From positions 1 to 63,729 of the forward strand of contig CAIXCY010000082.1 of assembly GCA_903918045.1 (NCBI GenBank): a DNA stretch of 63,729 bases, read 5' to 3'. Below, piece after piece: positions 1 through 63,729 of this stretch; position 1 is the stretch's first letter; every line of letters begins with the position of its first letter. The notes beneath the pieces were generated by a model. It was given only the letters and a program-made list of their open reading frames with translations, made no database searches and was not told where the DNA came from. Origin of the DNA: an uncultured Bacteroidia bacterium (GTDB lineage: Bacteria > Bacteroidota > Bacteroidia > Bacteroidales > Prolixibacteraceae). The translations under genes and the position numbers were made by a program.

Positions 1-138
1 GGCGCTCACTCATTCCAGATCTATATGGCTTCAACAACATCTGTTTTGCCTCAGGAAACCATGATGTGGAACCAAAATGATTATAAAAACAACGGCTTTG
101 CAATTGGATTCCTTATTACAAGACTCTGGGGATTCTAA
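1..138 (+). CDS. C-terminal end of a probable outer-membrane beta-barrel protein (partial)
   Basis: Frame 1 is open from the first base to a TAA at 136-138, giving the last 45 residues of a protein that starts outside the window. The tail alternates polar and hydrophobic residues and ends ...ITRLWGF, with a terminal Phe as in many outer-membrane barrels. It resembles the C-terminus of DUF5777-type barrel proteins that often sit beside cytochromes in Bacteroidota, but 45 residues are too few to be sure of the family. Its position before the multihaem genes suggests it belongs to the same locus. Confidence 0.5.
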   Translation, partial: GAHSFQIYMASTTSVLPQETMMWNQNDYKNNGFAIGFLITRLWGF

Positions 139-161
139 TTCAAAATCATTTCATGTAATCA

Positions 162-211
162 AAATATTGAATGGTAATATTCTGAAAAATGGATATTACC
201 ATTCAATATTT
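162..211. terminator. 19-bp perfect inverted repeat, probable terminator
   Basis: Bases 162-180 and 193-211 are perfect reverse complements around a 12-base loop. The stem is AT-rich and there is only a short T run after it, so it may be a weak terminator for the upstream gene or a regulatory hairpin before the cytochrome genes. Confidence 0.5.
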
Positions 212-318
212 GATCTTAAGGTATTTGGTAATTCAATCTGATTTTCACCGATTGAATATTCACTTCTCTAATTATAAGAATAACTAATTTTTATATTGTT
301 ATAAATTAAGTTTATCCC

Positions 319-1266
319 GTGAAAATAAATTATCGGTTGGCCTTACTCCTTGTCATATTTCTATCCTTCAATTCAGGAAAAGGACAAGCACAATCTTATC
401 TGGATCCTCAACATCATGCTTGTTTAAAGTGTCATTCCAATCAGTCCTATTCCTTTCATAATGATGTGACTGGTAAGATTGTAAAAAGGTTAATGAATCC
501 CTATTACATACTTGATACAATTGCTATTTCAAACGGAGTTCATAAGCCCTTTGACTGTACGGACTGTCATTCATCTGAATATAAGGCGTATCCGCATAAG
601 TCAGAGTTGAAATTGCAGCCTCTGAGCAATTGTTTGGACTGTCATGGGGGGGATGCTTCGTTTGCAAAATATAAATTTGAAGAGATAGAGAAGGAGTTTA
701 AGAAAAGTGTTCACTATAAAGTTTACGGAGAAAACTTTAACTGTTCAAAGTGCCATAGTCAGCATACGTATGTTGCCACAGCCCGAAATAGCAACAATGT
801 GTTGGATATTGTAGATTACAATAACAAAATGTGTCTTTCGTGTCACAACGACATGAAAAAATACAAACTTGTTTCGGGCCACGAAAACCCTAAACTGGTT
901 GTTATTCACGATTGGCTGCCAAACCAGGAATTGCATTTTCGTCATGTCAGATGCATCGAGTGCCATACGGAGGTCAAGGACAGTCTGATGGTATCGCACA
1001 ATATTTTGAGTAAGGATCATGCAGTAAAGAAATGTGCCGAGTGTCACTCTGCCAATTCTAAACTAAAAGCTTCACTGTACAAATATCAAAATCTGCAGAA
1101 ACGTTCTGAAAATGGAACAATCAGCTCAATTTTAACAAACTCCTCCTACACAATTGGCACACATCAAAGTCCATTACTTAAATTATTAAGTATTGTAATT
1201 TTCATTGCAGTCCTTACCGGTATTATTATACATAGCTTATTCAGAATATTTAAAAAGAAAAATTAA
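319..1266 (+). CDS. Seven-haem c-type cytochrome, membrane anchored
   Basis: 315 residues starting at a GTG; the first 25 residues form a signal peptide (hydrophobic core, cleavage near GQAQ). Seven CXXCH haem-binding motifs lie near residues 35, 80, 105, 142, 172, 212 and 239. A transmembrane helix at about 286-306 followed by a lysine-rich tail anchors the protein, leaving the haem domain in the periplasm. The gene overlaps the next cytochrome b gene by one base (TAATG), so the two are translationally coupled and probably form one complex that takes electrons from the quinone pool. The family is octahaem/NrfH-like in general style, but no catalytic-haem signature such as CXXCK is present, so an electron carrier role is more likely than an enzyme. 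Confidence 0.88.
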   Translation: MKINYRLALLLVIFLSFNSGKGQAQSYLDPQHHACLKCHSNQSYSFHNDVTGKIVKRLMNPYYILDTIAISNGVHKPFDCTDCHSSEYKAYPHKSELKLQPLSNCLDCHGGDASFAKYKFEEIEKEFKKSVHYKVYGENFNCSKCHSQHTYVATARNSNNVLDIVDYNNKMCLSCHNDMKKYKLVSGHENPKLVVIHDWLPNQELHFRHVRCIECHTEVKDSLMVSHNILSKDHAVKKCAECHSANSKLKASLYKYQNLQKRSENGTISSILTNSSYTIGTHQSPLLKLLSIVIFIAVLTGIIIHSLFRIFKKKN

Positions 1267-1883
1267 TGGGCACGACTGATAAGATCTATTTCTATCCGCT
1301 CTGGTTAAGGATCTGGCACGGATTCAATGCGTTGGGAATAATCATCCTGATTCTGACCGGAATCTCCATGCAATCGAGTATTGAAACGCCAATCATTGGC
1401 TTTAATCTGGCAGTAAACCTTCACAATATTGCTGGGGTAATTGTCCTTTTGAGCTATATATTCTTTTTCGCAGGCAACTTATGGACCGGAAACGGAAAGT
1501 TCTACCGGATAAAAAAGAAGGGGTTTTTCAGGAACCTCGTAAAACAGGCAACCTATTATGCCTGGGGGATGTTTCACGGAGAGAGCTATCCCTTCCCATT
1601 ATCTGAAAAAAGGAAGTTTAACCCGCTCCAGAAATATTCCTATGTACTGGTAATGTATTTTGCAGTTCCTGTCGTAATCGTTACTGGGATAGCACTTTTA
1701 TTTCCTGAAATTATAATTGACAAAGCCTGGGGTATAAGTGGCGTTTTTATGACTGCCATATTACACTCAGCAATGGGATTTTTAATCTCCCTGTTTTTAA
1801 TTATCCACCTTTATATTGCTTCTGTAGGAAAATCTCCGTTGGAGAATTATAAAAGTATTTTTACGGGTTGGCACCATATTTAA
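1266..1883 (+). CDS. Cytochrome b561-type membrane subunit
   Basis: 205 residues with about four transmembrane helices (near residues 12-32, 49-69, 120-142 and 160-184). Histidines placed in or beside the helices (WHGFNA near 14, NLHNIAG near 51, LHSAMG near 161, IHLY near 176) fit bis-His ligation of two b haems. This is the pattern of the b-type subunit of formate dehydrogenase, Ni-Fe hydrogenase and thiosulfate reductase complexes. It starts inside the stop codon of the seven-haem gene and is followed 30 bases later by the 19-haem gene, so it likely moves electrons between menaquinol and the periplasmic haem proteins. Confidence 0.85.
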   Translation: MGTTDKIYFYPLWLRIWHGFNALGIIILILTGISMQSSIETPIIGFNLAVNLHNIAGVIVLLSYIFFFAGNLWTGNGKFYRIKKKGFFRNLVKQATYYAWGMFHGESYPFPLSEKRKFNPLQKYSYVLVMYFAVPVVIVTGIALLFPEIIIDKAWGISGVFMTAILHSAMGFLISLFLIIHLYIASVGKSPLENYKSIFTGWHHI

Positions 1884-1913
1884 TCCATTTCTCCCTTAAC
1901 AACCAGGAAAATT

Positions 1914-4766
1914 ATGCAGGTATTTTCAAGGCTTTTGCAAAATCAAAAAATTCGCTGGCAACAATTCCGGCGATTTCCAATTTTGAATTATTTAAGATCT
2001 CCCTTCCGACTTTTTTTGGTTGTCTGTATCCTTTTAATTGCCACAGGAAAATCTTTTGGACAGACAAATGACGATTGTTTAACCTGCCACAACGATGCTA
2101 CATTAACCAAAGACAAAGCAGGGAAAAAAATTTCACTCTATATTAAGCCTACTGCTCTTGATCACTCGGTTCATAAAAATGTGTTATGTGCTTCGTGTCA
2201 TACTGGCGCTGCAGTAACCGATTTCCCTCATCCGGAAAATCAAAAACCGGTTGAATGCGGTTCATGTCATGCTGACGCAAAGGAGAAATTTTTTAAAGGC
2301 GTTCATGGCAGAGCCTTTTTAACCAATAATAAATACGCCCCCAATTGTAAAGAGTGCCACGGTACGCACGACATATTGAAATCGGATCAGCCTGAATCGA
2401 GAACCTATAAGATGAATGTTCCCAAATTATGCGGAACATGTCACAGGGAAGGGGCACCTGTCGCCAGGGCATATAATATTTCGGAGCACAATATTCTCGA
2501 AAATTACAGCGAAGGGATACACGGACAGGGGTTATTTAAGAAGGGGCTTATCGTCTCAGCGACTTGTAACGACTGTCACGGAAACCATCTTATTTTGCCT
2601 CATACGAACGAAACATCAACAATTGCCCCCAAAAATATTGCTTCAACATGTATGAAATGTCATGCTCGAATTGAAGATGTTCATACAAAGGTAATTAATA
2701 AGGAATTATGGGAAAAGAAACCAGGAGCTATCCCTGCATGTACCGCTTGCCATCCCCCTCATAAGGTTGAATTAAAGAACCTGCTTTCCACTGTTTCGGA
2801 CAATACCTGTTTAAAATGCCATGAAAAGAATGAGACTCATAAGGTCGTAAATCATCTCGACGTCTCGCTTAAGGTAACAGTTAGTGAATTGGCCGGTTCT
2901 ACGCACAAAACCATCACGTGCGTAAAATGCCATTCCGATGTAACTGTAAATATGGCGCGTCCATGTACCACCGCCGGGAAGGTTGATTGTTCAAATTGCC
3001 ACGCTGCAGAATCTGAGGTTTATTTCCAAAGCGGACATGGTGAAGCCTATTTCAACAAGAAGCCCAATGCCCCGTATTGTACGAATTGCCACGGTTCACA
3101 TGGAATTAAACCCAAATCAGATGAAACATCACCGATATACCGCTCCTCAATTCCTAAACTCTGCGGGGAGTGCCATCGTACGGGTGGAAAGGCTCTTGAA
3201 GGGACCAACCTTGTAGAACGTGATGCATTTCAGGATTATTCCAATAGCGTGCATGGAAAGAGTTTGTCTGAAAAAGGGCTGCTTTCTGCTGCCGTTTGTA
3301 CCGACTGCCATACATCACACCGGGAACTTAAGGAATCAGATTCACGCTCTTCCGTCAATCCTAAAAACATTGCCTCAACCTGTGGAAATTGCCATAAAGG
3401 AATTTACAATAAATACATTACAAGTGACCATGCCTACAGACCAAAGGAAGGTGATTTAAAATATCCTACCTGTGGTACCTGCCATACTGCTCATACAATT
3501 ACAAAGGTTCATCAGGATAAGTTTATGTCCGAAATCACAGTTCAATGCGGTAAATGTCATACCAAACTGGCAGAAACCTATCTGGAGACCTACCACGGGA
3601 AAGTATACCAGTTGGGTTACCTGCAGGCAGCAAGATGTTCAGATTGTCACGGGGCTCACAATATTTTAAAAATTACGAACCGGAATTCGTCTGTCAGTCC
3701 TCAAAATATTGTTGCGACCTGCCAGAAATGTCACGCCGATGCCAATGAAAAGTTTACCGGTTATTTGACTCACGCCACGCATAATAACAAAGCTAAATTC
3801 CCATGGTTGTACTACACCTTCTGGTCAATGACCTCACTTTTGGTGGGTGTATTTATCTTTTTTGGAATTCACACCCTCATGTGGCTGCCTCGCTCTATCA
3901 GTGCCATGCGAAAGAAGAAAAAACATGCTAAAGATGCAGGCGAGAAAACGTATGTAAGACGATTCACAAAGAGTCAAAGCATTACCCATATATTTGTAAT
4001 AATTAGCTTTTTAACACTTGCATTTACCGGGATGCTTCTCAAGTTTGCCTTTATGGATTGGGCCAAATTTCTGGTGCAACTAATCGGTGGAGCACATACA
4101 GCAGGAATAATTCACCGTATTGCAGCTGTAATAACTTTCGGGTATTTTTCCTTTCATGTATACTCATTGATCAAAATGAAGATACAAAAGAAGCTCTCAT
4201 TGAAGGATTTTATTTTCGGAGACAATACACTGATGTTTAATGCACAGGATGTCAAGGACTACTGGGCATCTATAAAGTGGTTTGTTGGAAAAGGACCTCG
4301 TCCCTCATACGGGAAATGGACCTATTGGGAGAAATTTGATTATATGGCTGTTTTCTGGGGAGTTGTGGTTATCGGATCAACCGGATTAGTGCTGTGGTTC
4401 CCGTCCATATTTACCAAACTATTACCGGGCTGGATGATTAATGTGGCACAGATTATTCACAGCGATGAAGCTTTGCTCGCAGTTGGATTTATCTTCACAA
4501 TCCATTTCTTCAACACTCACCTCCGTCCTGAAGCGTTCCCAATGGATACCGTTATTTTCACTGGAAAAGTTGCGGTAGAAGAATACCAGGAAGACAGACC
4601 ACGTGAATTTGATCAACTTGAAAAATCGGGAAATTTAAGCCAAGTGCTTGAAAAGACTCAATTTTCGGAACAGCGGATGAAACTTGTACGCTTCTTTGGA
4701 TATCTATTCCTATTCACAGGAATTATATTGGTTATTTTAATTATCTATTCTTTAGTTTTTCACTGA
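1914..4766 (+). CDS. 19-haem cytochrome c fused to a membrane cytochrome b domain
   Basis: 950 residues. A signal sequence (hydrophobic stretch about 32-46) is followed by 19 CXXCH motifs between residues 55 and 607. The haem part is repetitive: residues about 115-286 and 359-531 match each other motif by motif (shared phrases such as PKLCG.CHR, PKNIASTC, GLL/GLI before the next haem), and 545-615 is a partial third copy. From about 630 on there are five or so transmembrane helices with His residues in or near the membrane (THIF, HRIAAV, SFHVY, IHSDE, IHFFNTHLRPE), typical of a cytochrome b/DUF4405-like quinone-reactive unit. One polypeptide can therefore exchange electrons with quinones and carry them along a long periplasmic haem wire. 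The acceptor or donor is unknown. Same operon as the two preceding genes. Confidence 0.87.
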   Translation: MQVFSRLLQNQKIRWQQFRRFPILNYLRSPFRLFLVVCILLIATGKSFGQTNDDCLTCHNDATLTKDKAGKKISLYIKPTALDHSVHKNVLCASCHTGAAVTDFPHPENQKPVECGSCHADAKEKFFKGVHGRAFLTNNKYAPNCKECHGTHDILKSDQPESRTYKMNVPKLCGTCHREGAPVARAYNISEHNILENYSEGIHGQGLFKKGLIVSATCNDCHGNHLILPHTNETSTIAPKNIASTCMKCHARIEDVHTKVINKELWEKKPGAIPACTACHPPHKVELKNLLSTVSDNTCLKCHEKNETHKVVNHLDVSLKVTVSELAGSTHKTITCVKCHSDVTVNMARPCTTAGKVDCSNCHAAESEVYFQSGHGEAYFNKKPNAPYCTNCHGSHGIKPKSDETSPIYRSSIPKLCGECHRTGGKALEGTNLVERDAFQDYSNSVHGKSLSEKGLLSAAVCTDCHTSHRELKESDSRSSVNPKNIASTCGNCHKGIYNKYITSDHAYRPKEGDLKYPTCGTCHTAHTITKVHQDKFMSEITVQCGKCHTKLAETYLETYHGKVYQLGYLQAARCSDCHGAHNILKITNRNSSVSPQNIVATCQKCHADANEKFTGYLTHATHNNKAKFPWLYYTFWSMTSLLVGVFIFFGIHTLMWLPRSISAMRKKKKHAKDAGEKTYVRRFTKSQSITHIFVIISFLTLAFTGMLLKFAFMDWAKFLVQLIGGAHTAGIIHRIAAVITFGYFSFHVYSLIKMKIQKKLSLKDFIFGDNTLMFNAQDVKDYWASIKWFVGKGPRPSYGKWTYWEKFDYMAVFWGVVVIGSTGLVLWFPSIFTKLLPGWMINVAQIIHSDEALLAVGFIFTIHFFNTHLRPEAFPMDTVIFTGKVAVEEYQEDRPREFDQLEKSGNLSQVLEKTQFSEQRMKLVRFFGYLFLFTGIILVILIIYSLVFH

Positions 4767-4819
4767 CAAAATAAGAGAGACAATTCGTTATACTGCTGAT
4801 ATTCAGAGATTATAGATTT

Positions 4820-4890
4820 ATAAAATAGCTTTAATTCATATATAGAAAGGGTATAAATAGTACTTCTGTGTTGAATTAAAGCTATTTTAT
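4820..4890. repeat. 19-bp perfect inverted repeat with 33-base spacer
   Basis: Bases 4820-4838 are the exact reverse complement of 4872-4890. The pair lies in the 169-base gap between the 19-haem gene and the NapC-like gene. It could end transcription of the first three genes or form a long regulatory hairpin ahead of the fourth. Confidence 0.6.
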
Positions 4891-4935
4891 TACGAACTTT
4901 CGGCCATATTATAAAATAACTAGTTCTAAAAACAC

Positions 4936-6438
4936 ATGAAACTACCATCATCGGTTAATAATTGGCTCTCAATTACTGGCGCTATCTTAGCATTATTTAA
5001 CCTCGCCACTATCTTATCTTTAGTGATTCTAAATACTTTTTTTGGTTTTGGGGGAACTTATATAGGGTTGTTCATTTATATGCTGCTCCCAGGATTCATG
5101 ATTACAGGCTTAATCCTGATCCCTATCGGAATGCGGATTGAAAATGCGAGAATTAAAAGGGAAAAAGCCGAAAACGAAATCAAAGGCTGGCCCGTAATTA
5201 ATTTTAACAATCCGGCGACACGTAATGCTTCAATGATCTTTGTTTTTGGATCTATATTTTTATTAATTATTTCATCTGTAGGAAGTTACGAAGCATTTCA
5301 TTATACAGAATCGGTTGAATTCTGTGGATTACTTTGTCATAAGGTAATGGAGCCTGAGTACGTCACCTACCATGGCTCTTCACATGAGCGTGTTGCGTGT
5401 GTGGAATGTCATGTTGGAGCCGGTGCAGGTTGGTATGTAAAGAGCAAGATGTCTGGATTATACCAGGTATATTCTGTTACTTTTCATAAATTCCCAACAC
5501 CTATTCCTACGCCAATTGCGAACCTTCGCCCTGCAAGGGAGACTTGCGAACAGTGCCACTGGCCCGAAAAATTCTATGACCGGAAGGTTAAGAATCTGAA
5601 ATCCTACCTGGCTGATGAAACCAATACAGAGCATACTATCCAATTGCAAATGAAAACAAGTTCTGCGATGACTGCCGATGGCCTTGAAAAAGGGATACAC
5701 CAACATATCAGTGCAGATGTAAAAATTGAATACAAAACATCAGCAGCGAACCGACAGGTAATACCATGGGTCAAGTATACCAATAAAAAGACAGGCGTTA
5801 CGGAGATTTTCACCGACAGTGAGACTCCGGTTAGCAAGCAAAAACTTGATTCACTTGAAACCAGAGTGATGGATTGCCTTGATTGCCATAACCGCCCTTC
5901 ACACAAATATAATTACCCACAGACGTTTATTGACAAGTCGATAAGCGCCGGGTTGATTCCTAAATCACTTCCAGGCATTAAGGAGCTTTCAATGAAGATA
6001 TTGTATAAACAATACAGCACCAAGGACAGTGCATTTATGGCAATCAAAGATAAGGTCACTGATTATTATAAATCAAAATATCCCGATGTTTATGCCTCCA
6101 GAAAAACGGAGGTCGATAAGGCTATTGCTGAAATACAAAATGGTTATGGCAATAATATCTTTCCATATATGAAGGCTGACTGGAGAAGTTATCCTAATAA
6201 TATTGGTCACCTTGAAAATGATGGCTGTTTCAGGTGTCATAACGACAAACATAAATCAGAATCAGGAAAGGTCATTTCGAAGGATTGTAATTTATGCCAT
6301 TCAATACAGGCTCAGGGAATTCCGGGTAATATGGAATATTCCAATTCAAATAAGCCACTGGAATTCAAGCATCCTGTAGATGTTGATAACGCATGGAAAA
6401 CTGATTTATGTTCATCCTGCCATACTCAGCTTTATTAA
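4936..6438 (+). CDS. NapC/NirT-like multihaem membrane cytochrome with atypical first haem site
   Basis: 500 residues. Three hydrophobic segments (about 12-33, 41-64 and 99-118) precede a NapC/NrfH-type domain. The first haem site is C-GLL-CH (residues 130-135), with three residues between the cysteines rather than two, followed by VMEPEY. Six normal CXXCH sites follow (155, 204, 314, then three near 433, 453 and 493). NapC/NrfH proteins oxidise menaquinol and pass electrons to periplasmic reductases; they usually have four haems and about 200 residues, so this protein carries an extra C-terminal three-haem region. Its neighbours, the 19-haem protein before and the c554-like protein after, are the likely partners. 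Confidence 0.85.
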   Translation: MKLPSSVNNWLSITGAILALFNLATILSLVILNTFFGFGGTYIGLFIYMLLPGFMITGLILIPIGMRIENARIKREKAENEIKGWPVINFNNPATRNASMIFVFGSIFLLIISSVGSYEAFHYTESVEFCGLLCHKVMEPEYVTYHGSSHERVACVECHVGAGAGWYVKSKMSGLYQVYSVTFHKFPTPIPTPIANLRPARETCEQCHWPEKFYDRKVKNLKSYLADETNTEHTIQLQMKTSSAMTADGLEKGIHQHISADVKIEYKTSAANRQVIPWVKYTNKKTGVTEIFTDSETPVSKQKLDSLETRVMDCLDCHNRPSHKYNYPQTFIDKSISAGLIPKSLPGIKELSMKILYKQYSTKDSAFMAIKDKVTDYYKSKYPDVYASRKTEVDKAIAEIQNGYGNNIFPYMKADWRSYPNNIGHLENDGCFRCHNDKHKSESGKVISKDCNLCHSIQAQGIPGNMEYSNSNKPLEFKHPVDVDNAWKTDLCSSCHTQLY

Positions 6439-6474
6439 TACTAATTCTAAATTTGGGGTAAATCAGGCATATTT

Positions 6475-6505
6475 TTTGTTATTAAATGAAAAGGAGCCAT
6501 ATTTG
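6475..6505 (+). promoter_or_regulatory. Probable promoter of the c554-like gene
   Basis: TTTG at 6475-6478 and CATATTTG at 6498-6505 are 19 bases apart. This matches the Bacteroidota promoter (TTTG, about 19 bases, TAnnTTTG) with one mismatch in the -7 element. Confidence 0.45.
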
Positions 6506-6592
6506 TTCTAACATTTAAAATGCCGCTGATATTATAGCTAATTATTGCTATTTAGAAAGTAAAATAATACTAACTTTTAATACAAGACGAAA

Positions 6593-7081
6593 ATGAATTT
6601 CAAAAAATTATCTTTATTGCTCGGAATGGTTATACTATTCGCCTCATTTGTAAATGCCCAGGATTTCAAATATGTTGGCGCTTCCAAATGTAAAATGTGC
6701 CATAACAAGGAAGAAAAAGGTGAACAGTACAACAAATGGGCTGCAGGACCACATGCAAAAGCGATGGCTGCCCTTAAAGGCGCTGATGCAAAAAATGCAA
6801 AATGTTTAAAATGCCATTCAACCGCTGCCGCTAATCCGGATATGGTTGCTACAATTACCGTTGAAGAAGGTGTTTCATGTGAATCCTGCCATGGACCAGG
6901 AAGCGCATACAAAGTTGCTGCGATAATGAAAGACAAAACCAAAGCTATGGCTAACGGTATGACTATGCCAGACGAAAAACTATGTAGAAAATGCCACAAC
7001 AAGGAAAGTCCAAATTACAAGGAATTTAACTTTGCTGAATATTCCAAGAAAATAGCTCACAAAGATCCTTCAAAAAAATAA
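6593..7081 (+). CDS. Tetrahaem cytochrome c554-like periplasmic protein
   Basis: 162 residues with a clear signal peptide (first 23 residues, ending VNAQ). Four CXXCH motifs (CKMCH, CLKCH, CESCH, CRKCH) lie in the cytochrome c554 arrangement, including the typical YVGASKCKMCH opening and the KWAAGPHAKA phrase after the first haem. Members of this family are soluble periplasmic electron shuttles. It is preceded by its own promoter-like element and followed by a strong terminator, so it closes the respiratory cluster but may be transcribed alone. A soluble carrier between the membrane cytochromes and an unseen reductase is the likely role. Confidence 0.9.
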   Translation: MNFKKLSLLLGMVILFASFVNAQDFKYVGASKCKMCHNKEEKGEQYNKWAAGPHAKAMAALKGADAKNAKCLKCHSTAAANPDMVATITVEEGVSCESCHGPGSAYKVAAIMKDKTKAMANGMTMPDEKLCRKCHNKESPNYKEFNFAEYSKKIAHKDPSKK

Positions 7082-7100
7082 ATCCAAATCAAACTTTTTT

Positions 7101-7141
7101 AAAAACTCCTTTGCTGAATTAAAGCAAAGGAGTTTTTTTTT
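7101..7141 (+). terminator. Rho-independent terminator
   Basis: An 11-bp stem (7105-7115 with 7123-7133) with a 7-base loop is followed by a run of T, 20 bases after the tetrahaem cytochrome stop. Confidence 0.9.
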
Positions 7142-7154
7142 AGCTATAAATCTC

Positions 7155-7162
7155 TACTTTTG
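7155..7162 (+). promoter_or_regulatory. -7 promoter element for the first fucosidase gene
   Basis: TACTTTTG fits TAnnTTTG exactly and lies 26 bases before the ATG. I see no clear -33 element because the upstream terminator occupies that space. Confidence 0.45.
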
Positions 7163-7187
7163 ATACCTATATAAAAAACCAAACATC

Positions 7188-8645
7188 ATGATCAAGCCCT
7201 ATCTCCTTGTTTTAGTGTTATTTTCCGTTTTTCAGCTATTTGCAACCCAAAAAGAGAATCCTGTCACTCAGCCGGCACCCGTTTTTCCGGTTCCTACCGA
7301 ACGACAATTGGCATGGCACGAAATGGAACAATATGCATTTATTCATTTTACGACAAATACATTTACCGGAAAAGAGTGGGGATTTGGCGATGAAAGTGAG
7401 GAAGTTTTTAATCCCTCTGCAATAGATGTAAATCAATGGGTTAAAGTCATTAAAGCAGCCGGATTAAAAGCAATAGTACTTACCTGTAAACACCATGATG
7501 GATTTTGTTTATGGCCAAGTAAGTACACCGAACATTCTGTAAAGAACAGCAAATGGAAAGGGGGCAATGGGAACGTAGTAAAAGAAGTTGCCGACGCCTG
7601 TCATAAAAATGGTCTCAAATTCGGAGTCTATCTCTCCCCATGGGACAGGAACCGAACCGATTATGGTTCACCTTCTTATGTTGAATATTACAGGAATCAG
7701 TTGAAGGAGCTATTCACCGCTTATGGACCAGTTTTTGAAATGTGGTTTGATGGTGCAAATGGAGGGGATGGCTATTATGGTGGCGCCAGGGAAAAACGGA
7801 AAATCAATGCTGCATCCTATTATGATTGGCCTGCTACACAAAATATGGTCAGAAAAATGGAACCAAATATAATCTTCTTCAGCGATGCCGGTCCTGATAT
7901 CCGCTGGTGCGGAAACGAAGGGGGTCACGCGGGAGAAACCAACTGGTCAACAATTAGTACAGATTCTATCTATGCCGGGAAAAGCGGTATAGAAAACTTG
8001 CTTAATTCAGGACAGGAAGAGGGCAAAAACTACGTTCCCGCCGAGGTCGATGTTTCAATTCGCCCAGGGTGGTTCTACCATTCAGAGGAGGATACGAAGG
8101 TGAAAACACCCGAAAAGCTATTCGAAATTTACCTCGCTTCTGTCGGAAGGGGATCCAACCTGATCCTCAATATCCCTCCTGACCGACGAGGAATACTCCA
8201 TGAAAATGATGTAAAAGCATTACTGGGATGGCGAAAATTAATAAATGAAGCATTTAAGACAAATCTGGCATCGAATGCTAAAGTTCAGGCAGACTCATAC
8301 AGGGGCAATTCCAAACAGTTTGCAGCCATTAATGTAACTGATGGAAATAAAGAATCGTACTGGACCACCAATGACAATGTAACTACCGGAAACCTGATAA
8401 TAGATCTGGGATCGGTGAAACAAATAAAATATGTCACTTTACAGGAATATATAAAGCTGGGCCAAAGGGTTAAAAATTTCACGATTTCTGTCTGGAAAAA
8501 CAACCGCTGGGAAGAGGTATCAAAAGGTTCTACAATCGGTTACAAAAGAATAGTCAGACTTGAACCTACTAAATGTGAAAAAGTTAGAGTTCAGATTACA
8601 GCATCCAAAGCTTCGCCATTAATCTCAAATATAGAGATATATTGA
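7188..8645 (+). CDS. Secreted GH29 alpha-L-fucosidase with C-terminal discoidin-like domain
   Basis: 485 residues. The signal peptide covers about residues 1-20. The GH29 catalytic barrel shows the family phrases WHEMEQYAFIHF near residue 43, CKHHDGFCLW near 103, and FEMWFDGANG near 185, whose Asp is the expected nucleophile. The last 120 residues look like an F5/8 type C (discoidin) carbohydrate-binding domain, with TDGNKESYWTT and a VRVQI ending. It removes alpha-L-fucose from glycans outside the cytoplasm. It stands alone between its own promoter-like element and a downstream promoter. A second GH29 gene lies at 13131. Confidence 0.92.
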   Translation: MIKPYLLVLVLFSVFQLFATQKENPVTQPAPVFPVPTERQLAWHEMEQYAFIHFTTNTFTGKEWGFGDESEEVFNPSAIDVNQWVKVIKAAGLKAIVLTCKHHDGFCLWPSKYTEHSVKNSKWKGGNGNVVKEVADACHKNGLKFGVYLSPWDRNRTDYGSPSYVEYYRNQLKELFTAYGPVFEMWFDGANGGDGYYGGAREKRKINAASYYDWPATQNMVRKMEPNIIFFSDAGPDIRWCGNEGGHAGETNWSTISTDSIYAGKSGIENLLNSGQEEGKNYVPAEVDVSIRPGWFYHSEEDTKVKTPEKLFEIYLASVGRGSNLILNIPPDRRGILHENDVKALLGWRKLINEAFKTNLASNAKVQADSYRGNSKQFAAINVTDGNKESYWTTNDNVTTGNLIIDLGSVKQIKYVTLQEYIKLGQRVKNFTISVWKNNRWEEVSKGSTIGYKRIVRLEPTKCEKVRVQITASKASPLISNIEIY

Positions 8646-8670
8646 TTTAAAAAATTTAGTGTTAAATTTG
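8642..8670 (+). promoter_or_regulatory. Promoter of the DUF4337-like gene
   Basis: TTG at 8642-8644, an 18-base spacer and TAAATTTG at 8663-8670 match the Bacteroidota consensus. The -33 element overlaps the stop codon of the fucosidase gene. Confidence 0.6.
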
Positions 8671-8713
8671 CCCACTGAAAACTTTAACATTGTCAAATTA
8701 AAAATAGACTATT

Positions 8714-9256
8714 ATGGCAGAAGATAAAAAACAAAATTGGACAACTTATATGGCGATATCGACCGTTATTATTGTCGTATGTGCTACTCTTTCAACCTTT
8801 AAAGGAGGTGGTTTCAGTACCCGATCACTAATGAATCAAACGCTGGCATCAGATCAGTGGTCATTCTATCAGTCAAAAAGTCTTAAAAGCTATATTTTTG
8901 AGATGCAGAAAGATAACCTTGAACTTCAGAATCAATCAAACAGCAAATTAAACCTTGCACCGGAAGTTATCGCAAAATACCAGGCTAAGATCGATAATTA
9001 TACGAAGAAACTTGAGCAATATGAGGCTGAAAAGAAAGATATAACTCTACAAGCCAAAAAATATGAAGCAGAGCGGGATTTGTGCAAGTTACATGGTTCA
9101 GCATTTGGTATCGCAGTGATCTTTCTGCAGATCTCAATTCTCCTTTCCTCGATCTCTGCCCTGGCAAAGAAAAAATACGTCTGGTTTCTGAGTCTGGCCG
9201 TTGGGGTAGTAGGGATACTCTATTTTGCAGATGGCTTTTTCCTCTTTTTGAATTAA
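8714..9256 (+). CDS. DUF4337-like membrane protein
   Basis: 180 residues. One transmembrane helix near residues 12-30 is followed by a long charged helical region, about 60-125, that is likely a coiled coil. Two more helices follow, about 130-150 and 155-178. The order (helix, SDQWSFYQSKSLK phrase, coiled coil, helix pair) matches DUF4337 proteins, whose function is unknown. It has its own promoter. Confidence 0.7.
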   Translation: MAEDKKQNWTTYMAISTVIIVVCATLSTFKGGGFSTRSLMNQTLASDQWSFYQSKSLKSYIFEMQKDNLELQNQSNSKLNLAPEVIAKYQAKIDNYTKKLEQYEAEKKDITLQAKKYEAERDLCKLHGSAFGIAVIFLQISILLSSISALAKKKYVWFLSLAVGVVGILYFADGFFLFLN

Positions 9257-9324
9257 CCTTAGGCATATATTGTTTATTAATTTTAATAAATTTTTAAGGA
9301 AAATTAATAAAAGTGTGAAAATCC

Positions 9325-9354
9325 TTTGTATTTCATCATTTTCAATTATATTTG
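9325..9354 (+). promoter_or_regulatory. Promoter of the cold shock gene
   Basis: TTTG (9325-9328), an 18-base spacer and TATATTTG (9347-9354) match the Bacteroidota promoter consensus. The -7 element covers the TTG that would otherwise be read as an upstream start codon. Confidence 0.7.
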
Positions 9355-9375
9355 TCTCGATTAAAAATTATTAAA

Positions 9376-9567
9376 ATGCAATCAGGTAAAGTAAAATTTT
9401 TCAATGAATCCAAAGGTTTTGGATTTATCAAGGACAATGACTCCGACAAAGAGTATTTCGTACATGTAACTGGTCTTATCGACAAAGTTAGAGAGAATGA
9501 TGATGTTACCTTCGATGTTACCGAAGGAAGAAAAGGATTGAATGCGGTAAATGTAAAACTAGCATAG
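9376..9567 (+). CDS. Cold shock (CspA-family) RNA chaperone
   Basis: 63 residues starting MQSGKVKFFNESKGFGFI. The RNP1-like KGFGFI and RNP2-like YFVHVT motifs bind single-stranded nucleic acid. A longer frame begins at a TTG at 9352, but that TTG is part of the promoter -7 element, and the family starts at the ATG at 9376. Cold shock proteins melt RNA secondary structure in the cytoplasm. Monocistronic, with its own promoter and terminator. Confidence 0.93.
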   Translation: MQSGKVKFFNESKGFGFIKDNDSDKEYFVHVTGLIDKVRENDDVTFDVTEGRKGLNAVNVKLA

Positions 9568-9593
9568 TTTTTACAAACTAAATCAAGCAATTA

Positions 9594-9633
9594 AAAAAGA
9601 GGGCCTTACAATAATTGTGAGGCTCTTTTTTTA
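9594..9633 (+). terminator. Rho-independent terminator after the cold shock gene
   Basis: An imperfect stem (AAGAG...CCTTACAAT with ATTGTGAGGCTCTT, 2-base bulge) is followed by eight T. Confidence 0.8.
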
Positions 9634-9733
9634 TGGAAATAAACGATTTAAAAAATCGACTTTGGAATAATTGACTCATTAAAAACCCAGTACTATTGGC
9701 TATATTCAATATATAAATACATTAATAAAGAAT

Positions 9734-10201
9734 ATGAATATACAGAAAACATTACGTTTCACCGTTTCGAAACGAGTTCTCCTTTTTGAGGCTGCATTAG
9801 TATGGACTTTTGCCGGGGGAATGTTATTATTTAGAGGAAGTTCGATGCTTGAAGCCTCATCCGGATTTTCGTGGTTAAAAATCATTACCTGTATTTGCAG
9901 TGGGGTTATTTTCTTTGTACTTGTCTTCACCAAGATCTCACGCAAGCATGTTGACCGAATTAACAACCTTTTTGGGGAGCGACACTTTTTTTATGAATTC
10001 TTTAATTTTAAAAGTTATTTAATGATGGCAGGGATGATAACCATGGGAATCTTACTCCGAAAATCGCTAATCGTCCCATTGGCATCTCTCTCCCTCGCCT
10101 ACATTACGATGGGAATACCACTTTTATTTTCCTCCTTTCGATTTTATCTGAACTGGTTTAATTTCCAGCCAGCAGCTAATTCTTCAGTAACGCAAAACTG
10201 A
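9734..10201 (+). CDS. Small integral membrane protein of unknown function
   Basis: 155 residues with about four predicted transmembrane helices (near 17-34, 48-66, 92-110 and 113-135), no signal peptide and no recognised catalytic motif. The loop after helix 2 is basic (SRKHVDR). The next gene starts 10 bases later, so the two are probably cotranscribed. No function can be assigned. Confidence 0.65.
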   Translation: MNIQKTLRFTVSKRVLLFEAALVWTFAGGMLLFRGSSMLEASSGFSWLKIITCICSGVIFFVLVFTKISRKHVDRINNLFGERHFFYEFFNFKSYLMMAGMITMGILLRKSLIVPLASLSLAYITMGIPLLFSSFRFYLNWFNFQPAANSSVTQN

Positions 10202-10211
10202 TTTCAGCCAA

Positions 10212-10694
10212 ATGCTTACCAAAGAGGAACGGAAGACTTTGAACCAACAGTTTTGGAGACAATTTGATGTATTCTGCGAAAATATTCCTGAACTGGCAGA
10301 ACGAAAGAAGAAGTGGATATTACATGATACAAAGATTGGACATGTTGATTTGAAATTTGATCTAAGCAATAATAGTGCAATTGTAGCACTCGAAATAAAT
10401 TATAAATCAGAACACCGCCGATTACAGGTCTTCGAAGTAATTGAGAAATACAGGAACCTACTGGGGCTAGGTTTTAAAGAGGAATTAATTTGGGATTATT
10501 GCTTTGTTAATGAAAACAACCAGGAGATTTGCCGAATTTACGTTGAAAAAAAGGGGCTAAATAGTTATAACATCTCAGATTGGAATAGTATCCACCAATT
10601 CTTGAGTGAGAATATGCTACAACTACAGGATAATTTTCTCGAAATCCAGGAGGCCCTGAAAGAGGAATTAAGCCTGCTGATTCGCGAATCCTGA
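10212..10694 (+). CDS. DUF4268-like protein
   Basis: 160 residues, soluble and acidic/helical. It has the DUF4268 opening (LNQQFWRQFD), a central strand pair (HVDLKFDLSNN, AIVALEINYK) and a long C-terminal helix. DUF4268 proteins resemble restriction-endonuclease-like or nucleic-acid-associated folds, but the function of this short form is unknown. It follows the membrane protein gene by 10 bases. Confidence 0.7.
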   Translation: MLTKEERKTLNQQFWRQFDVFCENIPELAERKKKWILHDTKIGHVDLKFDLSNNSAIVALEINYKSEHRRLQVFEVIEKYRNLLGLGFKEELIWDYCFVNENNQEICRIYVEKKGLNSYNISDWNSIHQFLSENMLQLQDNFLEIQEALKEELSLLIRES

Positions 10695-10725
10695 TATACA
10701 TTTGTTTGTAAAGAGGTTGCAAATA

Positions 10726-10767
10726 TTTGTTTGTAGAGACGTTGCATGCAATGTCTCTACAAACAAA
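10726..10767. repeat. 42-bp near-perfect palindrome (intergenic repeat)
   Basis: The 42 bases read almost the same on both strands (core GAGACGTTGCATGCAATGTCTC, split here as GAGACGTTGCA/TGCAATGTCTC). A degenerate half copy lies just upstream at 10700-10723. Similar short palindromes recur between genes in many Bacteroidota genomes. Here it separates two convergent genes and could act as a bidirectional terminator. Confidence 0.7.
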
Positions 10768-10779
10768 CCATCAAAAAAA

Positions 10780-11229
10780 TCACATAATATCGATCCGTTT
10801 TGCAGGTTTTGGTTTGACTTCCTCCTTTTTGGGAAGGGTGATTATTAAAATACCATCGTTGTATTTGGCAACGATTCTGTCACCGTCAACCGTTCCTTCA
10901 GGTATTGTAAAACTGCGGTTAAAACTCTGATAACTGAATTCGCGGCGGGAATAGTTGCCGTCCTGCTCCTCCTTATCGTCCCTCCTTTCGGATGATATCA
11001 ACAGCCGGTCTCCATCAAGATTCACTGCGAAATTTTCCTTTGACATACCAGGTGCTGCCACCTCAATAATAAAAGATTCATCGTTTTCCTTAATGTTGAC
11101 CGCCGGAATAGTACTATTTGTACTTGAAAAATTCGAATTGTTCCAGTCCATCAAATCTCTTGAGAAGAAATTGTCAATAAAAGATGGAAACGTTGGAAAC
11201 AATCTGTCAGATACTCTTGCCAGTTTCAT
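10780..11229 (-). CDS. Small heat shock protein (Hsp20/alpha-crystallin family)
   Basis: 149 residues with an alpha-crystallin domain at about 40-140. Visible are the first strands (FIIEVAAPGMSKENFAV), the A-x-x-x-n-G-[IV]-L signature (AKYNDGILIITLPK near 121) and a C-terminal KPKPAKRIDIM tail carrying the IxI/V-like anchor. It holds unfolding proteins in a refoldable state in the cytoplasm. A good GGAGG ribosome-binding site lies 9 bases before the ATG, and a promoter match lies about 65 bases upstream. Confidence 0.93.
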   Translation of the reverse strand: MKLARVSDRLFPTFPSFIDNFFSRDLMDWNNSNFSSTNSTIPAVNIKENDESFIIEVAAPGMSKENFAVNLDGDRLLISSERRDDKEEQDGNYSRREFSYQSFNRSFTIPEGTVDGDRIVAKYNDGILIITLPKKEEVKPKPAKRIDIM

Positions 11230-11292
11230 AACTTAGTCCTCCATTCAATAATTGTTAAAGAAATTTATAAAATTAGACCTCTAAATAGGTTG

Positions 11293-11321
11293 CAAATATA
11301 AATTTACAACAAAAATGCCAA
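11293..11321 (-). promoter_or_regulatory. Promoter of the hsp20 gene
   Basis: On the minus strand TTG (11321-11319), an 18-base spacer and TATATTTG (11300-11293) match the Bacteroidota consensus. Confidence 0.6.
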
Positions 11322-11529
11322 TTTTCACAACTTTTGCAAAACAAAATCAATCCCTTATAAATCTGATAATTAACATCAGGAATACAAATCTAACCGGCTG
11401 GCATTTTGACACTGTCGGTTTTACTCGCTCTGTCAAATTTTCGTGATTAACTCATAATTATGCAATTATGTCATAATTTAATAAATCGCTAAAGATTTTC
11501 AAAATACGAAGATGTTTGGCAAAATATTG

Positions 11530-11537
11530 TATTTTTG
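11530..11537 (+). promoter_or_regulatory. -7 element before the acidic protein-pspC pair
   Basis: TATTTTTG fits TAnnTTTG and lies 49 bases before the ATG at 11587. No good -33 element is seen. Confidence 0.4.
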
Positions 11538-11586
11538 ATAATGCAACAGAAGTTGCACGATCATCTAAATCTCAAAAAAAAACATC

Positions 11587-11865
11587 ATGCTACCTAAATT
11601 TCTATTAGCGGACAATTCACAGGTTTTACCCGACAAGATTTTTGTCGTACATAACGAACAACCCCGATTCATTGTGGGCTGTGATGTTGAAGGATTCTCC
11701 ATAGATCAGGAGATTTACTGGATCGATGACAAACCGGAGAGCGAAGAATTGGTTAAAGAGTTGCTCGAGCAAGCCGAAGAATTTATGGATCTTGAATTAG
11801 AGTACGAAGAGGAGCTTTATTTACTCGAAAACGACGAAGAGGACAATCAGGAAAAACCAAAATAA
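11587..11865 (+). CDS. Small acidic protein of unknown function
   Basis: 92 residues, very acidic, especially the last 40 (many Glu/Asp), with no signal peptide or membrane helix. The first half looks like short beta strands (KIFVVHNEQPRFIVGC) and the second like an acidic helix. It is followed 7 bases later by a PspC-domain gene, so the pair is an operon; a soluble partner or regulator of the PspC protein is possible but unproven. Confidence 0.6.
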   Translation: MLPKFLLADNSQVLPDKIFVVHNEQPRFIVGCDVEGFSIDQEIYWIDDKPESEELVKELLEQAEEFMDLELEYEEELYLLENDEEDNQEKPK

Positions 11866-11872
11866 TTATATT

Positions 11873-12079
11873 ATGGAAATGAATTCTCCCAGGCGGCTAA
11901 CCAGGAGTCGCAACGATAGGATGCTTGCAGGAATTTGCGGCGGATTAGCCAATTATCTGGATGTGGATCCTACAATTGTAAGGCTTGTCTTTGCTCTTGC
12001 AACATTTTTTACAGTTGTATTTCCAGGTATATTTATCTATTTGATTATGTGGATTGTTGTGCCAAAGGAGCACTATTAA
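11873..12079 (+). CDS. PspC-domain membrane protein
   Basis: 68 residues that are almost entirely one PspC domain: RLTRSRNDRMLAGICGGLA, LDVDPTIVRLVF and a transmembrane helix ending MWIVVPKE. In Proteobacteria PspC senses membrane stress and activates the phage-shock response; short stand-alone versions in Bacteroidota are of uncertain role. Paired with the acidic protein gene upstream. Confidence 0.88.
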   Translation: MEMNSPRRLTRSRNDRMLAGICGGLANYLDVDPTIVRLVFALATFFTVVFPGIFIYLIMWIVVPKEHY

Positions 12080-12110
12080 ATTACCTGAAACGATTTGCTA
12101 AAATAAATTA

Positions 12111-12149
12111 GAGGCTCATCCGGATTTTGAATCCCGGATTGGGCCTTTT
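12111..12149 (+). terminator. Terminator after the pspC-like gene
   Basis: A 12-bp imperfect stem (12112-12123 with 12134-12146, one bulged A) is followed by TTTT. It overlaps the TTG that gives the longest reading of the next gene, which argues against that start. Confidence 0.7.
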
Positions 12150-12198
12150 ATTTGCTTGGATTGAAACTAGTAACCAAATTGATATTAAAAAAATGATT

Positions 12199-13119
12199 AT
12201 GAAAAGAAGAAACTTTATTCAGAATACCGCCACCGCAGCCGTATTCGCAGGATTTTCAAATTTGGCATTTGGTGCCAAACAGAAGGAGGCAAAACCATCA
12301 AATTCGGCAAAATTCAAACTTAAATACGCTCCAGGATTCGGTAGCTTTCCGGAACTTGCAGGGAAAGATCCGATAGAGGTTATTAAATTTTGCTCAGATC
12401 AGGGATTTCGGGCAATGTTCGACAACGGCCTCTCAGGTCATTCCCTGGACCAGCAGGAGAAAATTATGGCTGAGCTCGCTCGTCAGAATATGGATATGGG
12501 TCCCTTTGTCTTGTATGCAGACTTCAGCAAGGAATCGATGGTTATCAAAGATGCTGAAGTCAGAGAGATGCTAATTAAAAAGGTAAACGACGGGATTGAA
12601 TTGTACAAACGGACCGGAGTGAAATGGGCCTTAATGGTTCCAGGCCGTTTTAATGAGCACCTGGCATGGGATTACCAGACTGCCAATGTTATAGACATGA
12701 TGCGCGAACTTAGCGATATCGCTGAAAAAGGGGGGCTAACCATTGTACTGGAACCATTGAACAAACGCGATCACCCCGGACTTTTTCTTACCGGAATACC
12801 TCAGGCGTATGCCATTTGCCGCGCTGTAAACAGTCCGGCATGCAAAATAGTTGATGACATTTACCACCAACAAATTACGGAAGGAAATATCATTCCAAAT
12901 ATTGATGCAGCATGGTCTGAAATCGCAGCCTTTCACCTTGGCGACAATCCAAATCGGAATGAACCTGGAACCGGAGAAATCAACTTCAGAAGCATTTTCA
13001 AACATCTACATGAAAAAGAGTATAATGGCGTTTTATGTATGGAACATGGCCGAAGTATTAATGGTAAGGAGGGTGAGCTTGCACTGATTGAATCCTACCG
13101 TACTGCAGATAACTTCTAA
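12199..13119 (+). CDS. Secreted TIM-barrel sugar isomerase/epimerase-like protein
   Basis: 306 residues from the ATG at 12199 (an ATG two codons earlier is also possible). The N-terminus MKRRNFIQNTATAAVFAGF looks like a Tat-type or Sec signal. The rest is an AP-endonuclease-2/xylose-isomerase-like TIM barrel. Likely metal or catalytic residues are in VLEPLNKRDHPG, IVDDIYHQQI, FHLGDNPNRNEPGTGEI and CMEHG, which match the hydroxypyruvate-isomerase-like branch. Substrate unknown. The GH29 gene starts 11 bases after it, so the two are an operon and it probably acts on a sugar released by that enzyme or a related one. Confidence 0.82.
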   Translation: MKRRNFIQNTATAAVFAGFSNLAFGAKQKEAKPSNSAKFKLKYAPGFGSFPELAGKDPIEVIKFCSDQGFRAMFDNGLSGHSLDQQEKIMAELARQNMDMGPFVLYADFSKESMVIKDAEVREMLIKKVNDGIELYKRTGVKWALMVPGRFNEHLAWDYQTANVIDMMRELSDIAEKGGLTIVLEPLNKRDHPGLFLTGIPQAYAICRAVNSPACKIVDDIYHQQITEGNIIPNIDAAWSEIAAFHLGDNPNRNEPGTGEINFRSIFKHLHEKEYNGVLCMEHGRSINGKEGELALIESYRTADNF

Positions 13120-13130
13120 GCTATTCTTTT

Positions 13131-14432
13131 ATGAAAAACTCAGCAATTTTACTTTTTGCACTTTTAATAGCCACTTCATCAACACTGGTCTCTCAGGAGA
13201 ATTATAAACCTGCCCCGGAAAATCTTGCCGCTCGGGAATGGTTTCAGGATGCAAAATTTGGACTGTTTATCCATTGGGGAGTCTATTCAACCCTTGCGAG
13301 CGGTGAATGGGCCATGTACCAGCAGAAACTGGACAAGGCGACTTATGAAAAACTGCCAGCTTTTTTTAATCCAATCGCGTTTAACGCGGCCGATTGGGTC
13401 AGGATGGTAAAAGATGCCGGGATGAAGTATATAACAATTACAAGTAAACATCACGATGGTTTTGCCATGTGGGCAACAAAACAATCAACCTGGAATATCG
13501 TTGATCGGACGCCTTATGGAAAAGATGTCCTAAAACAACTAGCCGACGAGTGTCACAAACAAGGGATCAAATTATTCTTCTACCATTCTCACCTCGACTG
13601 GTACCAGGATAACTACTACCCACGTGGCGAAACGGGCGGAACATCCGGACGCCCAGACAAGGGTGACTGGAACGCCTATCTTGATTATATGGATAGCCAG
13701 CTTACAGAACTACTGACAAATTATGGCGAGATTGCAGGTATATGGTTTGATGGATGGTGGGATAAAAAAGATGCAAATTGGAGACTTGATAAGACCTATA
13801 GTCTGATTCATAAACTTCAGCCAGCAGCATTAGTAGGAAACAATCATCACCAGGCGCCAAAACCGGGCGAAGACTTCCAGATGTTTGAAAAAGATCTTCC
13901 GGGCAAAAATACGACCGGATTCAGTGATAAATCAGAAGTCGGCATATTACCGCTGGAAACCTGCGAAACGATGAATGGCGCATGGGGCTTTAATATTCAT
14001 GATAAAAACTTCAAAAGCACATCGCAGCTTGTTCAGTATTTGGTAAAAGCGGCAGGATCAAACGCCAATTTTCTGCTCAATGTCGGTCCAATGCCAAACG
14101 GCAAAATTCAACCCGAATTTACAAAGACTCTTGGGGAGATGGGTGAATGGATGAAAAAATATGGCGAATCTGTTTACGGCACCCGTGGCGGACCGATTGA
14201 TCCTCATTCATGGGGAGTAACTACAATCAAAGGGAGTAAGGTTTATATCCATTTGATGGGCGACTCGGATGAAAATCTGTTGCTTAATGATTTTGGTAAA
14301 AAGATAAAGAAAGCTTATCTTTTTGATGATCAAACACCTGTAATCTATAAACAAAATGAATTTGGAATTTCAATTAAGGTTCCTGCAGCAAAAAGAAAAC
14401 CAATTGACACGATTGTTGTAATGGAATATTAA
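13131..14432 (+). CDS. Secreted GH29 alpha-L-fucosidase
   Basis: 433 residues. Signal peptide about 1-21. The GH29 barrel shows AKFGLFIHWGVYS near 41, TSKHHDGFAMW near 104 and IAGIWFDGWWD near 203, whose Asp is the likely nucleophile. It ends with a short beta domain but no discoidin domain, unlike the copy at 7188. It is the longer-known, more canonical GH29 type with FIHWG. Downstream of the isomerase-like gene in one operon, and ended by a very strong bidirectional terminator. Confidence 0.93.
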   Translation: MKNSAILLFALLIATSSTLVSQENYKPAPENLAAREWFQDAKFGLFIHWGVYSTLASGEWAMYQQKLDKATYEKLPAFFNPIAFNAADWVRMVKDAGMKYITITSKHHDGFAMWATKQSTWNIVDRTPYGKDVLKQLADECHKQGIKLFFYHSHLDWYQDNYYPRGETGGTSGRPDKGDWNAYLDYMDSQLTELLTNYGEIAGIWFDGWWDKKDANWRLDKTYSLIHKLQPAALVGNNHHQAPKPGEDFQMFEKDLPGKNTTGFSDKSEVGILPLETCETMNGAWGFNIHDKNFKSTSQLVQYLVKAAGSNANFLLNVGPMPNGKIQPEFTKTLGEMGEWMKKYGESVYGTRGGPIDPHSWGVTTIKGSKVYIHLMGDSDENLLLNDFGKKIKKAYLFDDQTPVIYKQNEFGISIKVPAAKRKPIDTIVVMEY

Positions 14433-14451
14433 ATCTCAAATTCTTTATAAA

Positions 14452-14495
14452 TCAAAAAGTGAGGCTTCGTTTCATTACGAAGCCTCACTTTTTGA
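14452..14495. terminator. Bidirectional terminator, 19-bp perfect stem
   Basis: 14452-14470 pairs perfectly with 14477-14495 across a 6-base loop, with A and T runs at the two edges. It lies between the convergent fucosidase and thioredoxin genes and can serve both. Confidence 0.95.
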
Positions 14496-14503
14496 TTTTG
14501 CAT

Positions 14504-14962
14504 CTATTTTTTGAGAAGAACATCCTGAATCATCTTCTCGAATTGTTCCCGGGTGGCATCTGCACTCCTGCCGATTCCACTGGTCATAGTCGGATTACCA
14601 GTAGGGGGAACCCAAAGGAATGCAGGAATTGAACTGATTCCAAAAACGGTGCCTAATTCCCTCTCTTGATCGGTGTTTACCTTGTAAACAACAATTTTTC
14701 CCTTATATTTTCGGGCAAGTTCTTCCAGAATTGGCGAAGCTGTTCTGCATGGGCCACACCAATCGGCATAAAAGTCGACAATAACGGGCAATTTGCCGGT
14801 GAATTTCCATGCCTTTGGATTTTTCTCATAATCCATAATCAATGCCTTAAACTGAGCCTTATCTAGCTTTACGATCTCACCTTCGGCAGCAACAGCAGAA
14901 TTAGATCGCACAACACAAAAAAGGGCTATAATAATTCCGGCTAAAAGTATCTGATTTCTCAT
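14504..14962 (-). CDS. Periplasmic thioredoxin-fold protein
   Basis: 152 residues. A signal peptide at 1-26 (ending AVAA) is followed by a thioredoxin domain with the classic active site WCGPC near residue 68 and a cis-proline loop (SSIPAFL near 113). The N-terminal extension after the signal is Lys/Asp rich. It probably reduces or isomerises disulfides in the periplasm, or keeps cytochrome haem sites reduced, but no partner is adjacent. Confidence 0.9.
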   Translation of the reverse strand: MRNQILLAGIIIALFCVVRSNSAVAAEGEIVKLDKAQFKALIMDYEKNPKAWKFTGKLPVIVDFYADWCGPCRTASPILEELARKYKGKIVVYKVNTDQERELGTVFGISSIPAFLWVPPTGNPTMTSGIGRSADATREQFEKMIQDVLLKK

Positions 14963-15173
14963 ATTTGGAAATTTTAAATAACAAAATTAAAAACACTTCA
15001 AACCTAAAAATTATTTTACTAATATCATGCTGAAATTGTTTTTTTTATCTCCCCTACCCTTTTAATCTGAAATATTTATTGGGAGAGATATCGAATTTAT
15101 TGTATTTTTCACCTGTAAATTTCAGTTTTGATGTCATCCATCACATTACAGTATAATTAAATACTCAGAACTC

Positions 15174-16268
15174 ATGCGAAAAAATATACTTAATAAGATT
15201 GATCTCCATAAATTTGTCTCAAGGACGGCACAGAATGGGTCAGTACCGGGAACCGTTGAATATATTGGTAAACCCCGTTTGGAAGATGTCAGGATAAATG
15301 TACTTGAATATGATGCATCAAAAACTGCCGAAATTCATCCATTAAGTTCGGTAAAAGAGCTGGAAGATTACCTGGTTCATCCGGGCATAAAATGGGTTCA
15401 GATCACAGGTGTTCATAATCCTGAAATTTTAAATGAGTTAGGAAATATGTTTGGCATATTCTCCCTCGATCTGGAAGACATTGCAAATACAACTCAAAGG
15501 CCCCGTATCGAAGAGCGGGAAGGTTATATTTTCCTGATATTTAAAATCCTGCAAATTAACCAGGATAGCCGCGATGTAAATATTGAGCAGGTTTCCATAA
15601 TCCTTGGTGCAAATTATGTTATCTCCTTTCATGAAACAACAACCAAATCTTTCGAATCATTATCTAACCGGATTTTAACAAGTAAAGGGCGTGTAAGAAA
15701 AATGAAATGCGACTACCTGCTTTTCACGATTATAGACCTCATCGTCGATCACTATTTTACGGTAATCGAGGAGATCGGAGAAAATATTGAAGAGATTGAG
15801 GAAGAGCTGATCACCTCCCCCGGACAAGCAAGTCAGGAAGCGATTTATAAGATTAAACGACGACTTGGGTACGTCAAAAAAACGATCTGGCCTGCCCGTG
15901 AGGTCCTAAATCAAATCCACAGATCGGATCATCCGTTTATCAACGATGAGACACGAATCTACTTTCGGAATAATTATGATCATACCATACAAATTATTGA
16001 GACAATTGAAAGTTTGCGCGATCTTACCTCCGGCATGATGGACCTTTATCTTTCAACCGTAAGTTACAAGATGAATGAAGTGATGAAAGTACTGACAATC
16101 TTCTCTACTATTTTTATCCCCCTCTCCTTCTTCGCAGGAGTATATGGAATGAACTTCAAAAGCATACCTGAACTGGAATTTCAAAATGGATATGCTATGT
16201 TCTGGGGAATTATGATTCTAATTACCTCGGTGATGTTAATCTACTTCAGACGCAAAAAATGGCTGTGA
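15174..16268 (+). CDS. corA: CorA-family magnesium/cobalt channel
   Basis: 364 residues, the usual family length. An N-terminal alpha/beta cytoplasmic domain and a long stalk helix (about 190-300) precede two C-terminal transmembrane helices. Between them is the selectivity motif YGMN near residue 325. The basic C-terminus (RRKKWL) faces the cytoplasm. CorA forms a homopentamer that lets Mg2+ in. Monocistronic. Confidence 0.95.
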   Translation: MRKNILNKIDLHKFVSRTAQNGSVPGTVEYIGKPRLEDVRINVLEYDASKTAEIHPLSSVKELEDYLVHPGIKWVQITGVHNPEILNELGNMFGIFSLDLEDIANTTQRPRIEEREGYIFLIFKILQINQDSRDVNIEQVSIILGANYVISFHETTTKSFESLSNRILTSKGRVRKMKCDYLLFTIIDLIVDHYFTVIEEIGENIEEIEEELITSPGQASQEAIYKIKRRLGYVKKTIWPAREVLNQIHRSDHPFINDETRIYFRNNYDHTIQIIETIESLRDLTSGMMDLYLSTVSYKMNEVMKVLTIFSTIFIPLSFFAGVYGMNFKSIPELEFQNGYAMFWGIMILITSVMLIYFRRKKWL

Positions 16269-16336
16269 CCGCAAAAACAGATTTCTATATGCAAAAACAA
16301 ACGGCTATCTTTGAATTCTAAATTAAATAAGTACCA

Positions 16337-17395
16337 ATGAGCAAACCTATCGTTACCGCCATCGCATCATTCGGAATGTCAGGGGTTGTCTTTCAGGGAC
16401 CATCCTTAAAAGTCTTTCCTCAATATTTTAAAATCCATAAAATCCTGGAACGAACAAAAAATATTTCTGCCCAAAGGTATCCAGAGGCAATAATTGTACG
16501 CAACTATGAAGATATTCTCAATGACCCCGATGTGGAGCTTGTGCTGGTAAATACCCCCGATTACCTTCATTTTGAGATGGCCAGGCAAGCCATTGAGGCC
16601 GGAAAACATGTTGTCGTCGAGAAACCATTCACAAAAACAAGTGAAGAGGCTCGTGAACTTATCTCACTTGCCCATCAAAACGGGGTAATACTCTCAGTTT
16701 ATCAGAGTAAACGACTGGACAACGGGTTTCAGACCCTCCAGAAAATACTAAATGACAAACTTCTGGGACGCGTGGTTGAGTATGAAGCTCACTACGACCG
16801 TTACCGGAATTTTATCCAGGAGGGATCGTGGAAAGAAGATGGTGACGAACGAACAGGCGTCCTATTTAATCTTGGATCACACATTGTCGATCAGACCCTC
16901 GTGCTGTTTGGAATACCCAAAGCGGTCACAGCCCACTTGAACGTCCTTCGTACCGGAGGGCGTACTACGGATAATTTCGACATCCGGCTTCATTACGATA
17001 ACTTTAATGCGATTCTGCGCTGTTCCTACCTGGTGCGCGAAATGGGACCCCAATATATTGTCCACGGCACCGAAGGCTCATTCGTCAAGATGGGAACCGA
17101 CCCGCAGGAGGAGTTAATGAAACGGCATCATCTGCCAAACGAACCTCAATGGGGTGAAGACCACCCAAACGACTGGGGTTTATTGAACACGTCAATCAAA
17201 GGACTTCATTTCCATGGAAAGGTGGAGACCCTTCCGGGGAACCTGGCTGGTTTCTTCTCAAAGTTATATGGAACCATCCGCGAAGGGAAAGAGCTTTTTG
17301 TTAAGCCTGAGGAGGCACTGACTGTCATCCGGATACTGGAGGCTTGCCTGGAAAGCAACAGGCTGAAGAAGACTGTGGAGTTCAAGGCGGAGTAG
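16337..17395 (+). CDS. Gfo/Idh/MocA-family oxidoreductase
   Basis: 352 residues without a signal peptide. The N-terminal Rossmann domain shows the family VVVEKPFTKT loop near residue 95 with its Lys, and NTPDYLHF near 73. A GSHIVDQTL phrase near 184 marks the start of the C-terminal sheet domain, where the catalytic His lies in related enzymes. These proteins oxidise or reduce sugar derivatives with NAD(P) in the cytoplasm. Substrate cannot be told. No operon partner. Confidence 0.88.
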   Translation: MSKPIVTAIASFGMSGVVFQGPSLKVFPQYFKIHKILERTKNISAQRYPEAIIVRNYEDILNDPDVELVLVNTPDYLHFEMARQAIEAGKHVVVEKPFTKTSEEARELISLAHQNGVILSVYQSKRLDNGFQTLQKILNDKLLGRVVEYEAHYDRYRNFIQEGSWKEDGDERTGVLFNLGSHIVDQTLVLFGIPKAVTAHLNVLRTGGRTTDNFDIRLHYDNFNAILRCSYLVREMGPQYIVHGTEGSFVKMGTDPQEELMKRHHLPNEPQWGEDHPNDWGLLNTSIKGLHFHGKVETLPGNLAGFFSKLYGTIREGKELFVKPEEALTVIRILEACLESNRLKKTVEFKAE

Positions 17396-17509
17396 GATCT
17401 GAGAAGGAAAGATGGTGTGAAGATGTTACAATGAGAGCGTGAGAGGGTGATAATTAAGGAGAAAAATTCGACAATTTGTCAATGATTCGCAATTCGCAAA
17501 TTTCTTATT

Positions 17510-17517
17510 TATCTTTG
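17510..17517 (+). promoter_or_regulatory. -7 promoter element and possible operator of the toxin-antitoxin operon
   Basis: TATCTTTG fits TAnnTTTG and lies 17 bases before the antitoxin ATG. Just upstream are a palindrome, GACAATTTGTC (17470-17480), and a direct repeat of ATTCGCAA, either of which could be the site where the antitoxin represses its own operon. Confidence 0.5.
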
Positions 17518-17533
17518 TAAAAAGGAATTCAAA

Positions 17534-17737
17534 ATGACAACGATAGTAATAAAACCAAAGAATAAGGCTGAGAAAGATTTTCTTACTACACTCTTAAAGA
17601 AGATGAATATAGAGACACATCTTATTGAAGAACCTATTCCCAATTATGAAACCCGGAAGGCGATAAATGATGTTGAATCACATAAAGGGACAATGGTTAA
17701 AGATTCAAATGAGTTGTTTTCAAAATTAGGTATGTAG
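17534..17737 (+). CDS. Antitoxin of a YafQ/RelE-type toxin-antitoxin pair
   Basis: 67 residues, small and charged. The N-terminal part (MTTIVIKPKNKAEKDFL) resembles DUF2683/RelB-like antitoxins found before RelE-fold toxins in Bacteroidota; the C-terminal part is probably disordered until it wraps the toxin. The toxin gene follows 11 bases later. AAGGA ahead of the ATG is a ribosome-binding site. The identification rests mainly on size and on the neighbouring toxin. Confidence 0.75.
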   Translation: MTTIVIKPKNKAEKDFLTTLLKKMNIETHLIEEPIPNYETRKAINDVESHKGTMVKDSNELFSKLGM

Positions 17738-17748
17738 CAATAATTAAA

Positions 17749-18021
17749 ATGTTCAAACTTGTCTTTACTAACAATTTCAAAAAAGACATCAGACGTCTTC
17801 AGAAAAGAGGATGCAATTTTGAGGTGATTAAGCAAGCAATAATAATCCTTGAAGAAAAAGGATATCTTCCATCTTCCTATTTACCTCATAAATTATCAGG
17901 AAATTATATTGGTTTCTGGGAGGCTCATTTGAAACCAGATTGGTTGATTATTTGGAAAATCTTAACAATTGAGAATGAAATATGGTTAACCCGAACCGGT
18001 AGGCATTCTGATCTATTTTAA
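17749..18021 (+). CDS. YafQ/RelE-family mRNA-interferase toxin
   Basis: 90 residues, basic. It has the RelE fold order: an N-terminal strand (KLVFTNNFKKDIRRL), two helices, the PHKLSGNY turn, a strand with HLKPDWLIIWKI and the C-terminal TRTGRHSDLF. The His in HKL, the His-Asp of HLKPDW and the final GxHSxLF match the catalytic residues known in YafQ. The enzyme cleaves mRNA on the ribosome when the antitoxin is lost. All key residues are present, so it should be active. Confidence 0.9.
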   Translation: MFKLVFTNNFKKDIRRLQKRGCNFEVIKQAIIILEEKGYLPSSYLPHKLSGNYIGFWEAHLKPDWLIIWKILTIENEIWLTRTGRHSDLF

Positions 18022-18040
18022 TTGATAACCTTACTTACTA

Positions 18041-18081
18041 CCAATAAAAAATCCGGGCAAATTGCACGGATTTTTTATTGG
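18041..18081. terminator. Bidirectional terminator, 15-bp stem
   Basis: 18041-18055 pairs with 18067-18081 around an 11-base loop, with A and T runs on the two sides. It separates the convergent toxin and ettA genes. Confidence 0.9.
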
Positions 18082-18106
18082 TAAACTGGAGAAATACAGA
18101 TTAAAA

Positions 18107-19792
18107 TTATTCCCCCAGTTTCTTATACCTGATCCTGTGAGGGGTATTATCCCCAAGCCGTTTTTTCTTATTCTCTTCGTATTCTGAGTAACTTCCTTCG
18201 AAATAGTATACCTGTGAGTTACCCTCAAATGCAAGGATATGCGTAGCAACGCGATCGAGGAACCACCGGTCATGCGAGATGACCACGGCACATCCCGCGA
18301 AGCTATCGAGACCCTCTTCCAAAGCACGTAACGTATTAACGTCAATATCATTGGTCGGCTCATCGAGAAGCAGAACATTGGCTTCTGATTTGAGGGTTAA
18401 GGCAAGGTGAAGCCGGTTACGCTCTCCACCTGAAAGGACACCACATTTTTTCTCCTGATCCGATCCGCTGAAGTTAAACCGCGAAACGTAAGCCCTCGCA
18501 TTGAGCATCCGGCCTCCAACCATCACTTCGTCGGTACCGCCTGAAAGAACCTGATAAACAGTTTTGTCGTTTACAATTGCTTCGTGACCCTGGTCGGCAT
18601 AGCCAATTTTCACAGTCTCTCCTACCGAGAAACTTCCTGAATCGATTTTCTCAAGTCCCAGAATCATCCGGAATAAGGTTGTCTTTCCTGCACCATTGGG
18701 GCCGATAACACCAACAATTCCATTTGGAGGCAATACAAAATCGAGCCCTTCAAACAACAACCTGTCACCATAGGCCTTCGAAACCCCATGTGCCTCAATG
18801 ACCTTATCACCCAGACGCGGACCGTTGGGGATAAACAACTCGAGTTTATCCTCTTTCTGTTTAACATCTTCATTGAGCAGTTTTTCATAGGCTCCCAACC
18901 TTGCTTTGGATTTTGCCTGACGTGCCTTTGGACTCATCTTAACCCATTCCAATTCACGTTCAAGGGTCTTGCGTCGTTTAGAGACCCCCTTCTCCTCCAT
19001 CTCTAACCGTTTGGACTTCTGTTCCAACCAGCTGGAGTAGTTCCCTTTCCATGGAATCCCCTCGCCACGATCGAGTTCAAGAATCCATCCGGCCACATTG
19101 TCAAGAAAATAGCGGTCATGGGTAATACAGATAACCGTCCCTTTATATTGCTGCAAATGCATTTCAAGCCATTCCACCGATTCGGCATCAAGGTGGTTGG
19201 TAGGCTCATCCAACAAAAGAATATCGGGTTGTTTGAGTAGCAGCCGGCAAAGCGCCACGCGACGTCTCTCACCACCTGATAAAACGTTTACCGAGGTGTC
19301 ACCATCGGGACAACGGAGGGCATCCATCGCCCTTTCGAGTTTATTATTTAGGTTCCAGGCATCAGTTGCATCAATCTTCTCCTGAAGTACAGCCTGACGA
19401 TCCATGAGTTTATCCATCACATCGGGATTCTCATATACTTCAGGCAATCCAAACCGTTGATTAATCTCTTCATACTCATCGAGTATATCAACAATCTCCT
19501 GGGCACCCTCCTGAACAATCCCCATAACCGTTTTTGTCTCATCAAGAATTGGTTCCTGTGACAAATGACCGACAGTGAATCCCGGAGAAAATGCCAGCTC
19601 GCCATTAAAATCCTTTTCCAATCCGGCGATAATCTTTAAAAGGGTCGATTTTCCCGATCCGTTAAGACCGATAATACCAATCTTTGCTCCAAGGTAAAAC
19701 GAGAGCGAAATATCCTTAATTACTTGTTTTTGAGGCGGGTAAGTTTTACTTACCTTGTACATTGAAAATATTATTTGCCTGTCTTCTGCCAT
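18107..19792 (-). CDS. ettA: EttA, energy-dependent translational throttle ABC-F protein
   Basis: 561 residues. Two ABC ATPase domains: Walker A GLNGSGKST near 43 and GPNGAGKTT near 354; signatures LSGGERRR near 168 and LSGGERNR near 455; Walker B LLLDEPTNHLD and LLLDEPTNDID. The linker between them is the ABC-F tether, and the first domain carries the EttA arm insert. There is no transmembrane part. EttA binds the ribosome E site and gates elongation according to the ATP/ADP ratio. The sequence follows EttA closely (e.g. the opening QIIFSMYKVSKTYPP). Confidence 0.96.
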   Translation of the reverse strand: MAEDRQIIFSMYKVSKTYPPQKQVIKDISLSFYLGAKIGIIGLNGSGKSTLLKIIAGLEKDFNGELAFSPGFTVGHLSQEPILDETKTVMGIVQEGAQEIVDILDEYEEINQRFGLPEVYENPDVMDKLMDRQAVLQEKIDATDAWNLNNKLERAMDALRCPDGDTSVNVLSGGERRRVALCRLLLKQPDILLLDEPTNHLDAESVEWLEMHLQQYKGTVICITHDRYFLDNVAGWILELDRGEGIPWKGNYSSWLEQKSKRLEMEEKGVSKRRKTLERELEWVKMSPKARQAKSKARLGAYEKLLNEDVKQKEDKLELFIPNGPRLGDKVIEAHGVSKAYGDRLLFEGLDFVLPPNGIVGVIGPNGAGKTTLFRMILGLEKIDSGSFSVGETVKIGYADQGHEAIVNDKTVYQVLSGGTDEVMVGGRMLNARAYVSRFNFSGSDQEKKCGVLSGGERNRLHLALTLKSEANVLLLDEPTNDIDVNTLRALEEGLDSFAGCAVVISHDRWFLDRVATHILAFEGNSQVYYFEGSYSEYEENKKKRLGDNTPHRIRYKKLGE

Positions 19793-19954
19793 TGCTAGTT
19801 TATTTGATTCGATCTGTAAAATTCGTATTTTTAATCAGATTTGACAAGACATAAACGGAATTAATAAATCACGATTTTTAAGGTCTGAAATCTTACGACA
19901 ATAAATATTCTGATTACTTAGGATCATCACAAGTGGAAAGAGCTGGAAATAGCT

Positions 19955-19962
19955 TAAATTTG
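19955..19962 (+). promoter_or_regulatory. -7 element before the small anchored protein
   Basis: TAAATTTG fits TAnnTTTG, 28 bases before the ATG at 19990. No clear -33 element is seen. Confidence 0.45.
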
Positions 19963-19989
19963 TTCACCGATGTTTAACTCAAGATCAAA

Positions 19990-20382
19990 ATGAGAAAATT
20001 TGCATTTATTACGTCCCTGACTATCATAGTTGTTCTTGCGCTTACTATGTACTGGAAGTATTTCTTTACCTACAGTGAGGGTTACCGCGCAGGATTGCTT
20101 CAAAAGATCTCTTTTAAAGGAAATATCTTCAAGACGTATGAAGGTGAGATGATCCTAAGCAGCGTTCAGAGCAATACCAATGTGGCTATTGCCTCAGAGA
20201 AGTTTTTCTTTTCGGTAACCGATAAAGCTGTTGCCCTTCAGCTTGAGAAAGTTCAGGGTGAAAGTGTGGTTGTCCACTATACCGAGAAAAACGGCACCCT
20301 TCCATGGAAAGGTGAAAGTACCTATTTCGTTGATAGCCTGAAAGTAAATCTATCACCGGCGGCTGGACATGGATTTCACTAG
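19990..20382 (+). CDS. Small membrane-anchored protein, function unknown
   Basis: 130 residues: one N-terminal transmembrane helix (about 5-24) and an extracytoplasmic beta-rich domain with the phrases YSEGYRAGLLQK, KTYEGEM and VVHYTEKNGTLPW. Conserved look-alikes occur in Bacteroidota, sometimes misnamed as dehydrogenases; nothing here supports an enzyme. Monocistronic. The 238 bases after it hold no gene or clear signal. Confidence 0.65.
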   Translation: MRKFAFITSLTIIVVLALTMYWKYFFTYSEGYRAGLLQKISFKGNIFKTYEGEMILSSVQSNTNVAIASEKFFFSVTDKAVALQLEKVQGESVVVHYTEKNGTLPWKGESTYFVDSLKVNLSPAAGHGFH

Positions 20383-20620
20383 CAGCTGGCGACTGGCGGC
20401 TGTTGAAACGAAAATTTTAACTGTCGGCTGGATTATTACAGGTTAATCTTCGGATTTCACTCCCGGATATTGGAAATGTGCATGAAATGGTTAGGATGAT
20501 GTAGTTAAAGGTTGATAATTATAAGCACATTACTCAAAATCCGGGAATCCAAAGATCACCAATCTAATCTATCAGGAAAGTAGGAAATTCTATTTAATCA
20601 GAGTTTGGAAAATAAACCAG

Positions 20621-23293
20621 CTATCGGTTATAACTTAAGGTATATTTTCCACTGCCGAGGGTTACCAGCGATGTATCCTTTTGTGGTACCAAATTTACAG
20701 AAGTACCATTTAACTCATAATTTTTGGTATTACCCGGCAAAACAACCTTAGCAGTACAACCAACGGGTACCTCAATGGACATTTTAAGTTGATTATTTTC
20801 CAACACCCAATTATTTACAAGCGTTCCATAAGGTGTCTCTTTCGAGGTTTTTGCCCAGGTAACTCCCTGCGGAATCTGGGGATCAATAAATACCTGTCGA
20901 TAACCCGGATAATCCTCATCGGGACGAATACCACCAACTGCCTGATAGAACCACGAACCAATTCCGTTATAACAATTATGAATACGGCTCCGGTCACCCG
21001 ACCAGTGTTCCCAGGTTGTGGTTGCACCATGGTCTACCATAAACAGGTAACCCGGGTAATCCCTCTTTTTCAACATGTTGTAAAAAAGGTCAACTGAATG
21101 GCTTTTTACAGCCCACTCCGTAAATACAGGAATCCCAACCAATCCTGTTGCGATATGTCCCTTCCGGATATTTACGATCTCATTTTGAAGATTATTGACA
21201 ACCTTTTCGGTTAACGATTCCGGTACGATTTTGGTTAACAAGGGATAAGCAAGATCAATTTGCGAGCCGCTTGCGTATTTGTTACTCTTGGGGTCAAAGA
21301 ATGTTTCATGCAATTGCTTTTTGAGCCTTCCGTTTTGCAGTGCATACCAAGCTGCATCGCTCTTTTTGCCCAGTACCTGAGCAATTTTCTCCATCTTTTC
21401 AAGGCACTGGCTCACTGCACAATTGTTAACCAGATCGATCGATCGTTTATTTTTCTGATCGACCCCTTCAGGAACAGCCCAGTCGCCCAGGTACCAGCCC
21501 CTGTAATCCGTTTCTGGCCATGGCCGCAATATTCCTTCGTGAGAATATTTGGCAACGTATCCAAGCCATTGCTGCATAACCGGATAGTATTTTTCAAGCA
21601 ACCGGATATCCCCATAATTCTGATAACTCTTCCACGAGGCATTGATAATAAAACCACACCAGTAAGGTCCCCCTCCTGCGGGATAGGGACACGGAGCCGT
21701 GTGCGGCATTCCGCCATCTTCGCGGATACAGTCGGCCCAGGCCTGTAGCCAGTTCGAATAAAGCGGGTCCAGATCAAACATGGTCTGGGCAGTCAAGGTG
21801 GAGGCGTTTCCATCACCTCCATATCCCAGGCGCTCCAAAGTCGGACAGTCGACAAGGTAACCACCGATGCTCAGACAGCGAAGCGTGTAAAAAAGCATGT
21901 TGTGAATTGTGTTCAGATCACTGTCGGAACACTCAAAGGTAGCAGCCTTCCGATAGCCGGTATGAATCAGCCAGGCTTTGATACTCTCCTTTTTCGGCTT
22001 AGTGGTGAGGTTACTTATTTTGATATACCTAAATCCGTGATAGTTGAATCTGCTGCAAAATGCTTCATTGCCGGATCCTGTTGCGATATACTGGTCTTCC
22101 TGGCGCTGATCGACGAATTTCCCCGCTGTATCAAGATGATCACAATATTCCATCACGACTTCCTGCCCTGGCTTTAGAGCTTCAAACTTAATCTCAGCCC
22201 GCCCTGTCAGGGTTTTGCCCATATCAACGAGCCATGTATTAACTCCGAAGGGGGTAACAGATGACGTATTTGTACTTTCCATTACGCGGTTTAGCTCAAC
22301 AGTCTGAGGTGTAACCTGAATCTCGGGAATGTTCGCTACAAAAACCGGGTGCCACGAAGCTTTGTTTAATGTTTCAACAGATAAGTCTGCAAGAACCATT
22401 GCAGCATCTACTTTTTCTCCCCCAAAATGTCCTTCCTTACCTTTTCCGATGCTCATATAACCGCTTTCACGAACAGTCCAGGTCGAGTCGGTCGCAAGAA
22501 TTGTATTCCAACCACCGTTTACTAACTCCTCCATTCTTGCTTTTACCAGAGGCCCTTCATAGGCCACTCCTGGTAGATTCGATGCGTACCATCCACGTCC
22601 TAACCAAATAACAAGATCATTGGCTCCATCATTTAAATATGGGGAAACATCGTATGTAAGACTCAAAGAGCGTTTATTAAACTGAGCTACCGCAGGTGCA
22701 AGAACACCATCTCCAACCTTTTTACCGTTGATATATATTTCGTGATAACCCAGTGAGTTAATATAGATCAGACGCTTCTGAGCTTTACCCGAAATATTGA
22801 ATTGTTTACGTAAAAGCGGGCTTTCGGGATTTCCCACCTCCTTAGACAACCCAATATATTTTGCATTCCAATTTTCGCCGGCTAACAGTCCAACGCTAAA
22901 ACCGGAAACACGGCTCCAGTTGGAAGGTTTGTCGTTTTCGTCCCATACCCTGACTTTCCAATAAGCTATTGACCTGGAATCCAGTTTTTTTCCATTCCAT
23001 TTCACAAGAACACTGGCCTCAGAGGTGATCTTTCCGGAATTCCACAACTCCGCATCATGTTCATTTAAAAGTGCGCTGTCTGCTGAGGCTAAAATTTGGT
23101 ATCCCTTCTGAAGGGTGCCCCTTCTGTCAGACAAAATTTTCCAGCTCAGACCCGGTGTTGTGATGGCTATTCCCAATGGATCGGCAAGATTCTCACAACG
23201 AATATCAAATATCTTTATATCAGGTCTTTCATTCACACATCCTGAAAGAAAAAATAAAAAAAGGATCGGTAAACTCAATAGTATTCTCTGCAT
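20621..23293 (-). CDS. GH78 alpha-L-rhamnosidase, lipoprotein
   Basis: 890 residues, the usual GH78 length. A lipobox (FLSGC near residue 18) marks it as a lipoprotein. Domain order is: N-terminal Ig-like domain (about 25-140), rhamnosidase N domain (about 145-320), an extra beta domain, an (alpha/alpha)6 catalytic barrel (about 440-780) and a C-terminal beta sandwich. The catalytic barrel contains DCPTLERLGYGGD (with the general-acid Glu), the aromatic loop PYWCGFI and WEHWSGDRSRIHNCYNG. It releases rhamnose from plant or bacterial glycans. It stands alone with its own promoter. Confidence 0.94.
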   Translation of the reverse strand: MQRILLSLPILFLFFLSGCVNERPDIKIFDIRCENLADPLGIAITTPGLSWKILSDRRGTLQKGYQILASADSALLNEHDAELWNSGKITSEASVLVKWNGKKLDSRSIAYWKVRVWDENDKPSNWSRVSGFSVGLLAGENWNAKYIGLSKEVGNPESPLLRKQFNISGKAQKRLIYINSLGYHEIYINGKKVGDGVLAPAVAQFNKRSLSLTYDVSPYLNDGANDLVIWLGRGWYASNLPGVAYEGPLVKARMEELVNGGWNTILATDSTWTVRESGYMSIGKGKEGHFGGEKVDAAMVLADLSVETLNKASWHPVFVANIPEIQVTPQTVELNRVMESTNTSSVTPFGVNTWLVDMGKTLTGRAEIKFEALKPGQEVVMEYCDHLDTAGKFVDQRQEDQYIATGSGNEAFCSRFNYHGFRYIKISNLTTKPKKESIKAWLIHTGYRKAATFECSDSDLNTIHNMLFYTLRCLSIGGYLVDCPTLERLGYGGDGNASTLTAQTMFDLDPLYSNWLQAWADCIREDGGMPHTAPCPYPAGGGPYWCGFIINASWKSYQNYGDIRLLEKYYPVMQQWLGYVAKYSHEGILRPWPETDYRGWYLGDWAVPEGVDQKNKRSIDLVNNCAVSQCLEKMEKIAQVLGKKSDAAWYALQNGRLKKQLHETFFDPKSNKYASGSQIDLAYPLLTKIVPESLTEKVVNNLQNEIVNIRKGHIATGLVGIPVFTEWAVKSHSVDLFYNMLKKRDYPGYLFMVDHGATTTWEHWSGDRSRIHNCYNGIGSWFYQAVGGIRPDEDYPGYRQVFIDPQIPQGVTWAKTSKETPYGTLVNNWVLENNQLKMSIEVPVGCTAKVVLPGNTKNYELNGTSVNLVPQKDTSLVTLGSGKYTLSYNR

Positions 23294-23319
23294 GTTGAAA
23301 GGGGTTTAGTTTTAGTTAT

Positions 23320-23327
23320 CAAATTTA
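23320..23327 (-). promoter_or_regulatory. -7 element of the rhamnosidase gene
   Basis: The plus strand reads CAAATTTA, i.e. TAAATTTG on the minus strand, 27 bases before the ATG. No matching -33 element is clear. Confidence 0.45.
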
Positions 23328-23638
23328 ATATTTTATACGAAACGAGCATATTCGGCAAACACAAACACGGATGAATTGGAACGAAGTGTAAATCTGTGAA
23401 GCAAATATCTCACAGGCGTGTTACATCCGGCAATTAAAAAACAAATTATATACTCATGAAACCTGCGTGATTGCCCGGAATTCCTGATCCACACTTTTTT
23501 TAAATCCTGGTTGATTCCAATTTTCAATATTCCAATCTTAAGAAATCAACAATTTGAGGTATTTAGCGAACAAACGGAAAACAATTACCTCAATATACAT
23601 GTTATAACATCGAATTAAAAATTATAATTAAAAATTTT
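23328..23638. other. Divergent intergenic region, rhamnosidase/flavin reductase
   Basis: About 310 AT-rich bases without a gene, RNA gene or repeat that I can see. They must contain the promoter of the gene at 23639, but no good consensus match is visible. Confidence 0.5.
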
Positions 23639-24727
23639 ATGCAACCATCAGATTTATTTTCGAAATACACATTAGGTGATATTGAACTAAAAAACAGAAT
23701 CGTTATGGCACCAATGACGCGCTGCCGTGCAATTGGGAATATCCCCAATGATTTGATCGCTACCTATTACGAGCAACGTGCAAGTGCCGGGCTTATTATT
23801 ACCGAAGGAACATCCCCTTCCCCAAATGGTTTGGGTTATTGCCGGATTCCCGGTCTTTTTAATGAAGCGCAGGTTGAAGGTTGGAAAAAAACAACAGACG
23901 CCGTACATGCTAAAGGAGGAAAGATCTTTGTTCAACTTATGCATGCCGGAAGGATCAGTCATTCGTTGAATTTACCTGCAGGTGCAACTGCACTTGCTCC
24001 ATCTGCAGTTCAGGCTGCCGGACAAATGTGGACCGATCAGGATGGAATGAAGGATTTTGATGTTCCAAAAGCAATGTCAGCAGAGGAGCTTCAGCAGTCA
24101 ATTGAAGAATATGCTCAATCGGCTACTCTTGCAGTGAAAGCCGGATTTGATGGCGTTGAATTACATGCAGCCAATGGTTACCTTTTGGAGCAGTTTATTT
24201 CACCCGTAAGCAACCAACGTACCGATGAATATGGCGGAAGCATTGAAAATCGCTGTCGTTTCGTACTCGAGGTTGTTGACCTGACTATCAAAGCTATTGG
24301 GGCAAATAAAACAAGCATCAGGCTTTCACCATTTGGTGTTGCAAGTGATATGCCTCATTATCCGGAGATTGAAGAGACTTATACTTACCTTGCTGAGCAA
24401 TTGAATAACAGAGGTATTGTCTATATTCACCTTGTTGACCACAGTGCGATGGGAGCTCCTGAAGTTCCGTTCAGCATAAAAAATACGATTCATCAGAAAT
24501 TCAAAAACACACTGATTCTTACCGGAGGATATAATCTTGAAACTGCTGAAGCAGATCTAAAGAGTGGTTATACCGATTTAGTAGGTTTCGGAAGGCAGTT
24601 TATCAACAATCCTGATCTGGCAATCCGGTTAGAAAATAAATGGCCATTAAATGAAGCAATGGATTTCAACACATTCTATTCTGCTGACGAAGTAGGATTT
24701 ACCGATTATCCTGCATATTCAATCTAA
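23639..24727 (+). CDS. Old Yellow Enzyme-family alkene reductase
   Basis: 362 residues, an FMN-binding TIM barrel of the OYE family. Motifs: NRIVMAPMTRCRA near 20, LMHAGRISH near 101, the substrate-binding HAANGYLLEQFISP near 177, RTDEYGGSIENRCRF near 193 and the phosphate-binding GGY near 301 plus VGFGRQFINNPDLA near 321. It reduces activated C=C bonds with NAD(P)H in the cytoplasm. No partner gene. Confidence 0.93.
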   Translation: MQPSDLFSKYTLGDIELKNRIVMAPMTRCRAIGNIPNDLIATYYEQRASAGLIITEGTSPSPNGLGYCRIPGLFNEAQVEGWKKTTDAVHAKGGKIFVQLMHAGRISHSLNLPAGATALAPSAVQAAGQMWTDQDGMKDFDVPKAMSAEELQQSIEEYAQSATLAVKAGFDGVELHAANGYLLEQFISPVSNQRTDEYGGSIENRCRFVLEVVDLTIKAIGANKTSIRLSPFGVASDMPHYPEIEETYTYLAEQLNNRGIVYIHLVDHSAMGAPEVPFSIKNTIHQKFKNTLILTGGYNLETAEADLKSGYTDLVGFGRQFINNPDLAIRLENKWPLNEAMDFNTFYSADEVGFTDYPAYSI

Positions 24728-24767
24728 GTAGATTTTTTTTAATCGCCCTGTGAAACTCTGTGGTTTG

Positions 24768-24814
24768 CTCTGTGTAATGCTGTGTAATATTTTTTATCAC
24801 AGCGTTTCACAGAG
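24768..24814. repeat. Imperfect hairpin, Bacteroidota-type intergenic repeat
   Basis: 24768-24784 and 24798-24814 are near reverse complements (CTCTGTG...GCTGTG with CACAGC...CACAGAG), part of a 'CTCTGTGAAACTCTGTG' style intergenic sequence. It may terminate the preceding gene. Confidence 0.5.
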
Positions 24815-24877
24815 ACTCATGGAGTTTTTGCATTTATCCAATTAAGGGTTACACTTCTCCCTTTCAAATTAAAAGGT

Positions 24878-24885
24878 TAAATTTG
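24878..24885 (+). promoter_or_regulatory. -7 element of the yicC-gmk-nadD operon
   Basis: TAAATTTG fits TAnnTTTG, 17 bases before the ATG of yicC. Confidence 0.5.
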
Positions 24886-24902
24886 ACCACAAAATATAAC
24901 CT

Positions 24903-25778
24903 ATGATCAAATCAATGACCGGTTACGGGAAGGCCGAATGTGAGTTGGCCCTCAAAAAAATAACCGTTGAAGTAAGGTCCCTCAACAGTAAAGTGCTGGA
25001 TGTAAACACAAGGATTCCAGGCGTATATCGGGAGAAGGAGATCGAGATACGGCGTGAACTTTCCGACCGGCTAATCCGTGGAAAGGTTGATTTTAATATC
25101 TTTTCAGAATCCTTGGGTGTTGAAAGCAACAGTGCCATCAATGGATCGATGGTAAAAAGCTATTTCAAACAGCTTTCCGAAATCAGCCGGGAGCTTGAAC
25201 TCCCTGTCAGCGAACTCACTCTTCAGATAATCATGCAATTGCCTGAAGTTGTGAAAACCACGCGTGATGAACTGGACGAAAATGAGTGGAAGATTATAGT
25301 CGGAGCAATTCGCGAAGCAATGGATGCTATGGATATTTTCAGAATTCAGGAGGGAGTATCCCTTTACAATGATATAATTCTAAATATCAACACAATAAAA
25401 TCATTACTCGATCAGATTGCCCCTTTTGAACAGGAGCGGGTCGCAAAAGTAAAGGAACGCATTCTGGAGGGGTTAAAAGAGCTGTCAACTCCCGATGGCG
25501 TTGATCATAACCGGCTTGAGCAGGAGATGATATTTTACCTGGAAAAGCTGGATGTCAACGAGGAAAAAGTAAGACTTGGAAATCACTGTTCCTATTTTCT
25601 TGAAACATTGGAACTGGATGAGCCCGTTGGTAAAAAACTCGGATTTATTGCTCAGGAGATTGGTCGGGAGATCAACACCCTTGGTTCCAAGGCTAATCAT
25701 ACAGAGATGCAGAAGCTGGTAATTGGGATGAAGGATTCCCTTGAGCGCATTAAAGAACAGCTGCTCAACGCACTTTAA
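24903..25778 (+). CDS. yicC: YicC-family endoribonuclease
   Basis: 291 residues, the usual length. It opens MIKSMTGYGKAE and has the internal VRSLNSKVLDV phrase, the DVNEEKVRLGNH phrase and the C-terminal QEIGREINTLGSKANH motif that define the family. In E. coli the protein has been linked to small-RNA decay. First gene of the yicC-gmk-nadD operon, an arrangement common in Bacteroidota. Confidence 0.94.
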   Translation: MIKSMTGYGKAECELALKKITVEVRSLNSKVLDVNTRIPGVYREKEIEIRRELSDRLIRGKVDFNIFSESLGVESNSAINGSMVKSYFKQLSEISRELELPVSELTLQIIMQLPEVVKTTRDELDENEWKIIVGAIREAMDAMDIFRIQEGVSLYNDIILNINTIKSLLDQIAPFEQERVAKVKERILEGLKELSTPDGVDHNRLEQEMIFYLEKLDVNEEKVRLGNHCSYFLETLELDEPVGKKLGFIAQEIGREINTLGSKANHTEMQKLVIGMKDSLERIKEQLLNAL

Positions 25779-25819
25779 CCTTTCGGGTTTATATTTATTT
25801 TTTTATAGTCTCTTATTTC

Positions 25820-26389
25820 ATGAGCGAAGGCAAACTGGTCATTTTTTCTGCCCCTTCGGGTGCCGGCAAAACAACAATAGTATCCCATTTATTAACCCTG
25901 GGGCTGAATTTCGGGTTCTCAATTTCGGCAACAACACGCAAACCCAGAGGTATCGAACAAAATGGGAAAGAGTATTATTTTCTCTCGGTTGAAGAATTTA
26001 AATCAAAAATAAACAGGAATGAATTTCTGGAATGGGAGGAAGTTTATCCGGGTTGTTTTTATGGCACCCTAAAAAGTGAAGTCGAGCGGATCTCCCAAGA
26101 TGGTCAGAATATCCTTTTTGACATTGATGTGGTGGGTGGAAGTAATATTAAGAAGTTCTACGGAGAGCGGGCCTTGGCGGTTTTTGTTCAGGCTCCATCA
26201 ATTGAGGAGCTAAAAAACAGACTGGAAAACCGATCAACAGATAGCCCCCAAATAATCAAGGAACGCATCGAAAAAGCCGAACACGAGATGGGTTATATTG
26301 GTTTATTTGATGTGGTGATTGTGAATGATCAACTGGAAGATGCCCTTTGGGAGGCAGAGGATAAAATCCGAAGGTTTCTGGTTGAATAA
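25820..26389 (+). CDS. gmk: Guanylate kinase
   Basis: 189 residues. P-loop APSGAGKTT near residue 11, the GMP-binding loop with TTRKPRGIE, VEEFKSKI and EWEEVYPGCFYGT, and the LID region NRSTDSPQIIKERIEKA. It converts GMP to GDP with ATP. It lies 41 bases after yicC. Confidence 0.97.
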   Translation: MSEGKLVIFSAPSGAGKTTIVSHLLTLGLNFGFSISATTRKPRGIEQNGKEYYFLSVEEFKSKINRNEFLEWEEVYPGCFYGTLKSEVERISQDGQNILFDIDVVGGSNIKKFYGERALAVFVQAPSIEELKNRLENRSTDSPQIIKERIEKAEHEMGYIGLFDVVIVNDQLEDALWEAEDKIRRFLVE

Positions 26390-26420
26390 AATTTCCCTTA
26401 GGAAAATCAATAATTCAGCA

Positions 26421-26984
26421 ATGAGAATAGCCATATTTTCAGGTTCCTTTAATCCGATTCACAACGGTCACCTGGCAATTGCCCGGGAGGTACTGAAACA
26501 GGGGGCGGCTGACGAGCTTTGGTTTCTTGTATCGCCTCAGAATCCGCTCAAGAAGAATAGTGACCTGATGGATGAAAAATTGCGCATGAAAATGGTTGAA
26601 CTGGCTATTGAGGATGAGCCGGGAATGAAAGCAAGCGATTTTGAGTTCCACCTCCCCCGCCCTTCTTATACCATCCGCACACTTGAAAAGCTAAGAATCG
26701 CCTATCCACAGCATCAGTTTACATTGCTTATTGGGGGAGATAATCTTTCAATAATTCACAAATGGGTTGAATACAAGCGAATTATCAGCGAATTTGGGTT
26801 AATCGTTTACCCAAGGCCAGGGTATATCAATGAAGAAGATTCGCTTTTCTCAAATACAACTTTTGTTACTGCGCCTTTAATCGATATTTCGGCTACCGAA
26901 ATCAGGGAAAAGCTTAACAAAGGAGAAACGATATCGGGCATGGTTCCGGAGAAGGTGGGTAAGTTTTTAATCAGTACCATTTAA
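26421..26984 (+). CDS. nadD: Nicotinate-nucleotide adenylyltransferase
   Basis: 187 residues from the ATG at 26421. An in-frame ATG 96 bases earlier would overlap gmk and lacks homology to the family, so it is not used. Motifs are GSFNPIHNGHLAIA at the start (HxGH nucleotidyltransferase signature), GGDNLSIIHKW near 109 and ISATEIR near 157. It makes deamido-NAD from NaMN and ATP. Its last 14 bases overlap the 3' end of the convergent ABC permease gene. Confidence 0.96.
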   Translation: MRIAIFSGSFNPIHNGHLAIAREVLKQGAADELWFLVSPQNPLKKNSDLMDEKLRMKMVELAIEDEPGMKASDFEFHLPRPSYTIRTLEKLRIAYPQHQFTLLIGGDNLSIIHKWVEYKRIISEFGLIVYPRPGYINEEDSLFSNTTFVTAPLIDISATEIREKLNKGETISGMVPEKVGKFLISTI

Positions 26985-28089
26985 AAATCTTCAATCCGAT
27001 TACAAACGAAACGATACCGGTGATGGTGAGCACGAGCGCTTCACGCCAGACATCCAGGAACCCGGCACCCTCGTTAAAAATGCTTCTGAAAGTATCTGTA
27101 ATCATTGTAAGTGGAAGGTATTGAATTGCAGGAATAGCCCAGTCGGGGAAGTTATGATAACTGAAAAATACGCCCGAAACAACCATCATTGGTGTTACAA
27201 TTGCATTGATCATTCCGTTTCCCACCTCTGTATTTGCTGTGCGTGATGAGATAAGAATCGCTATTCCTGAAAATGCGATGTTTGCGGAGATAAACAAAAC
27301 TATCAATGCGGAGAAACTCCCCTGAATTTTGACACCAAAATAGAGCCAGGCAAATAGAAAAAGTAAGATCGCTTCTGCCAGGTTCATCGTAAAGCGTGCA
27401 GTGATCAGGGCAAACAGGAGGTTTGATTTTTTCATTGGTGTTGCCACCATTCTGCGTAATAGCTTTTTCGAGCGACGGTCGATGATCGTATAACTGATTC
27501 CCCAGCTACAGGCCATCATAATTCCCATAGCCAACAACCCGGGGATCAGAAAATCGACATATCGCGTACCGGAGAGTGTTAAAGGTTGGATCTGTGACTG
27601 ATTTTCGGTATAGAAAAGCGGACCGTGAGCCTCAAGGTCTGCAGCAAGGTGATAGGCTGCCTTTGCCTCAGCATTTGCCGGATCGAAGCGATATGAGGAA
27701 CCGTTGAGCTGATCTTCGATGATTACCGACACCTTCCCTTTTTTAAGAAGTGTAAAGGCATTTGACGATGAGGTCTCAAAAAAACTCAGTGTAGCATTTC
27801 CGAGTTTTTCATTTTTAAGGGTTATCGTATAGACACTGTCTTTCTTTTGGGCATTGGCAGTTAACCAGGAGATCAGTTTTGTTTGCTGATTTCCGCTAAC
27901 TCCCTCTAAGTTAATTACAACTGCCAGTTTTGCCTGAACTCCACCCTTCTGCGTAAATGCGATACCTAATCCCCAGGCCATGAGGATCGGAAATACAACA
28001 CCCCAGAAAATAACTGAAGGTTCACGGATTATCTCGGCAAAGTGGGCAACAATTAACCGGTAAAGCTGGTGATTGGTTATCTTATTCAT
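26971..28089 (-). CDS. ABC-2 type transporter permease
   Basis: 372 residues from the ATG at 28089 (the longest frame starts 31 codons earlier inside the ATPase gene, with no sign of being used). About six transmembrane helices: one near residue 30, then an extracytoplasmic domain of about 150 residues, then five helices in the C-terminal half. The order matches the ABC2_membrane_3/YhhJ-like family of exporters. It overlaps the ATPase gene by 8 bases, so both are translated together. Confidence 0.9.
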   Translation of the reverse strand: MNKITNHQLYRLIVAHFAEIIREPSVIFWGVVFPILMAWGLGIAFTQKGGVQAKLAVVINLEGVSGNQQTKLISWLTANAQKKDSVYTITLKNEKLGNATLSFFETSSSNAFTLLKKGKVSVIIEDQLNGSSYRFDPANAEAKAAYHLAADLEAHGPLFYTENQSQIQPLTLSGTRYVDFLIPGLLAMGIMMACSWGISYTIIDRRSKKLLRRMVATPMKKSNLLFALITARFTMNLAEAILLFLFAWLYFGVKIQGSFSALIVLFISANIAFSGIAILISSRTANTEVGNGMINAIVTPMMVVSGVFFSYHNFPDWAIPAIQYLPLTMITDTFRSIFNEGAGFLDVWREALVLTITGIVSFVIGLKIFKWY

Positions 28090-28822
28090 AGAGATGGCGT
28101 CCGGTAAGTGAGATAAATAATTCGTCGAGTGAACGGTGACCGCCACCCAGAGCAAGAATTTCCTGAAGTGTCCCTTCACCAAGAATATTTCCCTGATCCA
28201 TGATTATAATCCGGTCACACAAATATTCAGCCTCTTCCATATAGTGGGAAGTAAGGATCAATGAGGTATTGTGGTTTTTCTTCAGATCCAGCAGGATGTT
28301 CCAGATCTCCCGTCGGGCATTTGGATCGAGTCCGGTAGTGGGCTCGTCAAGTAATAAGATCTTCGGTTTATTGAGCAGGGCAACACCCAGGGCAAGTCGC
28401 TGACGCTGCCCTCCGGACAAATTATCGACATAAGCTTTTTTCTTCTCATCCAGTCCGATTAACGAAAATACCTCATTCACCCGATCGGAATTCAACTTGT
28501 AAAAACTCGCAAAGAGGCGCATCGTCTCGTAGGCCGTCAGCTTATCCATAAACCGGGTTTCCTGGAGTGAGAGTCCAATCATCTGGTGAAGTTCATGCTG
28601 GTGGTGTTTCCACTGTTTACCGGCGATAAAGATCTCCCCCTCATCGGGATGCTGAATCCCTTCGATCATCTCAACCAGGGTAGTCTTCCCTGCCCCGTTG
28701 GGACCCAGTAATGCTACAAACTCGCCGGGCTTAATCTTGAGGCTTACTCCCTTAACGGCCTGAACATCTTTAAATGATTTCTTTACCTGCCTGACCTCAA
28801 CGATGTATTCTGAATCTGACAT
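28082..28822 (-). CDS. ABC transporter ATPase
   Basis: 246 residues with all ABC motifs: Walker A GPNGAGKTT near 39, Q-loop LSLQETR near 84, signature LSGGQRQR near 135, Walker B ILLLDEPTTGLDP and the switch His in SHYME. It powers the adjacent permease; the family exports drugs, lipids or polysaccharide precursors, and the cargo here is unknown. Confidence 0.94.
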   Translation of the reverse strand: MSDSEYIVEVRQVKKSFKDVQAVKGVSLKIKPGEFVALLGPNGAGKTTLVEMIEGIQHPDEGEIFIAGKQWKHHQHELHQMIGLSLQETRFMDKLTAYETMRLFASFYKLNSDRVNEVFSLIGLDEKKKAYVDNLSGGQRQRLALGVALLNKPKILLLDEPTTGLDPNARREIWNILLDLKKNHNTSLILTSHYMEEAEYLCDRIIIMDQGNILGEGTLQEILALGGGHRSLDELFISLTGRHLYE

Positions 28823-28877
28823 AAGATCGTCTTAAACTTTAGGAGGTAAAATTATCCAATTAAATCATTTTATCAAG

Positions 28878-28934
28878 AGTCAGAGTGCGATTTAGGAGAT
28901 TTGTCAGGACGCGACTCAAAGTCGAACTCTGACT
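28878..28934. repeat. Inverted repeat upstream of the tRNA gene
   Basis: AGTCAGAGT at 28878-28886 and ACTCTGACT at 28926-28934 are perfect inverted copies; the pairing extends a few bases inward with one mismatch. Function unknown. Confidence 0.35.
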
Positions 28935-29002
28935 ATTTCCGAAGGTTGCTGAAACCGTATATTTTCGTATTTTTGTATTCCACTTCGCCTTGTATTCTAA
29001 CA

Positions 29003-29089
29003 GGAGAGATGCCAGAGTGGTCGAATGGGACGGTCTCGAAAACCGTTGTACTGGTAACGGTACCGTGGGTTCGAATCCCACTCTCTCCG
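29003..29089 (+). tRNA. tRNA-Ser (anticodon CGA)
   Basis: 87 bases. The acceptor stem GGAGAGA pairs with TCTCTCC (29082-29088). The anticodon stem ACGGT/ACCGT encloses the loop CTCGAAA, giving anticodon CGA at 29037-29039, which reads UCG codons. A long variable arm and the T loop GTTCGAAT are present, as in class II tRNAs. The CCA end is not encoded. Confidence 0.97.
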
Positions 29090-29236
29090 CTATAAATCTA
29101 TATGTCAAGACGTTACGGGATTCGCCCGCCAAACTCCATCCAAGTCTGATTGAATTTAGTCTATATTCAGCTAACCGCTACAATTATAATTTACTTTTAG
29201 CATTTTAGCGATTTTATCTGATTATCTTTCACAGAA

Positions 29237-30478
29237 TTAATCCACTATTTTATTGGAAGTCGTTGGATGTAGCATTGTCAATTGGAGCACCAGTGCAGCC
29301 ACAACAAAAACGGCAAGAAGCGCAATGTCGCGGCTCAAATTTCCGGCATCTGCTGACTTTCCTAATATTGTGGTAATCAACGCACCTACCGAAACTCCAC
29401 CCATATTCATCAGTCCGTATCCCGTAGCCCGGTAACGTGGAGATACAAATTGGCATAAAATGGGCATTGCTGTTACATCAAACATTCCAAAACCAAATCC
29501 AAAGACTAAAGTACCACCCCATATTGACATAAAGTTAGTCCCGAACCCGAGTATTAGGATGGAGGGTATTGTCAATGCGAGGCCAAGAGCTCCGGTGTAA
29601 ATAGCGCCGCGCAGGTTATGCCTTATCCAACGGTCAGATAAAACTGCTCCAGCTAAAACTCCGAGTAAACCCGAAATTGCAATTGTAATTGTCGACAATG
29701 GTCCGGCAAAAGCCATATTTATGTGAAGATTTTCTGAGAAAAGTGTTGGAAGCCAGTTTTTCGTAGCCCATCCTGCTAGTCTGGGGGCAGAAAAATAAAA
29801 AAGAATAACCCAGAAGGAGATGTTCCTGAATAATACACCTAATGACCTGTTTGCTTCTGAAAATCCCTTTAGGACTGAGCCCGAATGAACAGGATCGGGA
29901 GTGTACCCTTTTTTCTCATTCAGAAAGAAGATTAGTATTATACTATAGATGACCCCAATTAATCCAAAGGCATGGAAGGTGGTTTGCCATGAATAATTGG
30001 CAGAAACAGTTGCTCCGAATCCTCCAAGAGCCTGCCCTAAATAGATTCCTGTCAAATGGAGCCCTATTGCCAGGGAGCGGTTTTTCCCTTGATGATAGTC
30101 TGCAATCAGTGATAATCCGGCAGGAAAATAAAATGCCTCGCTTACGCCCATCAAGGCTCTAAGGGCATAAAGCTGATCGAAGGTTTTTGCATATCCCATC
30201 AATAACGTAACAGCTGACCAGACGAATATACTTCCGATAATGACCCATTTACGGCTAAACCGGTCGGCAATTATTCCTGAGATTGGACTCATCAGGGCAT
30301 AGATCCAAAGAAATATGGCCATTAAGCGCCCAAAATTTGCCGCCGTTTCCAGCTCAGCAATATCGATCATCATCGATGGTTTCATTGTTGAAAGCATCTG
30401 CCGGTCAAGGTAATTGAGCAGTGCCACAAACCAAAGCAAACCAACTACGACCCAGGGATATATTTTTTTATATTGCAT
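29237..30478 (-). CDS. MFS transporter, probably an organic-anion carrier
   Basis: 413 residues from the ATG at 30478 (a TTG two codons earlier is less likely), with 12 predicted helices. The motif NYLDRQMLS near residue 25 is the D-R signature of the anion:cation symporter branch, and DRFSRKW near 71 is the MFS loop 2-3 motif. It starts 2 bases after citF, so it belongs to the citrate lyase operon and probably imports citrate or a related acid. That substrate is inferred from context. Confidence 0.88.
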   Translation of the reverse strand: MQYKKIYPWVVVGLLWFVALLNYLDRQMLSTMKPSMMIDIAELETAANFGRLMAIFLWIYALMSPISGIIADRFSRKWVIIGSIFVWSAVTLLMGYAKTFDQLYALRALMGVSEAFYFPAGLSLIADYHQGKNRSLAIGLHLTGIYLGQALGGFGATVSANYSWQTTFHAFGLIGVIYSIILIFFLNEKKGYTPDPVHSGSVLKGFSEANRSLGVLFRNISFWVILFYFSAPRLAGWATKNWLPTLFSENLHINMAFAGPLSTITIAISGLLGVLAGAVLSDRWIRHNLRGAIYTGALGLALTIPSILILGFGTNFMSIWGGTLVFGFGFGMFDVTAMPILCQFVSPRYRATGYGLMNMGGVSVGALITTILGKSADAGNLSRDIALLAVFVVAALVLQLTMLHPTTSNKIVD

Positions 30479-30480
30479 CT

Positions 30481-32061
30481 TCAAGGAATAAAATTAGTGG
30501 ATTCGTTTACCTGCCAAATAGTATCCAGGATGGTTCCATCTACCCATTTAACCACAGCAACAGGCTCATTTGTGAAGTTCGGAAGATTTGGTTTACCGCA
30601 AATCTTTTCTGCTAAATTTTTAAGTTCCTGTATCGGAACAATTGGCAGACCAGAGTTTAAGGTCAGGTCAATTAAGTCCTGCCGGAGAGGATTTATTGCT
30701 ATTCCTCTTTCAGTAACTATCACATCAATCAATTCGCCGGGTCCGCAAATCGTTGTCACGTTTTCCTTAATCACAGGTATCCGATCCCGGAACAAAGGAA
30801 CTGTAAGGATTACTGTTTTTGAAAAGAGGCAATTCTGCCATCCCCCAATTCCATGTAAGAGGTAACCATCGGAATGGGTTACTACGTTAGCATTAAAGTT
30901 AATGTCTATTTCAGTCGCACCAAGGATAACAACATCTACTAAACCTGCAAAGTTACCTTTCCCATGATAATTGTAACTTGTAAACGGGCTTGACCAGGTA
31001 TGACCGGGATTCTCCCGCATTGATCGTACACCATCAAGGTCAAAGGTTTGTCCATCAATAATATAATCTATGAGTCCTTCCTCTAACATAGCGACCAGGT
31101 GTTTATTACTTCCACCGCGTGCAAATCGTGCTTTAATCCCTTTTTTAATCATTATTTCTTTAAAATAGAGGGAAACTGCCAGTGAGATGCCACCAGCCCC
31201 GCTTTGAAACGAAAAGCCATCTTTAATTATACCGGCCTTTTCACAAAATCTGGCAGTCAGATCTGCAAGGAAAAGTCGGTCAGGGCTCTTCGTGATTTCC
31301 GTAGTACCGGATATGATCTTTTCAGGAATCCCAATCTTATCACTCTGCACAACAAAGTCTACATAATTTCCCTGAATCTGCCATGGGAGACAAGGGAAGG
31401 GGACCAAATGATCTGTAACAACAATTACTTTATCTGCAAACTGAGAGTCCGCAAGGGCAAATCCCAGAGACCCACATGCTGCAGGGCCATCTACACCATT
31501 GGCATTGCCAAAAAAGTCGGCTGTAGGGGCAGCAATAACGGCAATATCGATATGAACTTCTCCATCCTGAACGCTTTGATATCTTCCACCATGTGAACGA
31601 AGAACACCTAATCCCCTCATTTTTCCCTGAGAAGTAAAGCGACCAAGTGGGCCATTCATACTTCCCTCAATATGATGAATGGTTCCATCTTCAAGGTATT
31701 TAATCAGGTATGAATTGCATTCAAAAGAGGCAGATGGGAACCATATCAGATCTTTAACACGCAATTCTTTGGCAATATCAAAGAGCTGATTGGAGATTAA
31801 ATCGCCGTTTCTAAAATGATGGTGAGTTGAGATTGTCATTCCATCGTTTAACCCGGCACGAATAAGCGATTCTTTAAGTGAATCAATAAGTTTATTTCCA
31901 TCTGAGGGATAATTTGTACAGGATGAAATTGGGGCACCGTACTTTCTACCTTCCGGAATATATTTCCCCACTCCCTGGAATGGAGTTTCCGGTTTTCCGT
32001 TAACCTCTGAAGGGACTATCTTACCAATTGAATTAACAACCAAATTATCGTATTTTCTCAT
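30481..32061 (-). CDS. citF: Citrate lyase alpha subunit (CitF)
   Basis: 526 residues from the ATG at 32061; the longer frame would overlap citDE by 40 bases. The sequence follows CitF: the HHHFRNGD loop near residue 97 and the CoA-transferase fold with GAGGISLA near 289. CitF moves citrate onto the acyl carrier protein, forming citryl-ACP, which CitE then cleaves to oxaloacetate. It is the second gene of the operon. No CitC, CitX or CitG gene, needed to make and load the cofactor, lies nearby. Confidence 0.92.
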   Translation of the reverse strand: MRKYDNLVVNSIGKIVPSEVNGKPETPFQGVGKYIPEGRKYGAPISSCTNYPSDGNKLIDSLKESLIRAGLNDGMTISTHHHFRNGDLISNQLFDIAKELRVKDLIWFPSASFECNSYLIKYLEDGTIHHIEGSMNGPLGRFTSQGKMRGLGVLRSHGGRYQSVQDGEVHIDIAVIAAPTADFFGNANGVDGPAACGSLGFALADSQFADKVIVVTDHLVPFPCLPWQIQGNYVDFVVQSDKIGIPEKIISGTTEITKSPDRLFLADLTARFCEKAGIIKDGFSFQSGAGGISLAVSLYFKEIMIKKGIKARFARGGSNKHLVAMLEEGLIDYIIDGQTFDLDGVRSMRENPGHTWSSPFTSYNYHGKGNFAGLVDVVILGATEIDINFNANVVTHSDGYLLHGIGGWQNCLFSKTVILTVPLFRDRIPVIKENVTTICGPGELIDVIVTERGIAINPLRQDLIDLTLNSGLPIVPIQELKNLAEKICGKPNLPNFTNEPVAVVKWVDGTILDTIWQVNESTNFIP

Positions 32062-32072
32062 TTCCTGAACTT

Positions 32073-33308
32073 TTATGCTATGATAGTACCATTTCCTTGC
32101 CGGCTTATCCACTTTGCCCCGAGTTTACCCATTGAAATAGCCCTGTTGATTGTCTGTTGAGCTCTGCTTACCACCGGTGCATCAATCATTTTGTTCCCAA
32201 CTGAAACCACACCATAACCATTTTGGGCTGCTTCAATAAAGGCAATCACAATGATTTTTGCATTCTCAATCTCTTGATCCGTTGGTGCATAATTATCGAA
32301 AATCACTTTTATCTGACGTGGATGTATACACCCCATTCCATCGAAACCGAGCGCTTTTGAACGAAGCACATTTTCTTTCAATGCCTTCATATCGCCAATA
32401 TCAGAAAACACGGAATCAATGGCCTGAATGCCAACAGCCTTGCAGGCATTGATAACCTGGCACCTTGCAAATAGAGATTCTGTACCTTCATAAGTACGGA
32501 CGACACCGATATCTGCCGTATAATCCTCCAATCCAATAGCCATAGCAACAATATTATCGGCGGACTGTGCAATTTCGAGCGCTTTCATCACCCCCATAGC
32601 ACTCTCAATTATTGGCATTAACCAGACTGGATTTGAAATTCCAATCCGTTTTTGAATAGTTTTAATTCGGTCGTTTACCTGACTAATCTGATTGCCATTT
32701 TCGCATTTGGGAACCAGGATAAGATTTACATTGTTAGGAATGATAAATTCAAGATCTTCAAGTCCTGCCGGGATCTGATTGATGCGAACCATTCGTTCTG
32801 CTCCTAAGAAATTCACAGAACGTAAGGCATTTCGGACAAGGAAACAGGCTTCCGATTTTTTACTAATACCTACAGCATCTTCAAGGTCAAGAATGATCCC
32901 GTTTGGAGTATGAATTCCTGCATTAAGCATTAACCCGGGGGTATTGCCTGGAAGATATAATCGTGAAATACGTGGTTGGTTAAAGTCTGAGGAGTATAAA
33001 TTCTCAGAAAGCATTTCAGGCAGAAACTCAAGGTCCGACTTGATTAACTGCTTAATCGCTGCCTCAATTCGAGCCATCAGAACAAATGGAAGCGCCCCTT
33101 TGTCTTCGATTTCCACAATCGCATTCTCAATTTGAAAAAACTTAAACATCTCATAGCAAAGGGCTGATATTGAGGATCCATACAAGACCTGAACCTTACT
33201 TTTCAGTTCAAGATGTATTCCCCCTGAATCACTTAGTTTCAATGAAACAAAACAATCTGAACGATCTTTCTCCCCTTTATTCCCGGCTGAAACAATTGAT
33301 TTATTCAT
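32073..33308 (-). CDS. citE: CitD-CitE fusion: acyl carrier protein plus citryl-ACP lyase
   Basis: 411 residues. Residues 1-95 match CitD, the small acyl carrier protein of citrate lyase, with the phrases LSDSGGIHLELKS and VEIEDKGALPFVLMAR. Residues about 112-411 match CitE: SRLYLPGNTPG, GIILDLEDAV (metal-binding Asp), VRINQI, and GFDGMGCIHPRQI. In separate CitD the prosthetic group is attached to Ser14, in the Glu-Ser-Ser-Asp sequence. Here the same place reads D-R-S-D, so the modified serine may be the second one or missing. First gene of the citDE-citF-MFS operon. Confidence 0.85.
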   Translation of the reverse strand: MNKSIVSAGNKGEKDRSDCFVSLKLSDSGGIHLELKSKVQVLYGSSISALCYEMFKFFQIENAIVEIEDKGALPFVLMARIEAAIKQLIKSDLEFLPEMLSENLYSSDFNQPRISRLYLPGNTPGLMLNAGIHTPNGIILDLEDAVGISKKSEACFLVRNALRSVNFLGAERMVRINQIPAGLEDLEFIIPNNVNLILVPKCENGNQISQVNDRIKTIQKRIGISNPVWLMPIIESAMGVMKALEIAQSADNIVAMAIGLEDYTADIGVVRTYEGTESLFARCQVINACKAVGIQAIDSVFSDIGDMKALKENVLRSKALGFDGMGCIHPRQIKVIFDNYAPTDQEIENAKIIVIAFIEAAQNGYGVVSVGNKMIDAPVVSRAQQTINRAISMGKLGAKWISRQGNGTIIA

Positions 33309-33384
33309 CCTTCTTAATGTTTAGAGTTTCCAAAGAAATTAGAGCTTTCTTTTACAAATATTCATGCTAAATAAAGTCAGAAAG

Positions 33385-33419
33385 AAGAAGTTAACTGAAA
33401 CAATATCAGTTAACTTCTT
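33385..33419. terminator. 14-bp stem hairpin between the lipoprotein gene and the citrate lyase operon
   Basis: 33385-33398 pairs perfectly with 33406-33419 across a 7-base loop. It lies 35 bases after the stop of the lipoprotein gene on the minus strand and probably ends the upstream operon. The T run after it is weak. Confidence 0.65.
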
Positions 33420-33453
33420 TAATTTAAAATATTATTTAAAACTATGCCAGTTA

Positions 33454-34515
33454 CTAGTTTGCATAGGTATATTTCCAGGTTTCGGTAGAACTGTCTGCCG
33501 AAAGGAACTTATCAGCCTGAGTCACTCTGTTACTCGAGTCAAACTTATAGGTATACGTTGAAGTTTTCTTAACTATCGGAGATACTCTTGGATCCCAATA
33601 ATCAAAATGATCGACAAGTTTCATACTTGGTTTACCGAATAAATTACCCAAGGCCTTATATTCAGAACCTGTTATATCATTGATCGCCTGAGGAATACCA
33701 TTCACATTGTCTCCAATGGTGTAGACAAATGTTTTAATCTTTTTAGCAGTTACGCCATCATCTCCAAAGGTGGTTATTTGGGTAACACTATTATCAACAT
33801 AATCAAGCTGATATTTCATGTGGTCAGCTGAACTCCAGTATTCATGACCGTTAGTAAGGAAACCGTTAGCATTGTAATCATAAGAGGCATATTCACCGCT
33901 ACCCCAATCGTCTTTTGTGATATGTCCTGAAGAATCCAAATTATAAGTTCCATTTACTGAACCATCAGAGGCCTTTGTTACGGTTAGTTTTCCGGCTACT
34001 GTGTAATCAAAATTAAGAGTTTTATCCAGGCTTCCCTCCCACATATCATCAATCTTTGTCACCTTGCCATTGGCATCATAGGTAACATCCCATTCTTCAG
34101 TACCGCCAGCCCAGGCTGCATAAAATGAGATTGACTTAATCTGAGATCCGGTAGTTAATGTTTTGTCCTCGCCATATCCGGTACCATTGCCATTGGTCGC
34201 ATATGCCCTGACATGATATGCAGTTGCCGGGGTTAATCCACCGATAGAACTGGTAAAAGTACCTGTTCCGGTTCCATCAGATGTTTTTGAATCTGCAATT
34301 GTCGGATTGGCAATCTTGCTCCAGCAAGTCCCCCTTGCAATTACGGGTGTAGTGCCTTCGGTGATAACCGTTCCCCCTGCAGATGCAGTGGTAGCAGATG
34401 TAGCTGTAACTGTTGAGCTGGTTACCGTAGGAACGCTGGTAGTGGTTTTTTTGCAGGCAAAAAACAACATAGCTACAAGAGCTACGGTTGTCAGAAAATA
34501 AATCTTTCTTTTCAT
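33454..34515 (-). CDS. Secreted lipoprotein with fibronectin-III-like and YD-like regions
   Basis: 353 residues. The signal peptide ends at FFACKK (lipobox with Cys near 21). Then comes a Thr/Ser-rich stretch, a fibronectin type III-like domain (about 40-130, with GLTPATAYHVRAYATNGNG) and a beta-rich C-terminal half containing short tyrosine-rich repeats (TYNLDSSGHIT, YDYNANGF), like YD repeats. No catalytic motif is seen. It lies 56 bases after the sugar permease gene on the same strand and may be the last gene of the scavenging operon or a separate surface protein. Confidence 0.7.
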   Translation of the reverse strand: MKRKIYFLTTVALVAMLFFACKKTTTSVPTVTSSTVTATSATTASAGGTVITEGTTPVIARGTCWSKIANPTIADSKTSDGTGTGTFTSSIGGLTPATAYHVRAYATNGNGTGYGEDKTLTTGSQIKSISFYAAWAGGTEEWDVTYDANGKVTKIDDMWEGSLDKTLNFDYTVAGKLTVTKASDGSVNGTYNLDSSGHITKDDWGSGEYASYDYNANGFLTNGHEYWSSADHMKYQLDYVDNSVTQITTFGDDGVTAKKIKTFVYTIGDNVNGIPQAINDITGSEYKALGNLFGKPSMKLVDHFDYWDPRVSPIVKKTSTYTYKFDSSNRVTQADKFLSADSSTETWKYTYAN

Positions 34516-34571
34516 AATGTAGTAAATTAAAAGTTAAAGAATTAATGGTTAAAAAAAATTGGTTAAAAAAA

Positions 34572-35573
34572 TCAATTATTACCGGCCAAAATAATCATGA
34601 TCAATCCACCGGTAAAGAGAATAAACATGAGAGACAATAAAGTATTCACACTTTTAGGAGCGTTTTTGAACTCTTTCCAGATAAATACACCCCAAAGTGC
34701 AGCAATCAGCGTGGCGCCCTGACCCAGACCGTAAGAAATTGCGAAACCTGCTTTGCCAGCCGCAATGATGCTAAGTGACATTCCAACACACCAGATCATT
34801 CCCCCTAAAATTCCGGTAAAGTGTTCCTTCGCACCGCCTTTAAAATATTGAGCGTAAGAGATGGGTGAGCCCTCGAATGGTTTTTTCATCAAAATGGTAT
34901 TGAACACGAAGTTACTTATCAATATTCCGACCGAAAAAATAAATAAGGCAGCATAAGGGGTCAAAAGACCAACCTCTGGATTTTCCATACTTTTTGCCAT
35001 CGAAGCGGCTACAAAACGGTAAAACATAGCCATCAAAACGCCGCCTACAATTGAGATAATGATCCCTTTTGCAGGTACTTTTTGAGACTGAACCGCCTTC
35101 CGTTTATAGGCCAATGCATCAATAACAATTGCAAGGCCTACTAAAGCAACTCCACCAAATAACCATACAGGATTTCCCTGTGGCATTCCGATATAGTTAA
35201 TAATCACACCCAACACCAGTGCAATTCCAATGCCCACCGGAAAAGCCACTGCCATTCCGGCAATTGAAATAGCAGCAACAATCAGGATATTTGCGAGGTT
35301 GAAAATGATACCTCCTGCCAGCGCACTGATAATGCTACCTGAGTCGGCTTGCCTAAGGTTTTGGACAAACCCCATTCCCTGAATTCCACTGCTTCCAAGG
35401 GTAAATCCCAGGATTAGCGAGAAGAGGAGAATTCCCAGGACATAATCCCAATAGAAGAGTTCAAAACGCCAGCTTTTAGCTGCAATTTTCTGCGTGTTTG
35501 CCCATGATCCCCAGCAAAGCATGGTGATGAAACAAAGGACAACTGCAAGTGTGTAACTTCCTACAATAAACAT
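34572..35573 (-). CDS. GRP/RhaT-like sugar permease
   Basis: 333 residues with about ten transmembrane helices, in two EamA-like halves of five. The opening with CWGSWANTQK and the WRFELFYWDYV motif are typical of the glucose/ribose porter (GRP) family and related RhaT-type proteins. It sits at the end of the operon with ribokinase at the front, so ribose is the likely cargo; the same type of permease is used for ribose in the rus locus of Bacteroides. Cargo is inferred from context. Confidence 0.8.
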   Translation of the reverse strand: MFIVGSYTLAVVLCFITMLCWGSWANTQKIAAKSWRFELFYWDYVLGILLFSLILGFTLGSSGIQGMGFVQNLRQADSGSIISALAGGIIFNLANILIVAAISIAGMAVAFPVGIGIALVLGVIINYIGMPQGNPVWLFGGVALVGLAIVIDALAYKRKAVQSQKVPAKGIIISIVGGVLMAMFYRFVAASMAKSMENPEVGLLTPYAALFIFSVGILISNFVFNTILMKKPFEGSPISYAQYFKGGAKEHFTGILGGMIWCVGMSLSIIAAGKAGFAISYGLGQGATLIAALWGVFIWKEFKNAPKSVNTLLSLMFILFTGGLIMIILAGNN

Positions 35574-35605
35574 TTTTTCAAGTTTTAGTTAATATTAATC
35601 GAGAG

Positions 35606-37165
35606 TTATTGATGAAATTTATTTGATACAAATACACAGATCTCAGGTAACCCGGCCAAAAACCACTCAAAGCCCCCAGCACCCTCCCGCACACGGTACT
35701 GGTGTCGGATATCCTTATCGCGAAGCAAGATATGCGCGTTCCCATTACCCTCGTAAAACTTGCCCCTGTCGGGCGAATCAATAAAGATTGCCGTATGTTC
35801 AAGTGCTTTAGGTTTTATTTCTGAAATCAGATTTGAAATGGAGTCATGCGCCAAAAACCCATCGGCTATAATGCAAGAGCTAAATTGCTCCTGATTTAAA
35901 ACCGTGGAAAAGGTTCTTAATGCAGTTTCCTGATATCCTGCCAGAGCACGAAAACGATACCCTTTCCGGATCCTTAATTTTACTTCGAGCTCAGGGAGTT
36001 CCTGTTTAAACTGATCGAAGCTCTTTGCTGTTAGAAATACAACCAACATCGGACATATTTCATCGCTTTCAATCTTTTGATTGATCAATTTGGCAATCCT
36101 ATTCTGTTGAGCTTCCGTGAAATTTCCAGCCAGATACAAAACAGGATATAGCCGGCTCGAGGTTTCATAATCGGCTGGTATGAATGCCTGAACCATCTCA
36201 TTCCTCACATTCAGCTTTAACATCTGTTTTTCGGGCAGGTTAGTTTCAACTGTATTTAACCGAATATCTCCCCGATAGGGTTTTAAATCAAAAGCATCAC
36301 TGATGAAATTAAGGGCATTTGGCAGGCACGAACGCCAGAAAGAAAATTCGTGACCACCTTTTAAAACTCTGAATTCATGTGAATAATTCTTGTTTCTCAA
36401 TAGGATATGCAACTCTTCGTTACTCCGGCAAAGGGTTTGCTCCTCGTCTCCATTGGCGATGTAAATTTTCAATCCACTCAATTTCAATAAATCATTCTGA
36501 GAAAATATCCGGAATGGATTGTTTTGCCTGTAATAATCTGTTATTCTGTCGTTTCCACTTGCTCCCATGCCTCCAAAGATTCGTCCCCACTGCTGATTCC
36601 AGCCCGCAGAATCCTCTTTCATATATTGCTGGTCAGTTCGTATCGAGATGCTTAAAGGAACAGTGGTGCCGAACACCTCGGGATTTTTAAGAGGGAGGAT
36701 CAACGCTCCGAATCCGCCCATCGAATAACCCATCGTTGCCCGGTGCTCACGGTCGGCAATGGTGCGATATTGATTGTCAATCAATGGGATCAGTTCCTGA
36801 ATAAACATATCCTGATACCGGAATGTCCCTGCAAAATCATTCATGTAATAACTGCGGAAGCCCTGAGGCATCACAAAAATCATCGGAATAACCGCCTTTT
36901 CCTGAATTGCTTTGTCCGCAATTTGAGAGATTTGACCATATTCGAGCCACGAAGTTTCGTCATCACCCAATCCGTGAAGCAGGTAAACAACCGGATAGCT
37001 ATTTTTTTCCCGGAAATAATCCCGAGGCAGATAAATGGAATATTTCACTTCTTGCCCAAGAATTTTACTGAAAAAACTCAGGCTTTCCATGATCCTGACA
37101 TCCTGAGCCATTAAGTTGTTCAGGAAAATTAGCAAAACAAAATATGTCGTAAAAAACTTTTTCAT
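35606..37165 (-). CDS. Secreted tandem-domain esterase, second domain inactive (copy B)
   Basis: 519 residues with a signal peptide (about 1-20). Residues about 25-280 form a PF00756-type esterase: VVYLLHGLGDDE (oxyanion region), GYSMGGFGAL (nucleophile Ser), and HEFRVLKGGHEFSFW (catalytic His). Residues about 300-519 repeat the same fold, but the nucleophile region reads AGYQETAL and the final region VREGAGGFEW, so both Ser and His are lost. The second half may bind substrate. Next to a close paralogue, 1 base apart. Carbohydrate O-esterase is the likely activity; in this locus O-acyl groups on ribosides are possible substrates. Confidence 0.85.
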   Translation of the reverse strand: MKKFFTTYFVLLIFLNNLMAQDVRIMESLSFFSKILGQEVKYSIYLPRDYFREKNSYPVVYLLHGLGDDETSWLEYGQISQIADKAIQEKAVIPMIFVMPQGFRSYYMNDFAGTFRYQDMFIQELIPLIDNQYRTIADREHRATMGYSMGGFGALILPLKNPEVFGTTVPLSISIRTDQQYMKEDSAGWNQQWGRIFGGMGASGNDRITDYYRQNNPFRIFSQNDLLKLSGLKIYIANGDEEQTLCRSNEELHILLRNKNYSHEFRVLKGGHEFSFWRSCLPNALNFISDAFDLKPYRGDIRLNTVETNLPEKQMLKLNVRNEMVQAFIPADYETSSRLYPVLYLAGNFTEAQQNRIAKLINQKIESDEICPMLVVFLTAKSFDQFKQELPELEVKLRIRKGYRFRALAGYQETALRTFSTVLNQEQFSSCIIADGFLAHDSISNLISEIKPKALEHTAIFIDSPDRGKFYEGNGNAHILLRDKDIRHQYRVREGAGGFEWFLAGLPEICVFVSNKFHQ

Positions 37166-37166
37166 C

Positions 37167-38786
37167 TTATAAACCCTTCAATTTTAGGGATAAATAAAAC
37201 AGCGACTGATTAAGCCCGTTTATCGTGGATTGCAACGAAGCTGTCCCTTGCCTTACCCGGTATTCGTATGTATTTCCACTATTTCTGATGTCAACAAAAA
37301 GATCGAAATTGCTCTGGTAAAAGTCTGACTTATCGGTTACATCAACATAATAAAAAGCTCCGGGAATTGCCTGAGTATTAACGGGAAGATTCGCATTAAA
37401 CAGGAAAAAGCCATTGAAAACGGTCTGGAATCCTGAAATCAGGTTGCAAACAGCTGCACCACCTTGCTCATTTCCGATGAGAATCTTCCCTTTCTGATCA
37501 CTCACAAACCGGTAGTTGGTTGTAGTCTGACTGATTATTTTTGTCAAAATATCGCTGGTTATTGCTGCTGAACTTTCGGGAATTTCAACGATTATTGAAT
37601 TTGGAATTGTACCTGCAACCATACTGGTGTTCAAAAAGGACAATACTTTGGTGGCATTATCGGTCCGTGAAGCACCAGTAAAATCGTTTATCCAAAAAAT
37701 TACAGGATAGGAATTAGTGTTTGAATTGTAATCAACCGGTTTAAAAATTCCTAACTGAACGTCAGTTCCGTTGAGGTTTTCCAAAGAATATTGGTTCGGA
37801 TTAATTAAATTTCCGACACTGACCGGATCCGGATTTTCGGGATATTTTTTGCCTGAAAAACCATAGCTGATGAATTTCAATGCTTCGGGAAGTGCCGGAT
37901 GCCAGTATTCCCAGTTATGGCCACCGTTTCGAACGCGGAATTCATGCGGTATCTTACGGTCGCGCATCAGGTTGTGGAGTGTTCCGTTGGTAATGTGTAG
38001 CGACTCCTCGTCGTCTCCGCAATCCATCAATATTTTTAGTCCTGAATATTTTGACAGGTCAGGCTGATCGAAGAAATGGAAAGGGCTCAGCAGTTTAAAA
38101 AAATCTGTTAACCGACCCTGACCTGACATTCCAAAGCCTCCAAAAATAGAGCCCCACTGACTGTTGAAATTACTTTGGGATTCAGCCATATATTGCATAT
38201 CCGTACGGAACGACATGCTTAGCGGAACCCCGATGTTGAAAACCTCTGGATGCATCGCCGGTAAAATCAAAGCCCCGTAGCCACCCATTGAATAGCCCAT
38301 CACTGCGCGGGATTGCGGATTCTTTTTGGTCCGGTAAAGCTTGTCTATCTCGGGCACAAGTTCATAAGCAAAGAAATTCATGTACGGATAACTACCGTTG
38401 TACCGATTTACGTAGTAGGAGTTGAATCCCTGAGGCATTACAAATATCATTGGCCCATTTACCGCCACGTCTTTATCCGAATAATACTGAATCAAACCGC
38501 CCCCTACCCACGCAGACTGATTATCTCCAAAACCATGAAGCAGGTAAACTACCGGAAACGAATCTTTTGAGGTTGAATAGTTTTCTGGTAATAAGACTTC
38601 GTAATTAATTGTACTATTGAGTAACCGGCTATTTACGGATTCATTCTGATGCAAGCGGACAAAAGGCTTTTCCGGTTCTTTCGGAATATCGGGCGTTTTA
38701 GAACAACCGATGAAGCCCCATAAAAGGATTCCAACCAATACTATCCGCAGTGGTGTGAATCTGAATATATTTAAAATAATTTTCAT
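37167..38786 (-). CDS. Secreted tandem-domain esterase lipoprotein, second domain inactive (copy A)
   Basis: 539 residues. Signal peptide with lipobox (FIGCSK near 28). The first domain has VVYLLHGFGDNQ, GYSMGGYGAL with the nucleophile Ser near 153 and RVRNGGHNWEYW with the catalytic His. The second domain (about 320-539) is a diverged copy: the nucleophile elbow reads GNEQGG (Glu in place of Ser) and the His region reads VRQGTASLQ. It is a paralogue of the following gene with the same architecture, so the pair arose by duplication of a two-domain ancestor. Likely surface or periplasmic carbohydrate esterase in the ARH/SusCD operon. Confidence 0.85.
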   Translation of the reverse strand: MKIILNIFRFTPLRIVLVGILLWGFIGCSKTPDIPKEPEKPFVRLHQNESVNSRLLNSTINYEVLLPENYSTSKDSFPVVYLLHGFGDNQSAWVGGGLIQYYSDKDVAVNGPMIFVMPQGFNSYYVNRYNGSYPYMNFFAYELVPEIDKLYRTKKNPQSRAVMGYSMGGYGALILPAMHPEVFNIGVPLSMSFRTDMQYMAESQSNFNSQWGSIFGGFGMSGQGRLTDFFKLLSPFHFFDQPDLSKYSGLKILMDCGDDEESLHITNGTLHNLMRDRKIPHEFRVRNGGHNWEYWHPALPEALKFISYGFSGKKYPENPDPVSVGNLINPNQYSLENLNGTDVQLGIFKPVDYNSNTNSYPVIFWINDFTGASRTDNATKVLSFLNTSMVAGTIPNSIIVEIPESSAAITSDILTKIISQTTTNYRFVSDQKGKILIGNEQGGAAVCNLISGFQTVFNGFFLFNANLPVNTQAIPGAFYYVDVTDKSDFYQSNFDLFVDIRNSGNTYEYRVRQGTASLQSTINGLNQSLFYLSLKLKGL

Positions 38787-38800
38787 TAGCGTTAGGTATA

Positions 38801-40372
38801 TTAATAAGGCTTAACAGGGTTAGCGGGCGAATCAGCATAAACCACATACGATTTCATGGTTATCCTAAAATCGGGATTTTGATTTATCCATCTGATTTCC
38901 AGTTTGTGGTCACTGTTTGCCAGCATGTACTTATAAAAAATATCATACTTACGGACGATGTAATCGTAAGGCATCTTCACCTGTTCAACTTTTACTCCAT
39001 CAATATAGACATCGAGCAGAGCCACAAAATCACTTTTTGCAACTCCACACTGACTTTTCACATTTCCCAAAACCACAATTCCGTTTCCGGTAAAATCAAT
39101 TTTTATACTTTCGTCGAGAAAATCCTTCCGCACCAGAAGTTCATAAGTTGGATACATCCCTCCGAATGATTGTTCAGACTTTACTGTTTCGGGTTTTTGG
39201 ATATTAATCGTGATTTGCCCGTTTGTCAGTTCCCCCCCATTTTGAAGTATTAGTTTAAGTGCATGTTTACTGCTTAAGGCGTAAATCTGATTCAATGTCA
39301 AATCGCTATAAGGGAATTTTAAATTCTGGACCATCTCAATGGCGGGTTTCCAGAAGGGAGGAATTTTATCATAACCCAGGATGGCACCAAGGATACCGGC
39401 ACACACAGCAGGATTGCTATCTGAATCCTGCCCACATCGTGTTGTGATATTGATTGTTTGGAAGAAATCCTTCTTCCCGTACAAAAGTCCCATAACCACA
39501 TAGGCTGCATTGACACTTGCATCAATATTGATTGCATTATAGGCACCTTCAGGGCACCCAACTTCGGAGGTATGGCTCTTTTCAAATTCGAACCAGCATT
39601 GTTTCCAATCGTTGGGATATTGATTATGCCATTTGATTACATCGCTTATTGCGCTATAGAACTTACTTTTCTCAGGAATAGATTTTAAGGCATGAGAAAC
39701 AATGAAGTCTACATTGTCAGAAATAAATGCTGTTGAATACATTGCTGCCACAAAAACGCCACCATACCAACCGTCCCCTGAATTCGTGATATGACCAACA
39801 CGATCGCAAATCTCTGAGGATGCATTGATCATCCCTGGAGACATCAAGCCGATAAAATCGGCTTCTATCATAAAATCAATATCATTTGCATGAGGGTTAT
39901 TCATCCAGTTTCCTGATGCGGGCGGCATCATTCCGTTCAAAATATTGTAGCGGGCTGCCTGATTGGCATGCCAGAGCTTAAAATCATGATGTGCAAAGGA
40001 GTTTGCAAAAGAGTCTGCCGGGGCATTGAATCCATATTTCTCAAGGACCTCAACAAATGTCAAATCCATATAGACATCGTCGTAAAGTCCTGGATCTGAA
40101 ATGAATAAATCTTTAATATAATTATCATACCAGACAATCTTCTGATAATCATGGATCATGGTACCTTTAAACTGAAATTCAGTTGGTCCCCCAAAAGTGC
40201 ATCCGATTGTTTGACCGGCCCAGCCCCCTTTAATTTTGTCCTGTAAAGAACTCAATGAAAGCGTAACTTTTTCAGGGAGTTGCGAACCCAGCTTTTGGTC
40301 TTTACCATATAAGGAAGAGGCAAAAACAGCAAGGGCTAATGTCGACAGGATATAAAGTGTTCCTTTTTTCAT
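38801..40372 (-). CDS. Secreted ADP-ribosylglycohydrolase-family protein (copy 3)
   Basis: 523 residues with a signal peptide (about 1-23). The ARH fold begins KIKGGWAGQTIG near 45. Metal-site candidates are LYDDVYMDLTF near 100 and CGQDSDSNPAVCAGILGAILG near 290; ARH enzymes bind two Mg2+ through such Asp pairs. A C-terminal beta domain (about 370-523) has no named match. ARH proteins split ADP-ribose from proteins, or related glycosidic bonds, and are normally cytoplasmic; here the signal peptide puts it in the periplasm or outside. It is a close paralogue of the next gene upstream (40381). Confidence 0.85.
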   Translation of the reverse strand: MKKGTLYILSTLALAVFASSLYGKDQKLGSQLPEKVTLSLSSLQDKIKGGWAGQTIGCTFGGPTEFQFKGTMIHDYQKIVWYDNYIKDLFISDPGLYDDVYMDLTFVEVLEKYGFNAPADSFANSFAHHDFKLWHANQAARYNILNGMMPPASGNWMNNPHANDIDFMIEADFIGLMSPGMINASSEICDRVGHITNSGDGWYGGVFVAAMYSTAFISDNVDFIVSHALKSIPEKSKFYSAISDVIKWHNQYPNDWKQCWFEFEKSHTSEVGCPEGAYNAINIDASVNAAYVVMGLLYGKKDFFQTINITTRCGQDSDSNPAVCAGILGAILGYDKIPPFWKPAIEMVQNLKFPYSDLTLNQIYALSSKHALKLILQNGGELTNGQITINIQKPETVKSEQSFGGMYPTYELLVRKDFLDESIKIDFTGNGIVVLGNVKSQCGVAKSDFVALLDVYIDGVKVEQVKMPYDYIVRKYDIFYKYMLANSDHKLEIRWINQNPDFRITMKSYVVYADSPANPVKPY

Positions 40373-40380
40373 AAAGTGAG

Positions 40381-41988
40381 CTATTGCGGTAAATTATTTT
40401 TGGGTCTGTTTTCGGAATAAATGATTATGTCATTAATCCTGATTTCATAATGACTATCGGGATTTAGCCATTTAAGCCTGACATTATGCATGCCTTCGTT
40501 CAGCTGGTATTTCCATGCTGGTTCAAGCCTGCGGGAACTGTTTTTCATTGGCATCTTTATATTCTCATCCAGTTTGCCATCAATGAACACTTCCAGTTCA
40601 GCAACGTAGGTATCGTCAGGTTCAGCCAGCCCAAAAACCTCAGATCCCACCCTTTTGGAGACACGATCGATATAATCCTTATCGATTTTCGAAGTCTTCA
40701 CCAGATTCCCGTAGAAAATATAGCCATTCCCAACAAAGTCGTATGAAAGCTCATCTGTAAATGAGCGGTCATACCGATCCCGGAAGGTTGGAAAAGTTTT
40801 ATCAAAATTTTGCTCAAACTTAACAGGAACAGGTTCCACAAATGGAATTACAACCTTTTCCCCATCGATGGTTCCGCCGGCGAGCTTAATCATCCCCAGG
40901 GCGTGCTTCAGGCTTAAGGAATATGCATTATTCAGGCATACTGTGGTTCCTTCAAAATTTAACGGTTCAATCTCCTGCAAGGGTGTGAGCCAGAAGGCTG
41001 GAATTCTTGAATACCCCAGCATGACGCCAAGTATCCCCCCAACAGACGCCGGATTGGAATCGGCATCCTGACCACATCTGACCGTAATATTCAAAGATTT
41101 CGTAAAGTCACCATTGCCATATAACAGGCCAATGACATTATAAGCGGAATTTATTTTTGCGTCAATATTAAACGATAAAAACACACCTTTAGGGCAACCA
41201 ACATCGTTATTCCATTTTTTCTGAAGTTCAAACCAGGTTGTCTGCCAATCAGCCGGATACTGATTATGCCATTTAATGACATCGGCAATACAATCATGAA
41301 ATTTTGTTCCGAGGGGAATTGTCTTCAGTGCCTGATTCACAATTTCATTCACATCGTTTGAGACAAATGCAAGCGAATACAAGGCAGAGATAAAGACCCC
41401 ACCATACCAGCCATCACCACTGTTCATAATATGACCGACACGATTCGCAACCTCGGTGGCAGAATTCACCATTCCCGGGGTCATCAGTCCGATAAAGTCT
41501 GATTCAATCTGAAAATCTATATCATCTGCATGGGGATTATTTTTCCAGTATCCCGAATTTGGGGGCATGATACCATTCAAAATATTATACCTCGAAGCCT
41601 GGTTTGCATGGGCCAGATGATAGGCTGTTCCTGCCCAGTGATGGGCTATAGTATCCATCGAAACATTTAATCCGTACTTTTCGAAAACATCCACAAAATT
41701 TAAGTCGGTATAAATATCATCAAACAGTCCGGGCTTTTTGTCAAACCAGTATTTCACATAACCCTCGCGCCAAGGTATATTTTGATAATCAGGGATGATC
41801 GATCCCTGGTATTTGAATTCTACAGGCGCCCCATAAACGACACCAATTGTCTGGCCAGCCCAGCCCCCTTTGATTTTATCCTGAAGCTGATCTTTGCTTA
41901 TAATGTTTTGCTTTGCAAAAGCGGAAAAGCTCTGAAGGCAAAATGCAATTACCAGACATCCCAGGATATTTTTGATCAAATATTGCAT
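40381..41988 (-). CDS. Secreted ADP-ribosylglycohydrolase-family protein (copy 2)
   Basis: 535 residues with a signal peptide (about 1-25). The same opening KIKGGWAGQTIG, the Asp-rich LFDDIYTDLNF and the second metal-site CGQDADSNPASVGGILGVMLG as copy 3. The C-terminal beta domain also matches copy 3. The canonical first metal site of human ARH enzymes is DDT-like; here the Thr is displaced, so the substrate range may differ. 8 bases upstream of copy 3 in the operon, and 168 bases downstream of copy 1, where I see no clear promoter. Confidence 0.85.
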   Translation of the reverse strand: MQYLIKNILGCLVIAFCLQSFSAFAKQNIISKDQLQDKIKGGWAGQTIGVVYGAPVEFKYQGSIIPDYQNIPWREGYVKYWFDKKPGLFDDIYTDLNFVDVFEKYGLNVSMDTIAHHWAGTAYHLAHANQASRYNILNGIMPPNSGYWKNNPHADDIDFQIESDFIGLMTPGMVNSATEVANRVGHIMNSGDGWYGGVFISALYSLAFVSNDVNEIVNQALKTIPLGTKFHDCIADVIKWHNQYPADWQTTWFELQKKWNNDVGCPKGVFLSFNIDAKINSAYNVIGLLYGNGDFTKSLNITVRCGQDADSNPASVGGILGVMLGYSRIPAFWLTPLQEIEPLNFEGTTVCLNNAYSLSLKHALGMIKLAGGTIDGEKVVIPFVEPVPVKFEQNFDKTFPTFRDRYDRSFTDELSYDFVGNGYIFYGNLVKTSKIDKDYIDRVSKRVGSEVFGLAEPDDTYVAELEVFIDGKLDENIKMPMKNSSRRLEPAWKYQLNEGMHNVRLKWLNPDSHYEIRINDIIIYSENRPKNNLPQ

Positions 41989-42156
41989 CTTCTACTTTAA
42001 ATTAAACTTGAAAACAATTTAAATATTCTATTATTGGCAGTTTAGTATGGCCCAGCAGCATACATTGCATAAAAACAGTAATCCCGGAGAGTTGCAAAGA
42101 AATTATGCTAAGGTTATTGAAGCCTGATCCACAACCTGACATTTTATCTCATTTAA

Positions 42157-44145
42157 TTAATTATAAACACTCAGTTCAGTTACCGAAGAAAATCCGGAAA
42201 CCTGTTTGGTAAATTTATGCCAGTGATCCTGTATTTTAGTATCGCCAATGATCCGGATAGCTCTGGTCTCTACTGTCGGAAAACTGATTACATATTCCAC
42301 AAAATGTGGCTGAAAAAACACAATATCAGTTGATGGTAAAGGGGGTGTAATGGAAATATCTTCAACAGGGCTCCATTTACCCGCTTCGTTCATATATTGA
42401 ATATTGAGTGAGGTAAACCACCCTCCGAACTCCTCTAGGCATCCGGTATGAAGAGCAACCATACTGATCTTTTGCGGTGTTTTCCATCCATAGCCATAGT
42501 AATCAACTTTAGGAATGTTTGATTTGGCGGCAAGGCTATAAAATACGGAGCCTGCACCGTTTGTTTTTCCGTCGTTCAGAATATTTACGTTTTGGGCATA
42601 CATCGGTTTCCCGAAAGTAATCCAGCAGGAATCGAGCACAGCCTTATTCAGCTGCCGCACATTGGACAGAATGGTATCGGCTTTAAAGGCTATATTCTGG
42701 CTGCGGACCAGCAAATTAAAATCGTGTGTAATCTTCTCTTTCCCATTGCTGAGTTGAAGCGTAATCTTTGAATTTCCGGACTCTTTAGGAATCCCCAGGA
42801 GTTTTCCATTTGTAAACGACAAACCTTCAGGAAGCTTTCCGGAAATCAGGCGCCAGTTATAGATTTGATTTGCCTGAGTGAAAAAGTTGTAATCAACCGG
42901 TTTACCTGTTTCCATCACGGGAAGTGGCCCGATGCAAAATTCGAGCGGAGGATTAAATATCGCATCGGGATTTATTGTCAGCACTTCGCTACCTGAATTT
43001 CCTGAGAGTTTACCCCCTTTCATGACTACAAGCTCGATTGTTGATTTCAAGGTCTGGTCAATTATTTCCGAAATTTTGCCATCAGGCATATCATATCGGG
43101 TGATGTTCACATATTTGTTATTAAAGGGCGTTTCCCAACCCTTTATCGGTAAATACAGGTTGGCTGGTAAAGCCTTGAAGCCGTTTATGACACCCAGTAA
43201 TCCTGCGATTGTTGCCGCCTGATTATCGCAATCAAAACCGATGGCACACGCCAGATCAAGCGTATGCTGGAAATTTCCTTCCCCATACAGCATCGCCAGG
43301 ACTGCACAGGCACCGTTAAGATTGGCATTCCAGACAGTTTTGGTCATTTCAGGCTCATTGGTATAATATATCCGGGCCATCTCTTTTCGGGCACTTTTCC
43401 AATCATTGGGATATTTCACATACAAGGCAATCATGTCTCTTGCTGTACCTTGAAAGCGGCCATTTGCGGGTAAAGCTTTCAGTCCAATTTCAATCAGTTT
43501 TCGGATATCCTTTTCGAAATAGGCGGCCGAATACATGGCGCCATAAAAGATTGTCGGTTCAACACCCCAGTCATCACTGGTGATTCGGGCAGCCCAGTCC
43601 GATTTTGAAGCTGCATAGTTTACCATGCCAGGTGCTGTCACTCCCCAGATTTCATTAATCAATTGAGGGTCGATCTGGAACCAATGGGGGTTCAGGGCTT
43701 TGTTTCCGGTAAAAGGAGGCGTGTATCCGAAATGCATCAGCCCCAGAGCAGCCCTGTTGGCCAGCCAAATCCGATCGCGGATATGGTACATCCAGGCATC
43801 ACAGAGTTGTGAGTAGCGCGGCTCCGGCCCAAATTTTTGCATCTCAAGAAGGTACATGTATTCTACATCTGTATCGTCATCCGAGAACGCTCCGTCACAT
43901 TTTTGAAGTTTATCAAGGCTTTTGCTGTAACCATAGGGCCAATTCTCTGCTCCGGGTTCGGCAATATATTTGCATTCATGTGGTAAGCCATACATGTTGC
44001 CAATCAACTGACCAATCCATTCGCCAGCGATTTTATCGCGCAATTCGCTGATTTTTATTTTGCAAGGCTTCTTTCCATCCGACAGGAAAGGAAGTAATAC
44101 CAGTACAAAAGCAATAGAAAATGAGTTGGTTATTTTTCTTAACAT
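42157..44145 (-). CDS. Secreted ADP-ribosylglycohydrolase with Ig-like domain (copy 1)
   Basis: 662 residues with a signal peptide (about 1-24). The ARH domain opens ELRDKIAGEWIGQLIG, with the Asp cluster GAFSDDDTDVEYM near 89 and the second site AIGFDCDNQAATIAGLLG near 310. An Ig-like domain (about 415-485, PEGLSFTNGKLLGIPKESG) and a further beta domain ending with a discoidin-like AIRIIGD follow. It is more diverged from copies 2 and 3 than they are from each other. It overlaps the SusD stop codon by one base, so it is tightly coupled to SusD. Confidence 0.85.
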   Translation of the reverse strand: MLRKITNSFSIAFVLVLLPFLSDGKKPCKIKISELRDKIAGEWIGQLIGNMYGLPHECKYIAEPGAENWPYGYSKSLDKLQKCDGAFSDDDTDVEYMYLLEMQKFGPEPRYSQLCDAWMYHIRDRIWLANRAALGLMHFGYTPPFTGNKALNPHWFQIDPQLINEIWGVTAPGMVNYAASKSDWAARITSDDWGVEPTIFYGAMYSAAYFEKDIRKLIEIGLKALPANGRFQGTARDMIALYVKYPNDWKSARKEMARIYYTNEPEMTKTVWNANLNGACAVLAMLYGEGNFQHTLDLACAIGFDCDNQAATIAGLLGVINGFKALPANLYLPIKGWETPFNNKYVNITRYDMPDGKISEIIDQTLKSTIELVVMKGGKLSGNSGSEVLTINPDAIFNPPLEFCIGPLPVMETGKPVDYNFFTQANQIYNWRLISGKLPEGLSFTNGKLLGIPKESGNSKITLQLSNGKEKITHDFNLLVRSQNIAFKADTILSNVRQLNKAVLDSCWITFGKPMYAQNVNILNDGKTNGAGSVFYSLAAKSNIPKVDYYGYGWKTPQKISMVALHTGCLEEFGGWFTSLNIQYMNEAGKWSPVEDISITPPLPSTDIVFFQPHFVEYVISFPTVETRAIRIIGDTKIQDHWHKFTKQVSGFSSVTELSVYN

Positions 44146-45668
44146 TATTGCATTGGAGGATTTTGAACCAGGTTTATATTTGCACTTAAAACAGTAGCAG
44201 GAATAGGGAATAGCTTTGCTCCCGGGCCTGAAGAAGGTTTATTCCACCAGGCATTTCCCCACACTCCAAAACGAATCATATCCTGACGACGATGCCCTTC
44301 CCAAGCGAATTCCCGTCCAAGTTCATCCAGCAATCCACTTGCGGTTAAGTCGGCAACTGTCAATGGAGCTAATCCGGCTCTGGTTCTGATTTTTTGCAGA
44401 TCAGGGTTGTTCAGCATTTCGCCGGCGCGGTTTAACCGCCATAATGCCTCAAGTTTAGTATAGAGGACATCAGCATACCGGAAAAGGACAAAGTCGTTTG
44501 CCATATCGGTAACGTAGTATTCCAAACCATCCTGATATTGATATTTGCAGCAACGGGCACCCTCCCATTTTTTCCTCGCCATGTAGTTGGCCACTGTTGA
44601 AGTATAAATAAAAGGGACGCCGTCAATGATAATGTCATTGCCGTTTTTATCTTTTTGCTGCCCGAAAAGAAATGACTTTTTACGAAGGTCATTGTTACTA
44701 AACTTATCAAGAAAGCCGGGTTCGAGGATAAACTCATCCCACATTCCCCCTTTAAAACCGAACGTAGCGCGGCTGGCATCATTAAGGGTCAGCGTATACC
44801 AATAAAAATGATCCTTTGTTAAGACGGATTCCATTGGAATTACAAAAATATTCTCAGCAGAACTTTCGTTTTGAACCATGAAATTAGTGAAAAAATCATC
44901 TTCAATATGATAGCTCCCCAGGGCGATTACTTTATCGCAGGCATCAACGGCCTTCTGATTTTCGTCTACTCCAATCCATTCCTGCGCATTGAGGTATAGT
45001 TTAGCCAGCAAAGTATAGGCCATTCCCTGAGTAACCCGTCCATAATATTGGGTGGTTGGTTTATCCTCCAGTTTACTGATGTTGCTGAGGATTTCAGTTT
45101 CAATTGCTGCAAAAACAAACTTTCTGTCTTTTTGAAGCGGCAAACTTTTATTGGTGTAATCCAGGGTAAACGGAATATTTCCCCAATTATCCATCGCCCA
45201 ATAGTAGTAGTAGGCACGCAGGATCTTTACTTCGGCAACCACCTGATCTTTTGCAGGAAAAGTAATTGGTGACTGTTCCGTTTCATAAATCACTTCGTTA
45301 CAACCACTGATACCTTCGAATACATTGGCCCATGCCAGGCCAAGGATCTTATTTGTAGGACTTACCTGATGCTTTTGAATATCATTCCATCGTCCGTTAT
45401 CCCAAACCAAACCATCGTCGCGGCCGGGAGCAACCATCTCATCTGAAGCAAGTTCCCCTAATGACCATAAACTGAATTCTTCAGTGAACTTCTGTAATTT
45501 GGCATATGATCGCCCTGCATTCATTAATACATCTTTTTCGGTATGAAAAAAACTGTCAAGGGGTATATCCGAATAGACTTTTTCGTCAAGGTTGGTGCAT
45601 GCGCCTATTGTTATAGCAGTGGCCAGTAATAGGGAACGATATATATTTTTCTTTTCCATGATTGACAA
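44145..45668 (-). CDS. susD: SusD/RagB-family outer-membrane lipoprotein
   Basis: 507 residues with lipobox (IGACTN near residue 20). The SusD family order is present: an N-terminal region with KVYSDIPLDSFFHTEKD, TPR-like helices (ILRAYYYYWAMDNWG near 150) and the C-terminal RLNRAGEMLNNPDLQKIRTRAGL and WEGHRRQDMIRFG motifs. It captures ligand at the cell surface and closes on the SusC channel. Directly after SusC, 11 bases apart, and overlapping the first ARH gene. Confidence 0.95.
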   Translation of the reverse strand: MSIMEKKNIYRSLLLATAITIGACTNLDEKVYSDIPLDSFFHTEKDVLMNAGRSYAKLQKFTEEFSLWSLGELASDEMVAPGRDDGLVWDNGRWNDIQKHQVSPTNKILGLAWANVFEGISGCNEVIYETEQSPITFPAKDQVVAEVKILRAYYYYWAMDNWGNIPFTLDYTNKSLPLQKDRKFVFAAIETEILSNISKLEDKPTTQYYGRVTQGMAYTLLAKLYLNAQEWIGVDENQKAVDACDKVIALGSYHIEDDFFTNFMVQNESSAENIFVIPMESVLTKDHFYWYTLTLNDASRATFGFKGGMWDEFILEPGFLDKFSNNDLRKKSFLFGQQKDKNGNDIIIDGVPFIYTSTVANYMARKKWEGARCCKYQYQDGLEYYVTDMANDFVLFRYADVLYTKLEALWRLNRAGEMLNNPDLQKIRTRAGLAPLTVADLTASGLLDELGREFAWEGHRRQDMIRFGVWGNAWWNKPSSGPGAKLFPIPATVLSANINLVQNPPMQ

Positions 45669-45679
45669 TGTGTTAACAA

Positions 45680-48643
45680 TTAAAATGAAACATTGAGGCC
45701 AAAAGAGATCACCGTAGTTTTGGGATAATAGCTTAGATTCTCAATCCCGGGTGTGAGTCCACTCAGGCTTACTTCCGGATCCAATCCTTTATATTTTGTC
45801 AGGCAGAAAACATTTTGAGCCGTTGCAGAAACCCTGAGTTTAGCAATGTATTTACTGACGTGCCTAAAATTGTATCCAAATGAGATATTATCGAGTTTAA
45901 GGAAGGTAGCGTCTTCCAAATATTTTGATGAATATTGCCCATTACCGATAAATTCGGGATGTTGAAGCTGCGTGTATACGATGTTTTGCCCAATACTCTG
46001 CCAGTTTTCGTAATACAACCGGTACATATTAAGCGCTTTACCCCCCACTTGTGAACGAAATGAAAAGTTAAGGTCCAGGTTTGTATAGGTAAATGAATTG
46101 CTCCACCCTAAAATAAACTTTGGATTTGCATTGCCTATTGGTTCCCATTTGTCGGGACTAACTTGTCCTACTGGGTTTTGGTTTTTAAATTTATCATGTC
46201 CACTGGCATCAACGCCCAGCCATACAGGACCATAAAAGGTTCCGATAGCTTGTCCTTCTGATAATTTCTGGCAATTAAGTGGAAATGAACCCCCTAGCCA
46301 TCCGATGTCTATCGATTTATTGGTAAATTCAGAATTCGAGAATTTTACCAATTTATTCACATTCTTGCTAAATGTAAGTGTAGTATTCCATGCAAACTGA
46401 GCTTTTTTTACTACTACTGCATTCACTGTGAGTTCTACTCCCTGATTGCTTATTGTGCCAACATTGGTAAAAAACTGGTCGGTTAGATAGGGTGGAGCTG
46501 AAACTGTAAAAGTATAGAGCAGATCAGTACTGGAACGATAATAATAGTCGAATGCACCTGTTATCCGACCTTTCAGGATTCCAAAGTCAAGTCCTGCATT
46601 AAACTCCTGCTTCTTTTCCCAGCGGAGGTTTGGATTTGGATTTGTTTTCGGTCCATAAGTGTTAATCCATTGTCCGTTATACAAAATACTGGAGTTCAAT
46701 TTCCGTTGCATTAATATCAATGACTGATAATCGGCAAAATCCTGATTGCCGGTAACTCCAAATCCGACACGGAGTTTAAGATCACTCACCCAATTTACAC
46801 GCTTCATGAATTCTTCGCGGTTAATTCGCCAGCCCAGACTTGCAGCCGGAAACCAACCCCATTTATTGTTTGCTCCAAAACGCGATGATCCCTCCCTGCG
46901 GATTGAAGCAGATGCAAGAAAGCGTTCGTCAAAATTGTACATGACCCGGCCGAAAAATGAAATCAGCTGACTTTGATATTTATCAGAACCCATTCCAGCC
47001 GTTCCAATTGCAAGAGCTGAACCGGCACCTATATTATTCACCCCATAATAATCAAAATCGAATCCGGAATTGCTCATATAGGAATCGTTATATAGGGTCT
47101 TCTGGTAGGAATAACCTCCAAGAGCCTGTATGGTATGCTTTCCGATATTGGTGGTATAATTTAGCGTACTTTCATAAAGCAGGTCCGATTGTCGTCCATT
47201 TTCGATTGTCGCAGTTCCACTTGTCCCAATATGGCTTGGATAATATTTGGTCATGTAATCATTACTCTCCCAATCAGAAAGGGTGTAGGATAAAAAATTC
47301 GCCCATTTCAGGGATGAGGAGAGTTTTAACGTCGCACGGATATTCCCGATTGCATCATTGGTTTTCCCTTCCCGTGAACGTTCTTTTACCATTGCAACCG
47401 GGTTATAAAAATCGGCTCCCGGCAAATAGGTATAACCGCCATAAGTTGAATTTGACGGGTCATAAACCGGGCTTGTCGGATTACGGATAAATGCCTGCCG
47501 GAACACATCGTAGTTAGCCGGATTGTATGTCCGAACTCCGTAGGATAGGTTATAATCAAGTGTCAGCAAATTATCCAGCGCCTTTTGAATCACATTGGTC
47601 TTTATGAGGACATTATCAGCCTGATTATTATTCAGTAAACCTTGTGCCTGATTTACAAAAATTGTAGTCCGGTGCGAAATCGATTCGCTTCCTCCTGAAA
47701 TCGCCAGATTGTGTTGTTGGCTAAAAGGAGCTGGCCGGGTAATTTCTTTAAACCAGTTTACATTTCCACTGTAAATATTCGAAACCTTGTCAGGGGCATA
47801 AGTTTTAATCGCAGATGAAAATTGATCAGCTGTCAGATTCTTAACTCCGCGGGGATTAACTTGTGCCGATAACTGGCCTGAATATTCCACCTGACTTTTA
47901 CCATACCTGGCACGCTTTGTGGTAATGATTATTACGCCATTCGACCCGCGTGTACCATAAATTGCAGCTGCAGATCCATCTTTTAGCACATCTATCGATT
48001 CCACTTCATCCGGACTGATGTTTCTCAAATCAGCACCTGCAACTCCATCAATGATAATGAGTGGTCCTTGTCCTGAGGTAAGGGTATTGGTACCACGAAG
48101 AATAATTTCATACTTTGCCTGAGGATCAGCGCCATTTGGATTCACGATACTCAATCCGGCAACCTTTCCTTGTAATAACCCCATTGGATCATTAAAAACA
48201 CCCTTATTAAAATCCTTCGTCTTTACCGTTGATATTGATCCGGTAATCTCTTTTTTAGTTGTGCTTCCATAACCAATTACAACCACTTCATCGAGGGATG
48301 CAACCGATGCTTTAAGTTGAATCTGAACCACTTGATTCTTTGAAACGATCATTACCGTGGGTTCATATCCAATAAAGGAAAATTCCAATCTTGCTCCCCT
48401 GGTAACTTCAATACTGAACTTTCCAGCTAAATCAGTTACTGTTCCAACGGATGTCCCCTTGGATATGACACTTACACCAGGAAGGAATTCATTAGTTGTG
48501 GCATCCTTAATGGTTCCGCTTATCTGAATTCTTCCGGCAGTTTGCCCATTTAAATCTGGTAAGATAAATACGAAAAGTAGGATAAGAAGTGCAATGAGGG
48601 CACTTTTAGTTCCCGAATATTCGCCAATAGATCTCTTTTTCAT
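45680..48643 (-). CDS. susC: SusC/RagA-family TonB-dependent outer-membrane transporter
   Basis: 987 residues. Signal peptide, then a carboxypeptidase-regulatory-like domain (about 35-120), the TonB-box region DEVVVIGYGSTTKKE, a plug domain with SIDVLKDGSAAAIYGTRGSNG and a 22-strand barrel ending in the C-terminal VSF. Energised by TonB, it imports the ligand bound by SusD. It lies 18 bases after ribokinase and belongs to the same operon. Confidence 0.96.
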   Translation of the reverse strand: MKKRSIGEYSGTKSALIALLILLFVFILPDLNGQTAGRIQISGTIKDATTNEFLPGVSVISKGTSVGTVTDLAGKFSIEVTRGARLEFSFIGYEPTVMIVSKNQVVQIQLKASVASLDEVVVIGYGSTTKKEITGSISTVKTKDFNKGVFNDPMGLLQGKVAGLSIVNPNGADPQAKYEIILRGTNTLTSGQGPLIIIDGVAGADLRNISPDEVESIDVLKDGSAAAIYGTRGSNGVIIITTKRARYGKSQVEYSGQLSAQVNPRGVKNLTADQFSSAIKTYAPDKVSNIYSGNVNWFKEITRPAPFSQQHNLAISGGSESISHRTTIFVNQAQGLLNNNQADNVLIKTNVIQKALDNLLTLDYNLSYGVRTYNPANYDVFRQAFIRNPTSPVYDPSNSTYGGYTYLPGADFYNPVAMVKERSREGKTNDAIGNIRATLKLSSSLKWANFLSYTLSDWESNDYMTKYYPSHIGTSGTATIENGRQSDLLYESTLNYTTNIGKHTIQALGGYSYQKTLYNDSYMSNSGFDFDYYGVNNIGAGSALAIGTAGMGSDKYQSQLISFFGRVMYNFDERFLASASIRREGSSRFGANNKWGWFPAASLGWRINREEFMKRVNWVSDLKLRVGFGVTGNQDFADYQSLILMQRKLNSSILYNGQWINTYGPKTNPNPNLRWEKKQEFNAGLDFGILKGRITGAFDYYYRSSTDLLYTFTVSAPPYLTDQFFTNVGTISNQGVELTVNAVVVKKAQFAWNTTLTFSKNVNKLVKFSNSEFTNKSIDIGWLGGSFPLNCQKLSEGQAIGTFYGPVWLGVDASGHDKFKNQNPVGQVSPDKWEPIGNANPKFILGWSNSFTYTNLDLNFSFRSQVGGKALNMYRLYYENWQSIGQNIVYTQLQHPEFIGNGQYSSKYLEDATFLKLDNISFGYNFRHVSKYIAKLRVSATAQNVFCLTKYKGLDPEVSLSGLTPGIENLSYYPKTTVISFGLNVSF

Positions 48644-48661
48644 AATTGCTTGGTTTAATAA

Positions 48662-49576
48662 TTATTCAATTAAAGACAATTCAGAATAATAAGGGAGAGA
48701 ACTTTGGGCCCCCATGCGGGTTACGGTGATTGCAGAAGCCTTAACAGCAAACTTTACCGAATCGAGAAGTGATTTTTGATTTGCCAGCCCAACACATAAC
48801 GATCCGCAGAAGGTATCACCCGCAGCAGTTGTATCAACGGCTTCAACAATATGGGCAGGAACTAAATGATAGGTGCTCCTCTCCAGAATGAGAGCTCCTT
48901 GAGAGCCCAGCGTAATTACCACATTGTCAACGCCTTTTTTAGAAATCAGATCAGCTGCCTTTTTGGCTGATTTTGCATCAGTAACTTTTATTCCGGATAA
49001 AATTTCGGCTTCACTTTTGTTTGGCACAATGATATCAATATGGCGAAGCAGCGAATCAGACAGAGCTTGTGCAGGTGCAGGATTGAGGATAACCATTTTC
49101 CCTTTTAATGCGCCAAGTTGTGCCACATATTCCACTGTTTCAATCGGTATCTCCAGCTGCATTAAAATGATATCTGCCGATTCAATGGCTTTCATTGCTT
49201 TGTCAATATCCTTAGGTTTCAAATTGCCATTGGCGCCTGAGGCGACAACAATGCAATTCTCCCCCATCGAATCAACAGTAATTAATGCAACGCCGGATGG
49301 AAGCTTGGAATCGGAAAAGATAAATTCCGTATTTATGTTTTCTGAATTGTAAAGTACCACAGATTGTTTACCAAATAAATCATTTCCCGTTTTTGAAATC
49401 AAGGTAACATCTCCGCCTAAACGGGCAGCTGCAACTGCCTGATTGGCCCCTTTCCCTCCGGAATTCATCAGGAAAGTACCCCCCAGAATAGTCTCTCCTG
49501 GAACCGGTAGTCGCTCGGCCTTTATGACCATATCGGTATTACAACTTCCTACAACAACAATTTTTTTTGGGTGCAT
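48662..49576 (-). CDS. rbsK: Ribokinase
   Basis: 304 residues, the PfkB/ribokinase family. Visible are the substrate-binding NSGGKGANQAVAAARLGG near residue 38, the anion hole and base AAGDTFCG near 251 (catalytic Asp) and NPAPAQAL near 180. It phosphorylates ribose to ribose 5-phosphate. It is the first gene of the operon with SusCD and the ARH genes. The ATG lies inside a long inverted repeat at 49571-49607 and I see no good Shine-Dalgarno sequence. Confidence 0.92.
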   Translation of the reverse strand: MHPKKIVVVGSCNTDMVIKAERLPVPGETILGGTFLMNSGGKGANQAVAAARLGGDVTLISKTGNDLFGKQSVVLYNSENINTEFIFSDSKLPSGVALITVDSMGENCIVVASGANGNLKPKDIDKAMKAIESADIILMQLEIPIETVEYVAQLGALKGKMVILNPAPAQALSDSLLRHIDIIVPNKSEAEILSGIKVTDAKSAKKAADLISKKGVDNVVITLGSQGALILERSTYHLVPAHIVEAVDTTAAGDTFCGSLCVGLANQKSLLDSVKFAVKASAITVTRMGAQSSLPYYSELSLIE

Positions 49577-49607
49577 AAGATTTACATTTTTTTGTAAATG
49601 TATGCAC
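49571..49607 (-). promoter_or_regulatory. Inverted repeat covering the ribokinase start codon
   Basis: GTGCATA (49571-49577) pairs with TATGCAC (49601-49607), and ATTTACA (49580-49586) pairs with TGTAAAT (49593-49599), leaving a 6-base loop and a small internal bulge. The ribokinase ATG (49576-49574) is in the outer stem. It could hide the start codon in the mRNA, or be a DNA site for a regulator. Confidence 0.7.
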
Positions 49608-49922
49608 TCAGGAATTTGATAAAATTCAATAATTGCGATAAAACAATAATTCTAAAAACACTTAAATCTATAAAACATTAAACTCTAAATACTAATTTAT
49701 TGTATGTTATAAGTATTTCATGTATTTATATTTTCACTAAAAATAATAATTTCAAACACTATTATTAAAAAATCAATTTAGAATTGGATTACATTAAGGG
49801 AATAGAAAACCGTGTTTAAACCATCTTTTAGAATAATCCTAAATATATTTATTACTTTGGTGAACTGAAACAAACCATATTTTCCGAGGGATTCAATAAA
49901 TACTGTAATTTCAAGTTGAAAA
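49608..49922. other. Divergent regulatory region between the riboside operon and its putative regulator
   Basis: About 315 very AT-rich bases without a gene. They must hold promoters for both directions, but I see no full consensus match; a near match (TTACTTTG) faces right near 49853. Apart from the hairpin at 49571-49607, no repeat or operator stands out. Confidence 0.45.
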
Positions 49923-51470
49923 ATGTCAAAACTTCAATCACTTGTTACCCTAATCCATTCCATGTCTTTAGCCGAAAAAAAGGCATTCAGGGTCCGGTCA
50001 TTAGGAAACCGGGCCAAATCGAATTACCTTGTTTTGTATGATATCATAGAGAATAACAGTGGGCTCCAGACCTCCCAGTTAGTATCCAGATTTCTCAAAG
50101 ACAGACCTTTAGCCTCAAGTGAAACAACCATTAAATACCTCTACGAATTGTTGCTGGATTCGATGCTTGATTTGAGAAAGGAACAGGACAGTTTCTTTTC
50201 ATTATTCAATAAAATACTGAAAACAAGAATCTTATATGAAAAATCGCTGTTTGATGAATGTTTCGATTTACTTGAAGAAATTATCAGGCAGGCAGAGAAA
50301 TACGAAAACTATTTTGCCTTGTTGCTTGCCTTACGACTGGAAATGGATTATCTGCTGGCACTTAATTTTCCAGGTTTGAATGAAAAATCACTTTTGAAAA
50401 AGCAGTTTAAGCTCAATGAAGCCTTAAAATATGTCAGAAAAATAAATGAACAATCATCTCTTTACGAAAATCTAAAACACCGTATCGGTCTTAAAGGACA
50501 TATCCGTTCTCAAAAGCAAAAGGACGAATTAAATGATTTGGTTTATAGTGAAATCAGTATCGTGGCTTCTATGAATCTGGACAACTTTGAGATTAGCAAG
50601 CTTCACCAACTGTTTCAATCCAACTATTTAATTAGTGTAGGAGATTATAAATCTGCACTAAATTCCTATATCGAATTGAACACGCTTTTTGAGTCGAACA
50701 AGCACTTATGGAGTAATCCTCCGATTTACTATGTTCAAACTGTTGAAGGGGTGCTTGAGAGCCTTCGGAGTATTCGCAATTACGATGGAATGACATATTT
50801 TATAAATCAGTTGAAAATAATTGATAGTCGGTCCGCAGATTTCAGAATTAACCTTTCCTGCATAACCTTCCTATATGAGTTATTTCCGTATATTGATCAG
50901 GGGTATTTTGATTCAGCCTTAGTACTGATGAACAATTACAAGGAGACCGTCTACGCCAAAATGGATGCACTTAACAGGGCCAGGCAGGCCGAACTCTGCC
51001 TCTATACTTCATTGATTTATTTTGGAAATCTGGAATTCCATAAAGCCCATAAATTTCTGAATCAAATCATTCTTCAAGGAAAAAATTACTACGATCTTCC
51101 GTTATATCGAACAATTCGCCTTGTTAACCTTCTGATTTTATTTAAACTGGAAGATTTCGACCTGATTGATTCCGAGATCCGGACAATGAAACGCAATTTA
51201 AAGGATACGGCTAATGATTACAAGATTGAACGGTTTCTGTTTAGGTTTTTAAGTAATCAACTTCCAACCATTGAACATAAAAGGAAGAAACTTCTCGATA
51301 AGACGATGATTGAAATAAATGAATTACATCACTCCGGATATGAGAAACAAATTCTGAGGATATTCGATTTCACGGCCTGGGTTGAATCACTTATCCGAAA
51401 GGTTTCGTTATCTGAAGTACTCCATAACCGTATAAATATTAATAATAATCCGAACCAAAACTTACCTTAA
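49923..51470 (+). CDS. Large helical protein at the regulator position of the riboside operon
   Basis: 515 residues, nearly all helical by eye, with no signal peptide. The N-terminus (about 1-85, with KAFRVRSLGNRAKSNYLVLYD) is basic and could be a DNA-binding helix-turn-helix; the rest resembles TPR-like repeats. No standard regulator domain is recognisable. It is transcribed divergently from the ribokinase-SusCD operon. A protein of similar character sits at this position in the rus ribose locus of Bacteroides and is thought to be its regulator; the link here is by position and general form only. Confidence 0.6.
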   Translation: MSKLQSLVTLIHSMSLAEKKAFRVRSLGNRAKSNYLVLYDIIENNSGLQTSQLVSRFLKDRPLASSETTIKYLYELLLDSMLDLRKEQDSFFSLFNKILKTRILYEKSLFDECFDLLEEIIRQAEKYENYFALLLALRLEMDYLLALNFPGLNEKSLLKKQFKLNEALKYVRKINEQSSLYENLKHRIGLKGHIRSQKQKDELNDLVYSEISIVASMNLDNFEISKLHQLFQSNYLISVGDYKSALNSYIELNTLFESNKHLWSNPPIYYVQTVEGVLESLRSIRNYDGMTYFINQLKIIDSRSADFRINLSCITFLYELFPYIDQGYFDSALVLMNNYKETVYAKMDALNRARQAELCLYTSLIYFGNLEFHKAHKFLNQIILQGKNYYDLPLYRTIRLVNLLILFKLEDFDLIDSEIRTMKRNLKDTANDYKIERFLFRFLSNQLPTIEHKRKKLLDKTMIEINELHHSGYEKQILRIFDFTAWVESLIRKVSLSEVLHNRININNNPNQNLP

Positions 51471-51501
51471 TCCCTAGAAAGATTTGTTGAATTATAGTAT
51501 A

Positions 51502-51691
51502 AGTAAATCTTTTTGGATTGGTTTAGCAACCGAATTGTTTCACCCGGCTGCCAAAGCTTTTTCATGATCATTGACAATGGCAAAAGCTGTTTGCGCTTTA
51601 ATAACTAAGGTGGGATTAAATTGTCTTATCAGCCGGATCGTTTCATACCCACCATCTCCGGCATTTTAATATCCATCAGAATTAAATCAAT
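51502..51691 (-). pseudogene. Decayed response-regulator receiver-domain fragment
   Basis: Read on the minus strand, the piece gives IDLILMDIKMPE, then a frameshift, then DGGYETIRLIRQFN, VIKAQTAFAI, ALAAG followed by TGA, then NNSVAKPIQKDLL. This matches the end of the second receiver domain in the kinase gene at 53031-54569 (DLVLMDISMP, DGFEATRLIRQFN, IAQTSLS, AAGCNDHISKPIKK). The TGA replaces the Cys codon. Start and phospho-Asp region are lost, so it is a remnant of a duplicated gene. The remaining ~200 bases to 51895 hold nothing else except the promoter element at 51787. Confidence 0.8.
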
Positions 51692-51786
51692 GAATGCTAG
51701 CTATTATTTTGTTTTTTATCTTTTTTGGTAAAAAAGGATTGGTCAACGGAAATTTATTCAGGTCGGTATTGCTGGCAAAATAGCAT

Positions 51787-51794
51787 TAAATTTG
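51787..51794 (+). promoter_or_regulatory. -7 element before the phosphotransferase gene
   Basis: TAAATTTG fits TAnnTTTG, 101 bases before the ATG at 51896. The -33 spacing is imperfect. Confidence 0.4.
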
Positions 51795-51895
51795 CATCGT
51801 TACAATGAACATTTACATTTTTGAAGTTGTTATTAAAAATCAGGATAAGAATCGATTACAGCTATCTGGAATGCATCAAAATTTTAGTCTAAAAA

Positions 51896-53023
51896 ATGAA
51901 TATTTACCTCACGCTAATAACCACTTTTTTTTGTGCATTGGTTTTTTCACTTTATGAAGTGCCTGTAATTGTTGGAGTTGTGAAGAAATTAAACCTGATG
52001 GATCATCCCAATGAGCGTTCATCAGCAGTAAATTCCGTTCCAACGCTAGGGGGAATTGCTATATTTATCAGCTTTGTTGTGGCAACTACATTCGGGCTTA
52101 TTGATTATGACCTCCCGGAAATGAAATATATTTTACCCGCCCTTTTGCTTATTTTCTTTGTTGGGCTCGTAGATGATATTATGAATCTGGTCCCCTATAA
52201 AAAAATGATCGCCCAGATAATTGGGGTTGCAATTTTGATTTTCCTGGCCAAAATTCGGTTTACTAATCTCCATGGGATATTTGGAATCAGTGAAATTGGT
52301 CTTCTTCCTGGTGCGCTACTTACTGGATTTACCTTTTTAGTGATAATAAATGCCTTTAATCTGATGGATGGTATTGATGGGTTGGCATCCGGGATTACTA
52401 TGCTGATTGGTTTGGTATTCGGTGGTTGGTTTTACTTAAGCGGGCATTTTAATTACGCTATTTTATCAATTGCCCTGGTTGGTTCAGTGGGAGGTTTTTT
52501 CTATTTTAATGTCTTTGGTATAAAAAATAAGATCTTTATGGGCGATACCGGATCTCTGGTAGTTGGAACAATCATATCCATACTTGTCATCCGTTTTAAT
52601 GAGTTTAATATTGATCATTCTTTGCCTTATACCATCCATGCGGCGCCCGCTATTTCATTAGGAATTCTTTCTTATCCGTTAATGGATATGATAAGGGTCA
52701 TTTTCATCCGGCTCAACCATTCAAGACACCCTTTTCGTGCAGATAAAAACCATTTTCACCACCGACTTCTCACGCTGGGATTATCACACAGGCAGGCGGC
52801 TTTCAGTATTATTGGATTTAATATCGTTTTTATTTTCGCTGTTTTCTATCTCAATCAAAGGGGTATTGTCACAATAATATCCTATGTTGTAGTATTATGC
52901 ATAATTCTGGTTTTGTTTCCAGCATATTTTATCAGAAAGTACAAACTTATTAAAAGAGATGATCCCGTTCAGCAACTTCTTCTTCCAAAGTCCGAAAAAA
53001 GAGTCAGGAAGTTAAGAAGATAG
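51896..53023 (+). CDS. WecA/MraY-family polyprenyl-phosphate sugar-phosphate transferase
   Basis: 375 residues with about ten or eleven transmembrane helices. The family motifs are present: DHPNERSSAVNSVPTLGG near 38, the Asp pair LVDDI near 92, NAFNLMDGIDGLASG near 151 and FMGDTGSL near 213, plus HHRL in the last cytoplasmic loop. It transfers a sugar phosphate (likely GlcNAc-1-P) to undecaprenyl phosphate, starting an O-antigen-type or capsule chain. No other polysaccharide gene lies beside it. Confidence 0.92.
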   Translation: MNIYLTLITTFFCALVFSLYEVPVIVGVVKKLNLMDHPNERSSAVNSVPTLGGIAIFISFVVATTFGLIDYDLPEMKYILPALLLIFFVGLVDDIMNLVPYKKMIAQIIGVAILIFLAKIRFTNLHGIFGISEIGLLPGALLTGFTFLVIINAFNLMDGIDGLASGITMLIGLVFGGWFYLSGHFNYAILSIALVGSVGGFFYFNVFGIKNKIFMGDTGSLVVGTIISILVIRFNEFNIDHSLPYTIHAAPAISLGILSYPLMDMIRVIFIRLNHSRHPFRADKNHFHHRLLTLGLSHRQAAFSIIGFNIVFIFAVFYLNQRGIVTIISYVVVLCIILVLFPAYFIRKYKLIKRDDPVQQLLLPKSEKRVRKLRR

Positions 53024-53030
53024 TTTTAGC

Positions 53031-54569
53031 TCAATGATTCACGTACTTCTCAATCAAAGCCATTAACTCCGTTTTTTTTATCGGTTTTGAGATATGATCA
53101 TTACATCCGGCAGCTCTGGCATTTTCAATATCTTTGGCAAGAGAGAGCGAGGTCTGAGCGATTATGATCACCTCCGAATTAAACTGACGGATTAGACGGG
53201 TTGCCTCAAAACCGTCTGACATCGGCATTGAGATATCCATCAAAACCAGATCAACATCGGCATTCTGCTGACAAATCGCAACTGCTTCAGTACCGTTTCT
53301 CGCGATTAATATCGTTGAAGAAATACCCTTCACCATCGCAGCCAAAAGTTTTCCCGATATCTCATCATCTTCAGCGATAACGATTTTTAGATTTTGCATT
53401 ATTTTCTCGCCAGGATTAGAAATTTGAGAAACCTCTGGAAATCCAGGTACTTCTTTTTCACCGTCAAAAGGAAGCGTAAAGCTAAATACGGATCCTTGCC
53501 CTAACTGGCTGGCAACACTGATATGCCCCCCATTTTTTTCAATAAACTCTTTACAAAGGATCAATCCAAGTCCTGTGCTGTGTTCTCCATTGGTTCCAGG
53601 TCTTTTAGTATTAATATCTATCCGGAAAAGATTCTCAACCATTTGGGGATTCATACCAATACCGGTATCCTCAACAGCGATCCGAACCATGTCATTTCCC
53701 TCTTTTCGTGCTGAAATGGAAACCTTTCCACCCTCTGGGGTAAACTTAATCGCGTTGGAGGTAAGGTTGCGAAGAATCGTCTGCACCATATTCCTGTCGG
53801 CAAAAAAGACCAGTGCATTGGGAATATCAATCGATATTTCCAGCGCTTTAACCTTTGCTGACTCTATAATTGGAAGAATACTTTTTTTTGTCAAATCGCG
53901 CAGAAGAAGCGTTTGTGGTTTAAAATCGGTAAGCCCTCTTTCCATTTGCGACCATTCAAGCAGTTGTTCAAGTAAATTAAAGGTACTTTGGGCTGAATTT
54001 TTCAGATCCAGGGCAAGCTCTTTTCGCTCCTCTTCTGAAAAAATCTGTGATTCATCGGCCATAATTTCGGTTAGCCCCATAAATCCACCCATAGGACCAC
54101 GCAAATCGTGGGCAATAATGGAAAAAAATTTGTCTTTCTCGATATTCAGCCGGTGCAATTCCTGATTTTGTTGACTGATTTTAAGATGTGTTGCAATCCT
54201 TGCCTTTACCTCTTCGGCCTTGAAAGGCTTTGCAATATAATCAACTCCGCCTGATTGAAATGCTTTTATAATATCTTCTCCATCATTTAGTGCACTTATA
54301 AAAATGATCGGGATATCGTTCAACTTCGGATCTTTCCTTAACCGACCTGCAACTTCGTAACCGTTCATTGCGGGCATCATAACATCAAGAATGATTAGGT
54401 CTGGTTTCTCCTTTTCTGCAGCCTGCAAAGCCTGCAAACCACTAAGTACGGGCCTTACTCTATACCCTTCCCCTTTAAGAATCTCACCCAGCACTTTAAG
54501 ATTAGCAGCTACATCATCGACAATAATAATGTCGGGAATTTTCTGTTTGAATTTATCCTCTTTTAACAT
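53031..54569 (-). CDS. Hybrid histidine kinase: receiver-HisKA-ATPase-receiver
   Basis: 512 residues, no membrane helix. Order: an N-terminal receiver domain (about 10-130, phospho-Asp in IILDVMMP near 57), a dimerisation helix with the H-box SIIAHDLRGP near 158, an ATPase domain (NAIKFTPEGG, DTGIGM, GLGLILCKEF) and a C-terminal receiver domain (about 390-510, phospho-Asp in VLMDISMP). It probably receives a phosphate at the first receiver and passes signal to a partner. It starts 7 bases inside the 3' end of the next kinase gene, so the two are translationally coupled. Nearby decayed receiver fragment at 51502-51691. Confidence 0.92.
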   Translation of the reverse strand: MLKEDKFKQKIPDIIIVDDVAANLKVLGEILKGEGYRVRPVLSGLQALQAAEKEKPDLIILDVMMPAMNGYEVAGRLRKDPKLNDIPIIFISALNDGEDIIKAFQSGGVDYIAKPFKAEEVKARIATHLKISQQNQELHRLNIEKDKFFSIIAHDLRGPMGGFMGLTEIMADESQIFSEEERKELALDLKNSAQSTFNLLEQLLEWSQMERGLTDFKPQTLLLRDLTKKSILPIIESAKVKALEISIDIPNALVFFADRNMVQTILRNLTSNAIKFTPEGGKVSISARKEGNDMVRIAVEDTGIGMNPQMVENLFRIDINTKRPGTNGEHSTGLGLILCKEFIEKNGGHISVASQLGQGSVFSFTLPFDGEKEVPGFPEVSQISNPGEKIMQNLKIVIAEDDEISGKLLAAMVKGISSTILIARNGTEAVAICQQNADVDLVLMDISMPMSDGFEATRLIRQFNSEVIIIAQTSLSLAKDIENARAAGCNDHISKPIKKTELMALIEKYVNH

Positions 54570-57500
54570 GATGATCCCTTATTTAATTGGAAAAGTTGCT
54601 CCAGGTAGGTATAGTCATAATCGTTCGCTAAGGCGGTCAGGTATTGAATCAGATCTGAATAATCCGGTTTAATCTGTTTTATAAGTTCAAGAATTAGATC
54701 GAGATCTGCCGAATCAATAGCAGCCAGAATCTCAGTTACCAGCCTCTGCTCCACATTGGCCAGATCTTCTTTAATCGCATTTAGGTTCTCGGAATAGGGT
54801 GACAATGGCAGTGCGAAATCGGTCTGTTCATAACAGAATTTTATACCGAGAATTTCGCCAATCACGCTAAACAACTCGTTTTCATGAAAAGGTTTGCGGA
54901 TATAACCTTTCATTCCAAGGGCAATAATCAGGTTTCGTTCATCCTCAAAAGAGCTTGCAGTAACAGCAACGACAGGAGTTCTTCTCCCTTTTTCAGTGGC
55001 TTGAATCAGCTTAAATGCCTCATAACCATCCATAACAGGCATTCGTATATCCATTAAGATAAGATGAGGATTCCATTCCTTAAATTTCACCAGCGCATCT
55101 GCCCCATTCACAGCTTCCATGGTTTCAAACCCCACTAACTTTAAGAGGTTGACCATCACTTCAAGATTCTCCTTAATATCATCAACGACCAGGATGCGAT
55201 AGTGCGCCGTGCCACTTTCGATCCCCGTTACCCGTTTGTTGAATGACTTTCGGTCGAAGGTTGTATTTCCAAGTTTAGTGTTCAGTGTGAAGGTGAATAC
55301 AGAACCTTTCCCCTCTTCACTTGTCGCGGTTATATTACCTCCCATCAGAAGTGATAATTCATGGCTTAATGCAAGTCCCAGTCCTGTCCCGCTGCTTTTA
55401 CCAATCCCTGAACTGGTTTGCTCAAAACGTTTGAACAATTTGTCCATATCGGATTTGGATATTCCGGAGCCGGAATCTTCCACTTCTATAACCAATATGC
55501 CTGAATCTTCGGTTTGTTTTTCGAATCCGGCTCGTACTGTTACACCACCTTGTTCGGTGAATTTTATCGAGTTCCCGATGAGATTAACCAGAATCCGGCG
55601 GAACTTGGTCTCATCAATAATGATGTGGGAAGGAAAATTATTTGCAACTTCAAAATTGAAATCAAGATGTTTACTGTGTGCCTGCTCTTTGAACAGAACC
55701 CTTGTGTCGTTAAGCAGGGCAAATAGGTCTACATTGACCGGATTTAATCCAGTATGTCCTGCCTCTATTTTGGAGAGTTCGAGAATGTCATTAATGAGCG
55801 ACAAGAGATGTTCACCAGACCGGACGATTGAATTATTATACTCTTTTTGCGTAACCGTAAGATTTGGATCCCGACTAATAAGCTGTAAAAATCCAATGAT
55901 TGCATTGAGCGGGGTGCGGATCTCATGCGACATATTAGCCAGGAAGGTACTCTTTGCCTTATTGGCGATCTCAGCGCGGGCTGCCATTTCCGTGGCCATG
56001 GCATTGGCTGTTTCAAGGTAAACGTTGGTTTGAAGTAACTCCTTCTCTGCCTCCTTTTGAACTGAAATATCCTGAATCAGGGCGACTATATAATCGACAG
56101 AAGAATCAGATTTCCGGACGCAACCTACGGATAACATAGTCCATACCTTATCACCGTTCTTCCTGACAAAACGCTTCTCAATCCTATAGGAGTCAATTTC
56201 ACCTGCCAATATCCGGTTAAACTCAGCTTCATCGGCTGTAAGATCGCGGGGATCGGTCAGATCGGCCCAGGTAAGGTGATCCAATTCCTGTTTCGAATAG
56301 CCCAGCATTTGTTGAAGCGCCTCGTTGACCTCGATCCACCCTTTATCCAGGGAGGTAATTGTAAAACCAACCATTGGTAATTCAAAGGCACGCCGGAACC
56401 GTTTCTCGCTCACTCTTCGGTCATCTTCAGCTCGCTTGCGTTCAGTAATATCCCTTACGATTCCCAATAATCTTATTGGCTGATTATTATGATCTTTAAT
56501 AAGCCATCCCCGAATTGAAATCGGAAAATGGGTACCATCTTTACGGATGCACTCCTTCTCGTACTCATCAGAAAATCCTGTATTGAAAATTTGCGGCACA
56601 ATAACCTCCGTTTCAAATTTGTGCCACTTTTCAGGGGTAAGTTGCTGGTAGGTTAGCTGACGAATTTCATCCAATGAATAATCACCAAGCATCTTCAGAT
56701 AGGAAGGGTTGCATTCGAGTATTTTCCCCTCCAGATCGGTAACGACAACACCATCAACCATCGAATTGTAGAGGCTCCGGTATCGCTCCTCGCTCTCCCG
56801 TATTAACTCCTCAGCCTTTTGGCGATCCGTAATGTCTTCTACTGTTCCCAGGTAGTACAAGATGTTGCCGTTCAAATTCCGGATCGTCCGTGCACTTTCA
56901 GAAACAAAAATTTTCCCGCCATCTTTTTTAGTCCATTGTGACCTTTTCCCCTCGATAACCCCTTTCTCATTGATTTCATTGAGGAAATCACGACGGTCAT
57001 AATTGGCATAAAACTCATTCTCCAGATTTATTTTCTTCAGTTCTTCGGCAGAGGAATAACCTAACATGGCGCAAAGTGCAGGGTTAACTTCAATGATAGA
57101 CCCATCCGGCGCGGTTTGATAAATCCCTATAACCAAATTGTCGAACAGGGTTTTAAGTTTACCCTCGTACTCAAATAAAACATTCTCAGAGGCTTTCTGA
57201 CGATCAAAATCAATCAGCATCCCAATAATCCGAACCGGTTTGCCACGACTATCCTTTTCAAGAATTTTCCCCCTGTCGAGCACCCATTTCCAGCCTCCGG
57301 ATTTGGTCATCATACGATAGGTGACCTCATATTTTTCCGATTTCCCGCCGATATAATCGTTAAATGCCTTAGTAACCCCGGAAATATCGTCTGGATTTAT
57401 TAACCGATTGAATAATTCGAGGCTTGAAGCGACCTCCTGTTCACCGTATCCCAACATTTCAAACCAGGACTTATGATAAGTTATCTTTCGGGAAAGCAGA

Positions 57501-58636
57501 TTGAAATCCCATATTCCTGCCTCAGACTGCGTTAATGAGATATTCATAACTGCCTCAGATTCGATCAGTTGTTGCCGAACCTTTGACTTCAAAGCTATAA
57601 TTCTGGCGACCATCCATGAGCCGATAAAGCAAGAAAGTATTAGTATCAAATAGAGTAAACCGGGCCATTGATATGACTCTGGCGATAACAGTGAAAGGTC
57701 ATTTGTAGGGAGCAGCGAAATAATCTTCCACGAATAGTTTACAGGGACTACCAAAAATTTGCTATTTTTCTCGTCTGTTAGGAACGGATAGATTGTTGAG
57801 ACTGTAAATAGCCCCTCTTCAGCCATAAATTGCCCGTTTTCAGTTGCCCTGATTTGTCTGTAACTCTTTGGGAAGACCCGTTCAATGGTTTTGTCTTTTT
57901 TATTTGGAAACATAAATCCCCAATTATAGGAGGTATCCTGCCCTGCGAGAAAATAACCCTCACTATTTATAAGATATTGAATTCCTGAAATTTTTGTAGT
58001 ATGACCCTCGATTTTTTCAAGCAGGATATTTCCATCAATATTCAGAACACAAATTCCGGTTTTTTTTGTGCCGTTGAATTTAGGGGTGCATATTCGGATC
58101 GTAGGCTGTAAATTCTCAATATTCAGGACAAAAGGAAAAACATAGATCTTTCCTGAATCTATCTGTAGCGCTTCCTGAAAATAGATTGGGTTACAACTTT
58201 GCCTTAAGTCGTTTCTATCAATTACCACAGGATGGTTATCTTTCCATTTAATCGCAGAGGTCGCCTCGCCTGTCAAATTATAAACCTGGAATTGTTCGTA
58301 TTTTGGCTTCTGGTTAAATAATTCAATAACAAGTTTACCAAATGCGTTTTTAGTTATTTCAGGTTGAGGCGACTTGCTACTCTTCTCTGTCAGATTCGAG
58401 ATTTGTGCTAAAACAGATAGGTCGAGTACTGTTTCATCCAGATAGTTAGTAATAATACCCCTTTCAAGGAGGATTTCGCGTTGTTGAGATTCCTTATTAA
58501 AGATCATTTGGCGATCATTCGAAAGTTGGATTCCCAAATAAAGAAGGGCTGATAAAACAAGTAAACTTAGTGTAAACAGGGCGAAGAAGGCTCTGATAAA
58601 ATAGGTTCTGTATTTAGAGGTATGAAAATATTTCAT
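54563..58636 (-). CDS. Membrane hybrid histidine kinase with sensor, four PAS domains and receiver
   Basis: 1357 residues. Two transmembrane helices (about 15-33 and 330-350) flank an extracytoplasmic sensor of about 290 residues, probably Cache-like. Four PAS domains follow (about 365-480, 490-610, 625-740, 750-870), then HisKA with NMSHEIRTPLNAI near 917, an ATPase domain (NSIKFTEQGG, DSGSGIS, GTGLGLALSHEL) and a receiver (about 1150-1270, phospho-Asp in LILMDIRMP). The final ~85 helical residues may be an HPt-like tail. It senses an unknown external signal. Its last bases overlap the start of the second kinase gene. Confidence 0.92.
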   Translation of the reverse strand: MKYFHTSKYRTYFIRAFFALFTLSLLVLSALLYLGIQLSNDRQMIFNKESQQREILLERGIITNYLDETVLDLSVLAQISNLTEKSSKSPQPEITKNAFGKLVIELFNQKPKYEQFQVYNLTGEATSAIKWKDNHPVVIDRNDLRQSCNPIYFQEALQIDSGKIYVFPFVLNIENLQPTIRICTPKFNGTKKTGICVLNIDGNILLEKIEGHTTKISGIQYLINSEGYFLAGQDTSYNWGFMFPNKKDKTIERVFPKSYRQIRATENGQFMAEEGLFTVSTIYPFLTDEKNSKFLVVPVNYSWKIISLLPTNDLSLLSPESYQWPGLLYLILILSCFIGSWMVARIIALKSKVRQQLIESEAVMNISLTQSEAGIWDFNLLSRKITYHKSWFEMLGYGEQEVASSLELFNRLINPDDISGVTKAFNDYIGGKSEKYEVTYRMMTKSGGWKWVLDRGKILEKDSRGKPVRIIGMLIDFDRQKASENVLFEYEGKLKTLFDNLVIGIYQTAPDGSIIEVNPALCAMLGYSSAEELKKINLENEFYANYDRRDFLNEINEKGVIEGKRSQWTKKDGGKIFVSESARTIRNLNGNILYYLGTVEDITDRQKAEELIRESEERYRSLYNSMVDGVVVTDLEGKILECNPSYLKMLGDYSLDEIRQLTYQQLTPEKWHKFETEVIVPQIFNTGFSDEYEKECIRKDGTHFPISIRGWLIKDHNNQPIRLLGIVRDITERKRAEDDRRVSEKRFRRAFELPMVGFTITSLDKGWIEVNEALQQMLGYSKQELDHLTWADLTDPRDLTADEAEFNRILAGEIDSYRIEKRFVRKNGDKVWTMLSVGCVRKSDSSVDYIVALIQDISVQKEAEKELLQTNVYLETANAMATEMAARAEIANKAKSTFLANMSHEIRTPLNAIIGFLQLISRDPNLTVTQKEYNNSIVRSGEHLLSLINDILELSKIEAGHTGLNPVNVDLFALLNDTRVLFKEQAHSKHLDFNFEVANNFPSHIIIDETKFRRILVNLIGNSIKFTEQGGVTVRAGFEKQTEDSGILVIEVEDSGSGISKSDMDKLFKRFEQTSSGIGKSSGTGLGLALSHELSLLMGGNITATSEEGKGSVFTFTLNTKLGNTTFDRKSFNKRVTGIESGTAHYRILVVDDIKENLEVMVNLLKLVGFETMEAVNGADALVKFKEWNPHLILMDIRMPVMDGYEAFKLIQATEKGRRTPVVAVTASSFEDERNLIIALGMKGYIRKPFHENELFSVIGEILGIKFCYEQTDFALPLSPYSENLNAIKEDLANVEQRLVTEILAAIDSADLDLILELIKQIKPDYSDLIQYLTALANDYDYTYLEQLFQLNKGSSC

Positions 58637-58947
58637 TTCCTGTTGTTGTTAAAAATCAGAATCAACTGAACTATTTGATGGGAAGCCGCAAAAAAGAGTA
58701 TAAAATTTTCGGTTAGGTCAAAAGTAGAGATATTTGAATATTTAACAACTACCCCATCATCTTTTTAAACCAATTCAACAAAATATTCCGACAAATGTAA
58801 AATAGTCGTCGTAAAATTACCTGGTTAGTAAAAAAAAGTGATGGATGAACTGAAATACCTTATTAAAAAAAGCTAATCCGCTTAAAATTAAGTTAACTAT
58901 AATAAAACCTCAGGATCCCCCAGAATCAAAAGGTTTATAATGCGTGC
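58637..58947. other. Intergenic region upstream of the kinase pair
   Basis: 311 bases without a gene. The only signal I see is the minus-strand promoter at 58719-58748. Confidence 0.6.
58719..58748 (-). promoter_or_regulatory. Promoter of the kinase pair
   Basis: On the minus strand TTG (58748-58746), a 19-base spacer and TACTTTTG (58726-58719) match the Bacteroidota consensus, 83 bases before the ATG. Confidence 0.65.
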
Positions 58948-59694
58948 CTAGTTGGCTAAGGTCTCCTCTGTATATAACATAACAGAAGCCGATGCTGCGG
59001 CGAGAAGCACCTTCATTTTCTCATCCAGGTTTTGATGAAGCCAGACATATTTTTTCTGAAAGCCATCCGGAGATGACTGGACTGCAGCAATGGAATGCTG
59101 GTCAAGGAAAAACTCATATCCCAGAATAAGTTTTAAAAATGGAACCTTGCCATCCTCCCACTCCCTAACTTCGCGGATATGAATTGTCTTCACGCCGTTT
59201 GTTAAAATACCCTCGGCTGAAAAATTATTCCTTACAATTGCCCCCCGCTTGGCAACAATAATCATTTTCCAATCCGCGGTGTCACCTTTCAAGGAAAATG
59301 AAGCCATATAGTTATCAGAACTTACGTTTAAGATTGAAAAATCCCCCTTTTCAGTTTCACTGGTTTTTGTGTTTGTCGAAGTGCTAACCTGGACGGAATC
59401 TCTATCGTTTGCCACAAACAAAAAAGAGGATTTTTTCTTCGATTCAGATTTGGTCTCTGAACTGAAAAAACCTGTACTTGACCTGGTTGATGTCCACCCT
59501 GTCTTTCCGGAAACGATCCGGTATGGCCCAAACTGGTATTTACCAACTGTTCCAAAAGCCTTGCGCTTCGCCTCCATTGGAGAGCTGTTGCTTTTAAGTT
59601 CATTTTCGAGTCTCATAATCTTTTGTCCATAACTGTTTACCACTGTGGCTGAGATTAAAATTAAACCGATGATCAAAGTGAAGAGATTTTTCAT
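58948..59694 (-). CDS. Secreted protein of unknown function
   Basis: 248 residues with a signal peptide (about 1-23, ending NSYG). After a Ser/Thr/Lys-rich stretch (about 70-110) there is a beta-rich domain without recognised motif. No membrane anchor. It is divergent from the ECF sigma factor gene, 63 bases away between start codons, so it could be part of the sigma factor's stress or surface response, but nothing in the sequence proves that. Confidence 0.6.
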   Translation of the reverse strand: MKNLFTLIIGLILISATVVNSYGQKIMRLENELKSNSSPMEAKRKAFGTVGKYQFGPYRIVSGKTGWTSTRSSTGFFSSETKSESKKKSSFLFVANDRDSVQVSTSTNTKTSETEKGDFSILNVSSDNYMASFSLKGDTADWKMIIVAKRGAIVRNNFSAEGILTNGVKTIHIREVREWEDGKVPFLKLILGYEFFLDQHSIAAVQSSPDGFQKKYVWLHQNLDEKMKVLLAAASASVMLYTEETLAN

Positions 59695-59731
59695 TGCAAA
59701 AAATTTTAATTTTTAATTATTGTTTTAATTG

Positions 59732-59739
59732 TACATTTG
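59732..59739 (+). promoter_or_regulatory. -7 element of the ECF sigma factor gene
   Basis: TACATTTG fits TAnnTTTG, 18 bases before the ATG at 59758. It contains the TTG that would give a longer reading of the gene, which argues against that start. Confidence 0.5.
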
Positions 59740-59757
59740 AAAACTTATAAACCTGGA

Positions 59758-60336
59758 ATGTCGAAACAAAGGGTTGAACCGGCTGATAAAGTTATAAATA
59801 GTACTTCAGAAATTGATTTTGAGGCTATTTTTAAGAAATATTTTCCTGCCCTGAGGAAGTATGCTCAATTATTTGTTCAGGAACAAGTTGCCGAGGATAT
59901 TGTTCAGGATATACTGATTTATATTTGGGAAAAACGTGAAAATCTCCAGATTCACACCTCAACCGAAGCCTATCTTTTCCGATCCGTGTACCATCGGTGT
60001 TTAAGCCAGATTAAGCACCGGAATATCCATTCCAGACATCTTTCCCAAATCGAAATTGATTTACGCCAGGCAGAGCTCAGCTACTTCGATTCCGATCAGA
60101 ATGAGGCAATCCGAAAACTGTTCATGAACGATCTAGGCCGGGAATTGAATCATGCGATTGACAATCTGCCCCCAAGATGCCGCGAAGCATTTGAGTTAAG
60201 CTTCCTCCAGGATCATCATAATAAAGAGATCAGCGAAAAACTTAACATTTCGGTCAATACCGTTGAAAGCCATATTACCAATGCGCTGACGGCATTGCGT
60301 AAGAAGCTTTCAAAACTTATGGCTGTACTTGTTTAA
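59758..60336 (+). CDS. ECF-family RNA polymerase sigma factor
   Basis: 192 residues from the ATG at 59758. Region 2 (about 20-95: FKKYFPALRKYAQLFV, AEDIVQDILIYIWEKR) recognises the -10 element and melts DNA; region 4 (about 125-190: LPPRCREAFELSFLQDHHNKEIS, then a helix-turn-helix, VNTVESHITNALTALRKKL) reads the -35 element. This is the FecI-like type that Bacteroidota pair with an anti-sigma factor to control SusCD-like systems. Its anti-sigma gene, 101 bases downstream, is broken. Confidence 0.93.
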   Translation: MSKQRVEPADKVINSTSEIDFEAIFKKYFPALRKYAQLFVQEQVAEDIVQDILIYIWEKRENLQIHTSTEAYLFRSVYHRCLSQIKHRNIHSRHLSQIEIDLRQAELSYFDSDQNEAIRKLFMNDLGRELNHAIDNLPPRCREAFELSFLQDHHNKEISEKLNISVNTVESHITNALTALRKKLSKLMAVLV

Positions 60337-60437
60337 GCCTGAGAACTATTATAACTCTTTGACTCACGCAAAACCGCAAAGAAAAAAAATAAAATAAATC
60401 GCTATTCCTTTAGTGGTTTTTTGCTTCCCGATCGTCA

Positions 60438-60749
60438 ATGTTCAAAATGCCCAAAATGAGCGATCCTAATATAGACGATTACCAAATCCTGAAATACCTT
60501 CAGGGAAGTAGCACTCCGGATGAAACAGCAAAAATACTTCATTGGCTTTCAATGTCTGAAGAAAACCGAAATAGTTACTTCCAGCTAAAAGCATTGTGGC
60601 ATGCCTATAAGGGCATTTTTGAAAACGATCAGCTCAACCTTGAGAAATCACTTTTAGCTTATCGGGCCCGGATAACTCCGGTGCGAAAAACCTCACTCCT
60701 AAGCGTTGTCATTTCCAAATTAGTTTCAATCCGTTATTTCCCCAACTAA
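60438..60749 (+). pseudogene. Truncated FecR-type anti-sigma factor
   Basis: 103 residues. Residues about 10-75 (DPNIDDYQILKYLQG, ETAKILHWLS, RNSYFQLKALWHAYKG) match the N-terminal sigma-binding part of FecR/anti-sigma proteins in Bacteroidota. Normal members run to over 300 residues, with a transmembrane helix and a periplasmic FecR domain. Here the frame ends after VRKTSLLSVVISKLVSI and RYFPN, before either. An ATG six codons in (60456) is an equally good start. The missing part has been replaced by the tail of another gene (60725-60910). Confidence 0.8.
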
Positions 60750-60910
60750 AACCTTTGTATGCCACCGACCAATACAACAATCGGACTGTCCTCCTTGACG
60801 TCGATCCGCAGGGTTATCTTTTCAACCTTACCTGTTTTGCTGAAAAAGGGGAATTTAATGCCATACCCGGTGCCAACGGAAATGTTTATATTAAAATTAA
60901 TAGTAAATAA
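60725..60910 (+). pseudogene. C-terminal fragment of a lost gene
   Basis: In a frame different from the anti-sigma fragment, the DNA reads FNPLFPQLKPLYATDQ, then YNNRTVLLDVDPQGYLF, then CFAEKGEFNA and ends NVYIKINSK with TAA at 60908-60910. This has the look of the conserved end of an extracellular glycan-related protein, but I cannot name the family. It has no start of its own and abuts the truncated anti-sigma gene, so a deletion probably joined the two. Confidence 0.6.
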
Positions 60911-60916
60911 ACCAAG

Positions 60917-62554
60917 ATGAAAAATCACAACCGGATAAATTTTCTAAAATACACCCTTCCGCTGATTCTTATTCTTTTATCCGTTCAACAAATTCTGGCA
61001 CAGCTGTATCTTCATACTCAAGGGAAAGAGATCGTCGATGAGCACGGAAAAAAAATTCTTCTGCGGGGCGTCGGGCTTGGAAACTGGATGTTGCCCGAAG
61101 GGTACATGTGGAAATTTGGGAAAGAGGGTGATCGCCCCCGTAAGATTGAAAAGGTTGTCTCGGATCTTATTGGTCCCGTTAAAGCTGATAAATTCTGGAA
61201 ATCCTTTCGCTCAAATTACATTGCGGAGGCCGACATCCGGAGAATATCAGAACTGGGATACAACTCAGTCCGCCCTGCCTTAAATGCCAGGCTTTTTCTC
61301 ACGGAAGGAGACAAGAATGTCTTTATTGAAGAAGGGTTTGCACTCCTTGACAACCTGGTTTCGTGGTGTAAAAAGTACAATCTTTACGTGATAATCGATA
61401 TGCATGCCGCCCCGGGAGGACAAACGGGCCAAAATATCGATGACAGCCCAAATAATGAACCCGAATTGTTTATGAATCCTAAAAACCAGGATCTGCTGGA
61501 AAAACTATGGATTAAAATTGCAGAAAGGTATAAGGATGAACCCACAGTGGCAGCTTACGACCTGTTAAACGAGCCTTTACCTGAGATGACCGGCGCCGCA
61601 GTCAAATACAAAGATCAACTGATTCCGGTTTATGAACGATTGATTAAGGCAATTCGTAGGGTGGATCAAAAACACATGATCACCCTCGAAGGCTACAACT
61701 GGGCAAATGACTGGTCCACATTCGGCAAACACCTGGATGATAACCTGATTTACCAATTCCATTATTATTGCTGGAACAAACCCGATCAACTCAACGACAT
61801 CAGTCAGTTCCTCGAAAAACAGCAACAACTCAATACCCCTGTCTGGGTAGGTGAAACCGGGGAAAAAGACAATACAATCTATTTTGCTACCACGCAGTAT
61901 TTTGAAAAAAACAACATCGGCTGGTCGTTCTGGCCCTGGAAAAAGCTGGATACTAAAAACACCCCTTATTCGATTAATCTACCTGCTCAATGGAATGAAA
62001 TTACTGCATTCACTGAGAACGGGGTTAAACCTGCTTCAACAGTAAATTCAGAAAAGATATTCAATGAATTTCTGGAAAATATTAAGCTGGCAAACTGTGT
62101 TTATTTCCCCGATGTTGTGAATGCGATGTTGCGACAACTTCCAGTCAGGATAGAGGGTGAGAACTATGGCCATGATGGGTTTGGAAAATCTTACTTTGTA
62201 AAGGACACCCTAAAAAGATCAATGACCTATCGGATCAAAGAGCCGGTGCCCATTAATGTATTTGGCAAGGATAAATCAGGATTATGCGCTGAATTAGTCG
62301 CCGGTGAATGGATTATCTCCACATTCAACTGCCGTACAAAACCTTTGAATCAGGTTGTCCTAAGGGCTAAAGCATTGGCCAAACCGGCACACATAACACT
62401 ATCTGTAAACGGCATAAGCTCGGATTTGAAGATCGGATCAACGGATTGGTCAGAATTGAAAGCAGTTTGTTTCAAGTTTATTCCGGGGGAAAATCAGATC
62501 AAGGTATTTATCCGGCATGGAACGATTGAGTTGGACTGGATTGATGTGAAATGA
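60917..62554 (+). CDS. Secreted GH5 glycoside hydrolase with C-terminal carbohydrate-binding domain
   Basis: 545 residues with a signal peptide (about 1-30). The GH5 barrel: LLRGVGLGNWM near 48, YNSVRPALNARL near 115, the acid/base Glu in DLLNEPLP near 218 and the nucleophile Glu in VWVGETGE near 315, with the aromatic FWPWKK near 336. Residues about 410-545 form a beta-sandwich domain that starts RIEGENYGHDG, like a CBM6/35-type module, and ends ELDWIDVK. It cleaves beta-1,4- or beta-1,3-linked glucans or mannans. The ThuA gene starts 21 bases later, so the two are cotranscribed. Confidence 0.9.
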   Translation: MKNHNRINFLKYTLPLILILLSVQQILAQLYLHTQGKEIVDEHGKKILLRGVGLGNWMLPEGYMWKFGKEGDRPRKIEKVVSDLIGPVKADKFWKSFRSNYIAEADIRRISELGYNSVRPALNARLFLTEGDKNVFIEEGFALLDNLVSWCKKYNLYVIIDMHAAPGGQTGQNIDDSPNNEPELFMNPKNQDLLEKLWIKIAERYKDEPTVAAYDLLNEPLPEMTGAAVKYKDQLIPVYERLIKAIRRVDQKHMITLEGYNWANDWSTFGKHLDDNLIYQFHYYCWNKPDQLNDISQFLEKQQQLNTPVWVGETGEKDNTIYFATTQYFEKNNIGWSFWPWKKLDTKNTPYSINLPAQWNEITAFTENGVKPASTVNSEKIFNEFLENIKLANCVYFPDVVNAMLRQLPVRIEGENYGHDGFGKSYFVKDTLKRSMTYRIKEPVPINVFGKDKSGLCAELVAGEWIISTFNCRTKPLNQVVLRAKALAKPAHITLSVNGISSDLKIGSTDWSELKAVCFKFIPGENQIKVFIRHGTIELDWIDVK

Positions 62555-62575
62555 ATTTTAAAAGCAAGAAGAAGT

Positions 62576-63729
62576 ATGCGCCAATCAGTTAAATTACTAG
62601 CGATTCATCTTTTGGTGATCACCGCATTATGCTTTTACTGCATCGATAATGCAGATGCCCAACATAAATCATTTAAGGTTCTGGCAGTGGCATCAGCCGA
62701 TCCCGACCATGATCCGATGATTATCAAGTCCAAAGCTTTTCTCGAAAAGATTGCTGCAGAGAATAATTTCGAAGTTGATTTTACGCGAGACGGAACTACG
62801 CTAAATGATGATAATCTTATTCAATATCAGGTTATTGTCCAGCTCCATCTTGCCCCTTTCGACATGACCCGAAGCCAGCAAATGGCTATGCAACATTTTA
62901 TCTCCCGTGGTAAAGGGTGGGTAGGAGTTCATGCTGCCGGTTTGACAGGAAAACAATTTATTGCCCCGACCACCCCCTACTGGCAGTGGTTCGAAGGGTT
63001 AATGGGCGGCATTGTATATTCTCCCCATCCGGCTAAACAAACAGGAGTTTTGGAAGTAGAAGACCGCGCACATCCGGTTATGAAAGATCTTCCGGCTTCG
63101 TTCAGCATCCTTGACGAGTGGTACGAATTTGACAAGAGTCCACGGCCCAACGTGCATGTCCTGGCAACCGCAAAGGAGAGTTCCTATAAACAGGTGATTC
63201 CTATGGGGGACCACCCCATGATCTGGACAAATCCCGATTACGACCGCGCAATATATATCGGCATCGGGCATGATGTTTCAGCCTGTGAGGATCCGAATTT
63301 CACGATTCTGATGCGCGATGCAATCCTTTGGGCGGCATCACCGGTTCCCAACAAGGAGAAATCGGATCTTGATCATTCATTAAATCAAAAGATCACAATA
63401 TTAAATAATCAGGTGGCCTTTAACCTTTCAGGGCCCAAGAGGGCAATCGTTAAAAGTAATGAGCAATTGAATGCCTCAACAACTTTTGATCTCGTGGATG
63501 CCCTTACATTCGAAAAAGTATTTACAGGCAAATTAGCCCAGGGGATCGAGGTGAAAGAGTGGTTTCCGGGAGTATTTTTTTCGCAGGCTGATTTCTCTGA
63601 CTTTAAGAAACCTGGTCTTTATAAGCTGGTTATTCGAAATCAGGAGAGAGAATATTCATCCTATGATTTTCCGATTGGCGAACAGGCAATCGGAAAGGCA
63701 GCTATTCCGGCGATTATCAATTTCTTTTT
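62576..63729 (+). CDS. ThuA-domain protein, apparently fused to GH9 (partial, runs off the window)
   Basis: The frame is open from the ATG at 62576 to the end of the window (384 residues so far). A signal peptide (about 1-28) is followed by a ThuA domain (about 33-255, with GKGWVGVHAAG and IYIGIGHD), a glutamine-amidotransferase-like fold found next to sugar-catabolism genes. After a short linker comes a beta domain (about 275-370) starting NNQVAFNLSGPKRAIV, which matches the N-terminal Ig-like domain of GH9 cellulases, and the last residues (PAIINFF) look like the beginning of the GH9 barrel. The enzyme would combine both functions in one secreted protein. Confidence 0.8.
   Translation, partial: MRQSVKLLAIHLLVITALCFYCIDNADAQHKSFKVLAVASADPDHDPMIIKSKAFLEKIAAENNFEVDFTRDGTTLNDDNLIQYQVIVQLHLAPFDMTRSQQMAMQHFISRGKGWVGVHAAGLTGKQFIAPTTPYWQWFEGLMGGIVYSPHPAKQTGVLEVEDRAHPVMKDLPASFSILDEWYEFDKSPRPNVHVLATAKESSYKQVIPMGDHPMIWTNPDYDRAIYIGIGHDVSACEDPNFTILMRDAILWAASPVPNKEKSDLDHSLNQKITILNNQVAFNLSGPKRAIVKSNEQLNASTTFDLVDALTFEKVFTGKLAQGIEVKEWFPGVFFSQADFSDFKKPGLYKLVIRNQEREYSSYDFPIGEQAIGKAAIPAIINFF

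Follow-up and report, generated by a model that had tools for sequence, protein, structure and literature searches.

A rus-type locus with three ADP-ribosylglycohydrolase-fold proteins and citrate-family genes in Bacteroidota: a possible route to ribose and citrate

Introduction

The rus loci are a known route of ribose scavenging in the Bacteroidota. That of Bacteroides thetaiotaomicron includes two ribokinases and a nucleoside hydrolase (variable in others), and its BT2802 protein is RusR. The primary rus paper, by Glowacki in 2020, is said to mention ADP-ribosylglycohydrolases (ARHs) in some rus variants; these enzymes are better known for the removal of ADP-ribose inside cells. According to excerpts of one report, genes BT2803-2809 of B. 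thetaiotaomicron form a ribose PUL under RusR (PMC12596196). The literature searched gave no account of the role of ARH-fold proteins in rus loci, and the listed matches of a text search for ARHs in PULs or beside citrate lyase, with the original rus locus tables outside its scope, included nothing on the type of locus described below.

Here we describe a locus of an uncultured Bacteroidia bacterium (Prolixibacteraceae; contig CAIXCY010000082.1), contained in a stretch of 63,729 nucleotides that we refer to as the window. Rus loci as such are known; this one belongs to a type with a recurring set of three ARHs and two esterases, together with a citrate module in one clade.

Results

Gene content and relation to known rus loci

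The operon extends over about 20 kb of the minus strand, down to position 29237, and is flanked by a divergent plus-strand gene (Table 1). Profile searches identified the nine genes from RusK to RusT in the order and families named in an earlier note on this DNA, and the coordinates bear out its intergenic gaps of 1-32 bases with a single exception of 168 bases; the two small overlaps that it mentioned reduce to one, of 1 base, between the SusD-like gene and ARHa. Overlooked in that description were four further minus-strand genes downstream of RusT, separated by 56 and 145 bases at two junctions and overlapping by 40 and 4 bases at the other two, and also the RusR homologue, which falls within the interval that was described. 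The SusD-like gene is listed with a TTG start, an ATG being located three codons further in. Both promoters are expected in the RusR/RusK intergenic region; a sigma-70 and terminator scan of positions 29000-36000 gave counts no higher than shuffled sequence. The C-terminal halves of EstA and EstB give weak PF00756 matches, under the cut-off.

Table 1. Features of the locus, with their positions in the window and the supporting matches.
Feature	Position	Strand	Evidence
RusR homologue (BT2802 family ribose utilization protein), divergent	49923..51470	+	NF058569 641 bits, cut-off 550; 1 match in own genome
RusR/RusK intergenic region	49577..49922		sequence inspected by eye, no promoter called
RusK, ribokinase	48662..49576	-	TIGR02152 375.7 bits, cut-off 299.65
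SusC/RagA TonB-dependent outer-membrane transporter	45680..48643	-	TIGR04056 719.7 bits, cut-off 368.25
SusD-like surface lipoprotein	44145..45668	-	PF07980 77.5 bits, cut-off 23.1
ARHa: ARH-fold domain, Ig-like and CBM32-like modules, likely exported	42157..44145	-	PF03747 90.9 bits, cut-off 26.2; AlphaFold pLDDT 88.2; Foldseek
ARHb: ARH-fold domain and C-terminal beta domain, likely exported	40381..41988	-	PF03747 124.5 bits; predicted model pLDDT 82.9; Foldseek
ARHc: PF03747 protein, likely exported	38801..40372	-	PF03747 137.3 bits; invariant D98 D99 D316 D318 in 35 sequences
EstB: probable lipoprotein esterase, second half hydrolase-like	37167..38786	-	PF00756 115.7 bits
EstA: esterase, likely exported, second half hydrolase-like	35606..37165	-	PF00756 134.6 bits
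RusT: inner-membrane sugar permease, GRP/ureide-permease kind	34572..35573	-	PF07168 71.3 bits, PF06800 32.3 bits, each exceeding its cut-off
LpD: DUF4595-like lipoprotein	33454..34515	-	PF15283 26 bits, short of the 34.2 cut-off
CitD-CitE fusion (citrate-lyase-like acyl carrier and C-C lyase)	32073..33308	-	PF06857 59 bits, PF03328 161.6 bits; TIGR01588 citE 252.6 bits, short of the 443.4 cut-off
CitF, citrate lyase alpha subunit	30481..32112	-	PF04223 453.7 bits; TIGR01584 501.6 bits, cut-off 501.45
MFS permease, possibly organic-anion, overlapping CitF	29237..30484	-	PF07690 166.8 bits; best NCBIfam match TIGR00893, 143.7 bits, short of the 395 cut-off

By its genes, the locus is a rus-type (ribose utilization) locus: a RusR homologue stands next to the operon, and a ribokinase, SusC/SusD and a RusT-like permease are encoded in that single operon. 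The earlier note had described a SusCD operon feeding ribose to a ribokinase and related to the Bacteroides rus loci; this description holds, and the presence of the RusR homologue makes the relationship firmer than had been proposed. The lack of a nucleoside hydrolase, also reported there, extends to the best 80 of 507 relatives, in which a Parabacteroides distasonis query found no match. Because some other rus-type loci (L173, L175 and L215) lack this enzyme as well, we do not treat it as defining the type.

In common with BT2803-2809 of B. thetaiotaomicron, the locus has a RusR homologue, a ribokinase, a SusC/SusD pair and a GRP-type permease. It differs in the presence of three ARH-fold proteins, two esterases, a DUF4595-like lipoprotein and citrate genes, and in having one ribokinase instead of two and no nucleoside hydrolase. 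Rus-type loci with a single ARH (L008 of P. distasonis; L174 and L215) share RusR, RusK, RusT and an ARH nearest to ARHc, which in L008 shares the GQDxDxNP motif. No SusCD, esterase or citrate genes are labelled in these three loci and, unlike the present locus, L008 and L174 include a nucleoside hydrolase.

Recurrence of the gene set

The related loci analysed were the best 80 of 507 relatives, many of which end at contig ends. Among these 80, the order RusK-SusC-SusD-ARHa-ARHb-ARHc-EstB-EstA-RusT recurs across the Bacteroidota, in families that include the Flavobacteriaceae, Cyclobacteriaceae and Chitinophagaceae. Gelidibacter salicanalis and G. japonicus, which have been cultured, are among the carriers (L050 and L051). 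All three ARHs are labelled in 69 of the 80, and in two more (L082 and L084) ARHa is fused to ARHb in a single frame of 1174-1176 codons. The complete order from RusR to RusT is visible in 26 of these best 80 loci, many being clipped at contig ends. With the same genes found together in 80 related loci, the arrangement is not due to chance.

RusR is labelled in 32 of the best 80, and extending the stretches of L040 and L078 revealed it upstream there too; a LacI-type regulator takes its place in L070, L079 and L082, the other loci lacking RusR being clipped. LpD, labelled in 49 of the same 80 (phmmer, E 1e-3), belongs to the operon of numerous relatives, and DUF4595 was additionally detected in L068 and L079 (over the cut-off) and in L084 (below it), all three missed by phmmer. 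Few unlabelled genes within the 80 operons, the downstream neighbours of which were scanned in part, leave room for a candidate nucleotidase or phosphatase; one His_Phos_2 gene lies downstream in L077.

The ARH-fold proteins

All three ARHs score well over the PF03747 cut-off (Table 1). When predicted models were compared by Foldseek, ARHa and ARHb showed the ADP-ribosylglycohydrolase fold of ARH1, ARH3 and DraG, at 10-17% identity to solved ARHs (10-16% for ARHb, whose best matches are ARHs). ARHa matched CBM32 modules as well, the CBM32-like module being located at its C-terminal end. Searched against PDB sequences, ARHb returned a single short ARH match and ARHa none; a further ARH from this genome, used to query plasmids, had no match.

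The Asp pairs, which presumably form the metal site as they do in ARH3, are invariant in all three proteins (34, 39 and 35 sequences, the last figure corresponding to ARHc). In an alignment with L002, another ARH of the same genome, ARHb and ARHc have F or Y, and ARHa has S, in place of the Thr that precedes D-D in L002, and the Thr that follows D-x-D is replaced by S or C in ARHb and ARHc and by N in ARHa. These proteins resemble ARH1, ARH3 and DraG in the predicted fold of ARHa and ARHb and in the two Asp pairs, and differ from them in the residues beside these pairs, in the low identity, in additional C-terminal domains and in being probably exported.

The earlier note considered the ARHs to be secreted. 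Their PF03747 identity stands, and export is likely: a crude script, which also flags the CitDE of the window and 9 of 65 ribokinase orthologues, recognized export signals on the ARHs, the esterases, SusC and SusD. We infer that ARHa, ARHb and ARHc make up an exported lineage within the ADP-ribosylglycohydrolase fold, with ribofuranosidic bonds as their putative targets.

Citrate-family genes beside the ribose genes

Of the best 80 of 507 relatives, 13 have CitDE and/or CitF next to the ribose genes, downstream in 7 and upstream, immediately before RusK, in 6; in L032 the downstream citrate-lyase gene(s) lie on the opposite strand. A DASS symporter is present in 26 of the same best 80, and L040 and L078 show one as well when longer stretches are taken. 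All seven DASS proteins tested were above the TIGR00785 cut-off, and the four CitMHS proteins tested were all assigned to TIGR00784 (citrate:proton symporter). A fifth CitMHS follows CitDE-CitF in L012 (stretch L199; phmmer), and the genome of L030 carries CitDE, CitF and CitMHS together on a small contig. An MFS permease adjacent to CitF is also found in L010 (stretch L200). Where DASS is located downstream, it lies 29 to 422 bases after LpD and could therefore have its own promoter.

In the window, CitF barely exceeds its equivalog cut-off; CitE falls far below its own (Table 1) and CitD scores 56.9 against 63.5 bits, the Pfam domains of both being present. The itaconate-pathway lyase RipC likewise has a CitE score far under the NCBI cut-off, which leaves citramalate or some other compound as a candidate for the acid. 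Dicarboxylates, too, are carried by DASS symporters. Compared with the usual citrate lyase (CitDEF) accompanied by CitMHS or DASS, the window has a CitF above the NCBI cut-off and the CitD and CitE domains, and its relatives have CitMHS or DASS; the differences are the fusion of CitD to CitE, the CitE score and the position of the set inside a ribose locus. Citrate lyase requires CitG and citrate lyase ligase. Away from the locus, the same genome encodes another citrate lyase, accompanied by CitG (on contig C138) and an adjoining citrate lyase ligase domain.

A quick tree of CitF placed 11 of 12 locus-linked sequences, from several families, in one group (SH-aLRT 87); the linked CitF of L036 (row L143) fell outside, among unlinked CitFs, and those of L018 and L032 (incomplete frames) were omitted. 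CitF over the cut-off was found in 40 of 49 searched genomes with ARHb, drawn from the 80 loci, vs 40 of 395 genomes of the phylum. We did not accept this co-occurrence alone as proof, as the phylum matches are mostly in two families (f18 and f36) and CitF also occurs without the locus. In seven CitF loci from genomes without ARHb (L184-L190), a gene of 477-480 aa precedes CitDE in five; a profile scan of one of them, L185, identified it as MmgE/PrpD. Citrate genes at the locus and CitF in the genome were distributed 34/2/0/6 among 42 genomes (L011, L014, L028, L030, L044, L055 and L062, whose contigs end before the slot, being excluded), an association that rests on only 2-3 independent pairs.

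Two clades on the ARHb tree

The ARHb tree comprised the window and 60 fetched loci, chosen where the slot could be seen; from the distant group it omitted L082 and L084, which lack a separate ARHb, and L085, which runs into a contig end. In the clade of the window, 39 of the 41 loci fetched carried DASS, CitMHS or citrate-lyase genes, as did the window itself, L023 and L042 being those with no citrate gene seen. The versions found in this clade are DASS, CitMHS, lyase with MFS permease, and upstream lyase, with 8 changes over the whole ARHb tree, losses included. The sister clade, labelled as Alistipes, rumen, other Bacteroidales and Paludibacteraceae, has the same kinds of ARHs and esterases, and a citrate gene was seen at 0 of its 19 loci, some ends being cut. 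Of the loci scored as having none, L080 and L083 end soon after the last operon gene, and L023, L056 and L069 are truncated at their RusK end. A near/distant split gave 38 of 42 vs 0 of 20; it was drawn post hoc and, unlike the tree, places L054 and L056 in the near group. As the sister clade has the ARH set with no citrate gene seen at the locus, citrate is not essential to that set. In the clade of the window, citrate-type transporters and lyase genes do belong to the locus, a feature absent from the earlier note that alters which substrate is likely.

Discussion

The three ARHs, the two esterases and the citrate module of one clade point to a substrate with both ribofuranose and citrate. 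We propose, with about even confidence, that the substrate of this rus-type locus is a source of D-ribose and, as a second nutrient, of a tricarboxylate that is most likely citrate. SusCD would capture it, perhaps with LpD as an extra surface protein; the CBM32-bearing ARHa, ARHb and ARHc would cleave ribofuranosidic bonds, and EstB and EstA would take off ester groups, either citrate or other acyl groups. Ribose would then be imported by RusT and phosphorylated by RusK. The acid would enter through the DASS or CitMHS symporter in the relatives, and perhaps through the MFS permease in the window, to be split by CitDE and CitF. RusR would control the operon, presumably responding to ribose.

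Going one step further, we tentatively suggest, at rather less than even chances, that the food is a natural, so far unrecognised ribofuranosyl-citrate conjugate or polymer, and that its exported ARH-fold proteins act as genuine ribofuranosidases, in which case they would constitute a glycoside hydrolase family not yet described that arose from ADP-ribose-removing enzymes. We are aware of no compound joining ribose to citrate whose uptake would require SusCD. The matches listed by a literature text search for one included none, apart from ribocitrin, a small Streptomyces metabolite (PMC13136089). If the proposal is true, the ARH fold gains a role in extracellular nutrient breakdown; the locus supplies a short list of gene products for finding the substrate.

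It is possible, if somewhat unlikely, that citrate forms no part of the substrate. The ARHs would then be ribofuranosidases acting on an ester-bearing ribose capsule, O-antigen or exopolysaccharide, and the citrate genes a neighbouring anion-uptake module, kept through shared nutrient occurrence or control. Ribofuranose and O-acetyl groups are common in bacterial surface glycans, the sister clade has the same ARH and esterase kinds with no citrate genes seen at the locus, and the spacing of DASS after LpD would allow separate transcription. Against this stand the citrate-type genes at nearly all loci of the clade of the window and the location of CitDE-CitF just before RusK in some loci and downstream in others.

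The earlier note favored ADP-ribosyl conjugates, from which exported ARHs would take ADP-ribose or ribose (ADP-ribosylated protein, poly-ADP-ribose, O-acyl-ADP-ribose or NAD-like compounds), the esterases deacylating and the ribose being imported. The PF03747 matches, the predicted fold and the conserved Asp pairs agree with this; the low identity to solved ARHs, the replaced Thr before the first Asp pair in ARHb and ARHc, the CBM32-like module of ARHa, the nucleoside hydrolase query unmatched in the best 80 relatives and the scarcity of unlabelled genes in their operons that could deal with the nucleotide part argue against it, and the citrate genes would be left unexplained. We consider it improbable: the removal of ADP-ribose is not supported, and exported ribofuranoside hydrolases fit better with these sequences. 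Less probable still is a scavenger of ribose from nucleosides or RNA like the Bacteroides rus locus, with ARHs replacing the nucleoside hydrolase: a nucleoside hydrolase, a single ARH or the two together do occur in other rus-type loci (L008, L174, L215, L223 and L224), but three different ARHs, a CBM32-like module and two esterases would exceed the needs of nucleoside use, and the hydrolase query is unmatched in the best 80 relatives.

With regard to ribose import, RusT scores only 28.2 bits against the NCBI RhaT model (cut-off 319.6), and resembles a protein of a P. distasonis rus locus annotated as 'GRP family sugar transporter'.

Organization of the Operon

The window's minus strand carries nine genes in the order RusK (ribokinase), SusC, SusD, ARHa, ARHb, ARHc (three ADP-ribosylglycohydrolase-family proteins), EstB, EstA (esterases) and RusT (sugar permease), spaced by 1–32 bases except for a single 168-base gap and a single 1-base overlap. 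The earlier note had described these nine genes as one operon and in this was right, but its limit was set too short: four more genes of the same strand follow RusT as far as position 29237; two of the junctions are gaps (56 and 145 bases) and the other two are overlaps (40 and 4 bases). A large protein encoded on the minus strand at 20621–23293 resembles, by eye, a secreted alpha-L-rhamnosidase.

Features flanking the nine-gene set in the window
Feature	Position	Strand	Remark
RusR homologue (BT2802 family)	49923–51470	+	NCBI model, 641 bits (cut-off 550)
DUF4595-like lipoprotein (LpD)	33454–34515	-	3' of RusT
CitD-CitE fusion (CitDE)	32073–33308	-	CitE part 252.6 bits (cut-off 443.4)
CitF	30481–32112	-	501.6 bits; NCBI citrate-lyase-alpha cut-off (501.45) just reached
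MFS permease	29237–30484	-	last of the four genes 3' of RusT

The likeness to the rus ribose loci, previously guessed from gene content, is borne out by the plus-strand protein, which matches no Pfam family at E 0.001 and scores over the NCBI cut-off for the ribose-utilization family of BT2802, which is RusR in B. thetaiotaomicron. Because of this score, the window locus is classed, from its sequence, as a rus-type locus. In a published regulon analysis, the ribose PUL of B. thetaiotaomicron comprises BT2803–2809 and is controlled by RusR (PMC12596196).

Recurrence in Related Genomes

ARHb was used as a query against genome contigs; the best 80 of 507 relatives were taken as loci, and their genes were labelled by scoring against the window's proteins. 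Informative titles among these 80 name Bacteroidota. The complete order RusR-RusK-SusC-SusD-ARHa-ARHb-ARHc-EstB-EstA-RusT was found in 26 of them, contig ends interrupting many others. The full ARH trio is labelled in 69 of the 80 (ARHb in 78, ARHa in 76, ARHc in 75), SusD in 74, SusC in 71, RusT in 68, EstB in 65, RusK in 64, EstA in 56, LpD in 49, RusR in 32, CitDE in 12 and CitF in 11. ARHa and ARHb share a single frame at L082:8078–11602 (1174 codons) and L084:8000–11530 (1176 codons), and locus L033 shows no ARHa between SusD and ARHb. RusT is relocated in loci ordered RusK-RusT-SusC, several of them titled as rumen or gut genomes; all three of these tested (L070, L079, L082) have a LacI-type regulator where RusR would stand.

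Citrate-Type Genes at the Locus

CitDE and/or CitF adjoin the locus in 13 of these best 80: downstream on the same strand (L010, L012, L018, L033, L036, L046), downstream on the opposite strand (L032) or upstream of RusK (L040, L045, L047, L050, L051, L078). In the wider stretches of L033, L040, L046 and L078, CitDE is preceded by a gene of about 495 aa, in all four a DASS sodium-coupled anion symporter (TIGR00785). A DASS gene lies 3' of LpD in 26 of the 80, and three further ones tested all pass the TIGR00785 cut-off. The slot after LpD is occupied by a CitMHS citrate:proton symporter in L016, L017, L032 and L089 (543–560 bits, cut-off 259.7); in L012 CitMHS lies 3' of CitF, and the genome of L030 groups CitDE, CitF and CitMHS on a small contig. 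Neither symporter was found around RusR of other rus types (L173–L175, L183, L215, L220, L221, L223–L225), where some stretches are short. Contig C138 of the window's own genome encodes a second citrate lyase, accompanied by CitG and by a citrate lyase ligase domain, helpers that could serve both lyases.

Other genes were seen in these surroundings. A Glyco_hydro_106 (Pfam) gene sits between the lipoprotein and CitDE at L012:18684–20642 (L199 11500–13458), and a histidine phosphatase (branch 2) gene lies 3' of the locus at L077:18581–19990. In stretches L185 and L187–L190 (families f36 and f18), from genomes lacking an ARHb match, a 477–480-aa gene, MmgE/PrpD by Pfam in L185, precedes CitDE-CitF, perhaps a different acid pathway. 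An oxaloacetate-decarboxylase beta-type gene (L192:5857–7209, genome of L019) adjoins a CitDE-CitF unlinked to the locus.

A midpoint-rooted ARHb tree of 60 fetched loci plus the window splits into 42 rows, including the window, and 19 rows (support 100 on both sides). Of the 42, 40 (the window and 39 of 41 fetched loci) have a gene for DASS, CitMHS or citrate lyase at the locus, the exceptions being L042 and L023, the latter cut on the RusK side. None of the 19 rows shows one; absence is not proven for L080 and L083, whose contigs stop shortly after the final gene of the operon, or for L056 and L069, likewise cut on the RusK side. With states scored as DASS downstream, lyase upstream, CitMHS, lyase with MFS, lyase with unseen transporter or none, the tree requires 8 changes. 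The strongest indication that the acid is relevant to the locus is the retention of a place for differing citrate-type genes.

We propose that SusCD would take up the substrate at the surface and that ARHa-c and EstA/B would cut it outside the cell or in the periplasm; ribose would then enter through RusT and pass to RusK, and a citrate-like acid would enter through DASS, CitMHS or MFS and pass to CitDE/CitF. We regard this route as the most likely working, at about an even chance of being correct. A ribofuranoside locus with citrate genes as mere neighbours is rather unlikely, and scavenging of ADP-ribose appears improbable. In place of citrate, the acid may be citramalate or isocitrate. That one locus would serve both ribose and citrate is a surprising prediction. 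Ribocitrin is one small molecule whose name joins ribose and citrate parts. One study describes it as an inhibitor of dextransucrase and identifies it tentatively in a Streptomyces from freshwater sediment (PMC13136089).

In a quick CitF tree of 46 rows, including 12 locus-linked CitFs, 11 of the 12 (window, L010, L012, L033, L040, L045, L046, L047, L050, L051, L078) form one group with the CitF of L030's genome (SH-aLRT 87); the second citrate lyase of the window's genome is far from it. The CitF of L036 (row L143) falls outside, beside unlinked CitFs, and L036 itself carries RusT-LpD-DASS-CitDE-CitF on a single contig. Among 42 genomes with a visible slot, CitF passes its cut-off in 34 of 36 with a citrate gene at the locus versus none of 6 without, a difference whose Fisher value (5e-6) is not trustworthy because the trait changes 3 times, giving 2–3 independent pairs. 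CitF occurs in genomes without the locus too.

Properties of the ARH Proteins

ARHa, ARHb and ARHc all pass the PF03747 cut-off. By Foldseek, AlphaFold models of ARHb (pLDDT 82.9, 34-sequence alignment) and ARHa (pLDDT 88.2, 39-sequence alignment) pair with the same family, ARHb with ARH3, ARH1, DraG and bacterial ARHs at 10–16% identity and ARHa at 10–17%. The ARHa model also pairs with CBM32 modules from sialidases and other glycosidases, and Pfam places Ig and F5/8 type C domains, both below cut-off, in its C-terminal part. A crude script detects a signal peptide or lipobox in 73/73 ARHa, 73/75 ARHb and 70/73 ARHc orthologues; as it also flags 9/65 ribokinases, it is a rough guide only. We take the three proteins to be exported hydrolases, with ribofuranosidic bonds as their predicted target.

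Two Asp pairs are invariant in the alignments (D90 D91 and D308 D310 in ARHb, D89 D90 and D305 D307 in ARHa, D98 D99 and D316 D318 in ARHc) and, after work on ARH3, we take them to be metal ligands. Compared with L002, an ARH of the same genome with the motifs FTDDT and GGDTDT, the Thr preceding the first pair is replaced by F/Y in ARHb and ARHc and by S in ARHa, and the second pair is followed by S, C or N instead of T.

A further ARH of this genome (L003), nearest to ARHc, lies within G000:C116:17193–27408 (L181 3194–13409) beside a GH20 hexosaminidase, a DUF5703 protein (weak GH95 match), a DUF4434 protein, a metallophosphoesterase and a SASA esterase. ARHs of this kind occur in other glycan-type clusters too.

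RusR and Other Rus Types

The locus is a novel version of the rus kind. Of 295 genomes sampled from the order, 12 match RusR with an E value of 1e-70 or better; six of the 12, the window's genome included, have the three-ARH type, and the remaining six have one ARH, a nucleoside hydrolase, both or neither. Nucleosides are a very improbable substrate of the window's locus. The BT2802 family is a large one: in a phylum sample of 395 genomes, 98 have a distant match to it (E <= 0.001), but just two pass the cut-off. A record labelled 'plasmid 10' of P. distasonis (L008, NZ_OY725755.1), which may be a piece of chromosome, carries fumC and a rus-type locus with ribokinase, ARH, nucleoside hydrolase and GRP transporter.
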